A stretch of DNA of 64,000 nt from Centroberyx gerrardi. Its lineage: Eukaryota > Chordata > Actinopteri > Beryciformes > Berycidae. Each line of letters begins with the position of its first letter. The first letter of the stretch is position 1. The DNA lies in contig NC_135997.1 in assembly GCF_048128805.1 (NCBI RefSeq), positions 4,590,116 through 4,654,115 of the forward strand. The letters run 5' to 3'. Shown piece by piece: positions 1 to 64,000 of the stretch. Both the position numbers and the translations under genes were made by a program. The notes beneath the pieces were generated by a model. It ran no database searches. It saw only the letters and a program-made list of their open reading frames with translations, and had not been told where the DNA came from.

Positions 1-761
1 AGGTGCACTGCAGCCACATACTCCATGAAGTCTATCTTTCCATCCTGAGAGGAAAACAGGGGGGTAGAGAGATGGATTTAAACATTTGACACGCAATATG
101 ATATACTGAGGCTGGTCTTGACCATGCAATTGCTATTTTATCAAACTCTGCCTGCCCTAAAATCATCTTATTTTTTGCATTTGTATCTTTTGCCTCAAAT
201 ATCAACCCTTCATCACTCCTCCCAACACAGCTGATAATACATGCAGGCCCACGCCTCATCTGTCCAGAAGATGTTGAGACAATATCAAAAGGTGTCCTTC
301 ACTGTTTTCTCACTTTTCATTTAGTGATATGTATAACACTTGATCTTCTCTCTGCTGTATCTTCTTCTTTGAAGTAGGTACTTCATAGAAAAAGATAGGC
401 CTACAGCAGAAAAGAAGATAAGAACATGTGGACACTGAAGATTAAATTAAAGCTGAATTCACCTGAACAAAATTGCTATTAATTAGATATCAATAGATCA
501 ATCAGTAACTGTCAGTAGACTAACTTCCTCTAAGTATTAAGGCTGTTGCTACAATACCTTATTTGTATCAAAGGACCGAAACACGTTTTCCATGTATGCA
601 GACTCTTCTTCTGTGGACGTGCTCACTCCAAAGATTTTCCTGAATTCATGTAAGTGTAGATTGCCACTTGGACATTCACTTGCAAACTTGCGGTAGAGTT
701 CCTGAATGTTTTGAAGAGCCACTTCCTTCTCCATGCCATCGCCACCCTGTGCCTGACCCAT
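1..761 (-). CDS. GCAP-A: guanylate cyclase-activating protein, 5' part only (cut by left window edge)
   Basis: Neuronal calcium-sensor protein of the GCAP family, which activates photoreceptor membrane guanylate cyclase when calcium falls. Exon 1 coding is 558-761 (68 codons) and starts MGQAQGG, giving a glycine at position 2 suited to N-myristoylation. It carries the degenerate first EF-hand with the family motif ECPSG (residues 29-33) followed by LHEFRKIFGV. The exon ends in phase 0 at a GT donor (556-557). Exon 2 begins at 44 after an AG acceptor and runs off the edge with DGKIDFMEYVAAVHL. The join creates a canonical EF2 loop (DTNKDGKIDFME, residues 65-76). An upstream in-frame ATG exists (854), but MGQ matches the family and the sister genes. 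Exons 3-4 would lie left of position 1. The GCAP assignment is firm; the paralogue number is not. Confidence 0.93.
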
Positions 762-1599
762 AGTTCCCCACGATCGCAGAAAAAACCTATCCGAAGATGA
801 TGAAAAAACTACGAAATCTACATCTGGTACAGTAAGTAGCCTATACGTTCTCAAGCATATTCATCACAACCGCTCGACTGCACGTATCCATGGCTAGTGT
901 ACTTAAACCCTGTTGTTAACCCCACATTGTCTATTTCAAGCTAGCTGCTCAACAAATCCAATTGCCCTTTCAGTGATCTTCTCCAAATCCCTGTCAACAA
1001 TGGCTTTTCTTTCCAATATAATATAATCATTTCAGAAATCCTTTGACAAATCAAATACAGGATGCTCTGGAAAAAAAAATCTTGATTCACTCACAGCTGA
1101 GTGCCAAAGAGTTTGCATGTAGACTCTTGCTCATTTTGTTGTTTGACAGCAGTTGGGTGGGATTGCAGCGGACAGCAGGCCAGCACCTCAGGGAGCTCTG
1201 GGTTAGGGTTAGGGTTAGAGCTCTCAGGGAGATTACAGCAGGATGACGTCAAACTGCAGCCTGAACGTGGTCTTGGTTGATCCATGAGGTCTGTCTGAAG
1301 TCAGTTCACCCAGCCCTCGACTATTTACCTGCCATCAGTGGAGAATCACTTTTTAAGTAAAGCAGATGCTTATTATAAGGGTTGTAAGTGCTATTTCTGT
1401 TACCACCAAATGCATTCAACCAGATGTATGTTTTCTGTTTTTTTCTCTGATTTGTGACTGACATTATAGATCACACTAGGTTAGAGCAGAGGTATTGAAG
1501 TAAGGTGATTTTTTTCATTATTGTATTTTATTCCTTAGTTCTTACAAGGTAAAACTAAACTAAACTAAACAGTAAACATGTCGTCCACCACAAATGAGG

Positions 1600-1990
1600 C
1601 AGGCACCCCTTGGGCCAATCAGTAAAAAGATGCATCATCCCTCCAAGTTTCTTCAGAAATGGAGTGTGCAGCAGTTAAGAGATTTTGACTTTTAATTATA
1701 GCGTCCCCATCAGGCCAATCAGTGTAACGTTTTAATTGCCAGAACACAGAGACAAAATGCATCCTCCCTCCACATTTTGTCAAAATTGGACCAGTGGTGT
1801 CAAAAACGGCCTCTATAGCATCTTATTGAGGTACTCTGTCCCATGCACCTACAATTATTGACCTTTAAGTATAGCACCCCCATTTATCCAATCAGTGTCA
1901 TTTTTTAAAAGCAGACACAGTGTTTGCAGAGTGAAGATGCATCATCCCTCCAAGTTTCATCAAAATCAGATCAGTGGTGTCTGAGATATG
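1600..1990. repeat. Degenerate tandem copies of a dispersed fish repeat
   Basis: The block repeats a unit of roughly 130-180 bp: CCAATCAGT, then GATGCATCATCCCTCCAAGTT, then CAAAATCAGATCAGTGGTGT, then TTGACTTTAATTATAGC-like text. At least three diverged units are readable. I recognise this kind of sequence as widespread in fish genomes, but I cannot name the family. Confidence 0.55.
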
Positions 1991-3629
1991 ACCTGAGATA
2001 TGTTTGGCAGATGTGTGCTTTTCTCCCTCCTTTCTCTCCTCTCTTCTCCCTTCTCTCTTTCTTTAGGTGACTGCAGCTGATGGTAATTGGCCGGCTCATT
2101 AGCACCTTTGGGTGCATGCCTGATATGTTTCGAGAGACGGACAGTACTCGCTTTTGGTTGCATATTGTAGTTTTTCTTTTTCTTTTGGGTAAGGAGGCCC
2201 AGCAGTCCAGTTATGGCAGCTTTGTTTGTTTGATTGTTTGGTAGTTTAAGGGGAGACTCTGGGTCTGACGGCCCATTGCACATTGGCTCAGTAGTTTCCC
2301 CTCCTTTTGTTCATTTTGGCCAGACCTTCCGACTCTTGCTGTATTTTACTTTGAAAATAAATCGTACTTTTGTACTTCTTAACTTGCGTATAGTTACATG
2401 TTGTGTAATATTTTTGAGTGAGCCATGGCTTGAGGGTGTAACAGGGACAGAGTCAAACAGATTTTTTTTTTTTGGGCCAAAGAGTTGGCTGTCAGATTGA
2501 GTTAATACGGGATCTGAAACGGCAGCCAAACATTTATAGTGAGACAGTATTTACTGTATCGCACCCATCAAATTCACAGAAACTGGTGTTACTTCGCCTG
2601 TGATATTTTTTTTATAAATCAGGGATCATTATGCTAAACTTAAACAAATTTGCAAGAATTTACAAGGTGTGTTGTAGACTTGTTCACCCTCTGCCACTGT
2701 CCAAACTACAGATTAAACTGGATATTGGCCTTGTGAAATTTGACCAGTTTAATTCAGTTCATGCAGATTTTGAGAATTTGCTAAATTACCCTTTCATTTA
2801 TACTGCTTTGAGTTGGATGAAGCTATCTTGATGTGTACAATGTGTTCCCTGGTCACACAGTTTAGATCTGTTAACTGAACTCCTGCTGACGAACAATCAG
2901 CCAAGATTTAACAGTCTAAGCCTTTGGAGATTAAGGGTTAGTGTGAGTCTAGTTAATAAGCATTAGAAGTGGGATCCAATTGAAGGAGTGAAATGTGAAC
3001 TTCATGCCAAGCAGAAACTAAAGTCTAAATGTTAGTCCAAAGGAAGTTTACTCTAAATAGGAAGAAACTGTTCTTACTCTGCATCTTCTGCATTCTGCAA
3101 ATGCACTTGTAGAGCTGTATTCACTTTGGTAAAACATTTTTACTTTTATGAACGACACACAGTATTTGTGTAAATTGTCACCTGCTTCGCATGTTATCAG
3201 CCGATTAAATGGCCGTTATCAGTTGTCATCGGGACCATAGATTTGAGGTAGTATGGCCCTACTCCACCTCCTAATTGGATTGGCTCAGTAGGCTGATCAC
3301 CGCAGGGATTGGCTACGTTGGTCTGCGTCCACGTCACGTGACTGTCAAGTTTCTCTCTGCGGCGAAAAAAAAAAAAGGCTTACATTCCTTTTATTCTCAG
3401 TGGAAAATGCAATATTTTAAGATAGTTTCAGCATTAAAATGCGTTTTGATAACATTCATAGTGAGAAATGTGCATTTTATTTTTATAATCTTCATTCAGT
3501 GAATGTATATGATGTTTAGTTTGTTAGTTATTACGAAGATTCATTCAGGGTTTCTATCGTTGCTATGGTGGTCGCTATGCACGCTGCTATCGCTGAAACC
3601 ACAGTTGTAGTTCTTCTGGTTTGCAAAGT

Positions 3630-3975
3630 GGTCGTAAAAAGATATATCTACTGAATATATCAAATATCTAGTACAGCCGAACTAGTAATTACACTGCATC
3701 TAGGTGATCTATGTTAAGAAAAAGTAAAGATGTTGGTTTATTTCAGATATTTTAGCCAAAACAGGAGTCGAAACACGAGTCCGCCCGCAATGCTCTTCCG
3801 TGAGCCACGTCATCCAACGTGTGTGTGTGTGTGTCGACTCCTGTTTTGGCTAAAATATCTGAAATAAACCAACATCTTTACTTTTTCTTAACATAGCTCA
3901 TCTAGATGCAGTATAATTACTAGTTCGGCTGTACTAGATATTTGATATATTCAGTAGATATATCTTTTTACAACC
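3630..3975. repeat. Long inverted repeat (about 142-bp arms, 62-bp loop)
   Basis: The left arm (3630-3771) and right arm (3834-3975) are reverse complements with only a few mismatches. They run from GTAAAAAGATATATCTAC inward to ACAGGAGTCGA. The loop is GC-rich and ends in a TG repeat. It is either a foldback/MITE-type transposon or a structured element. No target duplication was obvious. Confidence 0.75.
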
Positions 3976-5731
3976 CTAGATTTACAACCCTAATTTGCAA
4001 AAACTGTGGGCTGATGTGTATCAAGCTGCATGGCGCGGCTCTAGGGAATTGTAGTTTTTAAAAAATATTTGTGTTTTTCCTAGAATTGGAAGTTGTAAAT
4101 ACTGAATTGAGAGTACACTGAGGAGTTTAAGGGGATGGTAAACACATTTGTGTAATCAGATTTTAAATATCTAATTGTTAAATAGGTGAAAATTAATTTT
4201 AACCATATTTTACCCATATTTGACAGCGCCCCCAGTTGTTGACTATACTCACATGATAGCTGAGGTCAAGAGCTCTCTATAACAGTTGGTCCCATGTCTG
4301 TAATGCTTTTTGTTGCTGAATTATAAGCCTTCAAACATAGTCCATATTCCTTTGTGAATATATCTTTACATACAGTATATCTACACTTTTTACCTTATTC
4401 ATCAGAATTTCAAAACAAAAGTCTGTGAAAGTGAAAGGTTTATAATCACTTGATGGAGTGGAACATGGGTATGAACAACATCTCACATGACAACATAATC
4501 ATGTAGGCATTGGAAAAAAACAGCAGCATGAGGCTTATATAAAAATATTTTTTAATGACAAAACAAGTTTGAAGCAAATTTGAAGCAAGATTTTGAAAAT
4601 ACAGTCAAGGTACAAAGTTTCCACCTTTCCCTTGCAACATTTCTCACTTTTCTTCAGACTTCAGACAAAAAACCAAAAAAAAACAACTTTTATTCAGATT
4701 TAGAAAATGAGTAAAATAAAAACAAATCAATGGCAATTGTTTTAGTGTTCATGTAGCATAACCATATGCAAAGCACAAAATATCAGGCTTGGTAAAGGAT
4801 TTAAAACAGTCTCATTCCTGTCAAGCATGCAGGTTTTAAGTTTAGACAATCTCATAACTGCATATTGTTGTTTTAATAATCAGCTGTTAGTTTGGTGACA
4901 CCAGCATACCAAGTAATGGGAAGTCTAATGATTTGAATCCCTGTAACTAATGAAAAGCACTAACTGGATTGATATAATAGCACAATTCAACCGTGTTTAT
5001 TTTAACAACTGTCCTTAAAGTTATTTAAGACTTCTGAACAGAAAAATATACCACAAACATATTTGTACTTAAATTAATTGTTGGAATGTCCTTGTTTATA
5101 CATACAACTAAAGGCATTTAAACTATATTTATGGTTAGAAAGCATTTTAGTATTTTCAGTATTTTGAAAATACTGAAATACAGTATTGAAATGTCAAATT
5201 AAATCAAATAAATGAGGGAATAGCATAAATGTGTAAATGTGTAAAATATGAGCGATATGATTACAGATATATATTGATTTCATGTAATACTTTAAAATAT
5301 CATTGATAACATTCAATTATTTGATTTTCATTGGGGGTTATTTTTTTTCTTACAATATCTACTATGACCATTATCTTTAAACTATAAATAAATAAAAGAA
5401 TGATAAATGTAAATACAGGATAATTGCGTTTCCTTTAACAGAAAACCTTCTCGCTGAGTAGTGTATGTCCTTTAGATAGATGCTTGTTTCTGCTGCATGT
5501 CAACACAGACTATAGGCATGCAGCAAGGACCAGCGACAGTCAAACTGTCAAAACCACAACTGAAGCCATGGAAAAGTGCACTGTGCTCGACTCCAAACCA
5601 TCACAAGGAGCCGACACGGAGACACAGGCAAACCTTTTAAACCCAAGGCGTGTCGTTTTGTGTCAAAAGACAACACTGCGTTGTCAGCTGCAGACAAAAG
5701 CTTGTGGGTGGTGAACCCAGTAAGAAAAGAT

Positions 5732-8480
5732 TCAAGGTAGTTTCCCACAGTTCTGGATGACCCAGCTGGTGGCGTTGACATCCAGCTTGAGCAGGTTCAT
5801 GACCCATTCATCCTTCTGAGCGCCCTCCATGAACTCAGTCAGGGATATCTGGCCTGTGGGGCACAACACACACATTTAAATAAGAGAAAACACATGCCAC
5901 TTTCAAATTAGATCTATTTCTCAAGTGACTCTACATTGATGACTTTGCATGTGACAAAAAGGGAGAGGAAAATGATAATCACAACTGTAAAATGAGCTTG
6001 TTCTTCAAAATAAACAGAGTGATTTCTAGAACTTAGATAATAATTACTCAAAATTTCATTATATTTCTGTGGGCAAGTCAATTTTTGTCAAGTCAATATG
6101 AGATGATATAAAATTGCTTGTCACCTGAAATCTCCCTGCCAACCTATGAAAATGTTTTTTTTTTTTAACCCTTCTGCTCATGACAAATAAAAAAATAGTG
6201 ATGGTGATTTTTGATTTATAACTTATGATCAGTGGAAGGATGATGAGCGCTGTCAGCTAGTAAACACTAAACAACTGTTAAAGATGATAATCTAGGACCT
6301 TATGTAAGACTCCAGTGACCTACAGCTGAGTTTTGACCTACAGTGTTCCCCAGTGGACCAACACAGTCTAATAAAATTTTGTGAAAAGAGCATGAATTCT
6401 TCATAATATGTGGGCACAAATTATGTGAAGATTACGTTCCTCCACCTTGACTTGGATTATATGACAATAGCACAAACTGGACACGCCATTTTCACCTGTT
6501 CATCATGTGAAAAGGTTAGCTAACAGTTAAATTAGTCAAGTAAAACAACTTTGGTTAAGGTTTGGGTTAAGTTTTAGGCATCTAACACTTTGGTTAAGGG
6601 TTAGGGTTAGTTTTAGGCTTATCCATTAACAGTGGATCATTTGTTTTCTGATGGTTGAGTAGATATTACAAAAAAAACAAAAACAAATAACTAATTAAAT
6701 ATTACTTCCAAAACACACAGAAATTACCATTGCAAAAATACCAATGCAACATAACATTAACGTTCCCATACCTATCAAATTAGACAAAACTTTACTTTCT
6801 AGCAATTTTCTGTCGTTGGAAACATCATCACAAAAGGACAAAGCATTTTATATTCCATTATATTTTGTGTAACTTCTGTGGTTTGCCAACAGACTTACCA
6901 TCGCTATTCCGGTCAACCAGCTCAAAGATTCTGTCACAGGCTTCATTAGGTGTCATAGTAATGTCACTCCGCTGGAGCTTGATTTTGTAAATTATCTGTT
7001 GGGGAATACATGAAATTTATCTGTATTGCATAAATGTAGACAGTTGTAGGAAAATAAGTCTGAACTTCTTCAATAAGACATTAGCAGGATTAAATTTTGT
7101 TTTAAACTTTTTAGATGACAAAGACGTCACAGTAAATCAGCATCGGTTCAATTTACCCTTACACTACATACTTGAAACCGTCTTTGACTGTTGGGCACAA
7201 TTACACAATACCATGGGATATTGATATTAAAATGTTTTAATTATAGTATGGAGGAAAGACTCCAAGCTTATATGAAAGACAGTAATGGGTTACCAAAATT
7301 ATGGAGACTCTGGAACAAAGTTTTAAGCGGAGTAGGTATTAGTGAAAACAACTGCATAATGATAGTAACCCACTGAACTATTTTATGTTGATGTCTAAAT
7401 GGTTATAGACGTCTAGGTTAAAATTTGGCTACATATAAGACCAAAATAAAGCATTATGTTGTACATAAGGACTTCTCTTTTTGATGTTTACAGCTGTTTA
7501 TGCATTGTCAATGCATGGCAATAATGTATTTACTGCTTGGTCTAAAACTGGGCTATACATAGCGAAAAAAAGATCCTGGGCTATATAAAGCATACTGTAG
7601 ATGCAATGTTGAAATGGCGTCTAGTGCTCAGGGTTTGGGTTAGTTGAGTGAGTGGGCTAATTTTAGGTTTCTAAAGTTAGAGGCTTAGGGTGAAGATGTT
7701 CTTATTTCAAGAATAACACACAGACCATTGACTCTTCATCCAATAACGTGCAAGCCTCCTATACGTGACCCCTGCCCTTAAGCCAGTCGCTGGGACAGTA
7801 ATAGCTACCCTCATATAATCTGGCTTGAGAGCATCTGTGTTATGAAACCTAGTGCCCTTAAAAAGTTCACATGTAACTTGATTATATTCTGCCCAGTTCA
7901 AATGGGTCCTATTTCCTACAAAACTGCTGCTTTCTACTCCATGAGTGATAAATTACAAAAGGAATTCACAAAAAAATAAATGTCTCCAAATAAATGAAAC
8001 CTGAAACAAAAATCTGAACCAGGTCCTTCTTACCCTTATGAGATTTTTCACCTCCTGCCTGTCCAACTTGCCGTTTCCGTCCTTGTCATATATCTTGAAG
8101 GACCATTTCAGTCTATCTTCAAGATTCCCCCGCAGCACCAAATGAAGTGCAGCCACATACTCCAGGAAATCCAGTGTATTATCCTACAAACAATGACCCA
8201 TCTCGTTATTCAATTAATTTCCAATTTTAACAATTAATAACAATTTAATTCTATTCTGAGATATTGCAATAGTGGCTTCATTTACCTGATTTGTGTCAAA
8301 GGAGCGGAATATTTTTTCAATGTAGAGGGTCTCCTCCTCCGAGCTGCTTGGTACTCCGAAGATCCTCTTGAACTCGTGTAAGTGCAGAGCACCGCTCGGA
8401 CACTCCTTCATGAAAATGATGCACAGATCCTGAATTTGTGCTAAATCCATCTCCTCGCTGTGGCTTTCTTCCTGCCCCAT
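5732..8480 (-). CDS. GCAP-B: guanylate cyclase-activating protein, complete, 187 aa
   Basis: Four coding exons joined from splice sites: 8286-8480, 8034-8183, 6899-6995 and 5732-5853 (564 nt, 187 aa plus stop). The protein starts MGQEES, a good myristoylation context (G2, S6). The first EF-hand is degenerate around ECPSG (26-30). Calcium-type loops are seen at EF2 (62-73, [12 protein letters not shown]), EF3 (98-109, [12 protein letters not shown]) and EF4 (143-154, DRNSDGQISLTE), each with the terminal Glu. The C-terminus is short ([10 protein letters not shown]) and lacks the Arg/Lys-rich tail of GCAP2. Before ECPSG it reads DLCIIF, where the other three copies have a Tyr in place of the Cys. 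Intron 1 is only 102 bp. The expected role is calcium-dependent control of retinal guanylate cyclase in photoreceptor outer segments. Paralogue identity among the extra teleost GCAPs is not resolved. Confidence 0.95.
6366..6650 (+). repeat. Dispersed repeat R1, copy 1 (in GCAP-B intron 3)
   Basis: It shares the order AATTTTGTGAAAAGAGCATGAA, ACAAATTATGTGAAGATTACG, CTCCACC, TGACAATAGCACAAACTGGA, CATTTTCACCTGTT, GGTTAGCTAAC and GGTTAGGGTTAG with blocks at 17335 and 59815. The copies are diverged, which indicates an old interspersed family. Confidence 0.65.
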
Positions 8481-9031
8481 GGCCTCTGACAAAAAATCCT
8501 TTGAAGATGTATTAAATTGGTGAATCAGAAAGTTTGGCTACTGTGTGCGGGCTACCGAAGCATCCGCTCACACAGTCCCATCAAACTGAACTAAACAGCT
8601 TTGCACTTCTGTCCAGTGTGGCTGACTTAGTGGGCAGAGTGAACACGGCACCTTATTAAGAAGTCAATCTTATTAACTTGTTAATCACTTGATCTTTCTC
8701 AAGTCCAGGCAGGTCTGATAATCTGGCATCGCTGCCCTCAGATCAGTGCCAAAACAGTAGAAATACCTAGCACCTGTTTGTAGGAGGCTATTTTAACAGA
8801 AAATTACAGATTACAGATTAAATTACAGAAATCATTCAATATTAATATTTGTAAATTATGACAGTTAAAATAGCCAGCATCAATATTATGTGGTTAATCA
8901 ATCCATTTTCATTTGAAGATACATTATTCTATAAATACAAAACAAGTCTAAATTTGGGGTGCGTTTACCTTAGAAGACCTGACCTGCCTAAATTGAGGCA
9001 AGTGGAAGTAAATAGCTCATTTCTATTATTA

Positions 9032-9205
9032 TCCCCCTCCCCCCTCCCCCTCCCCCTCACACACACACACACACCATGGTAATGCGGGGAATTATGTCAC
9101 CATGGTGGTGTCTGTCTGTCTGTGTGTCTGTGTGTCTGTCTGTATGTCTGTCTGTGTGTCTGTCTGTCTGTGTGTCTGTGTGTCTGTATGTCTGTCTATG
9201 TGTCG
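9032..9205. repeat. Compound microsatellite: C/T-rich, (CA)n, then (TGTC/TGTG)n
   Basis: A CCCCCTCC-rich tract runs to 9058, then CA repeats to 9075. After a short unique spacer, mixed TCTG and TGTG units occupy 9106-9205. Open frames across it are artefacts of the repeat. Confidence 0.9.
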
Positions 9206-10629
9206 ACCCATTCTTGTGGACACAATAACTCAAGAGCACCTTGTTGCATAGATTTGCATATTAATGAGGGAAACCTGCTTTTCTTGAAACAACTATAACT
9301 CTTTAATGCTTAAAGACACAGACTTCACATTCATACCGCCCATGTGTTATGTGAAGACAAGGATGTTGACATAGAAATATTTGCTAATTAACACATTCAT
9401 TAACTTAATTAATGAACTCATTAGCATAACTGGTCATGTGTAATTTATCATGGTGATTATAGTAGGACATTAGGCAGCTCAGATTCCTCTTGTTTAAAGA
9501 ATGTGGCCTAGCTACAAGGCTAGGTGCTGATGGCTTGCTCCTCAGTGCAATATAGCATCCGTTGTAATTCTTTCATCTGAAGAGGGGAGTTTTTACTGCA
9601 CACGCTGGATAAGAGGAGACATGTCTTTTATGGAGGATTTTTATGGAGAGAGAGGCTGAAAATCACCTCTACCCTTTAGCTAAATGCTTACTGTTCACAG
9701 ATGGAAGATCAAGGAGAGGTAACTAGCTGATGGGTCTGCTGTGCACTATGCTATTGCTGTATTGCAACCTGCCAATTTACAGCTAATGCTCAATCTATAA
9801 TTCATATTACACATATTTCTTTATGTAGATTTCATTACATTGGGTGCCGGTGACTTTGGAAATATTTTTCATAATTTTACATGAGTAATTTTGTATATAA
9901 TGTAATGATTTGTTGATCTTCATCATGGAGAGCAGTTTTTCACACAAATGTTACCCTAAACGGCCTCAAGATGTTGTTATTAATTTATATTTACTTGCAT
10001 CTTGAGTCTGAACGGAGACAATGTAAAACCTTGGGGAGATTCTTAAATACTGTGCAGCACAAAGCAGCTGCTCAAAAACAGGCTCTTATGCAAGACCTTC
10101 CTCCTCCATTGGTATCGTTATTGAAACATGGACGAACCTGAGACAGGCCAAAGGAATGAGAACTGAAAACCTAGACAGGTAAGTGCAATTTATGTTATCT
10201 AACATTTGTTAACTAGATCTAACACCTCATTTCCATTACTCAGAGCCAAGCCGAGCGGAGCTCTGCAGGGACGAGCCTGATAAAGCTCAGTTGGTTCATA
10301 CTGTGGCATTTCTCCTGACTAATTGTCCCCCACAATTAATTGCTCAATATCTTGTACTCCATTGATCGGATTTTCATGAAACTCAGGGGAATAATGTGCC
10401 TCATTGCAACATTCTGGCATTTTTATAATTGCACTGTTTGGATTAAGTGTTTGTTTACATGTTGGATTTTGCTGAAACTTGGGGAAATGATGCAGCTCAC
10501 ATTCCAACATTCAAAATTACACTGATTGGCCCAAGGGGAAACCACAGTTACAGCTCAAAACAAGGTGACACATTTGTTACTGAGTGGACCAGACAGGGAC
10601 TTCATCATTCATGGGGAATGACATGTTTC

Positions 10630-10640
10630 GTGTGTGTGTA

Positions 10641-10672
<32 letters not shown>

Positions 10673-10691
10673 TGTGTGTGTGTGTATGTAT
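10630..10691. repeat. (TG)n microsatellite with ATG interruptions
   Basis: Almost pure TG units with scattered TATG interruptions, directly visible. Confidence 0.9.
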
Positions 10692-11402
10692 GTTCTTAAA
10701 TAGTGGGAGGTGATTTTACATTATTTTTTATCACACCAACATTTGCAAAAAGTCAAGGGGTACATATCTTTGAAAAGGACTGTAACCTACTGACAAGTGA
10801 AAAATCACAAGAAACCAAATGGGGCAAGGAAAATAACTTTAATACAAATGAGCACATAAATACTGAAATTTATTCTAATATTATTATTAATTATATGTTG
10901 ACTAAACAAAACATATATATGGGGTTCAATTTTGTAAGTATTTTTTTAATTTAGTTTATACCAGTTTATGGATAATCAATCACTCCATCGTCACACATGA
11001 ATGACAGACCAAGAATAGGAAAAGCGGGAGTCGGGTACATTTTTCCTCATCAATGTTTCCAGTAAATATGACATAATCAAGAGGAAAATGTAGGTATCAT
11101 AGATTTAACCACAGACTAGAAAATACAGAAAATACTTAAAGTATAAAGAGGTAGTGAATTTCAGATTTGCATAGCGGACAGAGGCAGGATTTTTCTCTAC
11201 TGGGATGAGAAGGGTTTGGGTGTGTCCCTAACCATGGGACTGTAGAGATCTGTTGCACGGTGCTTTCTGTGTTGCACCATAACTTGATGAAATCAATCCT
11301 CCAGCGTAGAGCACGCTCCTGTCTTCGACACCGGTCAGAGCAGAGAAACACTGTGACATCACAACCCTGCAGCACCAGGGTGGGAGACCCCGTCTAACAG
11401 GT

Positions 11403-11842
11403 CTAGACAATGCCAAACTGGGCCAGGTCACTCAGCTCCATGTCACCAAACGCCTCCCAGGGGCAGACGACCGCAGAGTCTGGAGGGGAGAAAGATAGAG
11501 GAATGAGTTAGGACTGAACATCTATCTGACATGAAAGCTGCTTACTGTGACAATTCACCCTCACCTCCAAGACCCTCCATCCCTGGGACGTCATTGTCAA
11601 ACCTATGAAAAAAAGAAGAAACTGAAGTGAAATTGTATATTCTGTTCAGTATGGTTTGGGAATATGGCGATGGGTGTACAGTTGTTGGACGAATAGCATG
11701 ATGTGTGTGTGAGAGAGAGAGATGTTTGCCAGGCTCACCCCTTCTGTCCAGCTTTGGGAGCCTTGCTCTTGAACTGCCTGGCCTCCTTCTGCTTGAACTT
11801 GGGAGGAGCGGGCTTGACGCCTTCTGCTGCTGCTGCGTTCAT
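11403..11842 (-). CDS. PDE6g-1: short PDE6 inhibitory gamma-type subunit, 72 aa
   Basis: Three coding exons: 11739-11842, 11565-11602 and 11403-11479 (219 nt, 72 aa). Introns are 136 and 85 bp, with GT-AG ends and the same phases as the two sister genes. The protein has an Ala-rich start, a polybasic segment ([18 protein letters not shown], about 13-30) that in PDE6 gamma binds the catalytic subunits and transducin, then [13 protein letters not shown], and the inhibitory C-terminus with CPWEAF and LAQFGIV. In the family this tail plugs the PDE6 active site until transducin-alpha GTP removes it. It is shorter than the usual 83-87 aa of PDE6G/PDE6H. The position of the RQT-type Thr is Ala21. 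Candidate lineages are PDE6H or the extra non-mammalian PDE6I branch; the sequence alone does not decide. Confidence 0.93.
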
Positions 11843-13314
11843 CTTTGAGACTTTTTGTTACAAAGAAAGAAACATGTTTTTGTCACTCATTATGAACGTC
11901 TCAACCTGGATAATCTATTGAAACTGGAGATGGACAACACAACCCCCCCACCCCCACCTCCACCCAGCCCTCTTTGAGCTCCTGTCACTCACACTTTATC
12001 CTCTTAGGGGTTTGCAGACTTCTTTCTTTATGCAATTGCAATTTTTAACCAGGTCAGTCACCTATCCTGATCTAACCAGTCTTCTCATCTTCTCACTTAT
12101 CATAAACAGTCACCATGGTAATCCTGTTTGTGTTAATCCTGAAATCATTGGTCGGCCCTAGGAGTCACAAGGTGAGTCTTAGGTGAGTCAAGGATCAGTG
12201 TGCATCACTTGAGGATCAAAATCTACACCAAAACAAGGTCTCAGTGATCCATCTCATGTTCTGGGATGAGGCCGGATTATAACAAGGATTATGTTCTATT
12301 TTTCAGTGTTAATATTATGCAAATTTAGCTGCTGAACATCCCTGTTGGGTCAGAAATAAACTGAACTAGGTCCTTCTGTGTGGACAGGTCACAGGGTGAA
12401 AATTCAAAGATGATTTTTACAGCATTTCTTCTCCATTGCACAGGAGACATAGAAAACAAAGGGGGGGAAAGGAGATGACATCTGACAAAGACCAAAAGCT
12501 GGAATGGATAACCTAACTTTAAATTGATTCTGAATCACATACTCATCAGTAACAGTTTGTTCTAAAATGTTATTTGTTGTAAATATTGCAAAATATATTA
12601 TGTACAGTCATTAAAAGTATTACATCTTCAACTTTTGACTTCACATTTGATGTATACGAAAGCCATACCTGCAGCAAATTAAGCATTACAATAACATGGA
12701 GGCAAAATTGTTTGTTGACACTTAGCTAGCAGGAAATACAATATGTGGTTGGTAGAGATGCTCCAGTTAGAGACACCAGATACTGTTTTGGTTTCTCGAA
12801 CATTTCTCTTACAAAGTGATGAGAATGAGCCATCCCACCAACTGCTCTCATGTGTCGTGTGAGTTTAAATAGATCAGACAGAAGATGCAAGCAAAGTATA
12901 AACCATGGAAACCAGGTACTTCAGAGTGCCATAGATATAGATTTTCTAGAAACAGGTGATTATTGACCAAAAAGAGTATGGTAATATTTAAAGCTCCATC
13001 GAGGACTTTTATGGCTACAAACTAATCTAGATTAAAAGACACCAAAGGTGCTATTTCTTTGCTATTATATTATTATCTGGACCTTTTAACTGCAGACTGG
13101 TGTTGAGACTCACATTCACAAATTGTATTTAAATACAATGAAGCTATGCAAATAACTTCAATGAGACAAAGTGAATTGGCAAATGTACAGATACAAAAGA
13201 AATAATATTAACAAAAGCTTTCTTCCCTGTCCTTACACTTGCTGTAGGACAATTCCAAAAAGTAACTAAGTGCAAAATTGAGCTCACCTATCTCTATCAG
13301 AAAAATGTACTCAC

Positions 13315-13451
13315 TTGTTTTCTCGAAGTGCTGGATGTCAAAGAAAATAAAATTTTGAAGAAAGAGATGCAAAACAAAGATGGAGTCCTCCTCTTTCTTT
13401 TTGCAGTCTCTCTATTCTCTGTCTCACTCGTCCCATCACCCCTCCTTTATA
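13315..13451 (-). promoter_or_regulatory. PDE6g-1 core promoter and non-coding first exon
   Basis: Read on the minus strand, a TATA box (TATAAAG, 13445-13451) is followed by a stretch with TGCAAAAAGAAAGAGGA and CTTTGTTTTGCA. The same two motifs occur at the same place behind the PDE6g-3 TATA box. The likely transcription start is near 13418. A GTGAGT donor ends the exon at 13315, and the 1.5-kb intron leads to the coding start at 11842. The acceptor before that ATG (TCTCAAAG) has a poor pyrimidine tract, so the exact join is less certain. TTAAGCC, a variant of the CRX/OTX-type site, lies just upstream of the TATA box. Confidence 0.65.
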
Positions 13452-16178
13452 GCCTTGGCTTAACCACCTCCCACTCACTGCCTGTTCATAACAAAGTGGT
13501 CAGGGAACCACGAGGCCCGAGGGCTATTTTGAGTGTAGGCCAATTAGTAAGCCTCATAAGTCAAAGATAATTACAGCTATTTGTTTTAGGCGAGGGGCTT
13601 AATTTACCACCCAGTTATGAGACATGTGCATCTAATTTTACACAATTATGTAAATAAACACAAGCAGTGGCTAAACATGTCCTACAGTAATGACTTCAGC
13701 ACTGCTTCAACTGATGATATACATGTATGTTGATTTGAGGTGATACCTGGAGCTGCTCCAGAATGTGTTCTCCGTCTGCGTCAACTGTTAACGGCCAGAG
13801 GGTCAAACTGCGACTGAAATTCAAATACTGAGATAATTCAAGTCTCAAGCATTCTTCCCTATAGCAACACTTCCTTCAAACATCTTAGAAAAACAACTGA
13901 CAAAAGAGTGAATCAAAGCAACAATTTCATTAAAAACAAGCAAACACATCACAAAAATAAATGTTTAGCAAAGTTACATCCTACTACTGGGGATTTGTTT
14001 TCTCCTGATTTTAACACAAATATATAGATGTCCAAAAGGATTCTTGGCTTAAGTAATGTGAGTTTCTGACATGTGAAACAGTAGTAGTAGTAGTAGCAGA
14101 GATGCAACCTTAAAAGTTCAGAGATCCATCAGAGAAGGCAGGTGAAGCACTCTCTCTATTAATTGGAATTGAATGTTAATTGTTTATCTCCTTCCATCGT
14201 TCATACCAATATCACAGAATCCATAGTAGCCCAATTCCTGTTGAATGGAACATCCTAAGGGCCCAGTTCAGATCTTGACTTAAGGGCCATGCAGTGATGC
14301 TGATGCAGTTGTTTTGTGGCCTCTGGCAAATACACACTTGAAGTGATGAATATATAAATCAAGGAGTGTTCATCTTCACATCATGATATTGTTATGACCC
14401 TGGGTCATAATTTGTATTTGAGTGTGTGTTTTTGTTGTTTATCCCTCCCTGCCTGAGGGTGGTGGTGTTCACCCCGTTTGTGTGTTCTCCAGTTTGTTGA
14501 GTTGCAGGTGCCGGCTGGTGATTGGACGGGAGACTGATGGCGCCTATTTTAAAAAGGGCGTCTGTCCGATGCCGGCTCACTCCTTCTCCTTCCTGGCTCC
14601 CAACCGGACCGTGCTGTGCTTTGCCACATGAATACTGTGTTGACCTAGTGGTGTAGATTGACTTTGTTATTAAGAATGTAAATAACTTTTGGAAGAGCAG
14701 TCCCGGTAGCCATAGGGGTGAGAAGCCTTTTTTCTTTGTTTTCTTTTCTCTTGTTTCTGATAGGGAGGCAGGGAAGCTGATTGTACTTTTGTTTTCGTTT
14801 GCTTAAGTTAGGTAAGTTAGTTACCTTTTTTTTCATAGATCGTTTTGTTTGTTATTTTGGCTGTGCTCCCCCGACGTTTTGCTACCGTATTGAAGAGTGA
14901 TTAAATAAATCAATTTTGTTTGGACTGCACCTGCTGTGGCACTGGTCATCTTTGGGAGCTGGGAAAGAGGGGAGTCACTTTTATGCTATGCTCGGTTTTC
15001 CCCTAGGCCGGGCGTAACAATATGCAAATTCTGTACATTCTTTCCAAATTATACACTCCTTTCTTTACACATTTGAACATCTACAAAATGTCCAGCATTA
15101 CCATTAGTTCCCTGATGCACAACAAGAAATCTGCATCTGAAGATACGTCAAATACATCAAATACGACATTGAACATTCAGCAGTTGAAATTGATGATCAA
15201 ATGACAAAAGAAAGTCAAACCAAAATGAGAAATGTGATCATGAATTTGATGAAAAAACAACTTGGGGTTCATACAAGGAGACCACAGTGAGTTAATGAGG
15301 GATTACAGGTAATAATCTCACACATTGCGCCTGCTGTGAAGTCAAGGGATCATGAGACCAAGGTAACAAGATAACAAGGAACTGTGTTGTGATCTGCTGC
15401 CAAGAAGTATTTTCAGAACATCAATATCAAAGATTATATCAAATTGCAGGCTTCACTATATTCAGTGTTACACAATCCAATGGTAATTGATACACAATTG
15501 TATTCCATTTTAATTAAATTAAATCAAATTAAATTAAGTCAAATTTAATTTAATGTCCTCTTCAGTTACTGAATTGTCCCAGTAGAAAAATCATTGTCTT
15601 CCCTTGGACAAACAAATAATAAATTCATTATCCATTGACTAGATTAGAATCAATCTAGAAATCTGCATTGTTCACAGGAAGACGCTATTTGACCACATAA
15701 TGAATGGTTGTTTCATGACACATTTAACCTGTTTCAGTGTTAACCTGTCATGGTGCAAAACTTCAACTGTTCATTATGTGATAACATAGTAACACAGTAT
15801 CTGCCTGGCTACCAATAGCATCCATTCTTGACAACATTACACACCTTTAATGTTTTGTTCTGTACAGTATGTGAAAACTGAACAGACGTAAACCAAACAA
15901 TACAAAGTTAGCGTTAGTTAATAATGATGATTATGTGTTTAGATGGGTGGATGGGGTCATGCCACAGACCATGTTATATTTTTACTGACCGCACTCAGAC
16001 GTAAACCTACTTACGTGCTTGAGAATACGCATGTACACAGTCTGAAAACTAAGACCATCTTTGGGTGGGACTGTCAAAACAAACACACATTTGCATTCAC
16101 CTGATGAGGCTTACTCATAAGACTGTCCCAAAATACTCTTCTCCCCTCCCCAGACCAGGCCAGGAATTATGAATGATT
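13452..16178. other. Divergent intergenic region between PDE6g-1 and PDE6g-2 promoters
   Basis: The 2.7 kb between the two TATA boxes has no gene. Besides the solo LTR it contains a short TAG trinucleotide run (about 14082-14097) and AT-rich unique-looking sequence, including an AAATTAAATT-type stretch at 15505-15555. Regulatory elements for both genes are expected here, but none beyond the TATA-proximal sites could be assigned. Confidence 0.5.
14390..15019 (+). mobile_element. Solo LTR (630 bp) with 4-bp ATAT target duplication
   Basis: The block starts TGTTATGACCC and ends GGGCGTAACA, so it has TG...CA ends with 5-bp inverted termini (TGTTA/TAACA). It is flanked on both sides by ATAT (14386-14389 and 15020-15023). 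Inside are a TATTTTAAAAAGGG promoter-like motif (about 14546-14560) and AATAAA near 14905. No internal retroelement genes follow, so this is a solo LTR. A short target duplication of this size fits a Gypsy-type or related retroelement. It lies between the divergent promoters of PDE6g-1 and PDE6g-2. Confidence 0.85.
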
Positions 16179-16284
16179 GGATTATAAACAAGATTTAGGA
16201 GTATATAAAGAAGGGATGGTGGGAGAGGAAACTTTTAGAAACTATACATTCTTCACTGGACGAGTCAACAGACTGACATTTACG
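16179..16284 (+). promoter_or_regulatory. PDE6g-2 core promoter and non-coding first exon
   Basis: GGATTA (the reverse of the CRX/OTX consensus TAATCC) at 16179-16184 lies 18 bp before a TATA box (TATATAAAG, 16202-16210). A start near 16232 would give a short leader that ends at a TACG/GTAAGA donor after 16284. The next usable acceptor is at 17861-17862, directly before the PDE6g-2 start codon. CRX is the main photoreceptor homeodomain regulator, so the arrangement fits retinal expression. Binding itself is inferred. Confidence 0.65.
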
Positions 16285-17091
16285 GTAAGAGAAACACTTT
16301 TATTTTAATCATGTTGTGATGTAACACTGACTGTATGGATGACAGTATACTTTTGGACAACTGATTATCAACATGACTTGGGTACATTTATACATTAAGG
16401 AAAGACAATATTGAGGTACGTTTCCCTCTCCATGAAGTGTGTTTCTGGATGAAACTGCTCTTGCAGCACAAACGTTTCTAAAAGGTAACGTAAGATTAGA
16501 CGACTTCTAACTCAGCACGGACAGTGACGGACACTTCTGAAATGGGTACTGCAGTCAAGTTCCACCTATTTAATGGAACCAAGCCACTTTCTGACACTTC
16601 AACAGTGTGTCACATCTTTTCTGATTATAAAAAATAAGGAATCTTACCTAAGGAAGAGTCTAAACATGTCTTTTTTACTATTTTACTTAATGAATAACTG
16701 ATTGACTTACCAACAATCAAATGTCACGGTAAAAGATTAACTAAATTGTTAACAAGAGAAGAGGCTGGGGACACGATTATACTGGAATTGTGTTAAAACT
16801 AGAGCGTCTATGCTTTTTGCTGTCTGTCTGTACTTATGAGTTTATTTGCCTTCCAGTTCGTTAATGGCGGGTAGGCATGTGCAGTGGGCCACACCTCTGG
16901 GTAAGCAGCAGACAAAAAAAGAGCAAAATTAGAGGCAAGGTAGAATCGTGGGTAAGACCCATAACAAGAAGCAGTGCTATACCCACAGTCACACACTTCA
17001 GTGAACCGATTTAAGACTCATTCTTTAATGGCTCGACATTTGACTCGAGAAAAGTTTCAGAAACTAGATTAGACACTTCAACTAGTTCAGT

Positions 17092-17142
17092 AACTGTTCA
17101 GTTGGACACAAAATGGTGTATTTTGTGTCCAATTGAACAGTT
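17092..17142. repeat. Short hairpin: 23-bp arms, 5-nt loop
   Basis: AACTGTTCAGTTGGACAC continuing to AAAAT (17092-17114) pairs with ATTTTGTGTCCAATTGAAC and following bases (17120-17142), with one mismatch. It sits in the PDE6g-2 leader intron. Its nature is unknown. Confidence 0.7.
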
Positions 17143-17334
17143 ATTGGGAATTGTAACACTGCTTACCCTGTCTGCCCCGCTGCATGTGCCTTGGTAGGAG
17201 AGACAAGGAGAAAGAAAGAAAGACCAGAAGGAGTTGGGCTAAAAAGAACAGTCTTTAAAACTCTCTCTAAAAAAATAATTTGTGCAAACTACTGCAGATT
17301 TTATGTAACTATCCTTCATGGGAAGAGGTCCAGA

Positions 17335-17610
17335 AAGTCTCACAAAATTCTGTGAAATGAGCACGAAGTTATGTGAACATTACGATTCTCCACCACAAAT
17401 TGGATTGGATTAAATGACAATAGCACAAATAGGATGCACCATTTTCACCTGTTTGTCACATGAAAAGGTTAGCTAACTGTGATGTTTAGGCTGCTGAAAC
17501 AGTTTATGGTAAGGTATTGGTCATGGATAAATAAGAATAAATTGCTAAAAATTCAAACCTCACTCACAGTAGAAAACAAGTATTTGCATTTTAACACATC
17601 ATGCTCATTT
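17335..17610 (+). repeat. Dispersed repeat R1, copy 2 (in the PDE6g-2 leader intron)
   Basis: It matches copy 1 through TCTGTGAAATGAGCACGAA, TTATGTGAACATTACG, TTCTCCACCAC, TGACAATAGCACAAATAGGA, CATTTTCACCTGTT and GGTTAGCTAACTG. It lies between the non-coding exon and first coding exon of PDE6g-2. Confidence 0.65.
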
Positions 17611-17864
17611 CGCAAAATTTGGGGAGACCAGGCTCGAAAGCATGATATCCACCTTCTCAAGGACCTATCACACTGAAATCATGACTCTTTCTCCCTGCAT
17701 CTTCTGCCTTCGTGTTGTGTATTGGGGCATGTGGTATTGTATAATGTGGTCTCACTTTATACTTACAGTTTCCAAAAGTATAGGAGTGTTTGCTACTTGT
17801 GACCCACTCATCAAATTACATGACAGACAATTTAAACCCGCTATGTGTTTCCTACCTTGTAGAA

Positions 17865-18854
17865 ATGAATGCAGCAGCAGAAGGCACCAAGGCCGCTCCT
17901 CCTAAATTCAAGCAGAAGGAGACCAGGCAGTTCAAGAGCAAGGCTCCCAAAGCTGGGCAGAAGGGGTGAGCCTCCCACATTCATTTGGAAAACAACATAA
18001 AGATATAGCACATACAGTTATTATCCAAACATTCAAAAGGCTGAAGGTAATTAATTCAAAAATGTATGTATTTGTGTATTTAATACAACAGGTTTGACAA
18101 TGACGTACCGGGGATGGAGGGTCTTGGAGGTATGAATGGTTTTCCAGTTGAATTTGTAGATCGAGGGCTTGGAGCCAGAAGGATGTAACTGGCATTTTGG
18201 GGTGAAAATAAGATCAAGTCAATCAATATATCAAGTAAAAGCTCTTGAGAAGATTTGTTTAGTAGTGTAAGAATCTCTATATAAGATTATCATTATCAAA
18301 ATGTACAACAGAAGAAAGTCTCTGGCCAGTTTACCCAAAGAAGGCAATGGAGCACATAGTTAAAACTGTATTTATTTGGTGCAAGGACTAACATTTTGAT
18401 GCAACTGCAAACAGTTAAACAGTACTGGTGCCAGCAGAGAAAGTTTGAATAGCCTCCCTATCCCATGCAGCAAGCACTTCATAGGCTCTAGAGGGTGGGA
18501 GGGGAACTTTTCCTAGACCAACACCATGACAGCACTCCATGGTTACAATTTGCAAGAAGAAAAAAAAATGTAACACATGTTGATATTTACAGCAGTTGAT
18601 CAATAGGTCCACTTTTTGGTTTTGCTCTCCTGTAAAGTTTGCCAAGACCTACTTACACCCCTCTGGCTCCAAACCCTTGAGATGTGTTTGAATAACCACA
18701 TTATTTCTGTCTCTTACTTAGTTAATCTCACATTAATCCCTTTCTCTGGCTCACTACACTGTTTTTCTCTCCTCCAGACTCTGCGGTCATCTGCCCCTGG
18801 GAGGCGTTTGGTGACATGGAGCTGAGTGACCTGGCTCAGTTTGGCATTGTCTAG
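17865..18854 (+). CDS. PDE6g-2: short PDE6 inhibitory gamma-type subunit, 71 aa
   Basis: Three coding exons on the plus strand: 17865-17965, 18092-18129 and 18778-18854 (216 nt, 71 aa). An AG acceptor at 17861-17862 lies just before the ATG, so a non-coding exon precedes it; its TATA box is at 16202 and its donor after 16284. The protein has one Ala fewer than its sisters ([10 protein letters not shown]). The basic segment [15 protein letters not shown] follows, then [13 protein letters not shown] and the C-terminus [11 protein letters not shown] to LAQFGIV. It alone keeps Thr (residue 20) in the KxTRQF context, equivalent to a PDE6 gamma phosphorylation site. It is divergent from PDE6g-1 and convergent with PDE6g-3. 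A polyadenylation signal lies 392 bp after the stop. Its role is the cGMP phosphodiesterase inhibitory subunit of photoreceptors, inferred from homology. Confidence 0.93.
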
Positions 18855-19245
18855 ATCTGTTAGATCTTCCACTCGCAACACGTCTTCTTTTTCTAATCTA
18901 TGACCCAGATTTACTAAAACCTTCAGTGGGTACAAAAACCTTTTTGGAGTGTTCAAAGTCAGCACTAAGACTTGTGATAGGGGCAAAACAATTTGCTTGA
19001 CTACTATCAGGAGTTATGTCATTGGTTTTGCACAAGCTAAAAGTTTTTGCACCTATAAAAGGCTTCAGTAAATCAGGGTTTATGTATGTATGCAGTATGA
19101 AGTGTGAAAAATCTTTGTGTCTTAGATTAGCTTCATGTTGTCAAAGTAAATTGTAAGAGTTTTCTCATCCTTCCCTTTCATATCTTTGTAGAGTTCTGAG
19201 ACACTGGATGTTTGCATTTATTTATTGAGATCTTTATTTTCCTAA

Positions 19246-19251
19246 AATAAA
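19246..19251 (+). terminator. Polyadenylation signal of PDE6g-2
   Basis: AATAAA occurs 392 bp after the PDE6g-2 stop codon. It is the first clean canonical signal I found downstream on that strand, and a T-rich stretch precedes it. Confidence 0.55.
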
Positions 19252-19589
19252 AGTCATTTATTGAATTAAACATACACTCTATGATTTTCACATCATTTCC
19301 TCAGCTTCTTCATTAAATATGGCAAGATGTGGATGGCAAGCAAATTCTTGTTTTTCTGAGTTAGAGATTTCAAACCAGACCAGTTTACAGAATGAGCCAG
19401 AAACAGATTTTAGAAACAAACACTGAACATTCACACTGAATACTCTCAAAGGAGAGCTGAGAGACCAAATATGCATCATAGAACACTGAAAATAATTGGT
19501 TGAAATTTTAAGATATTAATTCAGAAAATACAGAAACCAGGGTTCAACCGAATAGCATGAGTATGATATAGTGTCATTGTTCTTTATAA

Positions 19590-19669
19590 GGTCTTATGAA
19601 GGTAAGTGTAGTACTGTATCCTCATAAGACCTCAGACAGTCCATAGGTACTAGTACCTATGGACTGTCT
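19590..19669. repeat. Perfect 36-bp palindrome beside an inverted 10-bp repeat
   Basis: Bases 19634-19669 read identically on both strands: each half is AGACAGTCCATAGGTACT, centred on CTAG. Just upstream GGTCTTATGA (19590-19599) is inverted as TCATAAGACC (19622-19631), so two adjacent hairpins can form. Confidence 0.85.
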
Positions 19670-19910
19670 CAAAGAGATGAGCTCAGCACAGTGAGAGGTA
19701 ATAATAGCTAAACCCATTAGCTCCTCTGCAGTGTTGATGCTCTGCATGTGAATGGTACAGTTATATCATCTGATAGAGCGTTGCTAACATGCAACATGGG
19801 CTTAAAGGAGCCAGCACATGTGCAATGTAATGAACTGATGAGTGGTGAAAAAATACATGGCCCATATCCCTTCAAGAAAACAAACATCAATCTTTGGTCT
19901 GGCTCTACTA

Positions 19911-20647
19911 AGGCCCTGTTCACACGTATATGGATATTTCGGAAAATACATTTTTTCCTCCTCCGTTTTCAAAAAACTTCCTGTCCACACCAACGGTGTT
20001 TTAGAAAATCTCCCTGTCCACGCGAGAACGCAAAAATGATTTAAAGCTCCTCTGCAGCACTCACGTTGCGGAGCGGTTTCCGCTCAAATGCCATTATTTT
20101 CTATGGAAGGGCGCGGATTCCGCACTCACCGACGTCTGGGGGGCGGATTGCGGATTTTTCTGCCGCGGTTGGTCACGCAAAGAGTGGAAAATAGTTCAAC
20201 TTGAGTGGATAAGATCCGCGCTCACTTCTCACAAGGACAACTCAGTGCTACTTTGGTTGCCTGGCAGCAAACTAAGCGCTACGCTACTTGAAGAGTAAAG
20301 TAAGAGAAGTACAGCAAGGTTGACTTGTAAACACATAATCAAACCTAACAGTACTGACACGTAAACAAACTTGTGGTCCGCCATTGCTCGTAGGTTCCTG
20401 ACGCATGCTCAATACAAATAAAACAACAATTGCCATGCGCAAATTGAGGTTATGATGTCAGCGTTTTCCAAAAGCTCCATTTCACCACACGAATACACGA
20501 AAACTGAGTTTTGAAAAATCTCCACCCTGGAAGGCGTTTTCCAAAAGCTCCATTTTCAGTGACCTAAAATGTCGTTTTTGTGTGAACAGGAGGCCAAAAC
20601 TCAAAGAAAATATTATGTTTTCAAAAATATCCGTATGGACAAGGCCT
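19911..20647. mobile_element. Old non-autonomous DNA transposon with imperfect TIRs
   Basis: The left end AGGCCCTGTTCACACG, then TATGGATATTT, is inverted at the right end (AAATATCCGTATGGACAAGGCCT). The flanks of about 110 bp at each end share CGTTTTCAAAAA and CTGTCCACACCAACGG-type text. A GC-rich interior (20045-20240, GCGGAGCGGTTTCCGC) looks like separate inserted material. No clear target duplication was found and there is no transposase frame. Confidence 0.55.
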
Positions 20648-21884
20648 AAGATAAGTGCAAATCATCCCCACATGAGACAGACGAACAAACAAAAAACAAA
20701 TAATAGCAGTTGTTGTTACATCTAACACTGTTCTCAGTTTTGCCATGCAAATGAATTCAGTTGTAGCCTACTTTTGCAATTTGTAATACCTGACACATCC
20801 CCTAATAGCTACCATTCCAGTGCAGTCACACACATGAATCCTGAAAGGCATACTGAGTAGAATTTTGCTGGTTGTGGCTTGTAAACACAACTTTCATCAG
20901 TTGGCCAAGGATGGGGATGAAGAGTGATGCGGAGTTGGCCTGTCTTGTGTTGGACAGGTAGCTGCTGGTTAGTTTAGCTAGCTAGCTAGGTATCAGCTTT
21001 TCTACTACAAGCTTCTCTAATGGTAGCTAGCTGCCAGCTCACGACACACACTCGCTCTGACCAGAACTCCAGTTCCTCTGTATTAGAGTTTGGACCGCTA
21101 CCGCAGCCAGCGTGGCTTTTAGATATAAAACGATTCAGCAGTGGTTTTGGTTGCAGGCGGACACAGCCACTGCCAAAAGGTTGACGCCCAGATCATTTTT
21201 GAATTAGTTTATCTATTTCAACAGGGAAAATCCTGCTCAGTAAGCCTTTAAGATGGCCAAAAATTTCAAAGGCCAATCAGAATCTTTCTTAGCATAGCTG
21301 ATGTAACACCAGCTCAAAAGCATCACTGCATTTGTTTAGCAAGTTTCATGACTTCGGTTATAACATTCTGCAAAATAATAATGGAGACGGGATGTGCTTT
21401 GAGTTTTTTTGAGTGTGAACTCTTACTATTCCTAAAAATCACTTTTCTGTATAACTATGTGGCTCCACATAGCTATCGCCAATATGTAGATATCTCCAGT
21501 GCACTACCTTGTGTTCCAGTGTAGAGAATAATGAAACGGTGAAACGTTGGGAAATACGTTGCAGATGTGCAATGGTGTAGTCATTGGTTATTTGGGTGAT
21601 CCCTAGGGGAATGTTATTTTTAGAAGCTAGGACTGCAGACAACAATAGGACACACTACACTGTACCATAGATAATATAAACGGTGGGTCTTTTACACCAC
21701 TTATTAAATGGTCGTGAATAAAAAAAAAAAGTGCTTGACTCAGGTTTGTGAGAATGATGCTCAGAATTAAGAGAGAGATCAGAATTAAGATAATGAAATA
21801 TGGTTTATTACTAGAGGTACAACATCACCCACAAGAAAGATTACAATATAGAAATACATTGTATCACTTTCTACTGGTATCTGT

Positions 21885-21925
<41 letters not shown>
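21885..21925. repeat. (GATA)n microsatellite
   Basis: About ten uninterrupted TAGA/GATA units are directly visible. Confidence 0.95.
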
Positions 21926-22397
21926 TCTGATTCATTAATTTTAGTGATTTGGCCAAAATGTGAGATAACCTACGTATCCATCTATCTTTTTATAATACTT
22001 AAAAACGTGTTTATTCCCCTTTCATCCTAATTTTTTAACCCAAGTAACTGGTACAATGTGTTACACTTTTACACAGGTTCTGGGCTATATAGGAGAACAG
22101 GACCACAACAGAGATATACTGACATCTCATTCAGATCTATTTAAAGAGGAATACTAAAGCTTCCAGTTGGTGATGTCTGGATGCCCAGGACAGGAGAAGA
22201 GTGGTCCTTGGGGGCTGCCGTCCAAGAGCTTCTTCCTCAGAAACCCAATCCCTCATGCTCCTTCAGTCTTCAGCCTCAAATGGAACCAAGTGAAGCTCAT
22301 CTCCATGCCCAAAGAGGGGGAGAGAACTCAAGAGCAGAGCAAAAAAGCTGCTGGATCGCAGCCACCAAGAATAAAATATGTCCACTTGGCATAAGGT

Positions 22398-22804
22398 CTA
22401 GACAATGCCAAACTGGGCCAGGTCACTCAGCTCCATGTCACCAAAAGCCTCCCAGGGGCAGACGACCGCAGAGTCTGGAGAGAAACCATGGCTTATTGGA
22501 ATTTGTACTTACATGTTATGTTTTAATCATTTGGAGTTATAGCTTGAATTGATAGTTACCTCCAAGGCCCTCCATCCCTGGAACGTCATTGCCAAATCTA
22601 AGGAAAGAACAGAGAGTGATAATGAGGCATGACATCTCATTTAACCTTGCAATTTGATTGGGATCAAATGATTGGGATTGTTTTTTTTTTTTCTGCTCAC
22701 CCCTTCTGTCCAGCTTTGGGAGCCTTGCTCTTGAACTGCCTGGACTCCTTCTGCTTGAACTTGGGAGGAGCGGGCTTGACGCCTTCTGCTGCTGCTGCGT
22801 TCAT
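22398..22804 (-). CDS. PDE6g-3: short PDE6 inhibitory gamma-type subunit, 72 aa
   Basis: Three coding exons: 22701-22804, 22560-22597 and 22398-22474 (219 nt, 72 aa). Introns are 103 and 85 bp. The first coding exon differs from PDE6g-1 at a single base (Ser21 for Ala21). The last differs at one silent base. The 38-nt middle exon differs at four bases and encodes [13 protein letters not shown], where the Gly (not Asp) is the usual PDE6G/H residue. The C-terminal CPWEAF and LAQFGIV are intact. A CTTAG acceptor just before the ATG indicates an upstream non-coding exon, placed at about 24199-24318 behind a TATA box at 24342-24350. Function is inferred as for its two sisters. The gene appears intact and has no sign of being a pseudogene. 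Confidence 0.93.
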
Positions 22805-24198
22805 CTCTAAGAAAACAAAAAGGGTAGAGAAATCCATCTAATGAGACGTATCAAGGAAACCATTTAGTCAAACAATTAAAAGAACAATACTACACCATGA
22901 TGTCAATTCAGAAACTTGCTCATCTTTCACTTTGCCCATGTCATCCTATTTTACCGATTCCAGGCTGCAGTCCCCGTCCTCAGCTAATCCTCTGCACCTG
23001 ACTGTCTTATCTCAGAGCCCCACTCCCAGCCTCATAATCAGGTGATTATATTTTATTTTAAGCTGTCACTTTGTATTATGTGACCAGCTCAAGACGTTCT
23101 TATAATAAATGACCAGTTGTCCTGAGGACATGAGAAAGTTTGTTTTGGTGTCATCAGTTGTGACAGTAGGTTATTTTTGTGTGTATCCGTGGTTTACTGC
23201 AGCTATACTGCAAAGAGAAACTCACTCTCACACTTTCCTCTCCTCTCCCCACATATTATGCTCTCATCAAAATGTTTTCTTGCCATTGTAAGCATTAAGC
23301 AAAAATTGTGAGTATAAAAAAAAAAAAAACTTAGGGTGAATATACAGCCATACGCTTTGTTCGAGTTGAATAAATATTCAATTGGAGAACAATAATCAAG
23401 TTAAAAGATGGAATCTGTGTAAAAATGAATACAACAGCATACGAAACAAGCGCCCTGACCATATCTACACCAATGCTTCAGCAGGATGCAACAAATTTAG
23501 TGTTGAAATGGTCTATCTGAAAGTAAATAGATGCTGAAAATGACTATCATCACTCCTGTGACTTTCCTTCTATCAGCCTGTTTCATTACTGTCTTTCCCC
23601 TCCTTCCCTGTTGCTTTGATGTGTGTCCTACCAGAGTACCGATGGGGTTTCTGATGTTCTGTAATGAGTAGAGATTGAATACTTCCAATTTGGACCAAAT
23701 TAAAGTACAAAGCAGCTGAAATGAGCTACTTCTTAACAACTATAATGGCAGCTTTTTACTTTCGCATCAAATATTTGGCATTAAATATAAAAAAAAGACA
23801 GAAAATGCATAAAATCTTGCTAGATTTTATGTCAAATCGTTGACGCTCAGTATATAGAGTTGCAGTCCACCCACATCAAACTTTATAATTCCAATCCAAG
23901 CTCACAGTGTGTCATCATGTCTAATTTCACAGCATCATATTAACAAGAAAGTCCAACATGTAGCATTGTTACCTTCTTTGTAGCTTTTCTTTCTCAATTG
24001 ACTCAATAGTTTTTAAAGTGTAATTGTGTAAAACAACATTTACACACAGAAAATTACTTCACAGACGCTGCATGAAATTCTGAAATATCCCTTCATAAAA
24101 GAATCCAATTTTGTAAGAGCTGCCATATGAAAACTCATTTCAGTGAAGAGCTAAAATAGTAGATATTAAAGTCATGCCATTTTCTTTTTGAGTCTCAC

Positions 24199-24367
24199 CT
24201 GCGCTGTGGTCGGTTGGGTGTTTGGATCTGCGGAGAGAAGCTCTCTGGGAGGTTTCAGCGAAGAAGGAGGTGCAAAACAAAGAGACGGTCCTCTTTCTTT
24301 TTGCACTCTCTCTGTCCTGTACTGTTCTCCCTCAGTCACTCCTTTATATACCTGCTCATTATAATCT
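24199..24367 (-). promoter_or_regulatory. PDE6g-3 core promoter and non-coding first exon
   Basis: On the minus strand, TATATAAAG (24342-24350) is followed by a leader sharing TGCAAAAAGAAAGAGGA and CTTTGTTTTGCA with PDE6g-1. The leader ends at a CAG/GTGAGA donor (exon end 24199). A TAATCT homeodomain-type site (24362-24367, plus orientation) sits about 12 bp upstream of the TATA box. The intron to the coding exon is about 1.4 kb, like those of the two sister genes. Confidence 0.65.
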
Positions 24368-24729
24368 CCTCCAGTCAAACACACAGCTGTGAAGGGAGTT
24401 GAGCTCAATGCTCATGGCGTATTTTGAGGATAATCTTATGACACTGAGAACAGCTCGTACCTGAGGTGCAACACATAAGCCTCTATTTGCCCCAAGTCTG
24501 TCGGTGTCTGTCAGACATTAAGACCTCTGGGTCTTGCTGAGCTAATTGCTCATCAGATGTGTTGAATAATAACTTAAGCTCATTGTCACACTTTCCCACA
24601 GTAACGTCTCTGTGTTGCTGCTGAGCATCTCAGCTAGCTTCTTTGAAAACAGGTGTTAGCAGCATCATAGAAAACTAAATTTGTGAGACTTCAGCCACTT
24701 ATTCTCCTTTAATATTTTGTCAAACTTTT

Positions 24730-24910
24730 AGATTAGATTATATTAGATTAGATTAGATTAGATCTTTATTTGTTCTCAAGGAGGAAATTCATTTTAACAG
24801 CCAGTCAGACACCCATGCAAAACCATTGTTACTCAGGCACATGACTTGACATACAGTAAGGTAAGGTAAACTTTATTATCCCAATAGGGAAATTTGGGCA
24901 GTCAAGGTGC
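24730..24910 (-). mobile_element. LINE 3'-end fragments with (GATTA)n
   Basis: A GATTA repeat (24730-24763) adjoins GATCTTTATTTGTTCTCAAGG. A second tail at 24864-24897 reads AACTTTATTATCCC then AATAGGGAAATT. Read in reverse, these are typical fish LINE tails (AATTTCCC...GGGATAATAAAGTT), so both fragments lie on the minus strand. Confidence 0.55.
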
Positions 24911-25155
24911 AATACATAGAAAAACAACAGATTAAGACACAAACAAGTTAAAACACAAGCAGCAACACACCATGACAGAGGGGATGGAGACATAACAAAA
25001 AGACATTTCACATAATTATAGAAGAAAATCAATGAATTAATTAATAAATAGATATAAAAAAACAATTGGTCCATATACTGGAAAAATCCTTTTCACTGTC
25101 TTGAGATTTATTTTTCTACGAAATATGCTGGCTCTATAAAAGTCCCTTGCTAAAT

Positions 25156-25156
25156 C

Positions 25157-25191
<35 letters not shown>
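25156..25191. repeat. (AAAT)n microsatellite
   Basis: Nine or so TAAA/AAAT units are directly visible. Confidence 0.95.
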
Positions 25192-26067
25192 AAGAGTACT
25201 ATTGTGGTGTGTTTGGTTTTTGGTGTCTTCAGGTCAGTGGAGTGGACACTCTAACAGACAGGTCAGCAGGGTCGATGCAGGACAGCAGGGTCGACTGACA
25301 GCGCTGTGTTCTGAAGAGTGGTAAGAGTCTAGATTGGATTACACCTGAAGACCTGAATAATTAGGTTGTCGTGTTCCTTCACCCCACACATACACTAAGC
25401 CCACTCTGTGACCCAACACGACACGGGTGTAACTGGACCTGGCAGAAGCCTCCAGCAGGTTTCCATGGCCACCGGCTCCCTCTGGTGTCCACAGCTCTTT
25501 TTACTACTGTGAAATATCTTCAGACTTCTGTTACAGTCTAATGTTATAGCCGTTACTGAAAGATGTTGAGATGGTGGATTTGTCACTGACAATGTTACAA
25601 CTGTTAATGTAATAACTTCCCATCGACGTAATAAACCATTAATATAATAAGAATTTGCAGTTAATAGTGTAAAAATTCTGTTAACATATGTTCCTGTACT
25701 AGGCCTACTTATACTTATAGAGTACTTTCTTTTATATACTGCTCCTAAATGATCCTATTTTTTTTTATTTTTTTTTATTTGTGTTGTTTTATGTTTAATG
25801 TGACCTATGGGAGCAGCCCACTGAGTCAAATTACTTGCCAATAAAACTGATTCTGATTTGTAATTTTCAGATGACTATATTTTTTTATATAGTTTTTCAT
25901 GTATTTCTTTGTTTTTATTGGATTGTTGTCTACTGTTTGGTTATTTTTTCTGCTCAGTTTGTGTGCTTTTTGTTGTCATTTATTTTTTGTTGCATTTTTC
26001 TAAATTATGTTAGCTTATTTTTTTTATTTTTTCCCCCCTTTTTTGTTACTGTTTGTTTGTTGTTATT

Positions 26068-26109
26068 ATATATATATATCTCTATATATATAGAGAGATA
26101 TATATATAT
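26068..26109. repeat. TA-rich palindromic microsatellite
   Basis: TATATATATATCTCTATATA and its inverse GAGAGATATATATATA are arranged symmetrically, so the tract can fold on itself. Confidence 0.8.
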
Positions 26110-29100
26110 TCCAATATCAGCATGCACATATGACAAGAACAGCAGAGGGGAGGAGCTAACTGAGTGGATTATGTGCTCTGTACCACTCAGCATGTTTGGC
26201 ATCTTCAAGATGCAGATGCAGTGTAGTAAGGCCGGTGTTTATTGTGCTTGCATTATTGGAAACAGGAATATGAGTAAGAAGCTTCATTGGAGCTTAGATT
26301 TCAAGTAGAAGATGATCCTTTCTGACTGGTGAGAATGAGAGTCGTGATTTTTTTTTAAATTCCTGTTATGATGGTCAGAGACAGTATGCAAATCATAATA
26401 CTTAGCAGTAGTACTAGTAGTAGTATTTGTGACCAATATGTCTTTTTCAACTGAAAGTATTTTGTAATGTTTTGTTGTGCTGCTGAGGTGTTGAACTTTA
26501 GAAAATATTGACCGATATCAGAGCCTTTGCCAGGCAGATTTTTATTTCATATTATACCTGTTTGTATGTTTCTCTTCAACTTTGTGTGAATTCAAGACAG
26601 AGTCTTAGTAGGGTAATAGACGGATCGGTTGCAAACCTCTGCCTGCTGCTGTTGTCTACTGTTAACCTTCATGTCAATTATTGTTAACACAAAGCAAACC
26701 TTTTATTGTCTGTTCTTCAGGAGTAATCCATGTAATAGTGATGGAAAAATTGGATTCAGGTGAGGTGGTTGAATGTCATCTGGGATACGGTTTGTTTACA
26801 TGAGGCAAAACGCTGCATTCAGATGTTCCCTGATGCTCTGCATAGCTGAAGATACAGCCATTTAAAGGCTCTTATAGATTTAGCTTAGTGGGATTAAAGA
26901 GTGATGCAACAGGAATGTAACTGCCTGTTTCTGCCCTGAACATTTTGTAAAATGCAAAACAGTGAAGGGAGATGAGGTGGAGGTGAGAAGAAGGTGGGTG
27001 AGTGTGTGTTGTGGTGCAGAACCAACCCTCTCTGCCTCTGAGATGGTCCTGGCTCCAGGAAGCCTCCTGTCCTCAAAGCTGATCTTTTCTCTTCAGTTTA
27101 TGCTTCACAATAAAGTGTAATATTCTTCTTTATTTACCTGTAGCACTGCAAACATATTTATGCAAAGTAATAATATAATTGTATAGCCCAACATTCATTT
27201 AATCTTTGCTGTACATCCAATGCTATTCACTGCTGAGCACAGCAGCATTCTGCACACAAACACCGGCCATTTTCTAACACAGCAAGCCACACACACAAAT
27301 GGCAACACAATGCTTCTTCATCTTAGCCTAATGTGCTAGCTGTCACTTCTCAGCCAGTCCTTGTTGATAAATTAGACTGCCACCACCCTGTGTCTATCCT
27401 CACCTCGCCTCGGTCAGTTTCATGTCTTATATATAACATATATTATAATGACAGGGCAGTCTACCTTTAGACTCTAGAGCACTTCTCTTCATGACAACCA
27501 GGAGATCAAACCATATTGGAAATGTAATGCAATGTGATGCTGTGGCACAACCGAACACTGTAACAGCATTGCAAATAATGATGAAGCCTGAATAACATGT
27601 CAAAGTAGAAAGGTTCATTTCCTGCAGAAAACGTGTGGGCAGCTGAAAGCAGCTGTACTGTAAGTGTTCTTGCTTCAGCTTGAAAGGTTAAAATGTTGAA
27701 TTCATTGGAGAGGTCATCTTTTAAAATTGTTTACAATTTGGCCACCAGATGTCACTATTTACTCTCCATCATTTGTTTCTATGGGAAAATATCAACAAGT
27801 TGAATACATCCAAACATCTCAGTACATGAGCATTTTAAAGTTGGAATGGAGTCCGAAGTTTTAAGAAATAGTAAGAACAGCTTGAGTCTGTTAGCTTGGC
27901 TTTCATCATCAACTTCAGCCTTTTTTTTTCTTCCATGAGGATGAAAAAAGGATTATTCGAGGTGGATTATTATTATTTGAATTAAATTCCAAGCAAGTCT
28001 ATATTCACTGTACTAAGCACTGGCCCTATTTAACTTTAACATGCATGAATTGTTATTTCAGTGAACTATATCAACACAAAGATTTGGTGTCCTCCACTGA
28101 CATCACCGACAAATTAAAAGTCAGTGACTGTGACATTGAGATGGTATAATATATAAAATAAAAATGAGATTGTTTTTTTTTTTTTGTTGAAGTTATCCTA
28201 ATAGCAAATTGTTGGCTTATCCACTAAAGCAAAAAAACACACAAAGACAACATTTGAGTCAAATCTCTTTAATGAGACGTTTTTTGACAGAAAAGGCTAG
28301 AGAGCAGCCGATAATGAAAAGGAAAGTTACAAGTCACTCGTTCAGTAACTTTTAGATGTAAAGCTCCACACTGTAATCATTAAAATGTCTGAGTGATTAA
28401 CAAGCATGCAACAACAAATGAATGAATAAATGAACAAGTGAATAAATAACTAAATAGACAAATAACTAACGTAACTAACGTAACTAAATAAATTATGTTG
28501 CTGTGGTTAACTTTTTATTCATATTCCGATGAGTATAAGGTAAAGCCCACAGTATCTAGAGGACATGACATTTTATTTTAAAATTGTAAATAAGATTCAA
28601 ACTTTATTGTATATTACATGTAAATGGTTACAGAACAACTAATCGGTTTCTTTAAAAAACAATAAGGCACTGTAAAATCCACCATTAGTGTCTGCATCTG
28701 ATATAATAATAATATTCAACAGTTTTGACATCATTTGATTAAGAAAATGAAACTTATCATTAAACATGCTGATTATGATAAGGTCTTGACATTTTATTCT
28801 GTCTGTCTGTAATCAACAGATGTGATTGCTGGGTCAAACGTTTCACAACTCGTGAGCCCTTATCACAAATGTTAAACCATTGTTGTAATGCATAATTATT
28901 GATATATAGAACTGTACTTATCTTACAAGGTGTATATACAGTATATCGTTATGCCCATCTATTGCACATAGTCTGGTATTGCCATAATTGATTTTGTTCA
29001 GTTCATACATGTTGACATCACTTTTTCACCTGTAGGATTTCAAAGTTACTTCTGTCTTTATTGGTTTTGTGAACTTCTTTTTGTTTGTAATGCTGCCATG

Positions 29101-29179
29101 TGAGACAAAATAAAGAAACACAATATAGTTCAGCTGCATAGAGAATTAATTCAAAAAGTTCAATAATGGCTGAACGGAT

Positions 29180-29268
29180 TGTGAGTGTGCGTTTATGTAT
29201 TGTGTGTCTTTTTATGCATCTGGCTGCCACAAGAATTTCCCCTCGGGGATAATAAAGTTGAATTGAAC
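29180..29268 (+). mobile_element. LINE 3'-end fragment
   Basis: CTGGCTGCCACAAGAATTT then CCCCTCGGGGATAATAAAG is a characteristic fish LINE tail with a small CCCTCGGGG hairpin and an AATAAAG end. Confidence 0.6.
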
Positions 29269-29583
29269 ACTTAAATATGAGGCCTTAAATTGAGTGACAT
29301 TCCCCTCACATTCATCCTTTAAATTCAGCTCAATCCACAGTGCCAATCCAAAAAGAAACACTTTCTGCCATGATATCAAGTCCTTGTTTTGCTCAGCATA
29401 TCAAAATTCAGTGGGTGTCCAGTTACTGTGTCATAGATGGGTTAAAATCTCCATAGGCCTTATTGGGTATCACAGAGAAAACCTTCCAAGGCAAGAGGAC
29501 TCTCATCGCACACTGCTGGAGGAAGTATTAATGTTCCTCCCACTACCTCAGTAAAGTTCCTTCCCGTTTGGCATGCCGGTCCG

Positions 29584-32500
29584 TTATGAGTCCGTGGGAG
29601 AATCTTTGGGACTCATGAGTTTTCTGTCGCACAAGTACCTCTGGACCCAACCACAGGGATTGACGTCAAGACGCAGGAAGTTCTGCAGCCACGGGTCCCG
29701 CTGAGCGCCCTGGACGAACTCATCCAGCGTGATCTGACCTGCAGGACGAGGAGAACAGATCTGAGTGTCAGTAGACTTATTTACCATCAAATAATGAGGA
29801 AACCTGCCTGAGGATTTCGTTGGTTTTTGAACACGCCATCAACGCTCGTCACGCGTCAACTTACCATCACCGTTGGCGTCGACCCCTTGAAAGATGCGGT
29901 CACACACCTGCTCGGGTGTGAGGCTCTCTGTGCCTGTCTCATCAGACACACAGCCCTTCTTTATCCTGTAGATTATCTGAGAGAATAAAAAAAAATAGAT
30001 AAAAGGTTAATCATGTTGATACGTTTTGTGGTTTCCAGTATGTGATTCTGATTTTGACCTCCATCACTGAAGTTCACAAATACTGTATCAACGTAAGTGT
30101 TGCACCAATTATTTCATACAATATCATGTATTAAGTAATCTATGGGATAATGTATCCATTCATAATCATTATGATTAGAAAAAGTCAAAAGATTGTCAAG
30201 CGCAACAGTTTGCTGATACATGAGTATTTTTATGAGTGCTTTTTTAATACTTATAATAATAATAAACTTTATTTGTATAGCACCTTTCATACAGGAAATG
30301 CAGCTCAAAGTGCTTTACAACAAAGAAATTACATGCACCAAGTGCTTCACATAAAATTTGATAATGATAGTGAGAATAAGATAAAGAGGAGAATAGAATA
30401 CATAAAATGCATCTTCACATGACAATAGACATAGAATGAGCATAACATAAGATGGAAAATAAAACCCACTGAATAATAATAGTAAAAATATGAGGAATGC
30501 ATAACATAAGATGGAAAATAAAACCCACTGAAAAAGTGCAGCAGTGCATCTATAGGTAGTGTGTTCCATAACTTTGGGGCGTAATTGACAAAGGCTGCAT
30601 CCCCGATTTTCTTTCGGCTGTTGCTGGGAACCTCCAATAAACCAGCAGCAGATGATCGCAGTGTTCTTGAAGGCAGGTAGTGAACAAGGGAGTTAGCAGT
30701 GTAGCTTGGTCCTAGCCCATTAAAGGCTTTGTATATAAGGAGGAGGACCTTAAAATCAATTCTAAATGTTACAGGAAGCCAGTGTAGAGCAGCTAAAACT
30801 GGACTAATGTGCTCTTTCTTTAAGAAAGGAGTTTATTTGCACTGAAACTACCTTTTCAAGTATCTTACTAATGAATGGAAGGTTGGATATCGACCTATAG
30901 CTTGTCAGCGCATTACCATCTAGGTTGGGTTTCTTCAGGACATGACTTGAAACACTATCGAACACCCACATAAAAAAATGCTGTAGGTACAGGGTCAATA
31001 CATGAGGTGGAGGAGTTACACTCGGTGACAGTCTTGCAAAGCTCAGTTAATGTAATACAAGTTAATTTTCCCATGGTTACATCTTTTTTACAGGGTTTGC
31101 TGAGGTCATCTGTGTTGACATCAGCAGCAATGCTGGCTCTAACTGAAGTTATTTTGTTATTGAAGAACAATGCAAGTTCTTCACAATTTGATGCAGAGGA
31201 CTGCGGACGGGTGGGGGCAGTGTTGAGCTGGTCAATAGTGGAGAATAATATTCTAGAGTTTCCAGCATTCTCTGTAATAATCTTGGTAAGTAATCCTTTC
31301 TTGCTAGACGTATTGCTTTGTTATAGACAGTCATGGCTTCTTTGTATATATTACAGTGAACTGTGAGCCTGGTTTTCCTCCATTTTCTTTCAGCTGCTCG
31401 ACAGATTCTCTTAATCTCATTAACACTGTTATTGTTTAACCATGGGGAGATTCTGTCAGCTGACCTCTTTTTAACCTTTAGTGGAGCAACAGTATTTAAA
31501 GCAGATGACAAGGTATTGTTGAAATTTTCAACCATGTCATTTAAAGAGCAGTCAATGCTGTATGACTCAAATGATTTCATAATATTAGAGAACTTTGCTT
31601 CAGCCTTGCTATCTAGGAATCTCTTTTGAACCAAATATTCCCTTTTTTAGTCTTTGTTAAGATTAGGCTGGCATCTTGAACCAAACATACATCACTTCAA
31701 ATTATTATATTACAATTGGAAACAACAACATGATTTTAATATAAATATTTTGGGCCATGATCCACCAGCTGAAAAAAGTTAACACAGCTAATATGTTAAA
31801 AGTGGCCACAAAAAAATTGGCTTCTGAAAATGTATATTTACATATAAATTAGAAGAAAAAACAGTAAAGTATAGTGTATAACTAATGGTGGTAATATATT
31901 TCCTACAAACATTTCAGTTGTACAGCCTGCTGACCCTAGCTTCTTATGCCACTAATTGCATTATGAGAGGTCCCAGATTGTAACACTGCATCAGTTAAAT
32001 ATTTACACTAAGCTGGGCTTGCATGGCTTAAACTAATTGATTAGGCTTACACAGTGTTATACAACAAGAAGCAGTCATACTGTGTGCAGTAAAGTCATGG
32101 CCAGGTCAATAAAGGCCCAAATTAACATTGTTAGCTACTGTATATTTATGAAGGAACTGATAGCAACAGCAAAAAGTAGCTCACTGACACCTAATGCGCA
32201 AAATGAACAAGCTTATCGCAAGCTTATCATTTCCATTTCAATCATCAGTTTTAGTGGTCATGCTTATAAAGATGGCAGTTTAACATCATTCCCACAGTGC
32301 AATGTGCACTTACACTTAATTTCACTATGAGGAAACCTCTATAAAACATGTTTGAATATGTTTTTTGTTTAAATCATATTTTACCAATACACAGGACATG
32401 ATTTAACTATCTCCTCTGCTGCTTGAATCTATATAAAAGATTCAGATGATGAAATCACTTTGATTTACTGTCAGTCGTGAGTCAATCTTTTGAAAAACCC

Positions 32501-33675
32501 ACTGAAATTGAAGGTGTACCTCAAGGCAAACTCTTTGTTTTACTCATCCTGGCTAACAGCTTTCTTTAAATCAAGGCTCTTACATTTACAATCTTCCTGA
32601 GTTCACCTCTGTCCAGACGGCCGTTGTCATCACTGTCAAACACCTTGAAGGACCACCGCAGTTTATCTTCAAGCCTTCCTCGAAGTACAAGATTCAGTGC
32701 AGCCACATACTCTATGAAGTCCATTGTATTGTCCTGAAACCAGGAAAACGTTATTTGTGAAATCCTCCCATACAATCAGAAACACTTGGTAATTCTTTAG
32801 AATACTTTTCAATGATAATGACTATTCAGGAGGATGTATTATTTTTATAACTCAATTAGCTTGTGTTAAAGCTTTAGATTGGATTACTAATGAGTATCTT
32901 ATCATACATTGTAAATCAAACTTTAAAAATACAGAAGTTGTTTCAGTTAAACTTTGTGTGTTAAACTCGATGTGCTTTACATTTAAAAAATAGAAACATA
33001 TGTACAGAGATATACATAAAAAAACACATTGATAATACAAGACCTAATCATAGGCTATAGTAAAAAGAAATGCTTTCAGTTTGCTTTTAAAAGAAATTAG
33101 CATTGGGGCACAGTGTGTGAGTGTGAGTGTGAGTGTGATAGGCCAGATGTTAACTAATGAGTAATCTCCATGTTAGATTGCTCACATTCATAAGTGATTA
33201 AGTAGGCAATAAACTGTAATTCTTCTTCAAACCTTATCAGAATCATTGTCCACTTGTTTACTACAAACCGACGATACAATTTGAAAATACAAATAAACAC
33301 CTTTGGGAAAACAATATTTTGAAAGTGTAAACGAAGATATATGTGCAAATGATTGTAAAAAAAAAAGATATTGTAAACTATCAAAAAAAGTCCAAATGAA
33401 ATTGTTGCTCATATTGCCTGGGACTTTAATTTGAAGATTCAAATATTTTCCCTCATGGTGGAATTGATACCTACCTGATTCATATCAAATGCCCGGAAGA
33501 TGCTGTCCATGTACTCCGATTCCGGCGTTCCACTTTGCACTCCAAACATCCTCTTGAACTCGTGCAAATACAAAGATCCACTGGGACACTCCGTGATAAA
33601 CGATTTGTAAAGGTCCTGGATGCTGTTCAACTCCAGTTCCTCATCCTGCATCGGAAGTTGCTGATTTTGACCCAT
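29584..33675 (-). CDS. GCAP-C: guanylate cyclase-activating protein, complete, 205 aa
   Basis: Four coding exons: 33475-33675, 32584-32733, 29865-29976 and 29584-29738 (618 nt, 205 aa). All boundaries are GT-AG, with the same phases as GCAP-B and GCAP-D (0, 0, 1). It begins MGQNQQ with Gly2 for myristoylation. Features are ECPSG at 29-33 in the degenerate EF1, EF2 at 64-75 ([12 protein letters not shown]), EF3 at 100-111 ([12 protein letters not shown]) and EF4 at 150-161 (DANGDGQITLDE). Exon 3 is the longest of the three complete copies because of an insertion between KKG and LTPEQ. The C-terminus is extended (ending SPKDSPTDS) and has no GCAP2-like basic tail. Intron 2 is 2.6 kb and contains a decayed L2-like LINE in the same orientation. 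Expected role as for the other GCAPs. Exact orthology is unresolved. Confidence 0.95.
30255..31640 (-). mobile_element. Decayed L2-like LINE in GCAP-C intron 2
   Basis: Read on the minus strand, an endonuclease-to-reverse-transcriptase linker segment ([17 protein letters not shown]-like text, 31149-31634) is followed by the RT start (SYRPISNLPF-like, here [17 protein letters not shown], about 30820-30900). Then comes the post-RT segment ([18 protein letters not shown], about 30730-30800; APKLWNTLP, about 30560), and a tail complementary to AAACTTTATTTGTATAGCACC at 30265-30290. Frameshifts and stops break the frame. The core of the RT domain is missing between FLKERAH and LAALHWLP. The copy is dead. 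Confidence 0.85.
30440..30532. repeat. 59-bp tandem duplication inside the LINE tail
   Basis: The phrase GCATAACATAAGATGGAAA, then ATAAAACCCACTGAA, occurs at about 30440 and again at about 30499. Confidence 0.8.
32975..33105 (-). mobile_element. LINE/SINE 3' fragment in GCAP-C intron 1
   Basis: GTGCTTTACATTTAAAAAAT, then ATGCTTTCAGTTTGCTTTTAAAAG, resembles the reverse-oriented 3' region of L2-type elements. It is short and diverged. Confidence 0.4.
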
Positions 33676-35000
33676 GTTGAATCCAGATTACATCGGTGCA
33701 AAATCCGGGGACAAAAAGTCTTGTGTGCAATATGTGAAAAAATAATGGTAAAGATACTCTAGTACAGCAATATCCCGAAGGTAAATTGCATTCAGAAGCT
33801 TGTTTTTAGTCTTTTCGTCCGTCTCATTGCTGCTGTTGAAGGTCCCATCAGCTCAGAGGTCAAGAGTTGTGAGTCCTGATTCGAGTGCAGCACCTGACTC
33901 ATGCCTGACCCTAACCAACACACTTATTTTTAGCCAAAGGCCTCTGCAATCTGAGTTTAAGGCTGTAATCCACATACATGATCCCATCTTGAACTTTTAG
34001 TGACCCAGGGTCAGTAGTGCCTTTCATATCCAAGTGGCAAATCATGTCGTTTCATTTTCACATTTTTCCAACCTGTTTTCTTACTGAAATGACAACATTA
34101 ACTTGTAACAGTGACAAGACAGAGAGACTATAGATAAAAGCAATCCTATCCTTAGAGGTATAGAGGTACATGTATAATAAAACATAAATAAAATCTCACC
34201 AGGTAAATTAATCAGTAGATGTTTGGGAAGTCAGTGGGTATAGATTTAATTCACTTTAATCCCTGAACAAATCATTCATTGGCTCTTCTCTAACTTGGCA
34301 GATGTTCACTAAGCCATTGTAGGTCAATTCTTACTATACTCTTGGCAAGTTAAATTATATGCTTAGCCAACTGGACTGTGTTTAATCAACCTGGCAGACA
34401 ACAGTGCAATTTAATCTGTTTTAACTGAAAATTACACTATTTGGTGTGTTTTGGGATGTGATTTGTGTGAATTCAGGAGTTATATTTTGGATGGGAAAGC
34501 ACAGCGAGCGCTAGAACAGAGCCACTCAATACTTTGAGTACCACTCTGATTTCCTTAAAACTGTGTCTTTCTATGTTAAAGAAAACATGGCATGTAGAGC
34601 TGCATTGGTCTGAAGCCTGCAACACACAAGCTTAGACCCATATATTGGTTTGCCAGTTTATTGTGCTGATATTGGCCTTTTATTAAATATTGGATATAGG
34701 CCAGTCAGTGTCTTTAATTTCTAGTATAGTGGAAGTAATGCAGTTTGTTTGATTACTGTTGTGTTTTGGGAGAGACTGTGAACTATCTAAAGATTTCCTT
34801 TAAAGGAAATAATTGTAAAATGTCTGGGTTTAATGCTGAATACTCAACCCAGCTACTGAAAGTTGCTGGCCTAAAAAAAACACAACTCCAAATTATTGCT
34901 CTTGATGATATTGGCAGCAAATGTGGAGCCCCAAGCAGTATCACAATGGATCAATCAAACGATAATAGAGTGTTAAAAAGATGTCTAAGATGTGTAAGCG

Positions 35001-35309
35001 TGACGGCCCCGGGCCATCTGCCCTCCCATAGTTGTCTCTCCTTGCACTTCCTGCCCAGTTTTCCCTCCCTCAGGTGCATGGCCATCACCTGGGTGGAGCT
35101 TACAGAGGGTGGACTTCTCACCCATTCTCACTCTCCCTCTCCTGCTCCCTTTGGTTGTTTGGGCTTTTTCTTTTCCTGCACGCAACAACACCCCTTCACC
35201 ATGTTGTTCACCTTGTTTTGCTTTGTATTCTAATAAAAATTTGGTTAATCATACCTTTTACCGTGTGGACTCCCTCCTTTGCTTATGATCTTAACGAGCG
35301 ATCATAACA
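35001..35309 (+). mobile_element. Possible solo LTR
   Basis: The block starts TGACGGCCCCGGGCC and ends GATCATAACA, contains pyrimidine-rich sequence and AATAAA near 35232, and resembles fish Gypsy-type LTRs. I could not find a clean target duplication, so the boundaries are uncertain. Confidence 0.4.
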
Positions 35310-36031
35310 CGAAGAAACCGAGCCAATTATTTTGCTAATGACTTTGTCATTTTATTGCAAACTAGGTGAAAATGTTTTTCTTTCAGCTCAAAGTATAATC
35401 ATCACTTGATGCCATATGTATATTCAATGATAGTTTGTTCAGTTGGAACCATTTGGAATGAAGTGAAGTGAAGATACATTTTACTGCAACAATATTAAGT
35501 TGTATAAAAATAACAGGAAGCGTTAATGAGAATTTAAAAGATGAAAGGAGAACAAACAATGAAATATTTTTAGGAGACACTATTTTTAAATTTTAATCTT
35601 GATGAAAGTTGGCATCAGACACTGTTAAATACTTAATGGAAGGACAGTAGTTCACCTTTAGGTGGAGACAAAGCCCACAGGCTTAAAATAAGCCTCACTG
35701 CAGAACCTCCAGTCAGCCTGTTTCATGTTTCCTGACTGACATGGTGTAAATCCCACAAACCCCACAATTTGGGATGGGAGCAGGCATCACAGGCCCTCTA
35801 GATACACAACGGGCCCCCTACTGGTCAGATGTGAATTACTTATAAGTGTGGTTTGTAAAGTATGTTGCACTAACATGCTGCATTCTTTTTTAAGGGGAAG
35901 TGTCTTTATATATGTCAAACTCAAGCAATGTATCACGGTATCATGTTTTTTTTTTTTTTTTTTATGTCATTGCATTAACATACACTTTTGATCATTCAAC
36001 TTTATTACAAAATTACACTGAATGAAATGAC

Positions 36032-36109
36032 ACTGATGTATATCGATTCTCTACTGACATTGTACAATTAAATGTTGTACAATTTCAGTAGAGAATCGAT
36101 ATGCATCAG
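36032..36109. repeat. Hairpin: about 36-bp arms, 7-nt loop
   Basis: ACTGATGTATATCGATTCTC on to TTGTACAA (ends 36067) pairs with TTGTACAA on to GAGAATCGATATGCATCAGT (from 36075), with a few mismatches. It lies downstream of GCAP-D. Confidence 0.8.
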
Positions 36110-36905
36110 TCAGTAGTCAGTGAAATAGACTTAGTACACATGGGTCAAACCTCGTCGTCTGTTTTTTATTTGTTATTATTTTCTTGATGATTGTATTCAT
36201 AATAGTTTAAACCTGCCGTGAATGATGCTCACATACATTACAGATATTTCTATTTCTAGTGGTCAGGTAAAAAATAAAGGGATTATTTTAAGGCATGTGC
36301 TTTAATTCAAGATAGTCTATTCAATATGCATTATAACAATATAGTTCTGTGTCGTCCCAGAAATATCAAGATTTAACCATATATATTTTATGATTAATTA
36401 CTTGAAAATAAAACAAAACAAAAATGAAAATCACTACAAAAAAAATCTGAAAATCAGATATTCGATACATCCACTATTTACATATTGACACTTTATGATA
36501 AGAAGGCTGTGATGTGAGCAAACAGCAGTGGAATATATCTGTAGTTGCTTAAAATTAGAGTAAATTATAGTAAAAAATATAGTAAATGCATTAAGCAAAC
36601 ACTTTTCATTCTTTTTTTCAATCTAAAAAGAGAAAAGGAGAAAGGAGCTTTATATTTTCTGTCCATTCGTCTGTTCTTTTGATGCAGTAAGAGCTCCTCA
36701 GAACTAAGCTGCCTTTACCAAAAGCCAAAGGAATAGCCCATCCTGACTGAACTGGCTCTATTCAGTCTGAATGTGAAACTGCATGTGCAAAATGAAGCCA
36801 GTTTTTAGGATGATGTACACATAAACATCTTGGAGATACAATCTTTTTGCCCTTGACTGTTTTCTCTTTGTCCACAAGGAAAGGCTTTCGATGGCAAATG
36901 TTGTT

Positions 36906-39682
36906 TCAGAAGTGTGCACTCTTCCTCCTCTGCTCCAGCACCCATCCATAGGGGTTCATGTCCAGTTTTAACATGTTCAGCACCCAGGGGTCTTGCTGTG
37001 CCCCTTTAATGAACTCATTCATGTTAATATGACCTGTGGAACAAAAACAGTGAGGAACAGGATTAAAACTATCTGCAGATATAGCAATCTGAGATTCCTT
37101 GTGTCCACACTGGGTCCCAAAGTGCTTTCATTGCGTTGAATACAGGACAAGTGAAAAGATTAAACGCTTACCGTCTCCATCTGTGTCTACGGCTTGTAAT
37201 ATTCGATCAACAACCTCATCTACTGTAAGCTGTGTTTCATCCGTGTCTTTCTTTGTGCCTTTCTTTATTCGGTAGATGCTCTAGGAGAAACAAAATGCAG
37301 ACATGTATAGCATTTCATGTTAGAAATTGTTTCAGCATGCATGTTAGTGTACTGTTAGTCGGAGGAGAAAGTACTGTACCTATTTCTTTTTATTTGTAAG
37401 TACACATACAGTACTAAACTACAGCATACATTACCTCTTTACTTTCTGCACTTTTGGATCACTTTTACTTCGGTTAGAATACAAATATTGTAATCTGTTC
37501 ATAGAAATCATGTGGTTGTTGATGTCTGATCAACCACTTTAAAAATGAAAAAAATCAGAGCATATAACTGAACAACTGACCATTTTACTGTAGCTAACTG
37601 TAGCTACTGTAGTAAGTTCTAGAAGTTAAAATGATGTGTTTTCTAGCACTATAATTTAACAACATTATGTTTACCATGTATTTTAACTGTTGCTACCTTT
37701 GATACATAAATACATTTAATATCACATAACTCAGGGCTTTTATGTTTAATTTTGAATGGATGATTTACTTAACAGAGTACTAATCTATGAGTTCATTTTG
37801 CAGGTTTGTTTTAATCCAGTGTTTTCATAGATTACAAATGTAAACAATGCCTCAAAATGCTTGTAAAATCATGATAAAAATTGTACTTTGTATATTATGT
37901 TGTGTGTGTGTTGTTATTTAGCTTACGTTATGCTAACCTTACTTGGAATAGCTAGTCACAGAACCGCTAGCTGTGACATATATAACATGCATAGCAGTAT
38001 TAGCTTGCTGTTAGCAAAATATTTGCTTTAACTCGAAAGTGGCATCTGAATTCAGCGGATCCAGTGCCATTTGAGAGAGAAATGTGTGTAGATAAAAATG
38101 TACAAGTTTAAAATGCTATCTTAAATCTCAGTCTGTGACAGGGACCATCATATGAAACACCATTCATTTTCTCCATAGGGAAATTTCCTTTGATCCGGAA
38201 GTCTATATTTGGGCAAAGGTTGGTGCTCTGTGTTACGTCAGACTTCCAAGGCAACTACATGCTACAGTTATCTATTAAACCTTTAAAGACAGTCAGTTCA
38301 TGACAAGTGGCTCTGAACAAAAGGATATGTGGGCTAGAGTTAAGTGAGTTGACCAGTGCGAGTGTGCATCATGTTGGGACAAAGCTCAACAACTAACTGC
38401 TCAATGGCAGCAAGTGTTAACAAAGAATTTAAGAAGAGGACAATATAAAAAAAAGAAGACAGTGATGAAAGATGATTGTAGTGGAGCAGATTTTATCACC
38501 ATGCTTGCTTTAACTTAAAGAGATCCTTGTGGTTCCTCTGAAGAAGCACACATGCTAAAAATAATTGGTTTTGGGTTGTTTTCATTTTAAATTGGCCAAA
38601 TGTATTTTTGTGAGGTGCCTTATTGGTAATTTTTCACCTCAAGGGGTCTTTACAACTGAAGTATCAAGTCATTTTTAATTCCAGGCAGTCTTCAAGTACA
38701 AGATTTGTCCGCTCCTTTGGGCTGATCCATTATAGATGCATTACCAAGTATGCACTTGCCCTTGGTTTTTGCACATTTTGTTGTGCTACTAAATTATTTT
38801 CCAAAGGATTTTCTTTGGCCTGAGAGCTCCAAAAATGTATGTGAGGGCATTAAATAAAAAAAAAAAGAAAGAAAATGACCCCCCTTGTTTCAACTGGGGA
38901 TAATTGACTCAACATTTCATGTTAGTCTGACTTCTTCCTTAGGCTGGGTTCAGGAGTTCTGAACAATCTTATGCCTTCAAAGTTGTCCTGTGTTCTTTGC
39001 TAGTATAGCAAGGTCATTCGCATGACATTTCTGACTTGATTATTAGCTAAATATTTGTTAAAAATATACTGCTTATACTAAGAATTATACAGAAGATGCA
39101 GCTGGTCTTTCATTCCCTTTAAGAAATGTTAACTCCTAACAGTTTTCCCTAAGGGATTCCCCTTTAACAAGATAAGCATTACATTCTCCATCCAATGCTC
39201 ACAAGATCTTGCTTTGCATTTGTCTTCTGTATGGACTTACATCAATTATTGACCGCAGTTCACTCCTGTCCACATAGCCATTGCTGTCTTTGTCATACAC
39301 CTTAAACGACCAGCGCAGTTTATGCTCCAAGTCTCCCCGGAAAACAAGATTCAGCGCTGCTACAAACTCAAGGAAATCGATCGTATTATCCTGCAGGATA
39401 GGATGAACGAGAACAATTAGATCACATTTTCAAATATCTTGGTAAAGATGTATGCAAAGGCTGTAAAGGCAATTACTTTCTCACCCCATTTTTGTCAAAA
39501 GCTCGAAACATGCATTCTGCATAATCAGATACTTCCCCTGTTGGGTCTACACCAAAAAAACGCTTGAACTCATGAAGAAAAAGTACTCCACTTGGACACT
39601 CCAAGACAAACTTTTTGTACATATCCTGAAGCGCTTTGACATCAATCTCATCGCTCTTCTCTGTTTGCTGCGTCTGTCCCAT
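36906..39682 (-). CDS. GCAP-D: guanylate cyclase-activating protein, GCAP2-like, complete, 194 aa
   Basis: Four coding exons: 39485-39682, 39241-39390, 37172-37280 and 36906-37033 (585 nt, 194 aa). It starts [12 protein letters not shown] is at 28-32, followed by [14 protein letters not shown] loops are EF2 63-74 ([12 protein letters not shown]), EF3 99-110 ([12 protein letters not shown]) and EF4 148-159 (DTDGDGHINMNE), all with acidic positions 1, 3 or 5 and Glu12. The C-terminus ends EQRRKSAHF, close to the basic RRKSA tail known from vertebrate GCAP2. Against that, the linker after KKG is short and the Trp that precedes Tyr in GCAP1/2 (WYKKF) is Met here. I read it as a GCAP2-related paralogue rather than guca1b itself. 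A TATA-like box and homeodomain-type sites lie about 110-180 bp upstream of the start. Confidence 0.95.
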
Positions 39683-39790
39683 GGTTGGCTTGGAATTTAA
39701 AAAGTGCTTTCCATAGTTCTGTAGCCTTTGCGTGTTTGTTGAGAGATCGAGGGGCTGGAGTTGAACTGGTATCTCATTCTGTTAGGTGCT

Positions 39791-39862
39791 GTTTATAACT
39801 CTGAAGTGTCACTAGGCTGCACTTTGCATATGAGGCAGGTGATTAGTGCGGCCTCAGGATTA
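39791..39862 (-). promoter_or_regulatory. GCAP-D candidate promoter: TATA-like box plus CRX/OTX-type sites
   Basis: GTTATAAAC on the minus strand (39791-39799) lies about 110 bp upstream of the GCAP-D ATG. Farther upstream are CTAATC (39841-39846) and a full TAATCC consensus (39857-39862), both read on the minus strand. This is the motif recognised by CRX/OTX proteins. It is the clearest promoter-like arrangement among the GCAP genes. Spacing is compatible with a short 5' leader and no upstream intron. Confidence 0.45.
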
Positions 39863-40423
39863 CTATGGAATTACGTTGGTGGGGTTTCCTCTCTCTCAGT
39901 TAATTAGGTTCACAGCTAAATGTGAGTCTAACTTAAGGAGTGGCAGACATTATGTGACATACAATCTCAAACTATGTGCATTCCAGCAGTGTAGCATGCC
40001 CTATGACTGCTGTTGTATAGGGAAGCAGGGAAGCATTGCAAACCAATGCACCAATAGTGCATTGGTCCAACAAACTATGAGGAAGTTAGACTAAATAAAA
40101 AGAGATTTGAGCAATTATGAGCATGAGGCCAAAATATCGAGGCTGAAAACTGCAGTCCCACCTACAGATTTTCTTTGGTCCAAACCTTAGTGGAAAAATG
40201 TACTTTCATGTAACCTGTTTATTGGACAGAGTTTTGGTATGTCATCCTGTGAGGTCAGGGATTTCCGTGTGCGTGCCGGTGGGGAATGAGGCGGCTGCTC
40301 AAAACAAATCCAATTCCAGTCCTTGTAACTTTAGCTAAGCAGGACGAACTTGACTGCGCTCTTTGCTGTAATTTACCTCTCTGATCTTAATGACAGACAT
40401 GAAGAACACATGAAGAAACTAGA

Positions 40424-40662
40424 AGGGCACTCGGAGAGCGCAGACCTCCGCCAAGGTTCCTGCTATTATTGCTTGTTCGTGAGTCGGATCTGGATCCGCT
40501 CCAAAATTTAATGGGTTCGTCCTTGGCCCATGCTACACCCTTCCACGAAGTTTCATGAAAATCGGGCCAGTAGTTTTTCCATAATCCTGCTAACAGACAA
40601 ACAAACAGACAAACAAACAAACAAACGGCACCGAAAACATAACCTCCTTGGCGGAGGTAATA
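40424..40662. repeat. Dispersed fish repeat R2, copy 1
   Basis: It runs from ACTCGGAGAGCGCAGACCTC to the ending CTTGGCGGAGGTAAT, with GTCCTTGGCCCATG, AAGTTTCATGAAAATCGGG and an ACAAACAG microsatellite. CCTCCGCCAAGG near the left end is inverted at the right end. I recognise it as a very common fish repeat without a family name. Confidence 0.65.
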
Positions 40663-41065
40663 ACTGAATAGGAGCATCAGTCGAGGCTTCCGTTTGCCCT
40701 CGGTTCATTTTGTGAGGCCAGGCTTTCCAAATATGAGTAACTGCTGGTTATCAGATGTCAACATCCGTCCCCTTATACCTGTAAACCCTTGAGTTTTTGG
40801 TTTGATTGAGACTCGCATTTTCAGGTGTTTTCAGTGTGGCAGAGGTCTAAGTCTGTCTGTCTAATCAGTTTCAATGTTGTTTCTGTGCCTTGGAAAAACA
40901 AGCTCAGAAGCTAAGAAGCTCTGGGTCGTGCTAATTTGGAATCTGTGTATCAGTCTCTTTTAATTAGATTGCATTTGCTCCCTGGACAACGAATTAGAGA
41001 CTAGGGAGACAAATCCTATAAAAAGCAGGGATTGTGAGGATTCCCCAGTGTGCCTGAAATTAACC

Positions 41066-41131
41066 ATGGCAAAGGCCGACGACCTCCTTCTGGAAATACT
41101 TGATTTATTTGTTGATAACTACATAATTTAA
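41066..41131 (+). other. Orphan short ORF behind a TATA-like box
   Basis: TATAAAAAG (41017-41025) lies 41 bp before an ATG in good context (ACCATGG). The frame encodes 21 residues beginning MAKADDLLLEILD and then stops. No homology is recognised. It could be a coincidental frame or a first exon whose splice I cannot see. Confidence 0.2.
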
Positions 41132-41545
41132 CTGCTGGATTGTTACCTTTATCAAATTGTCCAGCATCCAAACATATTTACACTCTGTGTAAAAAACTAA
41201 TCTAAACGTGTTAAATGAACTCTGATGGTGTGGAATTACATAAACCCTGGCATAACGTTGATTTTTACACTCTCAGAATTTAATTAACACTAATGATTTT
41301 GCTGTGTACCTGTAGCTAGACTATACTGCTCTGTGTTTTGGCCACAGACAAGTCAAACCACAAACCTGGGGCCAAAATCTGGAATGTTGCTGAATCCTCA
41401 GAACGGCTGGGAAAATCTGAGCAAAGGAAGTAAACAAGAAGTGCTTTCTCCAAATCCTGTCAAAGTGCCCTTGAGCAAGGCATTTAACCCCCAACTGGTC
41501 CGCTAGAGCTGCTCAATGGGCAATAGTCTCAAATTCTATGGCAGT

Positions 41546-42428
41546 CTATGCAACAGTGGCGAAACTACCATATATGCAGCTGCATTGGGGCCCGCAACAG
41601 TTTAGGGCCCACATGCACAGGCCCCTGTTTATCTCACCACTATAGTATCATAAGATCTCAAGCACTGACTCTACAGTATACAAACAGCCACTAAACTTTA
41701 ATGGTAAGCGGTAAGTATTTATAGTACTCAAAGTCATCTACTCCATGGTGTCACATACTTGATGTCATTCATTCACCAAATAAATAACAATACAATAACA
41801 TAAAACAGTTTTACATATAGTTTATTGACTCCTCTATGTTACATTTCTAAATTAAGTTTAAATAAGGATTAATGGGCGATGGCGTTATGGTGATTATGGA
41901 CACATGCGTACTACTGCGTTAGAAGAGTTAGAAGTTAGAAGAGTTAAGACAGCAAGTAAGTGTCACCGATTATGTTTTCATCTGTGTCAAGGTGCGCTGT
42001 CACCGATTATGTTTTCATGTCATGGTGCTCCGACACCAGATTTTGTCAAGTATAGCACAGCGGTCTGTTTTCCTAGTAATTATTTCATTTAGGCGTCAAC
42101 TGTGCAGTGCATTTCGCTGTTGCTGGTCGTTTTAAAGCTGCGTGCTTTCACTTCTTTCATTCGCTACTGACATTACGTTATGTTACCATAACATAACGTA
42201 CTCTTGTATATAACAAATCTTATACGAGAACCTGATCACAATAAATTCTGGTGAGGTCGTAACGGAACAATCCGTACTGAAGGGAGAGGGGAGGAGGAGA
42301 GGCAGGAGGAAGGCAGGCCGCAGACTGAATATCAAGCGGAACATTATGATGCGTTGTGATAGGCAGGGCCCGCTTTGACCATCTTGCATCGGGGCCCGGC
42401 GCTGACTCGTTATGCTACTGCTATGCAA
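41546..42428. mobile_element. hAT-type non-autonomous element with exact 8-bp target duplication
   Basis: The element (41554-42420, 867 bp) is bounded by CTATGCAA on both sides. Its ends begin CAGTGGCGAAAC on the left and, inverted, CAGTAGCATAAC on the right, followed by GGGGCCC-containing subterminal sequence on both sides. An 8-bp duplication and CAG ends are hAT hallmarks. No transposase frame is seen. Confidence 0.85.
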
Positions 42429-42505
42429 TGATCCGAGATGTAAATTTCAGGATTCCCTCCATGCTGACGTCTGATTGGTCAGTAGACATGAGATAATTCT
42501 GCACT

Positions 42506-42529
42506 CTGTGTGTGTGTGTGTGTGTGTGT
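42506..42529. repeat. (GT)n microsatellite
   Basis: Twelve GT units are visible. Confidence 0.9.
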
Positions 42530-43129
42530 ATTAGCAGTGTGACCCTCGGTGAAAGCCCTGAGAGGTGATTAGAGGTTATCAGGATTATCAAAAGACAGGA
42601 GGATCTAGTGTAGCAACAGGTCTGTATTTGTACTTTTGAATAAGAGGCATTGAATTCTGTGTATTAGTTATCATGATGATATATTCAGAGGCCCTATATG
42701 CTGATATATTCCATATTAACGATAAAAGTCTGGCTTTGGCGTAGAGGGATAAACACTTTGCCTGTGCTGCTTCTTTGGCAGCAAGCCCACAGAGAATCAG
42801 GCTGACGCTGGTAGAAACAGTGGCTATCTACCAATCTACCGGCCTTTGGCAAACAAGAAATAATGGCTCCTACTGCGGCTCCTTCTGCCAGCCTGCTGCC
42901 TGCTCTCTGCTCTCTGCTCGCTTCCTCTGCACAGTCACAGAAAGTGCTGACTGAAATGAATAATAATGATTACATTAGACAGATTTATTTGGGTATATTG
43001 TTTGACACTTAATTCCAGTCATGATAAAGTGACTGACATGTGGTCAAGGGTTATTGTATTTTATTGTATTGCATAGTGTGATGATGATTCAATACTAAAT
43101 CTCTTGTTCGTGGTTGTGACACATTGATC

Positions 43130-44035
43130 AGCTACACCAGTGGTTCTCAACGTGGGGCCCGGGGACCACCAGGAGTCCTTCAGGGGGTTCCACGGGGTCC
43201 CCAGCAAATTTATGAATTATTTAACTTCACTATTATTTCACTTACAAGAGGTTATCACAATTATAGAATGTAGAAGAATGACTATTTTGATCATAGTTTC
43301 ACTGTTATCTCTCTACCTACAATACAGATAGAGTTTAACAGCAGTGAAAACTTCTTAAATGTATTTTTTTCTGCATGAAATTTGATGACTTCTCCTGGAG
43401 AGATCTTACAATTAGAAAAAGTGAAACATTTACCTTTTTTATATTTTTATAAAAGCTGTACACCACCAGGGTACAAAGATTGTCTTCGGGTCATTTTTGA
43501 CCCGACAGTTATTAAATCAATTACAGACTAATTAAAATTTTATAAAAAATTGATAAATGATTTGTAGTAACTATGAAGCACTCTTTTTCTTGCAAGAATA
43601 GAGTCAGGGGTGGGGTCATAATGTTATAAAGATGCTTCAGTACTTGTCCACTTGATGTAGATTTTACAGTAAAGCCATACAGCACTGTACAGTGTACAGT
43701 GGTGTACACTGAATAAATACAGAATACCTGGACTGTGAGGTAGGAAAACACAGTTATTCCCCAAGTTGTTGATACATGACAGGTTGTTTCTTCATGCAAA
43801 ATAGATTTTTGGTTAAAAATTAAATGAAGAGGCTTGATACTAGGAGGGACAGTGAGAGCGGGTCATTTTTGACCCGAGGACAAGGGGAGCATACAGAATA
43901 TGAAGATATCACAAGAGCTAGCAATAAAAATATTCTGTTTTGGGTCCGAGAGACAAAATCTCATCAAATGGGGGTCTGTGGCCCTAATGTGGACTAAATT
44001 AGATATGAAAAAGGTTGAGAATCACTGAGCTATAG
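43130..44035. mobile_element. hAT-type element with diverged target duplication and a nested piggyBac-like element
   Basis: The outer element is 43138-44027. Its left end CAGTGGTTCTCAACGTGGGG is inverted at the right end (GGTTGAGAATCACTG). Flanks AGCTACAC and AGCTATAG match at 6 of 8 bases. Inside, the 18-mer CGGGTCATTTTTGACCCG occurs at 43487-43504 and 43859-43876, with outward TTGTCTT/AGGACAAG matching as inverted ends. This suggests a second, inserted element of about 400 bp of the kind I associate with piggyBac-like fish repeats. Confidence 0.7.
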
Positions 44036-45410
44036 ACCATTCAGGATGCATGTCTTGCTTTGTAGTGTTATTAACCTGTTATACACGTTATGAATTCATA
44101 GTTCACAATATTTCCCCCCCTCTTTCACAGATGCTGAAACCTGAGAGAACTAGGTTACTTTTCCTTTTGTCGATCTCTGTGGCCGTCCACAGAACTTGAT
44201 CCATGCAACGTTCTTTCTGCACTGAGATTGGTTTGCCACTTATGGCCGCTTTCCACTGTGCTCTGTGCATGAGAAGTGAGAGAAATACATTTTCCGGTTC
44301 AGGGTGCGAGGGGTTTAAGAACAAACTGCCAGGTGAGTTTGAGTGCTCTCCACCCGCCGCGCAAACGTTCTCTGGTCAATATCTTTAGAAATTTTAACAG
44401 CTGGATTGTATACAGTTCTGGAAAGGCAGAGACCACGGTGATAATGTGTTCCTCCATTTTTTTTTCCTAGCAGGCCATTGCAGAACCTACTTGGTCCATT
44501 CAACTATCTGTGACTTTATCTGCCTTGATATTTCCAAGTTTGCTCCTCACATGCTCTATCGGGATTTTAATGAATATTGCCAACAATCTTCTCCACAATC
44601 TTCACTATCAGTATACGGGATACACTTAGGTTCGACCTTAACTGCCTGTTAACCCTCTCTAACCCTCCATCTGTCCACTAATGGGTAACCTAGAGAGAAA
44701 TTTCACTTTTGTACAACTTGTATGTTTCTCACTTCTTATTGTTCTCTCACTAGTTTCTGAACAGTCGGCCACCAACATGGTCATCCAGGTCATCAGAAGT
44801 GATGCCACTCACTCACTACTCACCTTTCATTGTTTTTCCATCTAGATGTCTGAAAATCTGATTGCTGACACCTTGACTGGAATCAGGTTTCTGTTTTGAA
44901 GAAGTAAGTTGCCTGTTTGGATGTATAAATAAAGATAAAATTTAAAAAATGCCTAAATATTGGTGATGAATGGAGTGATATTGAAGTTTATGGATGCCTG
45001 CAATGTCTCTGTTGAATTCTTGATTCTGAATGGCTTTTTGCATAAAGCTGCTGTTAAATGCCTGGCTTTAATCACAGATCTAAATCAATATGGTGGTCAA
45101 TATTTCCAGACTTTTTCATGTTGCCTGTCTTGTCTATTTGAAAGTCCACTGGGTGGCGACAAAACACCACACTAACAGCAACAGCAGAGCTATGCTGTTG
45201 ATGGTCCGTGTTTTATGTAACAGCTCTCTGTATTTGCTGGTGTTTCTCCCCACATCTGTTTCCTCCTGGCAGTGTAGCTCTTTTTTTTTTTTCTTCCTGG
45301 CGCTCACAAATAGCTGGCTGTGATTCCTTTTAAATATAACTGCAGTCTGTAATTGTTTGTATTATTTTCCTTTGACACAGAATTATATTTAACTGTTTAA
45401 TTTAAAATAA

Positions 45411-45450
45411 GACACACACACGCACACGCACACACACACACACACACACC
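45411..45450. repeat. (CA)n microsatellite
   Basis: CA units with two CG interruptions are visible. Confidence 0.9.
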
Positions 45451-46633
45451 CCACATTGGTTCTTTACTCAATCACACCTTGTTCTCTCCTGGACCATCCC
45501 CAGTTTATTTAAGGAACTTTATACACTCAATCTGCCAAATTCCAAAGCAAATTCCCTACTTTTTTTTTCAACGGCGCATTTATAAATTCGTTTTTTTTAC
45601 AAATGATTGTGCCTAAAAATATGCGATCAGTGCATAAAAGTGACTAATTTATCAATGATGTGAATATAGTGTTGCATTTGCATAGATGATGTCAGGTTGA
45701 TAAAATACATTTTTATCTACACAATAGAATAGAATAGAATAGCTGAATGTGTTAAGGCCCTAGCTAAATTTTGCTTTTTGTTTTTTCAGCTGATGTTGGA
45801 CATACATTTCTCCTGTATATTATGGTCTGTCTTATTAAGCTCTTGTATTACATCTCTGAATCTGAGGAGGGCCACACTCAATATGTGATATGTATTATAT
45901 ATATTATATATTATATGTATTATACAAAAGGACTGTATAATATGCCACATAGAATACACAGTCTGTTAAAGTTAGGGTCTTGGTAGGCAACTGCTGACTG
46001 GAGAGAAGTGTGCGATACCAAAGTAGGGATCATAGACAAATCTTTAGATTGCCAGCTTGATGTCTGATAATAATCGTGAGATATGTAACGTTATGAGCTT
46101 TGGGCCTTAAAGGATAGGAGGAGACAAAGCCACCCCTCTGGATTAATGATGCTAGACTGGTAAAACTACCCATTATCTGCAAAAATATCTAACTCAGCAG
46201 GCGTACTGTACTGTTAGAATATGCCTTTCTGCCACCTATTTTGTTCGCGTCTGAACTGGAGCATATGATTCCTATCTTGCTTTGGTCAGGAAGGATCTTG
46301 CCCTCCCTGGAGTGTGGCTATTTTTGTCTTTTCAGGGAGCATTGCAGGGAGGTTGAAAAATGCTCTGGGTCCCCTCTCTTTTGGGAGGTTTATTTGTGGA
46401 TTTTGAATGGCTTTAAAAGTTTTCCTACACCTGAAAGCGTTGGGCACAGGCTCATATCTTCCATTCTATGTGAGAAAAGGGATGTGCAGAGCGCAAGCAA
46501 TCTCTTCAAATGTCAGCTCGTCTGTCCAAATATATTTTGGCATCCTTAACTGCCAAATCTAAAAGAGCCATTAAGGCATAAAACATGCAAACACACAAGT
46601 GCACTCGCATACAACACACGCTATCTCTCTCTG

Positions 46634-46662
<29 letters not shown>
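46634..46662. repeat. (CA)n microsatellite
   Basis: An uninterrupted CA run is visible. Confidence 0.9.
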
Positions 46663-46665
<3 letters not shown>

Positions 46666-47944
46666 TCTCACACACCATTTTTTCTCACTCATTCACTATT
46701 TTTCTCAAAGGAAATAGTTTATGAGTATGTGATAGTACCTGTCAGTGTAAGAGAGAGGTGAGAGAATGAACGCGCCTTACAGTGAACATATGGGCGGGCG
46801 ACTATAGAACCAAGGCAGGAGTTTCATGGTTTATTTATTTGCAGAGGAGTAGAGAGATAGATGGAAAGAAACAATCTGTATACCAAAAGGAATACAAAAT
46901 ATTAAGAAGCAAGACAAAATGTAACTCCAGAAAATCGATCAATTCACATTTTGACATATTTCACAGAGATATATACAGGTTAACAGAGCTGTGCACAGAC
47001 AGTATGATCCTACTATATGGGTACATTAAGCATTTTCAGTTCCCAGCTGCCTAAAGGAGGCGGCGTACTTATAACTTAACATACTTTAGAAACACAGTCG
47101 AATACGGCGCCGCATACGAATTCGTGTATACTTGCTGCGGCTGCATATCATTCATTAATTTACAGTCCATGCCAGTGGGGACGCATGAATATTAAAGGGG
47201 TAACCGTAACCTAGGGAAACCAGAAATAGCGGTGACTGAAGACGTTTTATTATATCTTGCGCAGGAAAAAAAGGAAAAGAAGAAAAAGGAGATGACATGA
47301 GAGAAGTTTAGGACGAGATGTTAGCTTGGAGATGTAAACAAAGACAATGAACCGGAAGAGGAAAGGAGAAGCTTTTGAAGGCAGCACAAGCCAACACGTG
47401 ATATTTTAGCCTAATTTCAGACGATCACTAGTTTGTCACACTGCGGAGTCTGAAACTAATGCGGGGTTTCGTCCATAACAATGCGCTGAAATTCATCTCC
47501 GCAGCAAGCATACGTCCCGCTTAAAGCTAATCCTGTTGCTCATGCTGGTGCCAGAGAAGCCATTGTGGAGCCAAATGGCCGTTGGCGCAAGTTCTCCCTG
47601 GCACGCATCAGTGGAATAATTTGGTGACTGAAGGTGCTCTGTTGCATTGACAGCATGTCATATCGAGGCTGGAGGCCACGGTCCATAATGGCAGATAGTT
47701 TAACCAATATCTCTCTCTCTCTCTGCACCGACAGTGAGTCCAGGTTCAGTCTAATAACAGCCTGTGTGCTTCCTCTGAGCTGATGCTTCCCCCACCAATC
47801 ACATAACAGCATAAGGGGGTAAAACGGAAATCTCATCCAAATATACAGACGCTACCTACTGATCTCAAGAATTACATCTTCATATAATCAAATGAAACAG
47901 TATACTGGTCTGTCAGCTTAAATTTTGTATGCTCCATACTTTGC

Positions 47945-48360
47945 TCAAGTCAACAAGTGAGTCTCAAGTCTTGAGGCACAAGTCTCAAGTCAAGTCCCAA
48001 GTCTAAATGTAGAACACCAAGTCAAGTCAAGAAATGTAATATCTTGAAGAAAACTAAATATCTAGGACTTTTCAATGCAATCATGAATATCATGAGTTTG
48101 ATTTCTATAATCAGTTTCACTTTCAATAAATTCAGTCATTCCATACAAATTCAGAAAAAACAGAATTTCACAGAATTTAAACAGAATTTAGAAACATTTT
48201 CAAGTCATCAAAGTACAAGTCAAAGTCAAGTCCCAAGTCACCAGAACCCAAGTCAAGTCAAGTCTCAAGTCATATTCTCTTCATGCATCAAGTCAAGTCT
48301 CAAGCAGTTAAAATTGTGACTTGAGTCTGACTCAAGTCTAAGTTCTGTGACTTGAGTCCC
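47945..48360. repeat. CAAGTC-rich degenerate minisatellite
   Basis: CAAGTCAAGTCTCAAGTC-like units dominate 47945-48035 and 48200-48360, with an AT-rich unique insert between. Units vary (CAAGTCCC, CTCAAGT, CAAGTCA), which indicates an old tandem array. Confidence 0.75.
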
Positions 48361-48643
48361 CACTCACAACAAATAAACAATGATTCTTCCTAAAAATTAT
48401 GTAGGTACAGACAAATTTGTGTACCATAGGATGCAAGTACAGGAAGTTCTCTGTTGATATGGACTGGGACGAACAAAAACTTCCTTGTCCAGGTTGTTAA
48501 TGTTAGGTAGATAGGCGAGGGTAGAATTACTATTGACATGGTGTGTTTTATACCTGACAATTATAATGCAAAAAAAACCGATTGCTTGTTTTATATACTG
48601 TATTTACATCGGACATCAACGAGAGGAAGAAATGGATTGGAGT

Positions 48644-49609
48644 CAGGGCTCCAGACTAACTTTTCCACTGGTAGCACTGGTGCTACCAACTTTCTCAGTT
48701 GGTCGCACCAGCACATGATTTGGTTGCACCCTTTTTTTTTCTTTTTTTTTCGTAAATCTTTGTATTTCTCATACGCCACCGTGCCAAACCTCCGGGAAGC
48801 GTCGACCGACGCGTCGAAACCTCCATGCTTCTGTCTCTCTTTCCGCCGACAGAACAGAGGGCTGTCAGGTGGACTGAGCTCGCGCATGTGCATGGAAATA
48901 AACGGCAATATGATATAAATGTATAGATGGTGTGTGTTTGTTTTGACTTACCCTCTGTCCCAAATGCATCAAGCCAGCTGGTAAAAACTCCGCTGTAGAC
49001 TGTTAATATACAGAATAGCCGCGGCCACACTGATCCGTCAGAAAATGGACAGAATTACTAAGGATAGATTTCTGTCCGTTGGGTTGTTTTGGAACGTCAA
49101 CGCTATTTTTAAAAAAACGCCTCTGATTTGCGGTGACGAATCCGTCCGTCCAGAAAAAGTTCAACTGGGTTGAACTTTCTGTTCGTCAAAACGGACGGAA
49201 ATCTGACGGAGACGGCCGCGTCATCAATGCTGCCCGGACAACGGACAGGTCTCATTGAAAATGAATTGAAATGAACGGAGACAGACAGACACAATGGATC
49301 AGTGTGGCCGCGGATTTAATAGTCCATACATCCATACTGATCTCCGTTCCAGCGCGTCCGCGTCCCCCCCCCCCCTACACACGCACTGATGATGAAAGTG
49401 CAGGTAGGGAGAGACCGACTGAGCCAGTGAAGAAGAAAAAGTACTACTTTCAACCACAATGGCTAATGCAGTACCCGTGCCGGAGGGGCACCAAAACAGC
49501 CTAATGATCATCATGCACTCGCACGAATGCGACCACGTGAAATTTTAACTCGCACAGTCTCAAAAAATGGTCGCATATGCGACCATTTTGGTCGCAGTCT
49601 GGAGCCCTG
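48644..49609. mobile_element. hAT-like element with TIR CAGGGCTCCAGACT
   Basis: The left end CAGGGCTCCAGACTAACTTT is inverted at the right end (AGTCTGGAGCCCTG). Subterminal text about GGTCGCACCA/TGGTCGCA also recurs at both ends. The flanking 8-mers (ATTGGAGT, ATGGGAAA) match poorly, so the copy is old or the flank was altered. It contains a second inverted-repeat element. Confidence 0.75.
49019..49313. mobile_element. MITE-like element nested in the hAT-like element
   Basis: An 18-bp perfect terminal inverted repeat is present: CCGCGGCCACACTGATCC at 49019-49036 and its complement at 49296-49313. It is 295 bp long, with GACGGA-rich interior. No clear target duplication was found. Confidence 0.75.
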
Positions 49610-50098
49610 ATGGGAAATTAAGTTCTACTTGATCTCAATGTTCAAAACATCAAAACTCATGTATTTGTGGTTGAATTGCCCTCAAATTCTGTAGTAGGAA
49701 ACATAGCCCAAAATCCCATGACATATTGGGAAGCCAGAATGGTACATTGCATAGTTTGCTTATATTTTGTAATTTATGCTGTATACTGCTGACTTTACCT
49801 CCCTACTGACGGGCAGAGCTGACAGAGCGAGAGGATAAAACACAGAAAATGCATAGATTGTGCTGGTAAGAGATTCAAGCGGCTTACAAAACATTTAATC
49901 TCAGAAGAAACTGTTAATAAATGAATATGACAATAATGCAACTGAAATGGATAACAGAAACTAAAGGACAACAAAACAAGGAGGAAGATGGTGTAAGAAG
50001 AGCGATACAAATAACAAAAAAATGCATAAATGGAAAGTAAACAAGTCGAAATAACAGATCTAATCAGGAAAATGAATGGAAAGGAATAATGAGTGTGG

Positions 50099-50100
<2 letters not shown>

Positions 50101-50144
<44 letters not shown>
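50101..50144. repeat. (GT)n microsatellite
   Basis: About 22 GT units without interruption. Confidence 0.95.
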
Positions 50145-50145
<1 letters not shown>

Positions 50146-51751
50146 CAAAGAGAGACAGAGAAGGAGGGAGACAAAGAGAGAATGTATGCATTGTGCTACT
50201 GAGGGCACTTTAAGCACTTCGGTCCATCACAGATCCTACGTTTGTGTTTGAGAGAATAGTTGAGAGAGGTGAATAAACTACTTCACAACCAAACCCTCTG
50301 TGTCTTATGGGAAAGTGCAAGTAATGAAGAGTGTCTGGTGCTGTAACTGCGATCCAGCTCGATGTATACTTCCCTGGGCAATTAAGGGGAGGGATTCTGG
50401 TATGTGCTTATGAATAAAAAATATGTGAGTTATATATACGTATGCTGAAGATGGACAGAATATTTAGTGGACACACATTAGCTGGTAGCTGTCAGGCTAA
50501 AGCCGACACACTCTGGTGACTGACTTCCAATGGCAGTAAATGTACAGCAGAGCAAAAACTCATCTGATGTCAAGACGACGAGGCAGAAAGTATTGATTGT
50601 ACACCTAATCCATAGCGTTGGTTTGAGCTACACTGTTTGACAACTGTGACTTGAACGAACTTTCTTTCAGTTTGAATGACATCAGAGGTTGTGTGTTGTA
50701 CTGGAAACAGAAAACGGGATGATAAGAGAAAAAAATGAAGGCAGAGAAATGAAAACCTGCTTGAGAAGAGCAAAGACGAGGCCTTGTTCTCTTCTTCGCA
50801 GCACCTCGCTGGCCAGGAGGCCTGAGTGAACTCCCCTGGTTAGCAGAGATGCTCTGCTTTCCCATTAATGCGGCAGGATTTGCAGGTAGAATCAAATCCT
50901 GTTTGGAAATCTGTCTCACAGCATGGAGCTGGTTTGGGGTTGCAGGCAAGCGCCCACAGCAAAGCAGACAAACATCCATAACAATGACAGTGTTGCTGTG
51001 TTCGGTTCAGTCGTGAAGGTTTTATTTCCCCCATGGCCGCCCATTTTAAAAATGTATGCACTCTACATTAAGGGGCTTTTAATAAAAGAATCCACTAAAT
51101 GCAATATGTTAAAGTTCAGGTTTGTTTATTTAGATAGCCCTTTAGCATGTCTCAAAGGACTTTACATGAGTCTAACTAGATCCAACTGATCAACAATCAA
51201 CCATGCAACAGAATGATATAGGACAAACATCAGGAAAAGCACAAGACACATAAAAGCAGATTTTATCAAGACATAACAGCCGACCTAACCTAACCTACCC
51301 AGCTACACCAGCCTTAGACCCTCAAACCACCAAAAACCTCCAAGAAAACCTTGTTAGGTAAATGTTATAGGAATATAATGTTGGGATTATTCGTCAGAAT
51401 CGTTTGAGGTAGGTTCAACCCTATTCACACAGTACCTGAGGATGTGAAGTGATTTTTCATATAGATGCGCAATTTCTATCTTCCTACCGTCATGGAAAAT
51501 GGAGGCAGCAGTGGAATCTATACAGGAAGGTTTTCAATACATGTTCGTCGCAAACTTAAAGTTTTGCTTTGATAAATCACAAAGTGACAACTTGTAAAAT
51601 CTTTACCTTAACGATTATATTCGGTGCACCTGTGATTTCAGTGAGTTTCATCACCCTGTGTGAGTGTGTTTCACAGGTTGGGGGGTAAATTCATTATTTA
51701 CATGAGGTCTCAGCATAATACTACTCCTGTGTGAATAGGGTGTTAGCGTGC

Positions 51752-52199
51752 ATTCACACCAGGCATGTTTGGACTGGTTCAATCACACTCTGGAGCGTTT
51801 ACTCCTTTAGTTCGGTGTGTGCGGCCAGGTGAGAATGAAATGAATCAAATAGATTTTTGCTTTTTCTGCTTTTACCTTTTGTTTGGTGAAGCCCTTTGAG
51901 GCATGCTGTGTGAAATTGGGCTATAAATAAATAAAAGTTGACTTGACTTGACCTTTCGATCCTCTTCAAAACAAACTGTGGTACGGTTTGTTAGGAGTGA
52001 GAATGTAATCGTACCAACTACAGAAAACAACCCCAAAACATATGGTGTATGTTGTTGTTTGTTCCATACGGTTTTATGAGCGTATCCTGCGATATCCCTT
52101 GAATTGGGCAGTGTGAACTGAAACGAACCAAATACAAAGATGCAATAAACCAAAATTTTCAACTATGGTTCAAACCAAAGAAAACAAACTGTAGATGTG
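51752..52199. mobile_element. Possible DNA element interrupted by a LINE tail
   Basis: It starts with GCATTCACACCAGGCATG and ends near AAAACAAACTGTAGATGTGA, text typical of old fish DNA elements. It is interrupted at 51885-51952 by AGCCCTTTGAGGCATGCTG, then GGGCTATAAATAAATAAAAG, a plus-strand L2-like tail. Boundaries are approximate. Confidence 0.4.
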
Positions 52200-53143
52200 A
52201 TAGCACAGTTGGCTCTAAATCAGTAGCTACTCAGTTTCACCTTGAATAGTTCATGCATTCCTTTTCAAGACTGTCAGAAGGAGTTGGTTTCAACTAAAGA
52301 GCCAACATGCAAACATCTGTCCGCTCAATCTCACGGGCCATTTACTCCACCCTCTTTGAACTCATGAACAAGGCCATGCTGACTCTGTGGCCTGTGATAG
52401 TGCCTGTGTGTGTGCGTCTCTGTGGGATTGTGAATGGACTTTTATGCTGGCACCTGTCTTTATTAACCAGAAAACTGTGTATTCATGGATAAAATCAGCT
52501 CAATCTCAATTAAATGATTCATATAGTTCATTCCCTGGTCAGAGGTGAAGGAGAGAGGGAACTTCAGAACATCCAGATGTTGTGCATTTCAGTTTTATTC
52601 ATCCTCTCTCAGGACAAACGGCTTATAATACAATGAGATATGTTGGTGGATATTTGTATTTCTGTTTTACATCCATAGGGCATTTTGCCATCTGGCTGCT
52701 GACAGATGTTCATGTTGAGTCCATAGCATTTCTCCATTGTATACTCAAAATATGTTCATTATCCAGCACTGGCAAATGGACAACCCACAATCCTTTGCCA
52801 CATTATGTCATAGAAAAGAGTCAGAAACCTCTTTATTTGGCTTGAAATCCATAATTTACAGCTAATAAAATGTGATTGGAGCCTTGCTTTATTTCTCATC
52901 TTAAGGGTCAGTTTTATCAATTGTGCCGCGACAGATCAAGGTTGTTGAAGTAATCCTGAAGACTTCATTTTTTTTTTCTACTGACATCTCAAGATGAACA
53001 GTCTGTGCAGGTCAATGGTGACAACTGCTTCTGATGAAAGAGAAGAATAGCATGGATGGTAGGACGGCATTGATTTTTAATTCCTCTCTGCGCAACATCC
53101 TGTCAAAATGTGGCCTTAATGCTCGCTTATTCTTTTCTTTCTG

Positions 53144-53144
<1 letters not shown>

Positions 53145-53181
<37 letters not shown>
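53145..53181. repeat. (CA)n microsatellite
   Basis: An uninterrupted CA run is visible. Confidence 0.95.
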
Positions 53182-53184
<3 letters not shown>

Positions 53185-53504
53185 AATACAGATGCTCACA
53201 AAGCTGAAGCAGCCCAAGGACAGAGCAGATGGGTTCTCTAGCTGTTTTATAAACAGAGGTCCCTTGGTCTTTCCTCCTTTCTATCACACCACCATTTCTC
53301 ATATGTAATGAACAGCAGTCTGAGTCAGAATGGGTGACATTGAACAATATACTGAACGAACCCTAGACATCATTGTGTTCTCTTGAGAAAGCTGTGGATT
53401 AGCATCTGAATGTGAAAATACCAAACTGTCCCTGTGGGAATATTTGAATATATAAATGATAGGCTCATACAACATTTGTGTAGGGCAGAAATAAAAGACC
53501 GTAA

Positions 53505-54010
53505 ATAACCACCTCGCGGTTGTATGCCTCCGCCAATAAACTTTGTTTTATCATTGTTTTATCATCAGTCTTTATTTATTGAACATATATAGTTAATGTG
53601 ATTATTAGGTCAACTTAAAGGATTTTGGTGTCTGCAAAAGTAAGTGACAGCACTTCCACCGTTTTTGTAGAATGACCCAAGATCGTTTTCTCAGCTACAG
53701 TGGTAAGCAAAACATTATGACGTCACAGTGAAGTTGACCTTTGAACTTATGGATATAAAATGTCATCACTTCATCATTTTATCCTATTAGACATTTGTGT
53801 GAAATTTTGTCATAGCGTATGAATTCTTGAGTTATGGCCAAAAACGTCTTTTGTGAGGTCACAGTGACCTTGACCTTGACCTTTGACCACCAAAATTGAA
53901 TCAGTTCATCCTTGAGTCCAAGTGGACGTTTGTGCCAAATTTGAAGAAATTCCCTCAAGGCGTTCCTGAGATACCGTGTTCACAAGAATGGGACGGATGG
54001 ACGGACGGAC
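53505..54010. repeat. Dispersed fish repeat R3
   Basis: It includes TGAGGTCACAGTGACCTTGA, TTGAGTCCAAGTGGACGTTT, TTCCCTCAAGGCGTTCCTGA and GGATGGACGGACGGACAACC. I recognise this order as a very common fish interspersed repeat. Confidence 0.6.
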
Positions 54011-54880
54011 AACCCGAAAACATAATTAAAAAAATATAAAAGAAAACTTTACAAATGGCTCATAATAAAAAAAAAGAAAAAAAAAAAGGATTTTGCTCAA
54101 ATGTTTCTTTTTTTAAAATTCATATCCTGCTAGTCGTTGTATTAAGAGCATTGTAAATCAATATGAAAAAGAAAATATTCAATGCCATTTTAGACATTTT
54201 GAGTTGGGGCCATCCTTTTGTCTCCATCAATAAAATGAAAAAAGACTTAGCATTGGAAATAAATGCAATGCAAAAAAAGAGAGTGTGTCCAGGCAACTTT
54301 ATACCTGGATGTTCTCTCTTTTTTACACTGTGATTATTTCCAGCCTTTTTGAGCCTTCCTCAACACCCACTTTTTTTTGCTTTCATACAGGAGCATTGGA
54401 ACATTTTGTCTGGTTCTCCATGTTGATCTCTCTGTGTGTAAGGTTTCCCAATATAGCGGCAAAAGATGCACAGAAAAAGATGCTTCAGACTTACAAGAAT
54501 ATAATGGTTACCGCGCATTCTGCCTTTATAGCCACTTCCATCGTAAAACAGAGTATTTTCAGTTTTAGCACAGCCTGAGAACACCTTTGATACCGCCTAA
54601 ATAGTTAATGCAGTCTTTTTTGGGTTGATGCTGTGTGTTTGTGTGTGTGTGAGTGTGTATGTGTGTGTGTTTATGTGGTTATTCAGTGTGGAGGGGGTGT
54701 AGTGGGGATAAGAGGCATAGTTTGGGTTGAGAGCGATAGGAAATCCTGAATCTTTTATACAGTTTGATCCCAGCACCACTGCTGAGCTAACGCAGAAAGA
54801 AAGCCCACAGGTATGTGGAAGAACCTACAGATAAACTTTTGGGGGAGAAAATAAGACTCCTTCAGAGAAATCAAACTAGA

Positions 54881-55236
54881 ACTCGGAGAGCACAAACCTC
54901 CACCAGCGCTGAACAATTCCCCAACTTGCTGTTACACCCAAAGACATCATTCCTATCACTTAGATTTTAAGTTACGTTGATTTCTTGATGCTGCAAACAT
55001 CTTGGAATCAAGTCTCTATCTCCGTTAGTTTCATAGCCATGGCTGAAAAACAATAATTGTCTAAAGGCAGAAATCCCAGACCCACCAAACTCGAATCAAT
55101 TGTTCCTTGGCCCAAGGACGATCTCTCTGCCAAATTTCCTAGAAATCTGTTCATAGGTTTTTGAAATATCCTGCAGACAGACAGACAAACAAACTAAGTA
55201 ACAAGGGAAAAAACATCAGCTCTTTTGTGGAGGTAA
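54881..55236. repeat. Dispersed fish repeat R2, copy 2
   Basis: Same order as copy 1: AACTCGGAGAGCACAAACCTC, GTTCCTTGGCCCAAGGACG, AAATTTCCTAGAAATCTG, CAGACAGACAGACAAACAAAC, and the ending TTTGTGGAGGTAAA. It is longer and more diverged. Confidence 0.6.
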
Positions 55237-58200
55237 ATACTTACAGTACAGTACAGCAGTGCTCATACCTTAAATATAAATCTCTGGGAGTTTGAAAGTT
55301 TGCTCTGAAAGAAATATCTTTATCAACAAATCAAGGTCACTATGTGGAAAAGTTTGAATTATGGAATCTGTGCAGAAATGTGTCTTTTTTCCTTCGGTGT
55401 GTGTGTGTGTGTGTCTGTGTGTATCCATGTGTGCGTACATGCGGGTATAGGACAAAATATGAATATTATGTGTTCTTTTCTTTGTTTTGTTTGTGCAAGC
55501 CCCATATTTCTCCTACAAGGCTAGTGATAGGGAAGTAACTCAGAGGTGTTGCGACTGTCACTTTATTACCGCCCTTCTTCTCCTGCTTTCCTGCTTTATC
55601 TACCATGCATTTGCATTCTTCCTCTTTGTCATGCCTTTATTTTGGAGGCGATGACTTTCCCTCCCTCCCTCTCTTCTCTAAACCGTTTTTATACAGTATA
55701 TTTGGTACAGACTCAGAACGAGCACAGAAATATCCTTTGTTCTACTCTTACATTTTTAGTAGAAACTGTATATCATGTTATTGCAGGAGGAAAAAGACTT
55801 ACATGATTTGAAGAAGCAACAGAAATATATAAAAACCTACACAGGTTTTTGCCCTATAGGCTACCAAGAAAGGCTCTGGGATTCAATTCACAGGCTACAG
55901 GCACAGTGCCAAGAAAAAGACAACTATAGGCCCAGTGCCCAGAAAAAAAATATAGTCATGGCTTATCCATCATCATCTATAGCCTATTCAGTTCAGTCCA
56001 TACTTTCTCCGCTGGAATTTTTGCATTGCTCTCCTCAGCCCTTGAAGTGTTCTTGGATGCGTCCTTGGCCATCAGCATTGAGACTTTTAATTCGTCTGCC
56101 AGTGCAAATATTCAAATCACTGTCTGCATTGATTTTTAGCTTTTCAGCTTGAGAAGAGGGTTTCTATCAGACTCTCAGTTTTGCACGACTAAAACTCTTT
56201 TAACTCTTTTAATCATCCATTAGGGATAGGCTTTCATTTTGATGAGTTCATTAGTGTGTCCAGGCCATTTTGACTGGGGTGGCACTGAACGGGCCGTTTA
56301 GGAAGGATGTAGGCAGGTCCCATTGCTGTGTGGGTGTTGTTGTGTTGAAAGGACGTGTTTTAATCGCTTTTTGGATTCAGCTGTTGGGGATTGTGTTAGC
56401 CCTGTGTGTTTATAACGGACCTATTGCACAGCAACGCTCCCGGCGATCTGGAGGTATGAAAGCTCTACAGTGAAGTAAGTGATGAAATTTTCAACACATG
56501 GCCCAGGTTGAAAATAAGCAGAATTATCCATAACGTTTTCAAGCATTACTGTCTATTGTATGCTTATAAAAAAAATGTAGGCTACTAACATTACCTCTTG
56601 CTTTTTATCTTCAGGTGTGGGCTGCGTTTATTCAGTTTGGTCAGACAGACTCTTTTTTTTGTCACATTAGAAGATCCCTGCTTTGGTCTCAGATTCATTC
56701 TGCACTCGCTTGATGGTCCCGCCTCTAACATGGCCATCAGAAAATTGTAACTCAGGATTTTGGGGTGGCCATTCAGATTTCAAGCCACCCCCTAGACACG
56801 CCCCTGGATGAGTTGTAGACTTGAAATGATTTTACTTTATTTTAGAGGGTATATAGGAATATGTAAATTATGTGGATTAGGCTTCGACTACTGGATTTGC
56901 TCATCTAGCTATGCAAACTACATTGGACTGTGAAAAGGGGAGTTTGACAGGGAGGGTAAATGTACACTTCCTTTACCCATACCAGCCCAATGATTTATAC
57001 AGTATCTTGGGTGATCTGGCGCAGGGCAACAACGCCAACTCGGTCAAAATCGCCATTGTCGTCATCAAGGTCATCATCACTAATCATCAAGGTGATTAGT
57101 CGCTGCGCATCGCATGTTGGGATAGCTCGAGCCTGGCTAGTGAGGCTGTGAAAAAGTTGAGCTCTAGTCAATAAAATGCAAATGAGCACGAGATTAGCAG
57201 CATGACAAACCAATCAAATCCGGGGGGAAAGAGGCAGCGCAGCCAGGCACTTTGGAGGAGAAAATTATAATCAAAGTTTCTGTCCTGTCAAAATACCGAG
57301 CCCAGCAGACATACTGAGCAATTAACGTTATTTCACAAAGACATTTCCTTAAACAATTGTGTGCTGGGACAAATGTAAACAGTTACAGAAAAGTAGGCTG
57401 GAAGGCTACCATACAGCTGGAAAATCAATAAAACAGCGAAACTCTACGTTGCGTCAACAAACTTGATGAGTTGAACAACCTAACTTGTTGCCACAGAAAC
57501 GCCCACAAGCGGCCGACTAGACAGGGCGACAGCGGTGCCATGCAGATTCATCGCTTGCAGATTAGCTTCACTGTCGGACACCATGGACGACCACCAGAGG
57601 CGGGGAGAGGAGGAAGAGTCGAGGAGCACAAAGGAAGCAGAAAGGAGAAAGGAGAAACACACGGGGAAACACAGCAGACGGACTCAGTTGCTTAACACAG
57701 ACACCGACCAACATGAATGAACAGTCTCGTGATCGGAAGGTGCGTAATCGAAACACTCACACTACAACAGGCTGAGGCCAGTGTTGGGAGCACAGAGCAA
57801 ACAGAGAAGATACATTTTTTGTTCTGTCAAAGATTATGCAATTTTAGTTGTTGACATTTAGTGAGGCCGTGCCACCCTGCCTATTGTGACCAGCTGTTAT
57901 TCTCTCTCTTATGCTCTCTTTCTCTCTATCTCGCTAATTCACGCTGTTCATGTGTAAATTGTGCACAGCCGTGAGTCAAATGTAAGCCTTTGTTGATAGG
58001 CTGTGGAGTAGAAAAATGATTTTCTGCTGCTAGTTCCTCTTTGGTGAGAGGAGCAGGGTGCAGTTAAAGAGGATTAAAGGCATCAGGGGTTACAAGTGGA
58101 GTCTGCTTTCACTGAAGCCCTGGAGTCATTAACGTAGGAAAGAGCAATCGCCGAAAATCACCTAGATGTTTCTTTTGTACCAACCTTATAGCACTCTAAC

Positions 58201-59323
58201 CATCCATTCACACTGCAAGCAACACGATCAAACAAGTCACCAGAAGTCCATTCATTTCCGAGCTGAGTGACCAGGGGAAGTCGGCTTTTCACTTTCACTG
58301 TCATCGGCCGTCAATAGCCAATCAGATTTCCGTGTTTCCTTGTTTCCGTACCAATATGATTTAGTTCATGGACAGTAGTTCTGCCTGGCAAGTGGAACGT
58401 GGACGAGAAACTGATTGCAGTCACTCAAAGCTTTCCATTCTCTACCACTTTAATTTGAAAGACCACAGGGACAAACGGCTCAAAAATCATAATTTGCAAT
58501 TCATGTTACCTAATTAGCGCTTGCTAGCTAGCTTTGTTAACTTGTTAAAATGATGGGACATTATGAAAGGCAATACCAAAGCAGCGAAAAATGCCTGTTC
58601 AAAACTTTGTAGCTGCTCAAAACCACTACATGCAATCAGAGCCTCTGTGAACGCACGTTAACTCTCTCTGCTCCTTGACCTTTTATCCAACTTTGCTCCT
58701 ACAAGTTTTCACTCTGGATTTAATAACTCATCCACTCTGCTATTCTTCTCCACACGCCTATTACGCTCTATATACGGCTATTATGCCTATTACGCTCTGT
58801 ATATATCCTAATCACTCCTTCCAACAATCTCCATTATGCTCCCACATTTCTTGTATCTCTGCTGCATATTATACTAAATTCTGGATTCTATACACATTAT
58901 CTTCATTTAAGCTTTTGTGTCCTAATGATGCTGTGCAAGTGCTCCTCATCTTGGCTGGAGTAGTGAAGTAGAACTTGAATCAGTACAAAGAGGACAAGTC
59001 TGCCCAGATATGCCTAATGAGAAATTATACGGTCCAAACTATATCACTGTTGGAAACACTGTTGAAAGATCTTTTTTTGGAATCCCAGCCCTGAGATACA
59101 CACACATGTGCATGTACCCAGCCACATACACACATAGATCACTTCTTGTCCGTGCCCCCTTGCGATGTGTTGCCTGTATTTTTCTACAGTCAAAATGGGC
59201 AAAAACTGCATACAGGAGAGAGAGGTTTTGCCCTTTCCCCTCTCATTAACCTTTGTCTCCCTTCCCCAGACACAATGTCATGCACCAGTGGATATCGACC
59301 ACAGGGCTAAGCAGACACGGAAG

Positions 59324-59326
<3 letters not shown>

Positions 59327-59364
<38 letters not shown>

Positions 59365-59367
59365 GTG
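59327..59367. repeat. (TG)n microsatellite
   Basis: A TG run with one CG interruption is visible. Confidence 0.9.
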
Positions 59368-59814
59368 CTCAAGGTGGTTATCTGTAAATCATGTACATTG
59401 TCTCTAGAAGCAGTGTCTGGGTCAATAATCAAGGTCATCAGACACGGCTCTGCTTCTGTTTCCTGGAAATACTGAAATACGACCATTTGGCTCTGCAGTG
59501 AAATTCACTTTCAAGCTATTCTTGGAGGAAAACAGGGAACACCTCTATTGTACAGTGTTATTAATAGTCTGTGTGCATGAAGTACGGACACTGTTTTCAC
59601 TGTCACTTTACAACTGTTCTTCAAACGTATTCCACTGTGGCAGCTGTTTTACCAGATGTGCACATATGGAAAATTGACTCCACTTAAATGGCTTTAAAAT
59701 TTCAACAAATTACTAGCATGGTTTATATCATCACAAAAAGAAAAACTCCACAAATGATGCTCATTTATGATATTCGACATAATTCATGCAGCGGCAAGAA
59801 CAGTCCAAGTCAAC

Positions 59815-60130
59815 ATGATCTCACAAAAAGTTGTGAAAGGAGCATGAACTCTGAAAGGCAGATTTACATGCTGTGGACACAAATTATGCGAAAATTACAT
59901 TCCTCCACTACGAATTGGATTGTGACAATAACCCGATTTTGGATTCTGTGACAACAACACAAACTGGACACGGCATTTTCAGCTACAGTTTGGCTAACGG
60001 TTAAGTTTAGGCAACTAAAACAGCATTGGTTAAGGTTAGGGTTAGATAAGAAAAACTCAAAGCTAAAATTTAACATTTCACTCACAGTAGAAATTTCCTA
60101 TGTAGAAGCTGGGAGTTGAACCCCAGTCAG
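59815..60130 (+). repeat. Dispersed repeat R1, copy 3
   Basis: It matches the other two copies: GATCTCACAAAAAGTTGTGAA, ACAAATTATGCGAAAATTACA, CTCCACTACGAATTGGATT, ACAACACAAACTGGACACG, CATTTTCAGC and GGTTAAGGTTAGGGTTAG. It ends with a phrase like GGGAGTTGAACCCC, which resembles a tRNA-type B-box region and may hint at a SINE origin. Confidence 0.6.
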
Positions 60131-61689
60131 CAGCATTGAAGGTAAAATCATCCGCCCCATCCACCACCCCAACCACAACACCCCTGTTTTTGCTTTTGTC
60201 TCTAAATTGAATTGAGCAAAAGGGCTTTCAGGCACTCTGGCAAAACTGATTTAGGCAAAAAAAAAAAAAGGCTTCCATGTTCTATGTGCCCCTCTGCTCA
60301 GAAACCATCACAAAATTACTTAAAACTAAAAGAGCTGGTGTCTGCTGGTGAGTTTAAAGTGGCTGTTAAGGATATTTAGTAGAGTGTATGCTTTGTTAAG
60401 CTAATATCTATTCAGGATTGGCCTCTCTAATGCATTTGAGTGTTTTTTGAATTTTCAGAATCACTTTATTTGCCAAGCACAATACATGTACTGGAATCTG
60501 CCTTTGGTGTCATTTGTGCTTGGAGATAAAGAGAAAGAGAGAGAAAGAGAGAAAGTTTTTGCACGTTTAATATGCAGTGACGTCTTTATGTGATCTGCCA
60601 TTCTGTGGCAGTCTGGGCTGTCTGTCATAGCTTCTATTCCTGTCAACCTCTTTGCTTTATTAGAGGGAAAGTCAGGGTGTTAAGGAGGTTAATCCCAACC
60701 ATTATCCAATCCAGAACCCTCTCTTATCTGCCGCTGTCCAGAAGCTTGGAGCCTCCAAAAGCATTCTGTTTTGGTAATTACTGCCATGTGAAATTGGTCC
60801 AGAAGGAGCTCGGGAAAGGAGGATAAAAAGGTAACTGGGGGTAGAGAGGCTAGAGGCCTCATGTTATCATGGCACGTGTACAAAGATGAAAATGGCTCTT
60901 TCAGTGCACCTACTCTTCCCTTTGCAAAAACATAAACCTGGAAAATAGCTGATAGAAATCGTATCTTTTGTGACTGGTGTGTGTGTGTGTCTTTGGCACT
61001 GTCTTACAGGAGGGTGTAAGGCAGATAAGTAATGTCACACACAACACAAAAACTGAAAATATTTCTGCTGTCAAAAAGAGCAAAAATGCTAATCCCTTTG
61101 ACATGCCTGTGCTCATGAAAGAAAATCTTAGAGCCATAGAATTGCTACAGTATACTGTACAACATGGCTAAAGCACATATAATTATTCTTGTTTGATGGC
61201 CTTTTTCCTGCACACAGCTCATATGAACTTTGATAACTATAAAGCATGAAGAGGAGAGTGAGTATGCAAAGTGACAGGTATGAAATTCTAGATTACTCTC
61301 CAATACAATCTGGTGAGCCTGTTTGGTTTAAAGAACTTAATTAAAAATGACCCGACGTGAATCTTTGTATCAGACATTTGCTTTCATGCGAAAATTTGAA
61401 TTTTGTTGCCTACCTTTTTTTCTTCACCTGATGGAATGCAAAGTATGTGACAGATAAAAAAATCATGAAGTTAGATCTCCATACTCCTGAATCAGTTACT
61501 GCACACTGCACATATTTGAACGGTTATTGGTTGTTCTGCAAACAGCAGCTAGTCATCTTGGGGTCAATACAAATCATTAAGCTCCACATTCATAATTTAG
61601 CCAGTCAGATGCCAGAAACTGTAATTATTCAAAAGAGAGTCATTAATTGCTTTTTAATTGATGCTCGCCAAATTTCAAACGTACTCAAA

Positions 61690-61935
61690 TCATTAACTGT
61701 ATGGATGGCAACAGCTCTAACCTACCAGCGGAAATCAGGAGATCAAAGACTGCATCTTCTTTTTAGTCACGTCTTAAAACAATTTTTTGTTGTTTCTATC
61801 TCCTTTTTTTCCCCGTTATGTTGTCTTAACAAAATAGATATTTCTGTTCCACTTTGTATTATTTTATCCTCCCTTGCTGTAATGTGAAGCACTTTGTAAA
61901 CTTCTGTTTTAGAAAAGTGCTATATAAATAATGAA
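61690..61935 (+). mobile_element. L2-like LINE 3' end
   Basis: The fragment ends with AAGCACTTTGTAAACTTCTG, then AGAAAAGTGCTATATAAAT, the typical tail of fish L2-like LINEs. Before it a degraded frame is visible. The longer 146-aa open frame across this region (61447-61887) is repeat-derived. Confidence 0.6.
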
Positions 61936-63749
61936 TTTTCTCATACCACTGTTAAATTAATATTATTTTGAAAGGTATAGGCAAGAATAATTTCTGTCCA
62001 ATTGTGATTTTCACTGTCTGACCATTTCCTGTTGATTCTATCTGAGGCTGTTGAGCTTGTTCTTGTTTTTGAGTGGGGGGGGGGAGCCGCTGTAGCAGGG
62101 CGTCCCTCAGACACTGGATGAAATATTGATCAGGTGTCCCCAGGTTTGAGTGATCTGTGTATTGAATTATTCAAAGTCTGTCCATGGACAGGACCAGAAG
62201 GGAGCAGCTGTATGATCTAGGCTACACACACCCAAACATCATCTGATGTCTCCTGAGGCCCTGTGGTGATGTCACACACACAGACACACACCCAGTGCCT
62301 TAACAGTGCACACACATAAATACACACACTCAGTCTTATAAGCAGGAATACTGACTTACCCTAACCCCACAGACAGCATCACACTTTATGTAGTAAAGAG
62401 CCATTCAGACTTGATAAACAGAGCCATGCATTCATAAAAATATTCCCTCAATATACAGGGTATTGTATTGTATGTAGTATTGTGCATGCAAATGCTGTAT
62501 CCTGTTTACAATAACCTTCTATATGTGAAACCTAAATATGATATCAGGGCGATGCTGATATCATCCAAACTGCTGAGGCATGTAAATGTACCTCATCCCA
62601 TTTACTGTTACTTTTGCGATCAGCACAAGCTCCGTTTCCATTGTAACAGTTCAGACTTTTGCTTGTGCATTCATACATGAATCCATGCTGTTTCTCAAAG
62701 TCGTGTAGCCTCTTTGAAGATGTCACATTACTTTCATGCCTAATCACTTCTGTCCTGAGGACAGGATAATGAAAGCCAGACTGGATTGTCACTGGCAGTT
62801 TCGCTTTTGCCTCATTACACTAGCAGAAGATCAGAGCCACAGTTGCTGTCTGGTTGAGGAGCTGGGCGTGTCAGATTGTCAGATTTGAGGGTTGAAGGCC
62901 GAATCCCCTGTAATTTCTTTGTCGAGATGAGGTATTAAATATGCATGCGCTTGTGCAAATATGTGCGTGGATCGCTGGCATGTGATCAGGTGTCTTGAGT
63001 ACAAATCATAACACTTAGAGCTGAAGTCCGATGTGAACTCGCGTAGGAGGATAGCCCTTTGATAAGCAATGAAGTTAAAACCCCTATTTGTCCCCCTCAC
63101 AGCACTCAGCCACCGTTCACAGAAGGGGACTCATCAAGCCCTTTTTTCTGAGGATTTTCGTTAATATTAAAACATTTAGGTACTTATGAAATATACATCT
63201 ATCTTATCAAATTTACATCAAAAACACTCGCGCATCCCTGAAGGAAGCCCTGAGTTTCTTCAACAGAAGTGCAAAAATAACGAGCGCGCCGGATGTTCTC
63301 CAGAGAGCCGGTGGAGGGAGAAGGATGTCAAACTCGTCAAATTGAAACAATTTGGAGGGAGAACATCTCAGTGTCTTTGAGTCAGACCTGGCTGCTTTCA
63401 TAGCCAATTAGCATCATTGTCAAAGTCCGAGAAGTAAGCAAGCAAGCAGATGCCGGACAGAATATAGAGAACTGAACAGAATTAGAGTCTGCGCACTGAA
63501 AAGTTGCTCCCAAGGTGTGTGAATGTATCAACACCTATATATACACAATATATATCATCAGACAAAAGTCACCTGAATACCAGTAATATCCACACTACTT
63601 CCCTGAGAGGCGAGGTCATTTGATTAGCCATAGGACGCCAAGCAGGTATTCACCTAGTCTGATGAAGCGCACAGAGTTTGAAACGTCACACATGTCACAG
63701 TAGGTGCAAATACATTTATACACCTTGGGAGGAACGTCTGGTGTGTGGA

Positions 63750-64000
63750 GTTTATTGTTTATTGTTTATTGTTTATTAAATGGATCCCCATTAGCTGACG
63801 CCTTGGCGACCACTAATCTTCCTGGGGTCCACAAAAAGGACATAAGACATAATACATACAATACATAACATAAAACATACAGTTAAAAATGGTACAATCA
63901 GATACTTAGGTGTATAGTATCAGTACAAACAATATACATTATATTTGGTCAAATACAATTGGTTCCAGTCATATGGTCAGCGGCCCCAAGTGTGCCTTTA
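63750..64000 (-). mobile_element. LINE-type 3' fragment at the right edge
   Basis: Three TTTATTG units are followed by AAATGGATCCCCATTAGCTG, CTTCCTGGGGTCCACA and an ACATAA-rich tail. This matches a common fish retroelement 3' end. It seems to continue beyond the window. Confidence 0.5.

Follow-up and report, generated by a model that had tools for sequence, protein, structure and literature searches.

How did two gene families with opposing effects on photoreceptor cGMP, the GCAPs and the PDE6 inhibitory (gamma) subunits, come to share a single locus? The stretch of DNA analysed here (64,000 nucleotides, hereafter the window) holds members of both families within 40 kb, a setting in which one can ask whether regulators that oppose each other use common control elements. 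The initial annotation contrasted this arrangement with separate locations elsewhere, and the gar bears it out: PDE6G/H/I are on LG10/12/13 (PMC4906994) and GCAP2-A/B on LG27 (PMC6170504). The gene models, including the part of GCAP-A that was completed with sequence of the contig (C1) outside the window, are as follows.

GCAP-A: exon 1 at 558-761, exon 2 from 44 down across the left window edge, minus strand; GCAP2-like, 191 aa
GCAP-A, remainder: exons 3-4 at -1927 to -2861, beyond the left edge, minus strand; gene end at C1:4587254
GCAP-B: 5732..8480, minus strand; exons 8286-8480, 8034-8183, 6899-6995, 5732-5853; 187 aa
PDE6-gamma a: 11403..11842, minus strand; exons 11739-11842, 11565-11602, 11403-11479; 72 aa; PF04868, 111.5 bits
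PDE6-gamma b (inverted): 17865..18854, plus strand; exons 17865-17965, 18092-18129, 18778-18854; 71 aa; PF04868, 115 bits
PDE6-gamma c: 22398..22804, minus strand; exons 22701-22804, 22560-22597, 22398-22474; 72 aa; PF04868, 114.8 bits
GCAP-C: 29584..33675, minus strand; exons 33475-33675, 32584-32733, 29865-29976, 29584-29738; 205 aa
GCAP-D: 36906..39682, minus strand; exons 39485-39682, 39241-39390, 37172-37280, 36906-37033; 194 aa

The window does not contain a single N, and the genes follow each other in blocks, namely GCAP-A and GCAP-B, then PDE6-gamma a, b and c, then GCAP-C and GCAP-D. These models agree with the earlier description of four GCAP genes with identical exon phases (each has four coding exons, with intron phases 0, 0 and 1) and of three PDE6-gamma genes placed after the second GCAP and before the third; the end coordinate given there, 39682, coincides with the GCAP-D start codon. 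All three PDE6-gamma proteins exceed the PF04868 gathering cut-off of 25 bits, and each of the genes has two coding introns placed as in the PDE6G gene on contig C20. The three proteins carry the C-terminal CPWEAF motif and GI-I/V end, terminating in AQFGIV, which we take to have a role in PDE6-gamma function. The four GCAPs have open frames, an MG start (myristoylation), CPSG in EF1 and three complete EF loops, with EF-hands 2-4 matching the loop pattern. With dN well below dS, the proteins are constrained, and judging from their sequences all seven genes look intact.

In the gene trees suggested by the initial annotation, the four GCAPs form one clade and the PDE6-gamma trio groups, by protein, with the PDE6H of its genome. 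The GCAP clade (96/97; C+A+B within it, 98/96) adjoins GCAP2, not GCAP1/3, and forms with the GCAP2 of the same genome and mammalian GCAP2 a group of six rows (89/97); this tree was built without a GCAP3-like gene on C11 and a GCIP-like gene on C4, with a partial exon 3 for the C6 GCAP3 and with the other genomic GCAPs cut at the last matched residue. GCAP-D, the only one searched against solved structures, has GCAP2 (1jba) as its best relative (E 1.1e-72) and is closest to the GCAP2 gene on C14 (60% identity). The cluster GCAPs thus fit the teleost GCAP2-A/2-B type, a name that derives from the clade and the literature and not from fish reference sequences. Membership in a GCAP2-like clade and local duplication are common to the cluster and the bony-fish GCAP2-A/GCAP2-B pair, which in gar is arranged head-to-tail; unlike that pair, the GCAPs here are four tandem copies interrupted by three PDE6-gamma genes, and the accessible parts of the publications on GCAP2-A/2-B loci mention no PDE6-gamma neighbour. 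Nor did we find a description of such a cluster in the literature searched, the scope of which excluded supplements and most subscription papers.

What is new here is that the coding sequences of the trio are nearly identical, whereas the introns and flanks are mostly at shuffle level away from the exon edges. Coding identity is 204/216 (94.4%) for a-b, 213/219 (97.3%) for a-c and 200/216 (92.6%) for b-c; the 94-97% of the trio compares with mutual identities of 56-58% at best among GCAP-A, -B and -C. When the bases beside exons were included, 7 of the 12 comparisons of introns and flanks exceeded all 100 shuffles; after trimming, in a test that left out the intron 2 pairs involving copy b, 8 of 10 fell within the shuffle range, and the two a-c flanks scored higher than 196 and 197 of 200 shuffles even then. 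Since most intron and flank sequence beyond the exon edges aligns no better than shuffles, the high identity of the trio is no clock for duplication, and we rejected a recent triplication dated from low dS on the same grounds. The contrast between 93-97% identical coding DNA and mostly shuffle-level introns and flanks points instead to gene conversion limited to exons as the probable cause. If short exons convert poorly, a weaker match in exon 2 is expected, and in a-c this 38-base exon is indeed alike at only 34/38 positions versus 179/181 in exons 1 and 3 (Fisher p 0.009). The exon 2 effect is clear in the a-c pair alone. A similar pattern of alike exons and unlike introns was seen in a ten-copy PDE6H array on C3 (4 of 45 copy pairs tested), the proteins of which are identical. 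Near-identical coding exons with unrelated introns at two PDE6-gamma clusters of one genome suggest that a gene for vision undergoes conversion, which, should it hold, would mislead the dating and the orthology calls of PDE6-gamma in fish. The literature searched, within the same limits, yielded no description of PDE6-gamma gene conversion in fish.

Two other readings of the exon-intron contrast have to be weighed. A younger duplication of the trio combined with fast-decaying introns may also account for it, because the 7 of 12 untrimmed comparisons and the trimmed a-c flanks exceed the shuffles. Alternatively, strong synonymous constraint, rather than conversion, could hold the exons alike while introns drift. 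Some synonymous constraint is indeed likely, given that dS between the PDE6H genes C7a (C7:11.04 Mb) and C3 is only about 0.5, with just 14 differences among 64 third positions, and these two genes look like genome-duplication partners. As the main cause, however, constraint appears quite unlikely: over the same codons dS is 0.13-0.32 within the trio versus about 1 to the C20 PDE6G and 1.97 to saturated to PDE6H, so that synonymous sites are able to change, and the largely shuffle-level introns of the trio also argue against it.

Exon-limited conversion leaves the question of where the trio came from. In the protein tree (87 columns, 5 of 7 inner forks open, one C3 protein representing the ten identical ones), the trio joins the C7a and C3 PDE6H of its own genome (100/99), and the topology uniting it with C20, C7b, C7c and the rod row was rejected (p-AU 0.011); the mammalian cone row falls among rod-type rows in this tree, and the family is described as lacking reliable phylogenetic signal (PMC4906994). 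We therefore did not accept the trio as rod-type PDE6G, although synonymous distance favours PDE6G (dS 0.94-1.08 to C20, 1.97 up to saturated to PDE6H, all near saturation). The two measures, protein grouping and synonymous distance, are in conflict. The last coding intron is kept in all three trio copies and absent from C7a and all ten C3 copies, and 3/3 trio copies lack the codon that precedes exon 3, which all five other PDE6-gamma types have; because the trio retains this intron and has a common one-codon deletion, a single founder is likely. With teleost PDE6H (pde6ha and pde6hb, for which local duplicates are published) the trio shares intron position 1 and the C-terminal GDMELSDLA and SKAPK-GQKG segments of this genome's PDE6H; it differs in the retained last intron, in having one codon fewer before exon 3, in its length of 71-72 aa and in its location inside a GCAP array. 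Like PDE6I of gar, zebrafish, cave tetra and frog, it may represent a further line of inhibitory subunits besides G and H; by protein it joins PDE6H, in a tree without PDE6I rows. The retained introns, the deletion and the synonymous distance could thus mean that the trio is an old separate lineage, for instance a whole-genome-duplication copy that never lost the intron, and not a moved PDE6H; loss of the last coding intron is a PDE6H feature of non-ostariophysan teleosts (PMC4906994). We find this reading rather doubtful in view of the protein grouping with PDE6H and of the wider neighbourhood, in that no SSTR2-like match of at least 37% identity was found on C1 (among 59 listed, with 121 of 865 candidates scored) whereas receptors that we take to be UTS2R-like lie 1.5 Mb from PDE6H on both C3 and C7.

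The presence of both families side by side in several copies led the initial annotation to propose that an ancestral neighbouring GCAP-PDE6-gamma pair had expanded jointly. Local multiplication of both families stands, and the divergence of introns and flanks would allow the trio and the GCAP array to have the same age. Joint expansion of a pair is nonetheless very unlikely, given the block-wise order of the genes, the location of the families on different gar linkage groups (PMC4906994; PMC6170504) and the 20 repeats in C1:4570116-4664115, which pair GCAP with GCAP, PDE6-gamma with PDE6-gamma or non-coding sequence and include no mixed gene unit (0/20). The same region holds no further GCAP or PDE6-gamma exon (off-cluster matches weak, E 0.1-0.6). 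The one repeat that links a GCAP-B intron with the upstream side of PDE6-gamma b was rejected as a sign that the two had duplicated together, since it belongs to a dispersed element, is found a third time at 59.8-60.1 kb and matches the genome at 41 or more places. A PDE6-gamma copy may also have fallen beside the GCAPs by chance, an adjacency devoid of regulatory meaning; this has a substantial chance of being right, though one short of even. Pathway pairs are numerous, so that some will be adjacent by chance, and no TAATCC site occurs within 1 kb upstream of GCAP-A and GCAP-B. Against it stand the constraint on the proteins, the expectation of only 0.0037 GCAP/PDE6-gamma pairs within 40 kb (a post hoc estimate from 6 + 6 loci and 778.9 Mb) and an excess of TAATCC, presumably a CRX/OTX-type site, upstream of the cluster genes (10 observed versus 4.3 expected, p 0.0135), which makes co-regulation plausible. 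One upstream region stands out:

Upstream 1 kb of PDE6-gamma a: 11843..12842, minus strand; four TAATCC sites 277-444 bases from the ATG

Chance adjacency overlaps with the explanation preferred below except on shared control. In the 779 Mb genome, a GCAP neighbour was found at only one of six PDE6-gamma loci, the present cluster; a second such neighbourhood was rejected, with zero GCAP matches near the C3, C7 or C20 PDE6-gamma loci.

Two separate local expansions followed by exon-limited conversion, yielding a cone-related cGMP-control cluster, is the explanation to which we give somewhat better than an even chance. A GCAP2-A/2-B-type gene would have given rise to four copies by tandem duplication (D, then C, then A+B in the tree). 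One PDE6H-type copy, transferred at the DNA level and still carrying its two introns, would have inserted between GCAP-C and GCAP-B, the direction of movement that we infer, and become three copies, which conversion confined to coding exons may have kept nearly identical. By analogy with the known families, falling calcium most likely leads the GCAPs to activate retinal guanylate cyclase, and the trio most likely blocks cone PDE6 until transducin removes PDE6-gamma. The zebrafish genes guca1e and guca1e.2 are, we assume, GCAP7. Zebrafish GCAP7 is equated with GCAP2-B and called cone-specific (PMC6170504), a trait that the cluster GCAPs probably share; UV cones differ from other cones in guca1e and guca1e.2 (PMC8405809), and pde6ha/hb staining is in cones (PMC4906994). 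This teleost cluster is probably cone-related, and a common photoreceptor regulatory domain may drive expression of its genes in cones. A bolder version, which we regard as unlikely, would make it a functional cone module, with a distinct PDE6-gamma lineage of ancestral introns inside a GCAP array and one regulatory domain, setting synthesis stimulators and breakdown brakes jointly per cone type, while exon-limited conversion keeps the brakes uniform and the GCAPs diversify.

As to the surroundings, a codon-bias scan, a weak method that missed several known GCAP exons, gave nothing convincing on the right side (40 to 104 kb). To the left of the cluster, it indicated a long coiled-coil gene, which we take to be giantin/GOLGB1-like.

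Full gene models were obtained for all seven genes, four GCAP and three PDE6-gamma, that the initial annotation had placed in positions 1-39682 of the window, and the identical exon phases claimed for the four GCAPs hold in the models of GCAP-A, GCAP-B, GCAP-C and GCAP-D. The GCAP frames are all unbroken, with intron phases 0,0,1, and encode proteins of 191, 187, 205 and 194 aa, respectively; GCAP-A is truncated at the window edge, and its model was finished with the sequence of the adjoining locus L010. PDE6-gamma a, b and c encode 72, 71 and 72 aa in three coding exons apiece and match PF04868 with 111.5, 115 and 114.8 bits (cut-off 25), the closest solved structure to PDE6-gamma a being cone P-gamma (9cxg, E 4.7e-25). 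At the exon 1 site aligned to what we take to be Thr35 of mammalian PDE6-gamma, the three proteins carry Ala, Thr and Ser; apart from this site, a and c differ only in the second residue encoded by exon 2, and b shows a few further differences. For the GCAPs the matches are to EF-hand families and to two models related to these, EH and SPARC calcium-binding, and the closest solved structure to GCAP-D is GCAP2 (1jba, E 1.1e-72). In all four GCAPs three EF loops are complete and EF1 retains its CPSG; where the WYKKF segment of GCAP1/2 has Trp, in the EF1 region, a replacement by Leu, Leu, Leu and Met is seen in GCAP-A to GCAP-D. Because this replacement falls in EF1, which is reported to belong to the cyclase-binding face (PMC8329130), cyclase binding may be altered in these proteins.

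A search of the genome (778.9 Mb, 278 contigs) yielded 34 PDE6-gamma exon matches, corresponding to at least 17 genes, and further GCAPs beyond the window:

C1, window at G000:C1:4590116-4654115: three PDE6-gamma genes (a, b and c)
C3, 7.616-7.651 Mb: ten PDE6-gamma genes
C7: three single PDE6-gamma genes
C20: one PDE6-gamma gene
C14: GCAP2
C24 (24.9 Mb long) and C5: GCAP1-like genes
C6 and C11: GCAP3-like genes (label inferred)
C4: a GCIP-like gene

Among the loci found, only that on C1 holds both families. Random placement of six GCAP loci (C4 excluded) and six PDE6-gamma loci would give 0.0037 GCAP/PDE6-gamma pairs at distances of up to 40 kb and 0.0003 at up to 3 kb, a post hoc estimate; the C1 arrangement is unusual. 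Two of the C7 genes, L021 (C7:7180420-7181908) and L019 (C7:19997624-19998050), have three exons and are additional to the C20 gene, and an SSTR2-like gene (73% identity) lies 0.9 Mb from L019. One of the two may be PDE6I, which among the teleosts covered in PMC4906994 is reported for zebrafish and cave tetra only. In gar, PDE6G, PDE6H and PDE6I are reported on LG10, LG12 and LG13, near SSTR2, SSTR3 and SSTR5 (PMC4906994).

The initial annotation had proposed that an ancestral, adjacent GCAP-PDE6-gamma pair expanded locally in this lineage, which neither gene order nor repeats support. All 20 inspected repeats of at least 80 bases in C1:4570116-4664115 are GCAP exon pairs, PDE6-gamma pairs or non-coding pairs. 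One non-coding repeat occurs at 6359-6569 (a GCAP-B intron), 17358-17575 (about 290 bases upstream of PDE6-gamma b) and 59811-60093, and is a dispersed element with at least 41 genome matches. The cluster would most likely have arisen by two local expansions, one nested in the other, with homogenisation of the PDE6-gamma genes limited to exons.

A protein tree of 11 rows places the four GCAPs of the window in a single clade (96/97), within which C groups with A and B (98/96) and A with B (87/87), and together with fish and mammalian GCAP2 they make up a six-row group (89/97). Stepwise tandem growth fits the chromosomal order A, B, then C, D; synonymous distances are at least 1.6 or not computable in all six pairs. 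The set most likely represents the GCAP2-A/GCAP2-B group, whose two members are described as lying head-to-tail in gar, on LG27, and as separated by about 5 Mb in medaka (PMC6170504). UV cones are reported to be enriched for guca1e and other cones for guca1e.2 (PMC8405809).

Local duplicates of the PDE6-gamma family are known (PMC4906994), and phylogenetic signal in the family is described there as unreliable. The protein tree joins the trio with this genome's PDE6H (100/99), and a topology that instead forces it together with the C20 gene, the rod row and the C7 genes C7b and C7c is rejected (p-AU 0.011). Because the mammalian cone row sits among the rod-type ones, the division in this tree runs between fish PDE6H-like sequences and all others, not between cone and rod. 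Synonymous distances count against the grouping with PDE6H: for the trio, dS is 0.94-1.08 in comparisons with the C20 PDE6G gene and ranges from 1.97 to saturation in those with PDE6H, although distances of this size are unreliable. Loss of the final coding intron of PDE6H is reported for the investigated teleosts except zebrafish and cave tetra, and is ascribed to non-ostariophysan teleosts (PMC4906994). In this genome the intron is absent from the C7 gene at 11.04 Mb and from all ten C3 copies, which makes a non-ostariophysan teleost the likely source; it is present in the trio. The trio also lacks the codon immediately before exon 3, which the other five PDE6-gamma types all keep. Because the three genes have the last intron and a common one-codon deletion, they probably derive from one founder, now inside the GCAP array, that split from other PDE6H before their intron loss or escaped it.

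Coding differences within the trio amount to 6/219 bases (a-c), 12/216 (a-b) and 16/216 (b-c). Leaving aside the 648-base intron of PDE6-gamma b, identity in introns and flanks is 0.58-0.71, against shuffle averages of 0.56-0.62. Untrimmed, 7 of 12 comparisons scored above all 100 shuffles. Once 20 bases had been removed from intron ends and 40 from flanks, 8 of 10 lay within the shuffles; the two exceptions, both a-c flanks, outscored 196 and 197 of 200. The non-coding similarity sits mainly at exon edges, the pattern expected of conversion tracts. Constraint alone is unlikely to explain the exon identity, because dS among a, b and c (0.13-0.32) is far lower than that of the same codons to other PDE6-gamma types. 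In a-c the shortest exon differs at 4/38 bases versus 2/181 elsewhere (p 0.009), an excess not so clear in a-b or b-c.

The exon/intron contrast is repeated on C3, where ten intact PDE6H-type genes (G000:C3:7616159-7650872, L013-L016) occupy 35 kb on mostly alternating strands. All encode one identical 73-aa protein and fall into three groups (copy 1, copies 2-8, copies 9-10) that differ at 2-5 of 219 coding bases, always third positions in the four pairs inspected, with introns and flanks 0.55-0.76 alike. After trimming, 10 of 12 comparisons in four pairs lay within the shuffles, both 1-9 flanks falling outside. Since copies 2-8 have introns (0.95-1.00) and most flanks in common, they are likely the product of a recent inverted amplification. 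For both the trio and the C3 array, conversion restricted to exons would be the simplest cause, on indirect evidence. In the literature covered, with supplements and most subscription papers outside its scope, no description of a GCAP/PDE6-gamma cluster or of PDE6-gamma gene conversion in fish was found.

GCAPs stimulate retinal guanylate cyclase when calcium is low, and PDE6-gamma blocks PDE6 until removed by transducin. By family analogy, the window GCAPs would raise cyclase activity at low calcium, and the window PDE6-gammas would hold PDE6 blocked until transducin removes them. Cone expression has been reported for zebrafish relatives of both groups. The motif TAATCC, presumably a photoreceptor control element, occurs 10 times in the 1-kb upstream regions of these seven genes versus 4.3 expected from window density (p 0.0135, random placements): six times at the PDE6-gammas, twice each at GCAP-C and GCAP-D, and never at GCAP-A or GCAP-B. 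This excess hints at photoreceptor control, and falls short of demonstrating shared control.

To the right of GCAP-D, up to 104 kb (40000-64000 and loci L011 and L029-L031), codon bias revealed no convincing coding exon, the scan being insensitive in that known short exons were also missed; two doubtful coding stretches near 75 kb are the exception. On the left, the GCAP array adjoins a large minus-strand coiled-coil gene (-29977 to -9974; L028, L009 and L010) that is open over about 1600 codons and presumably giantin/GOLGB1-like.
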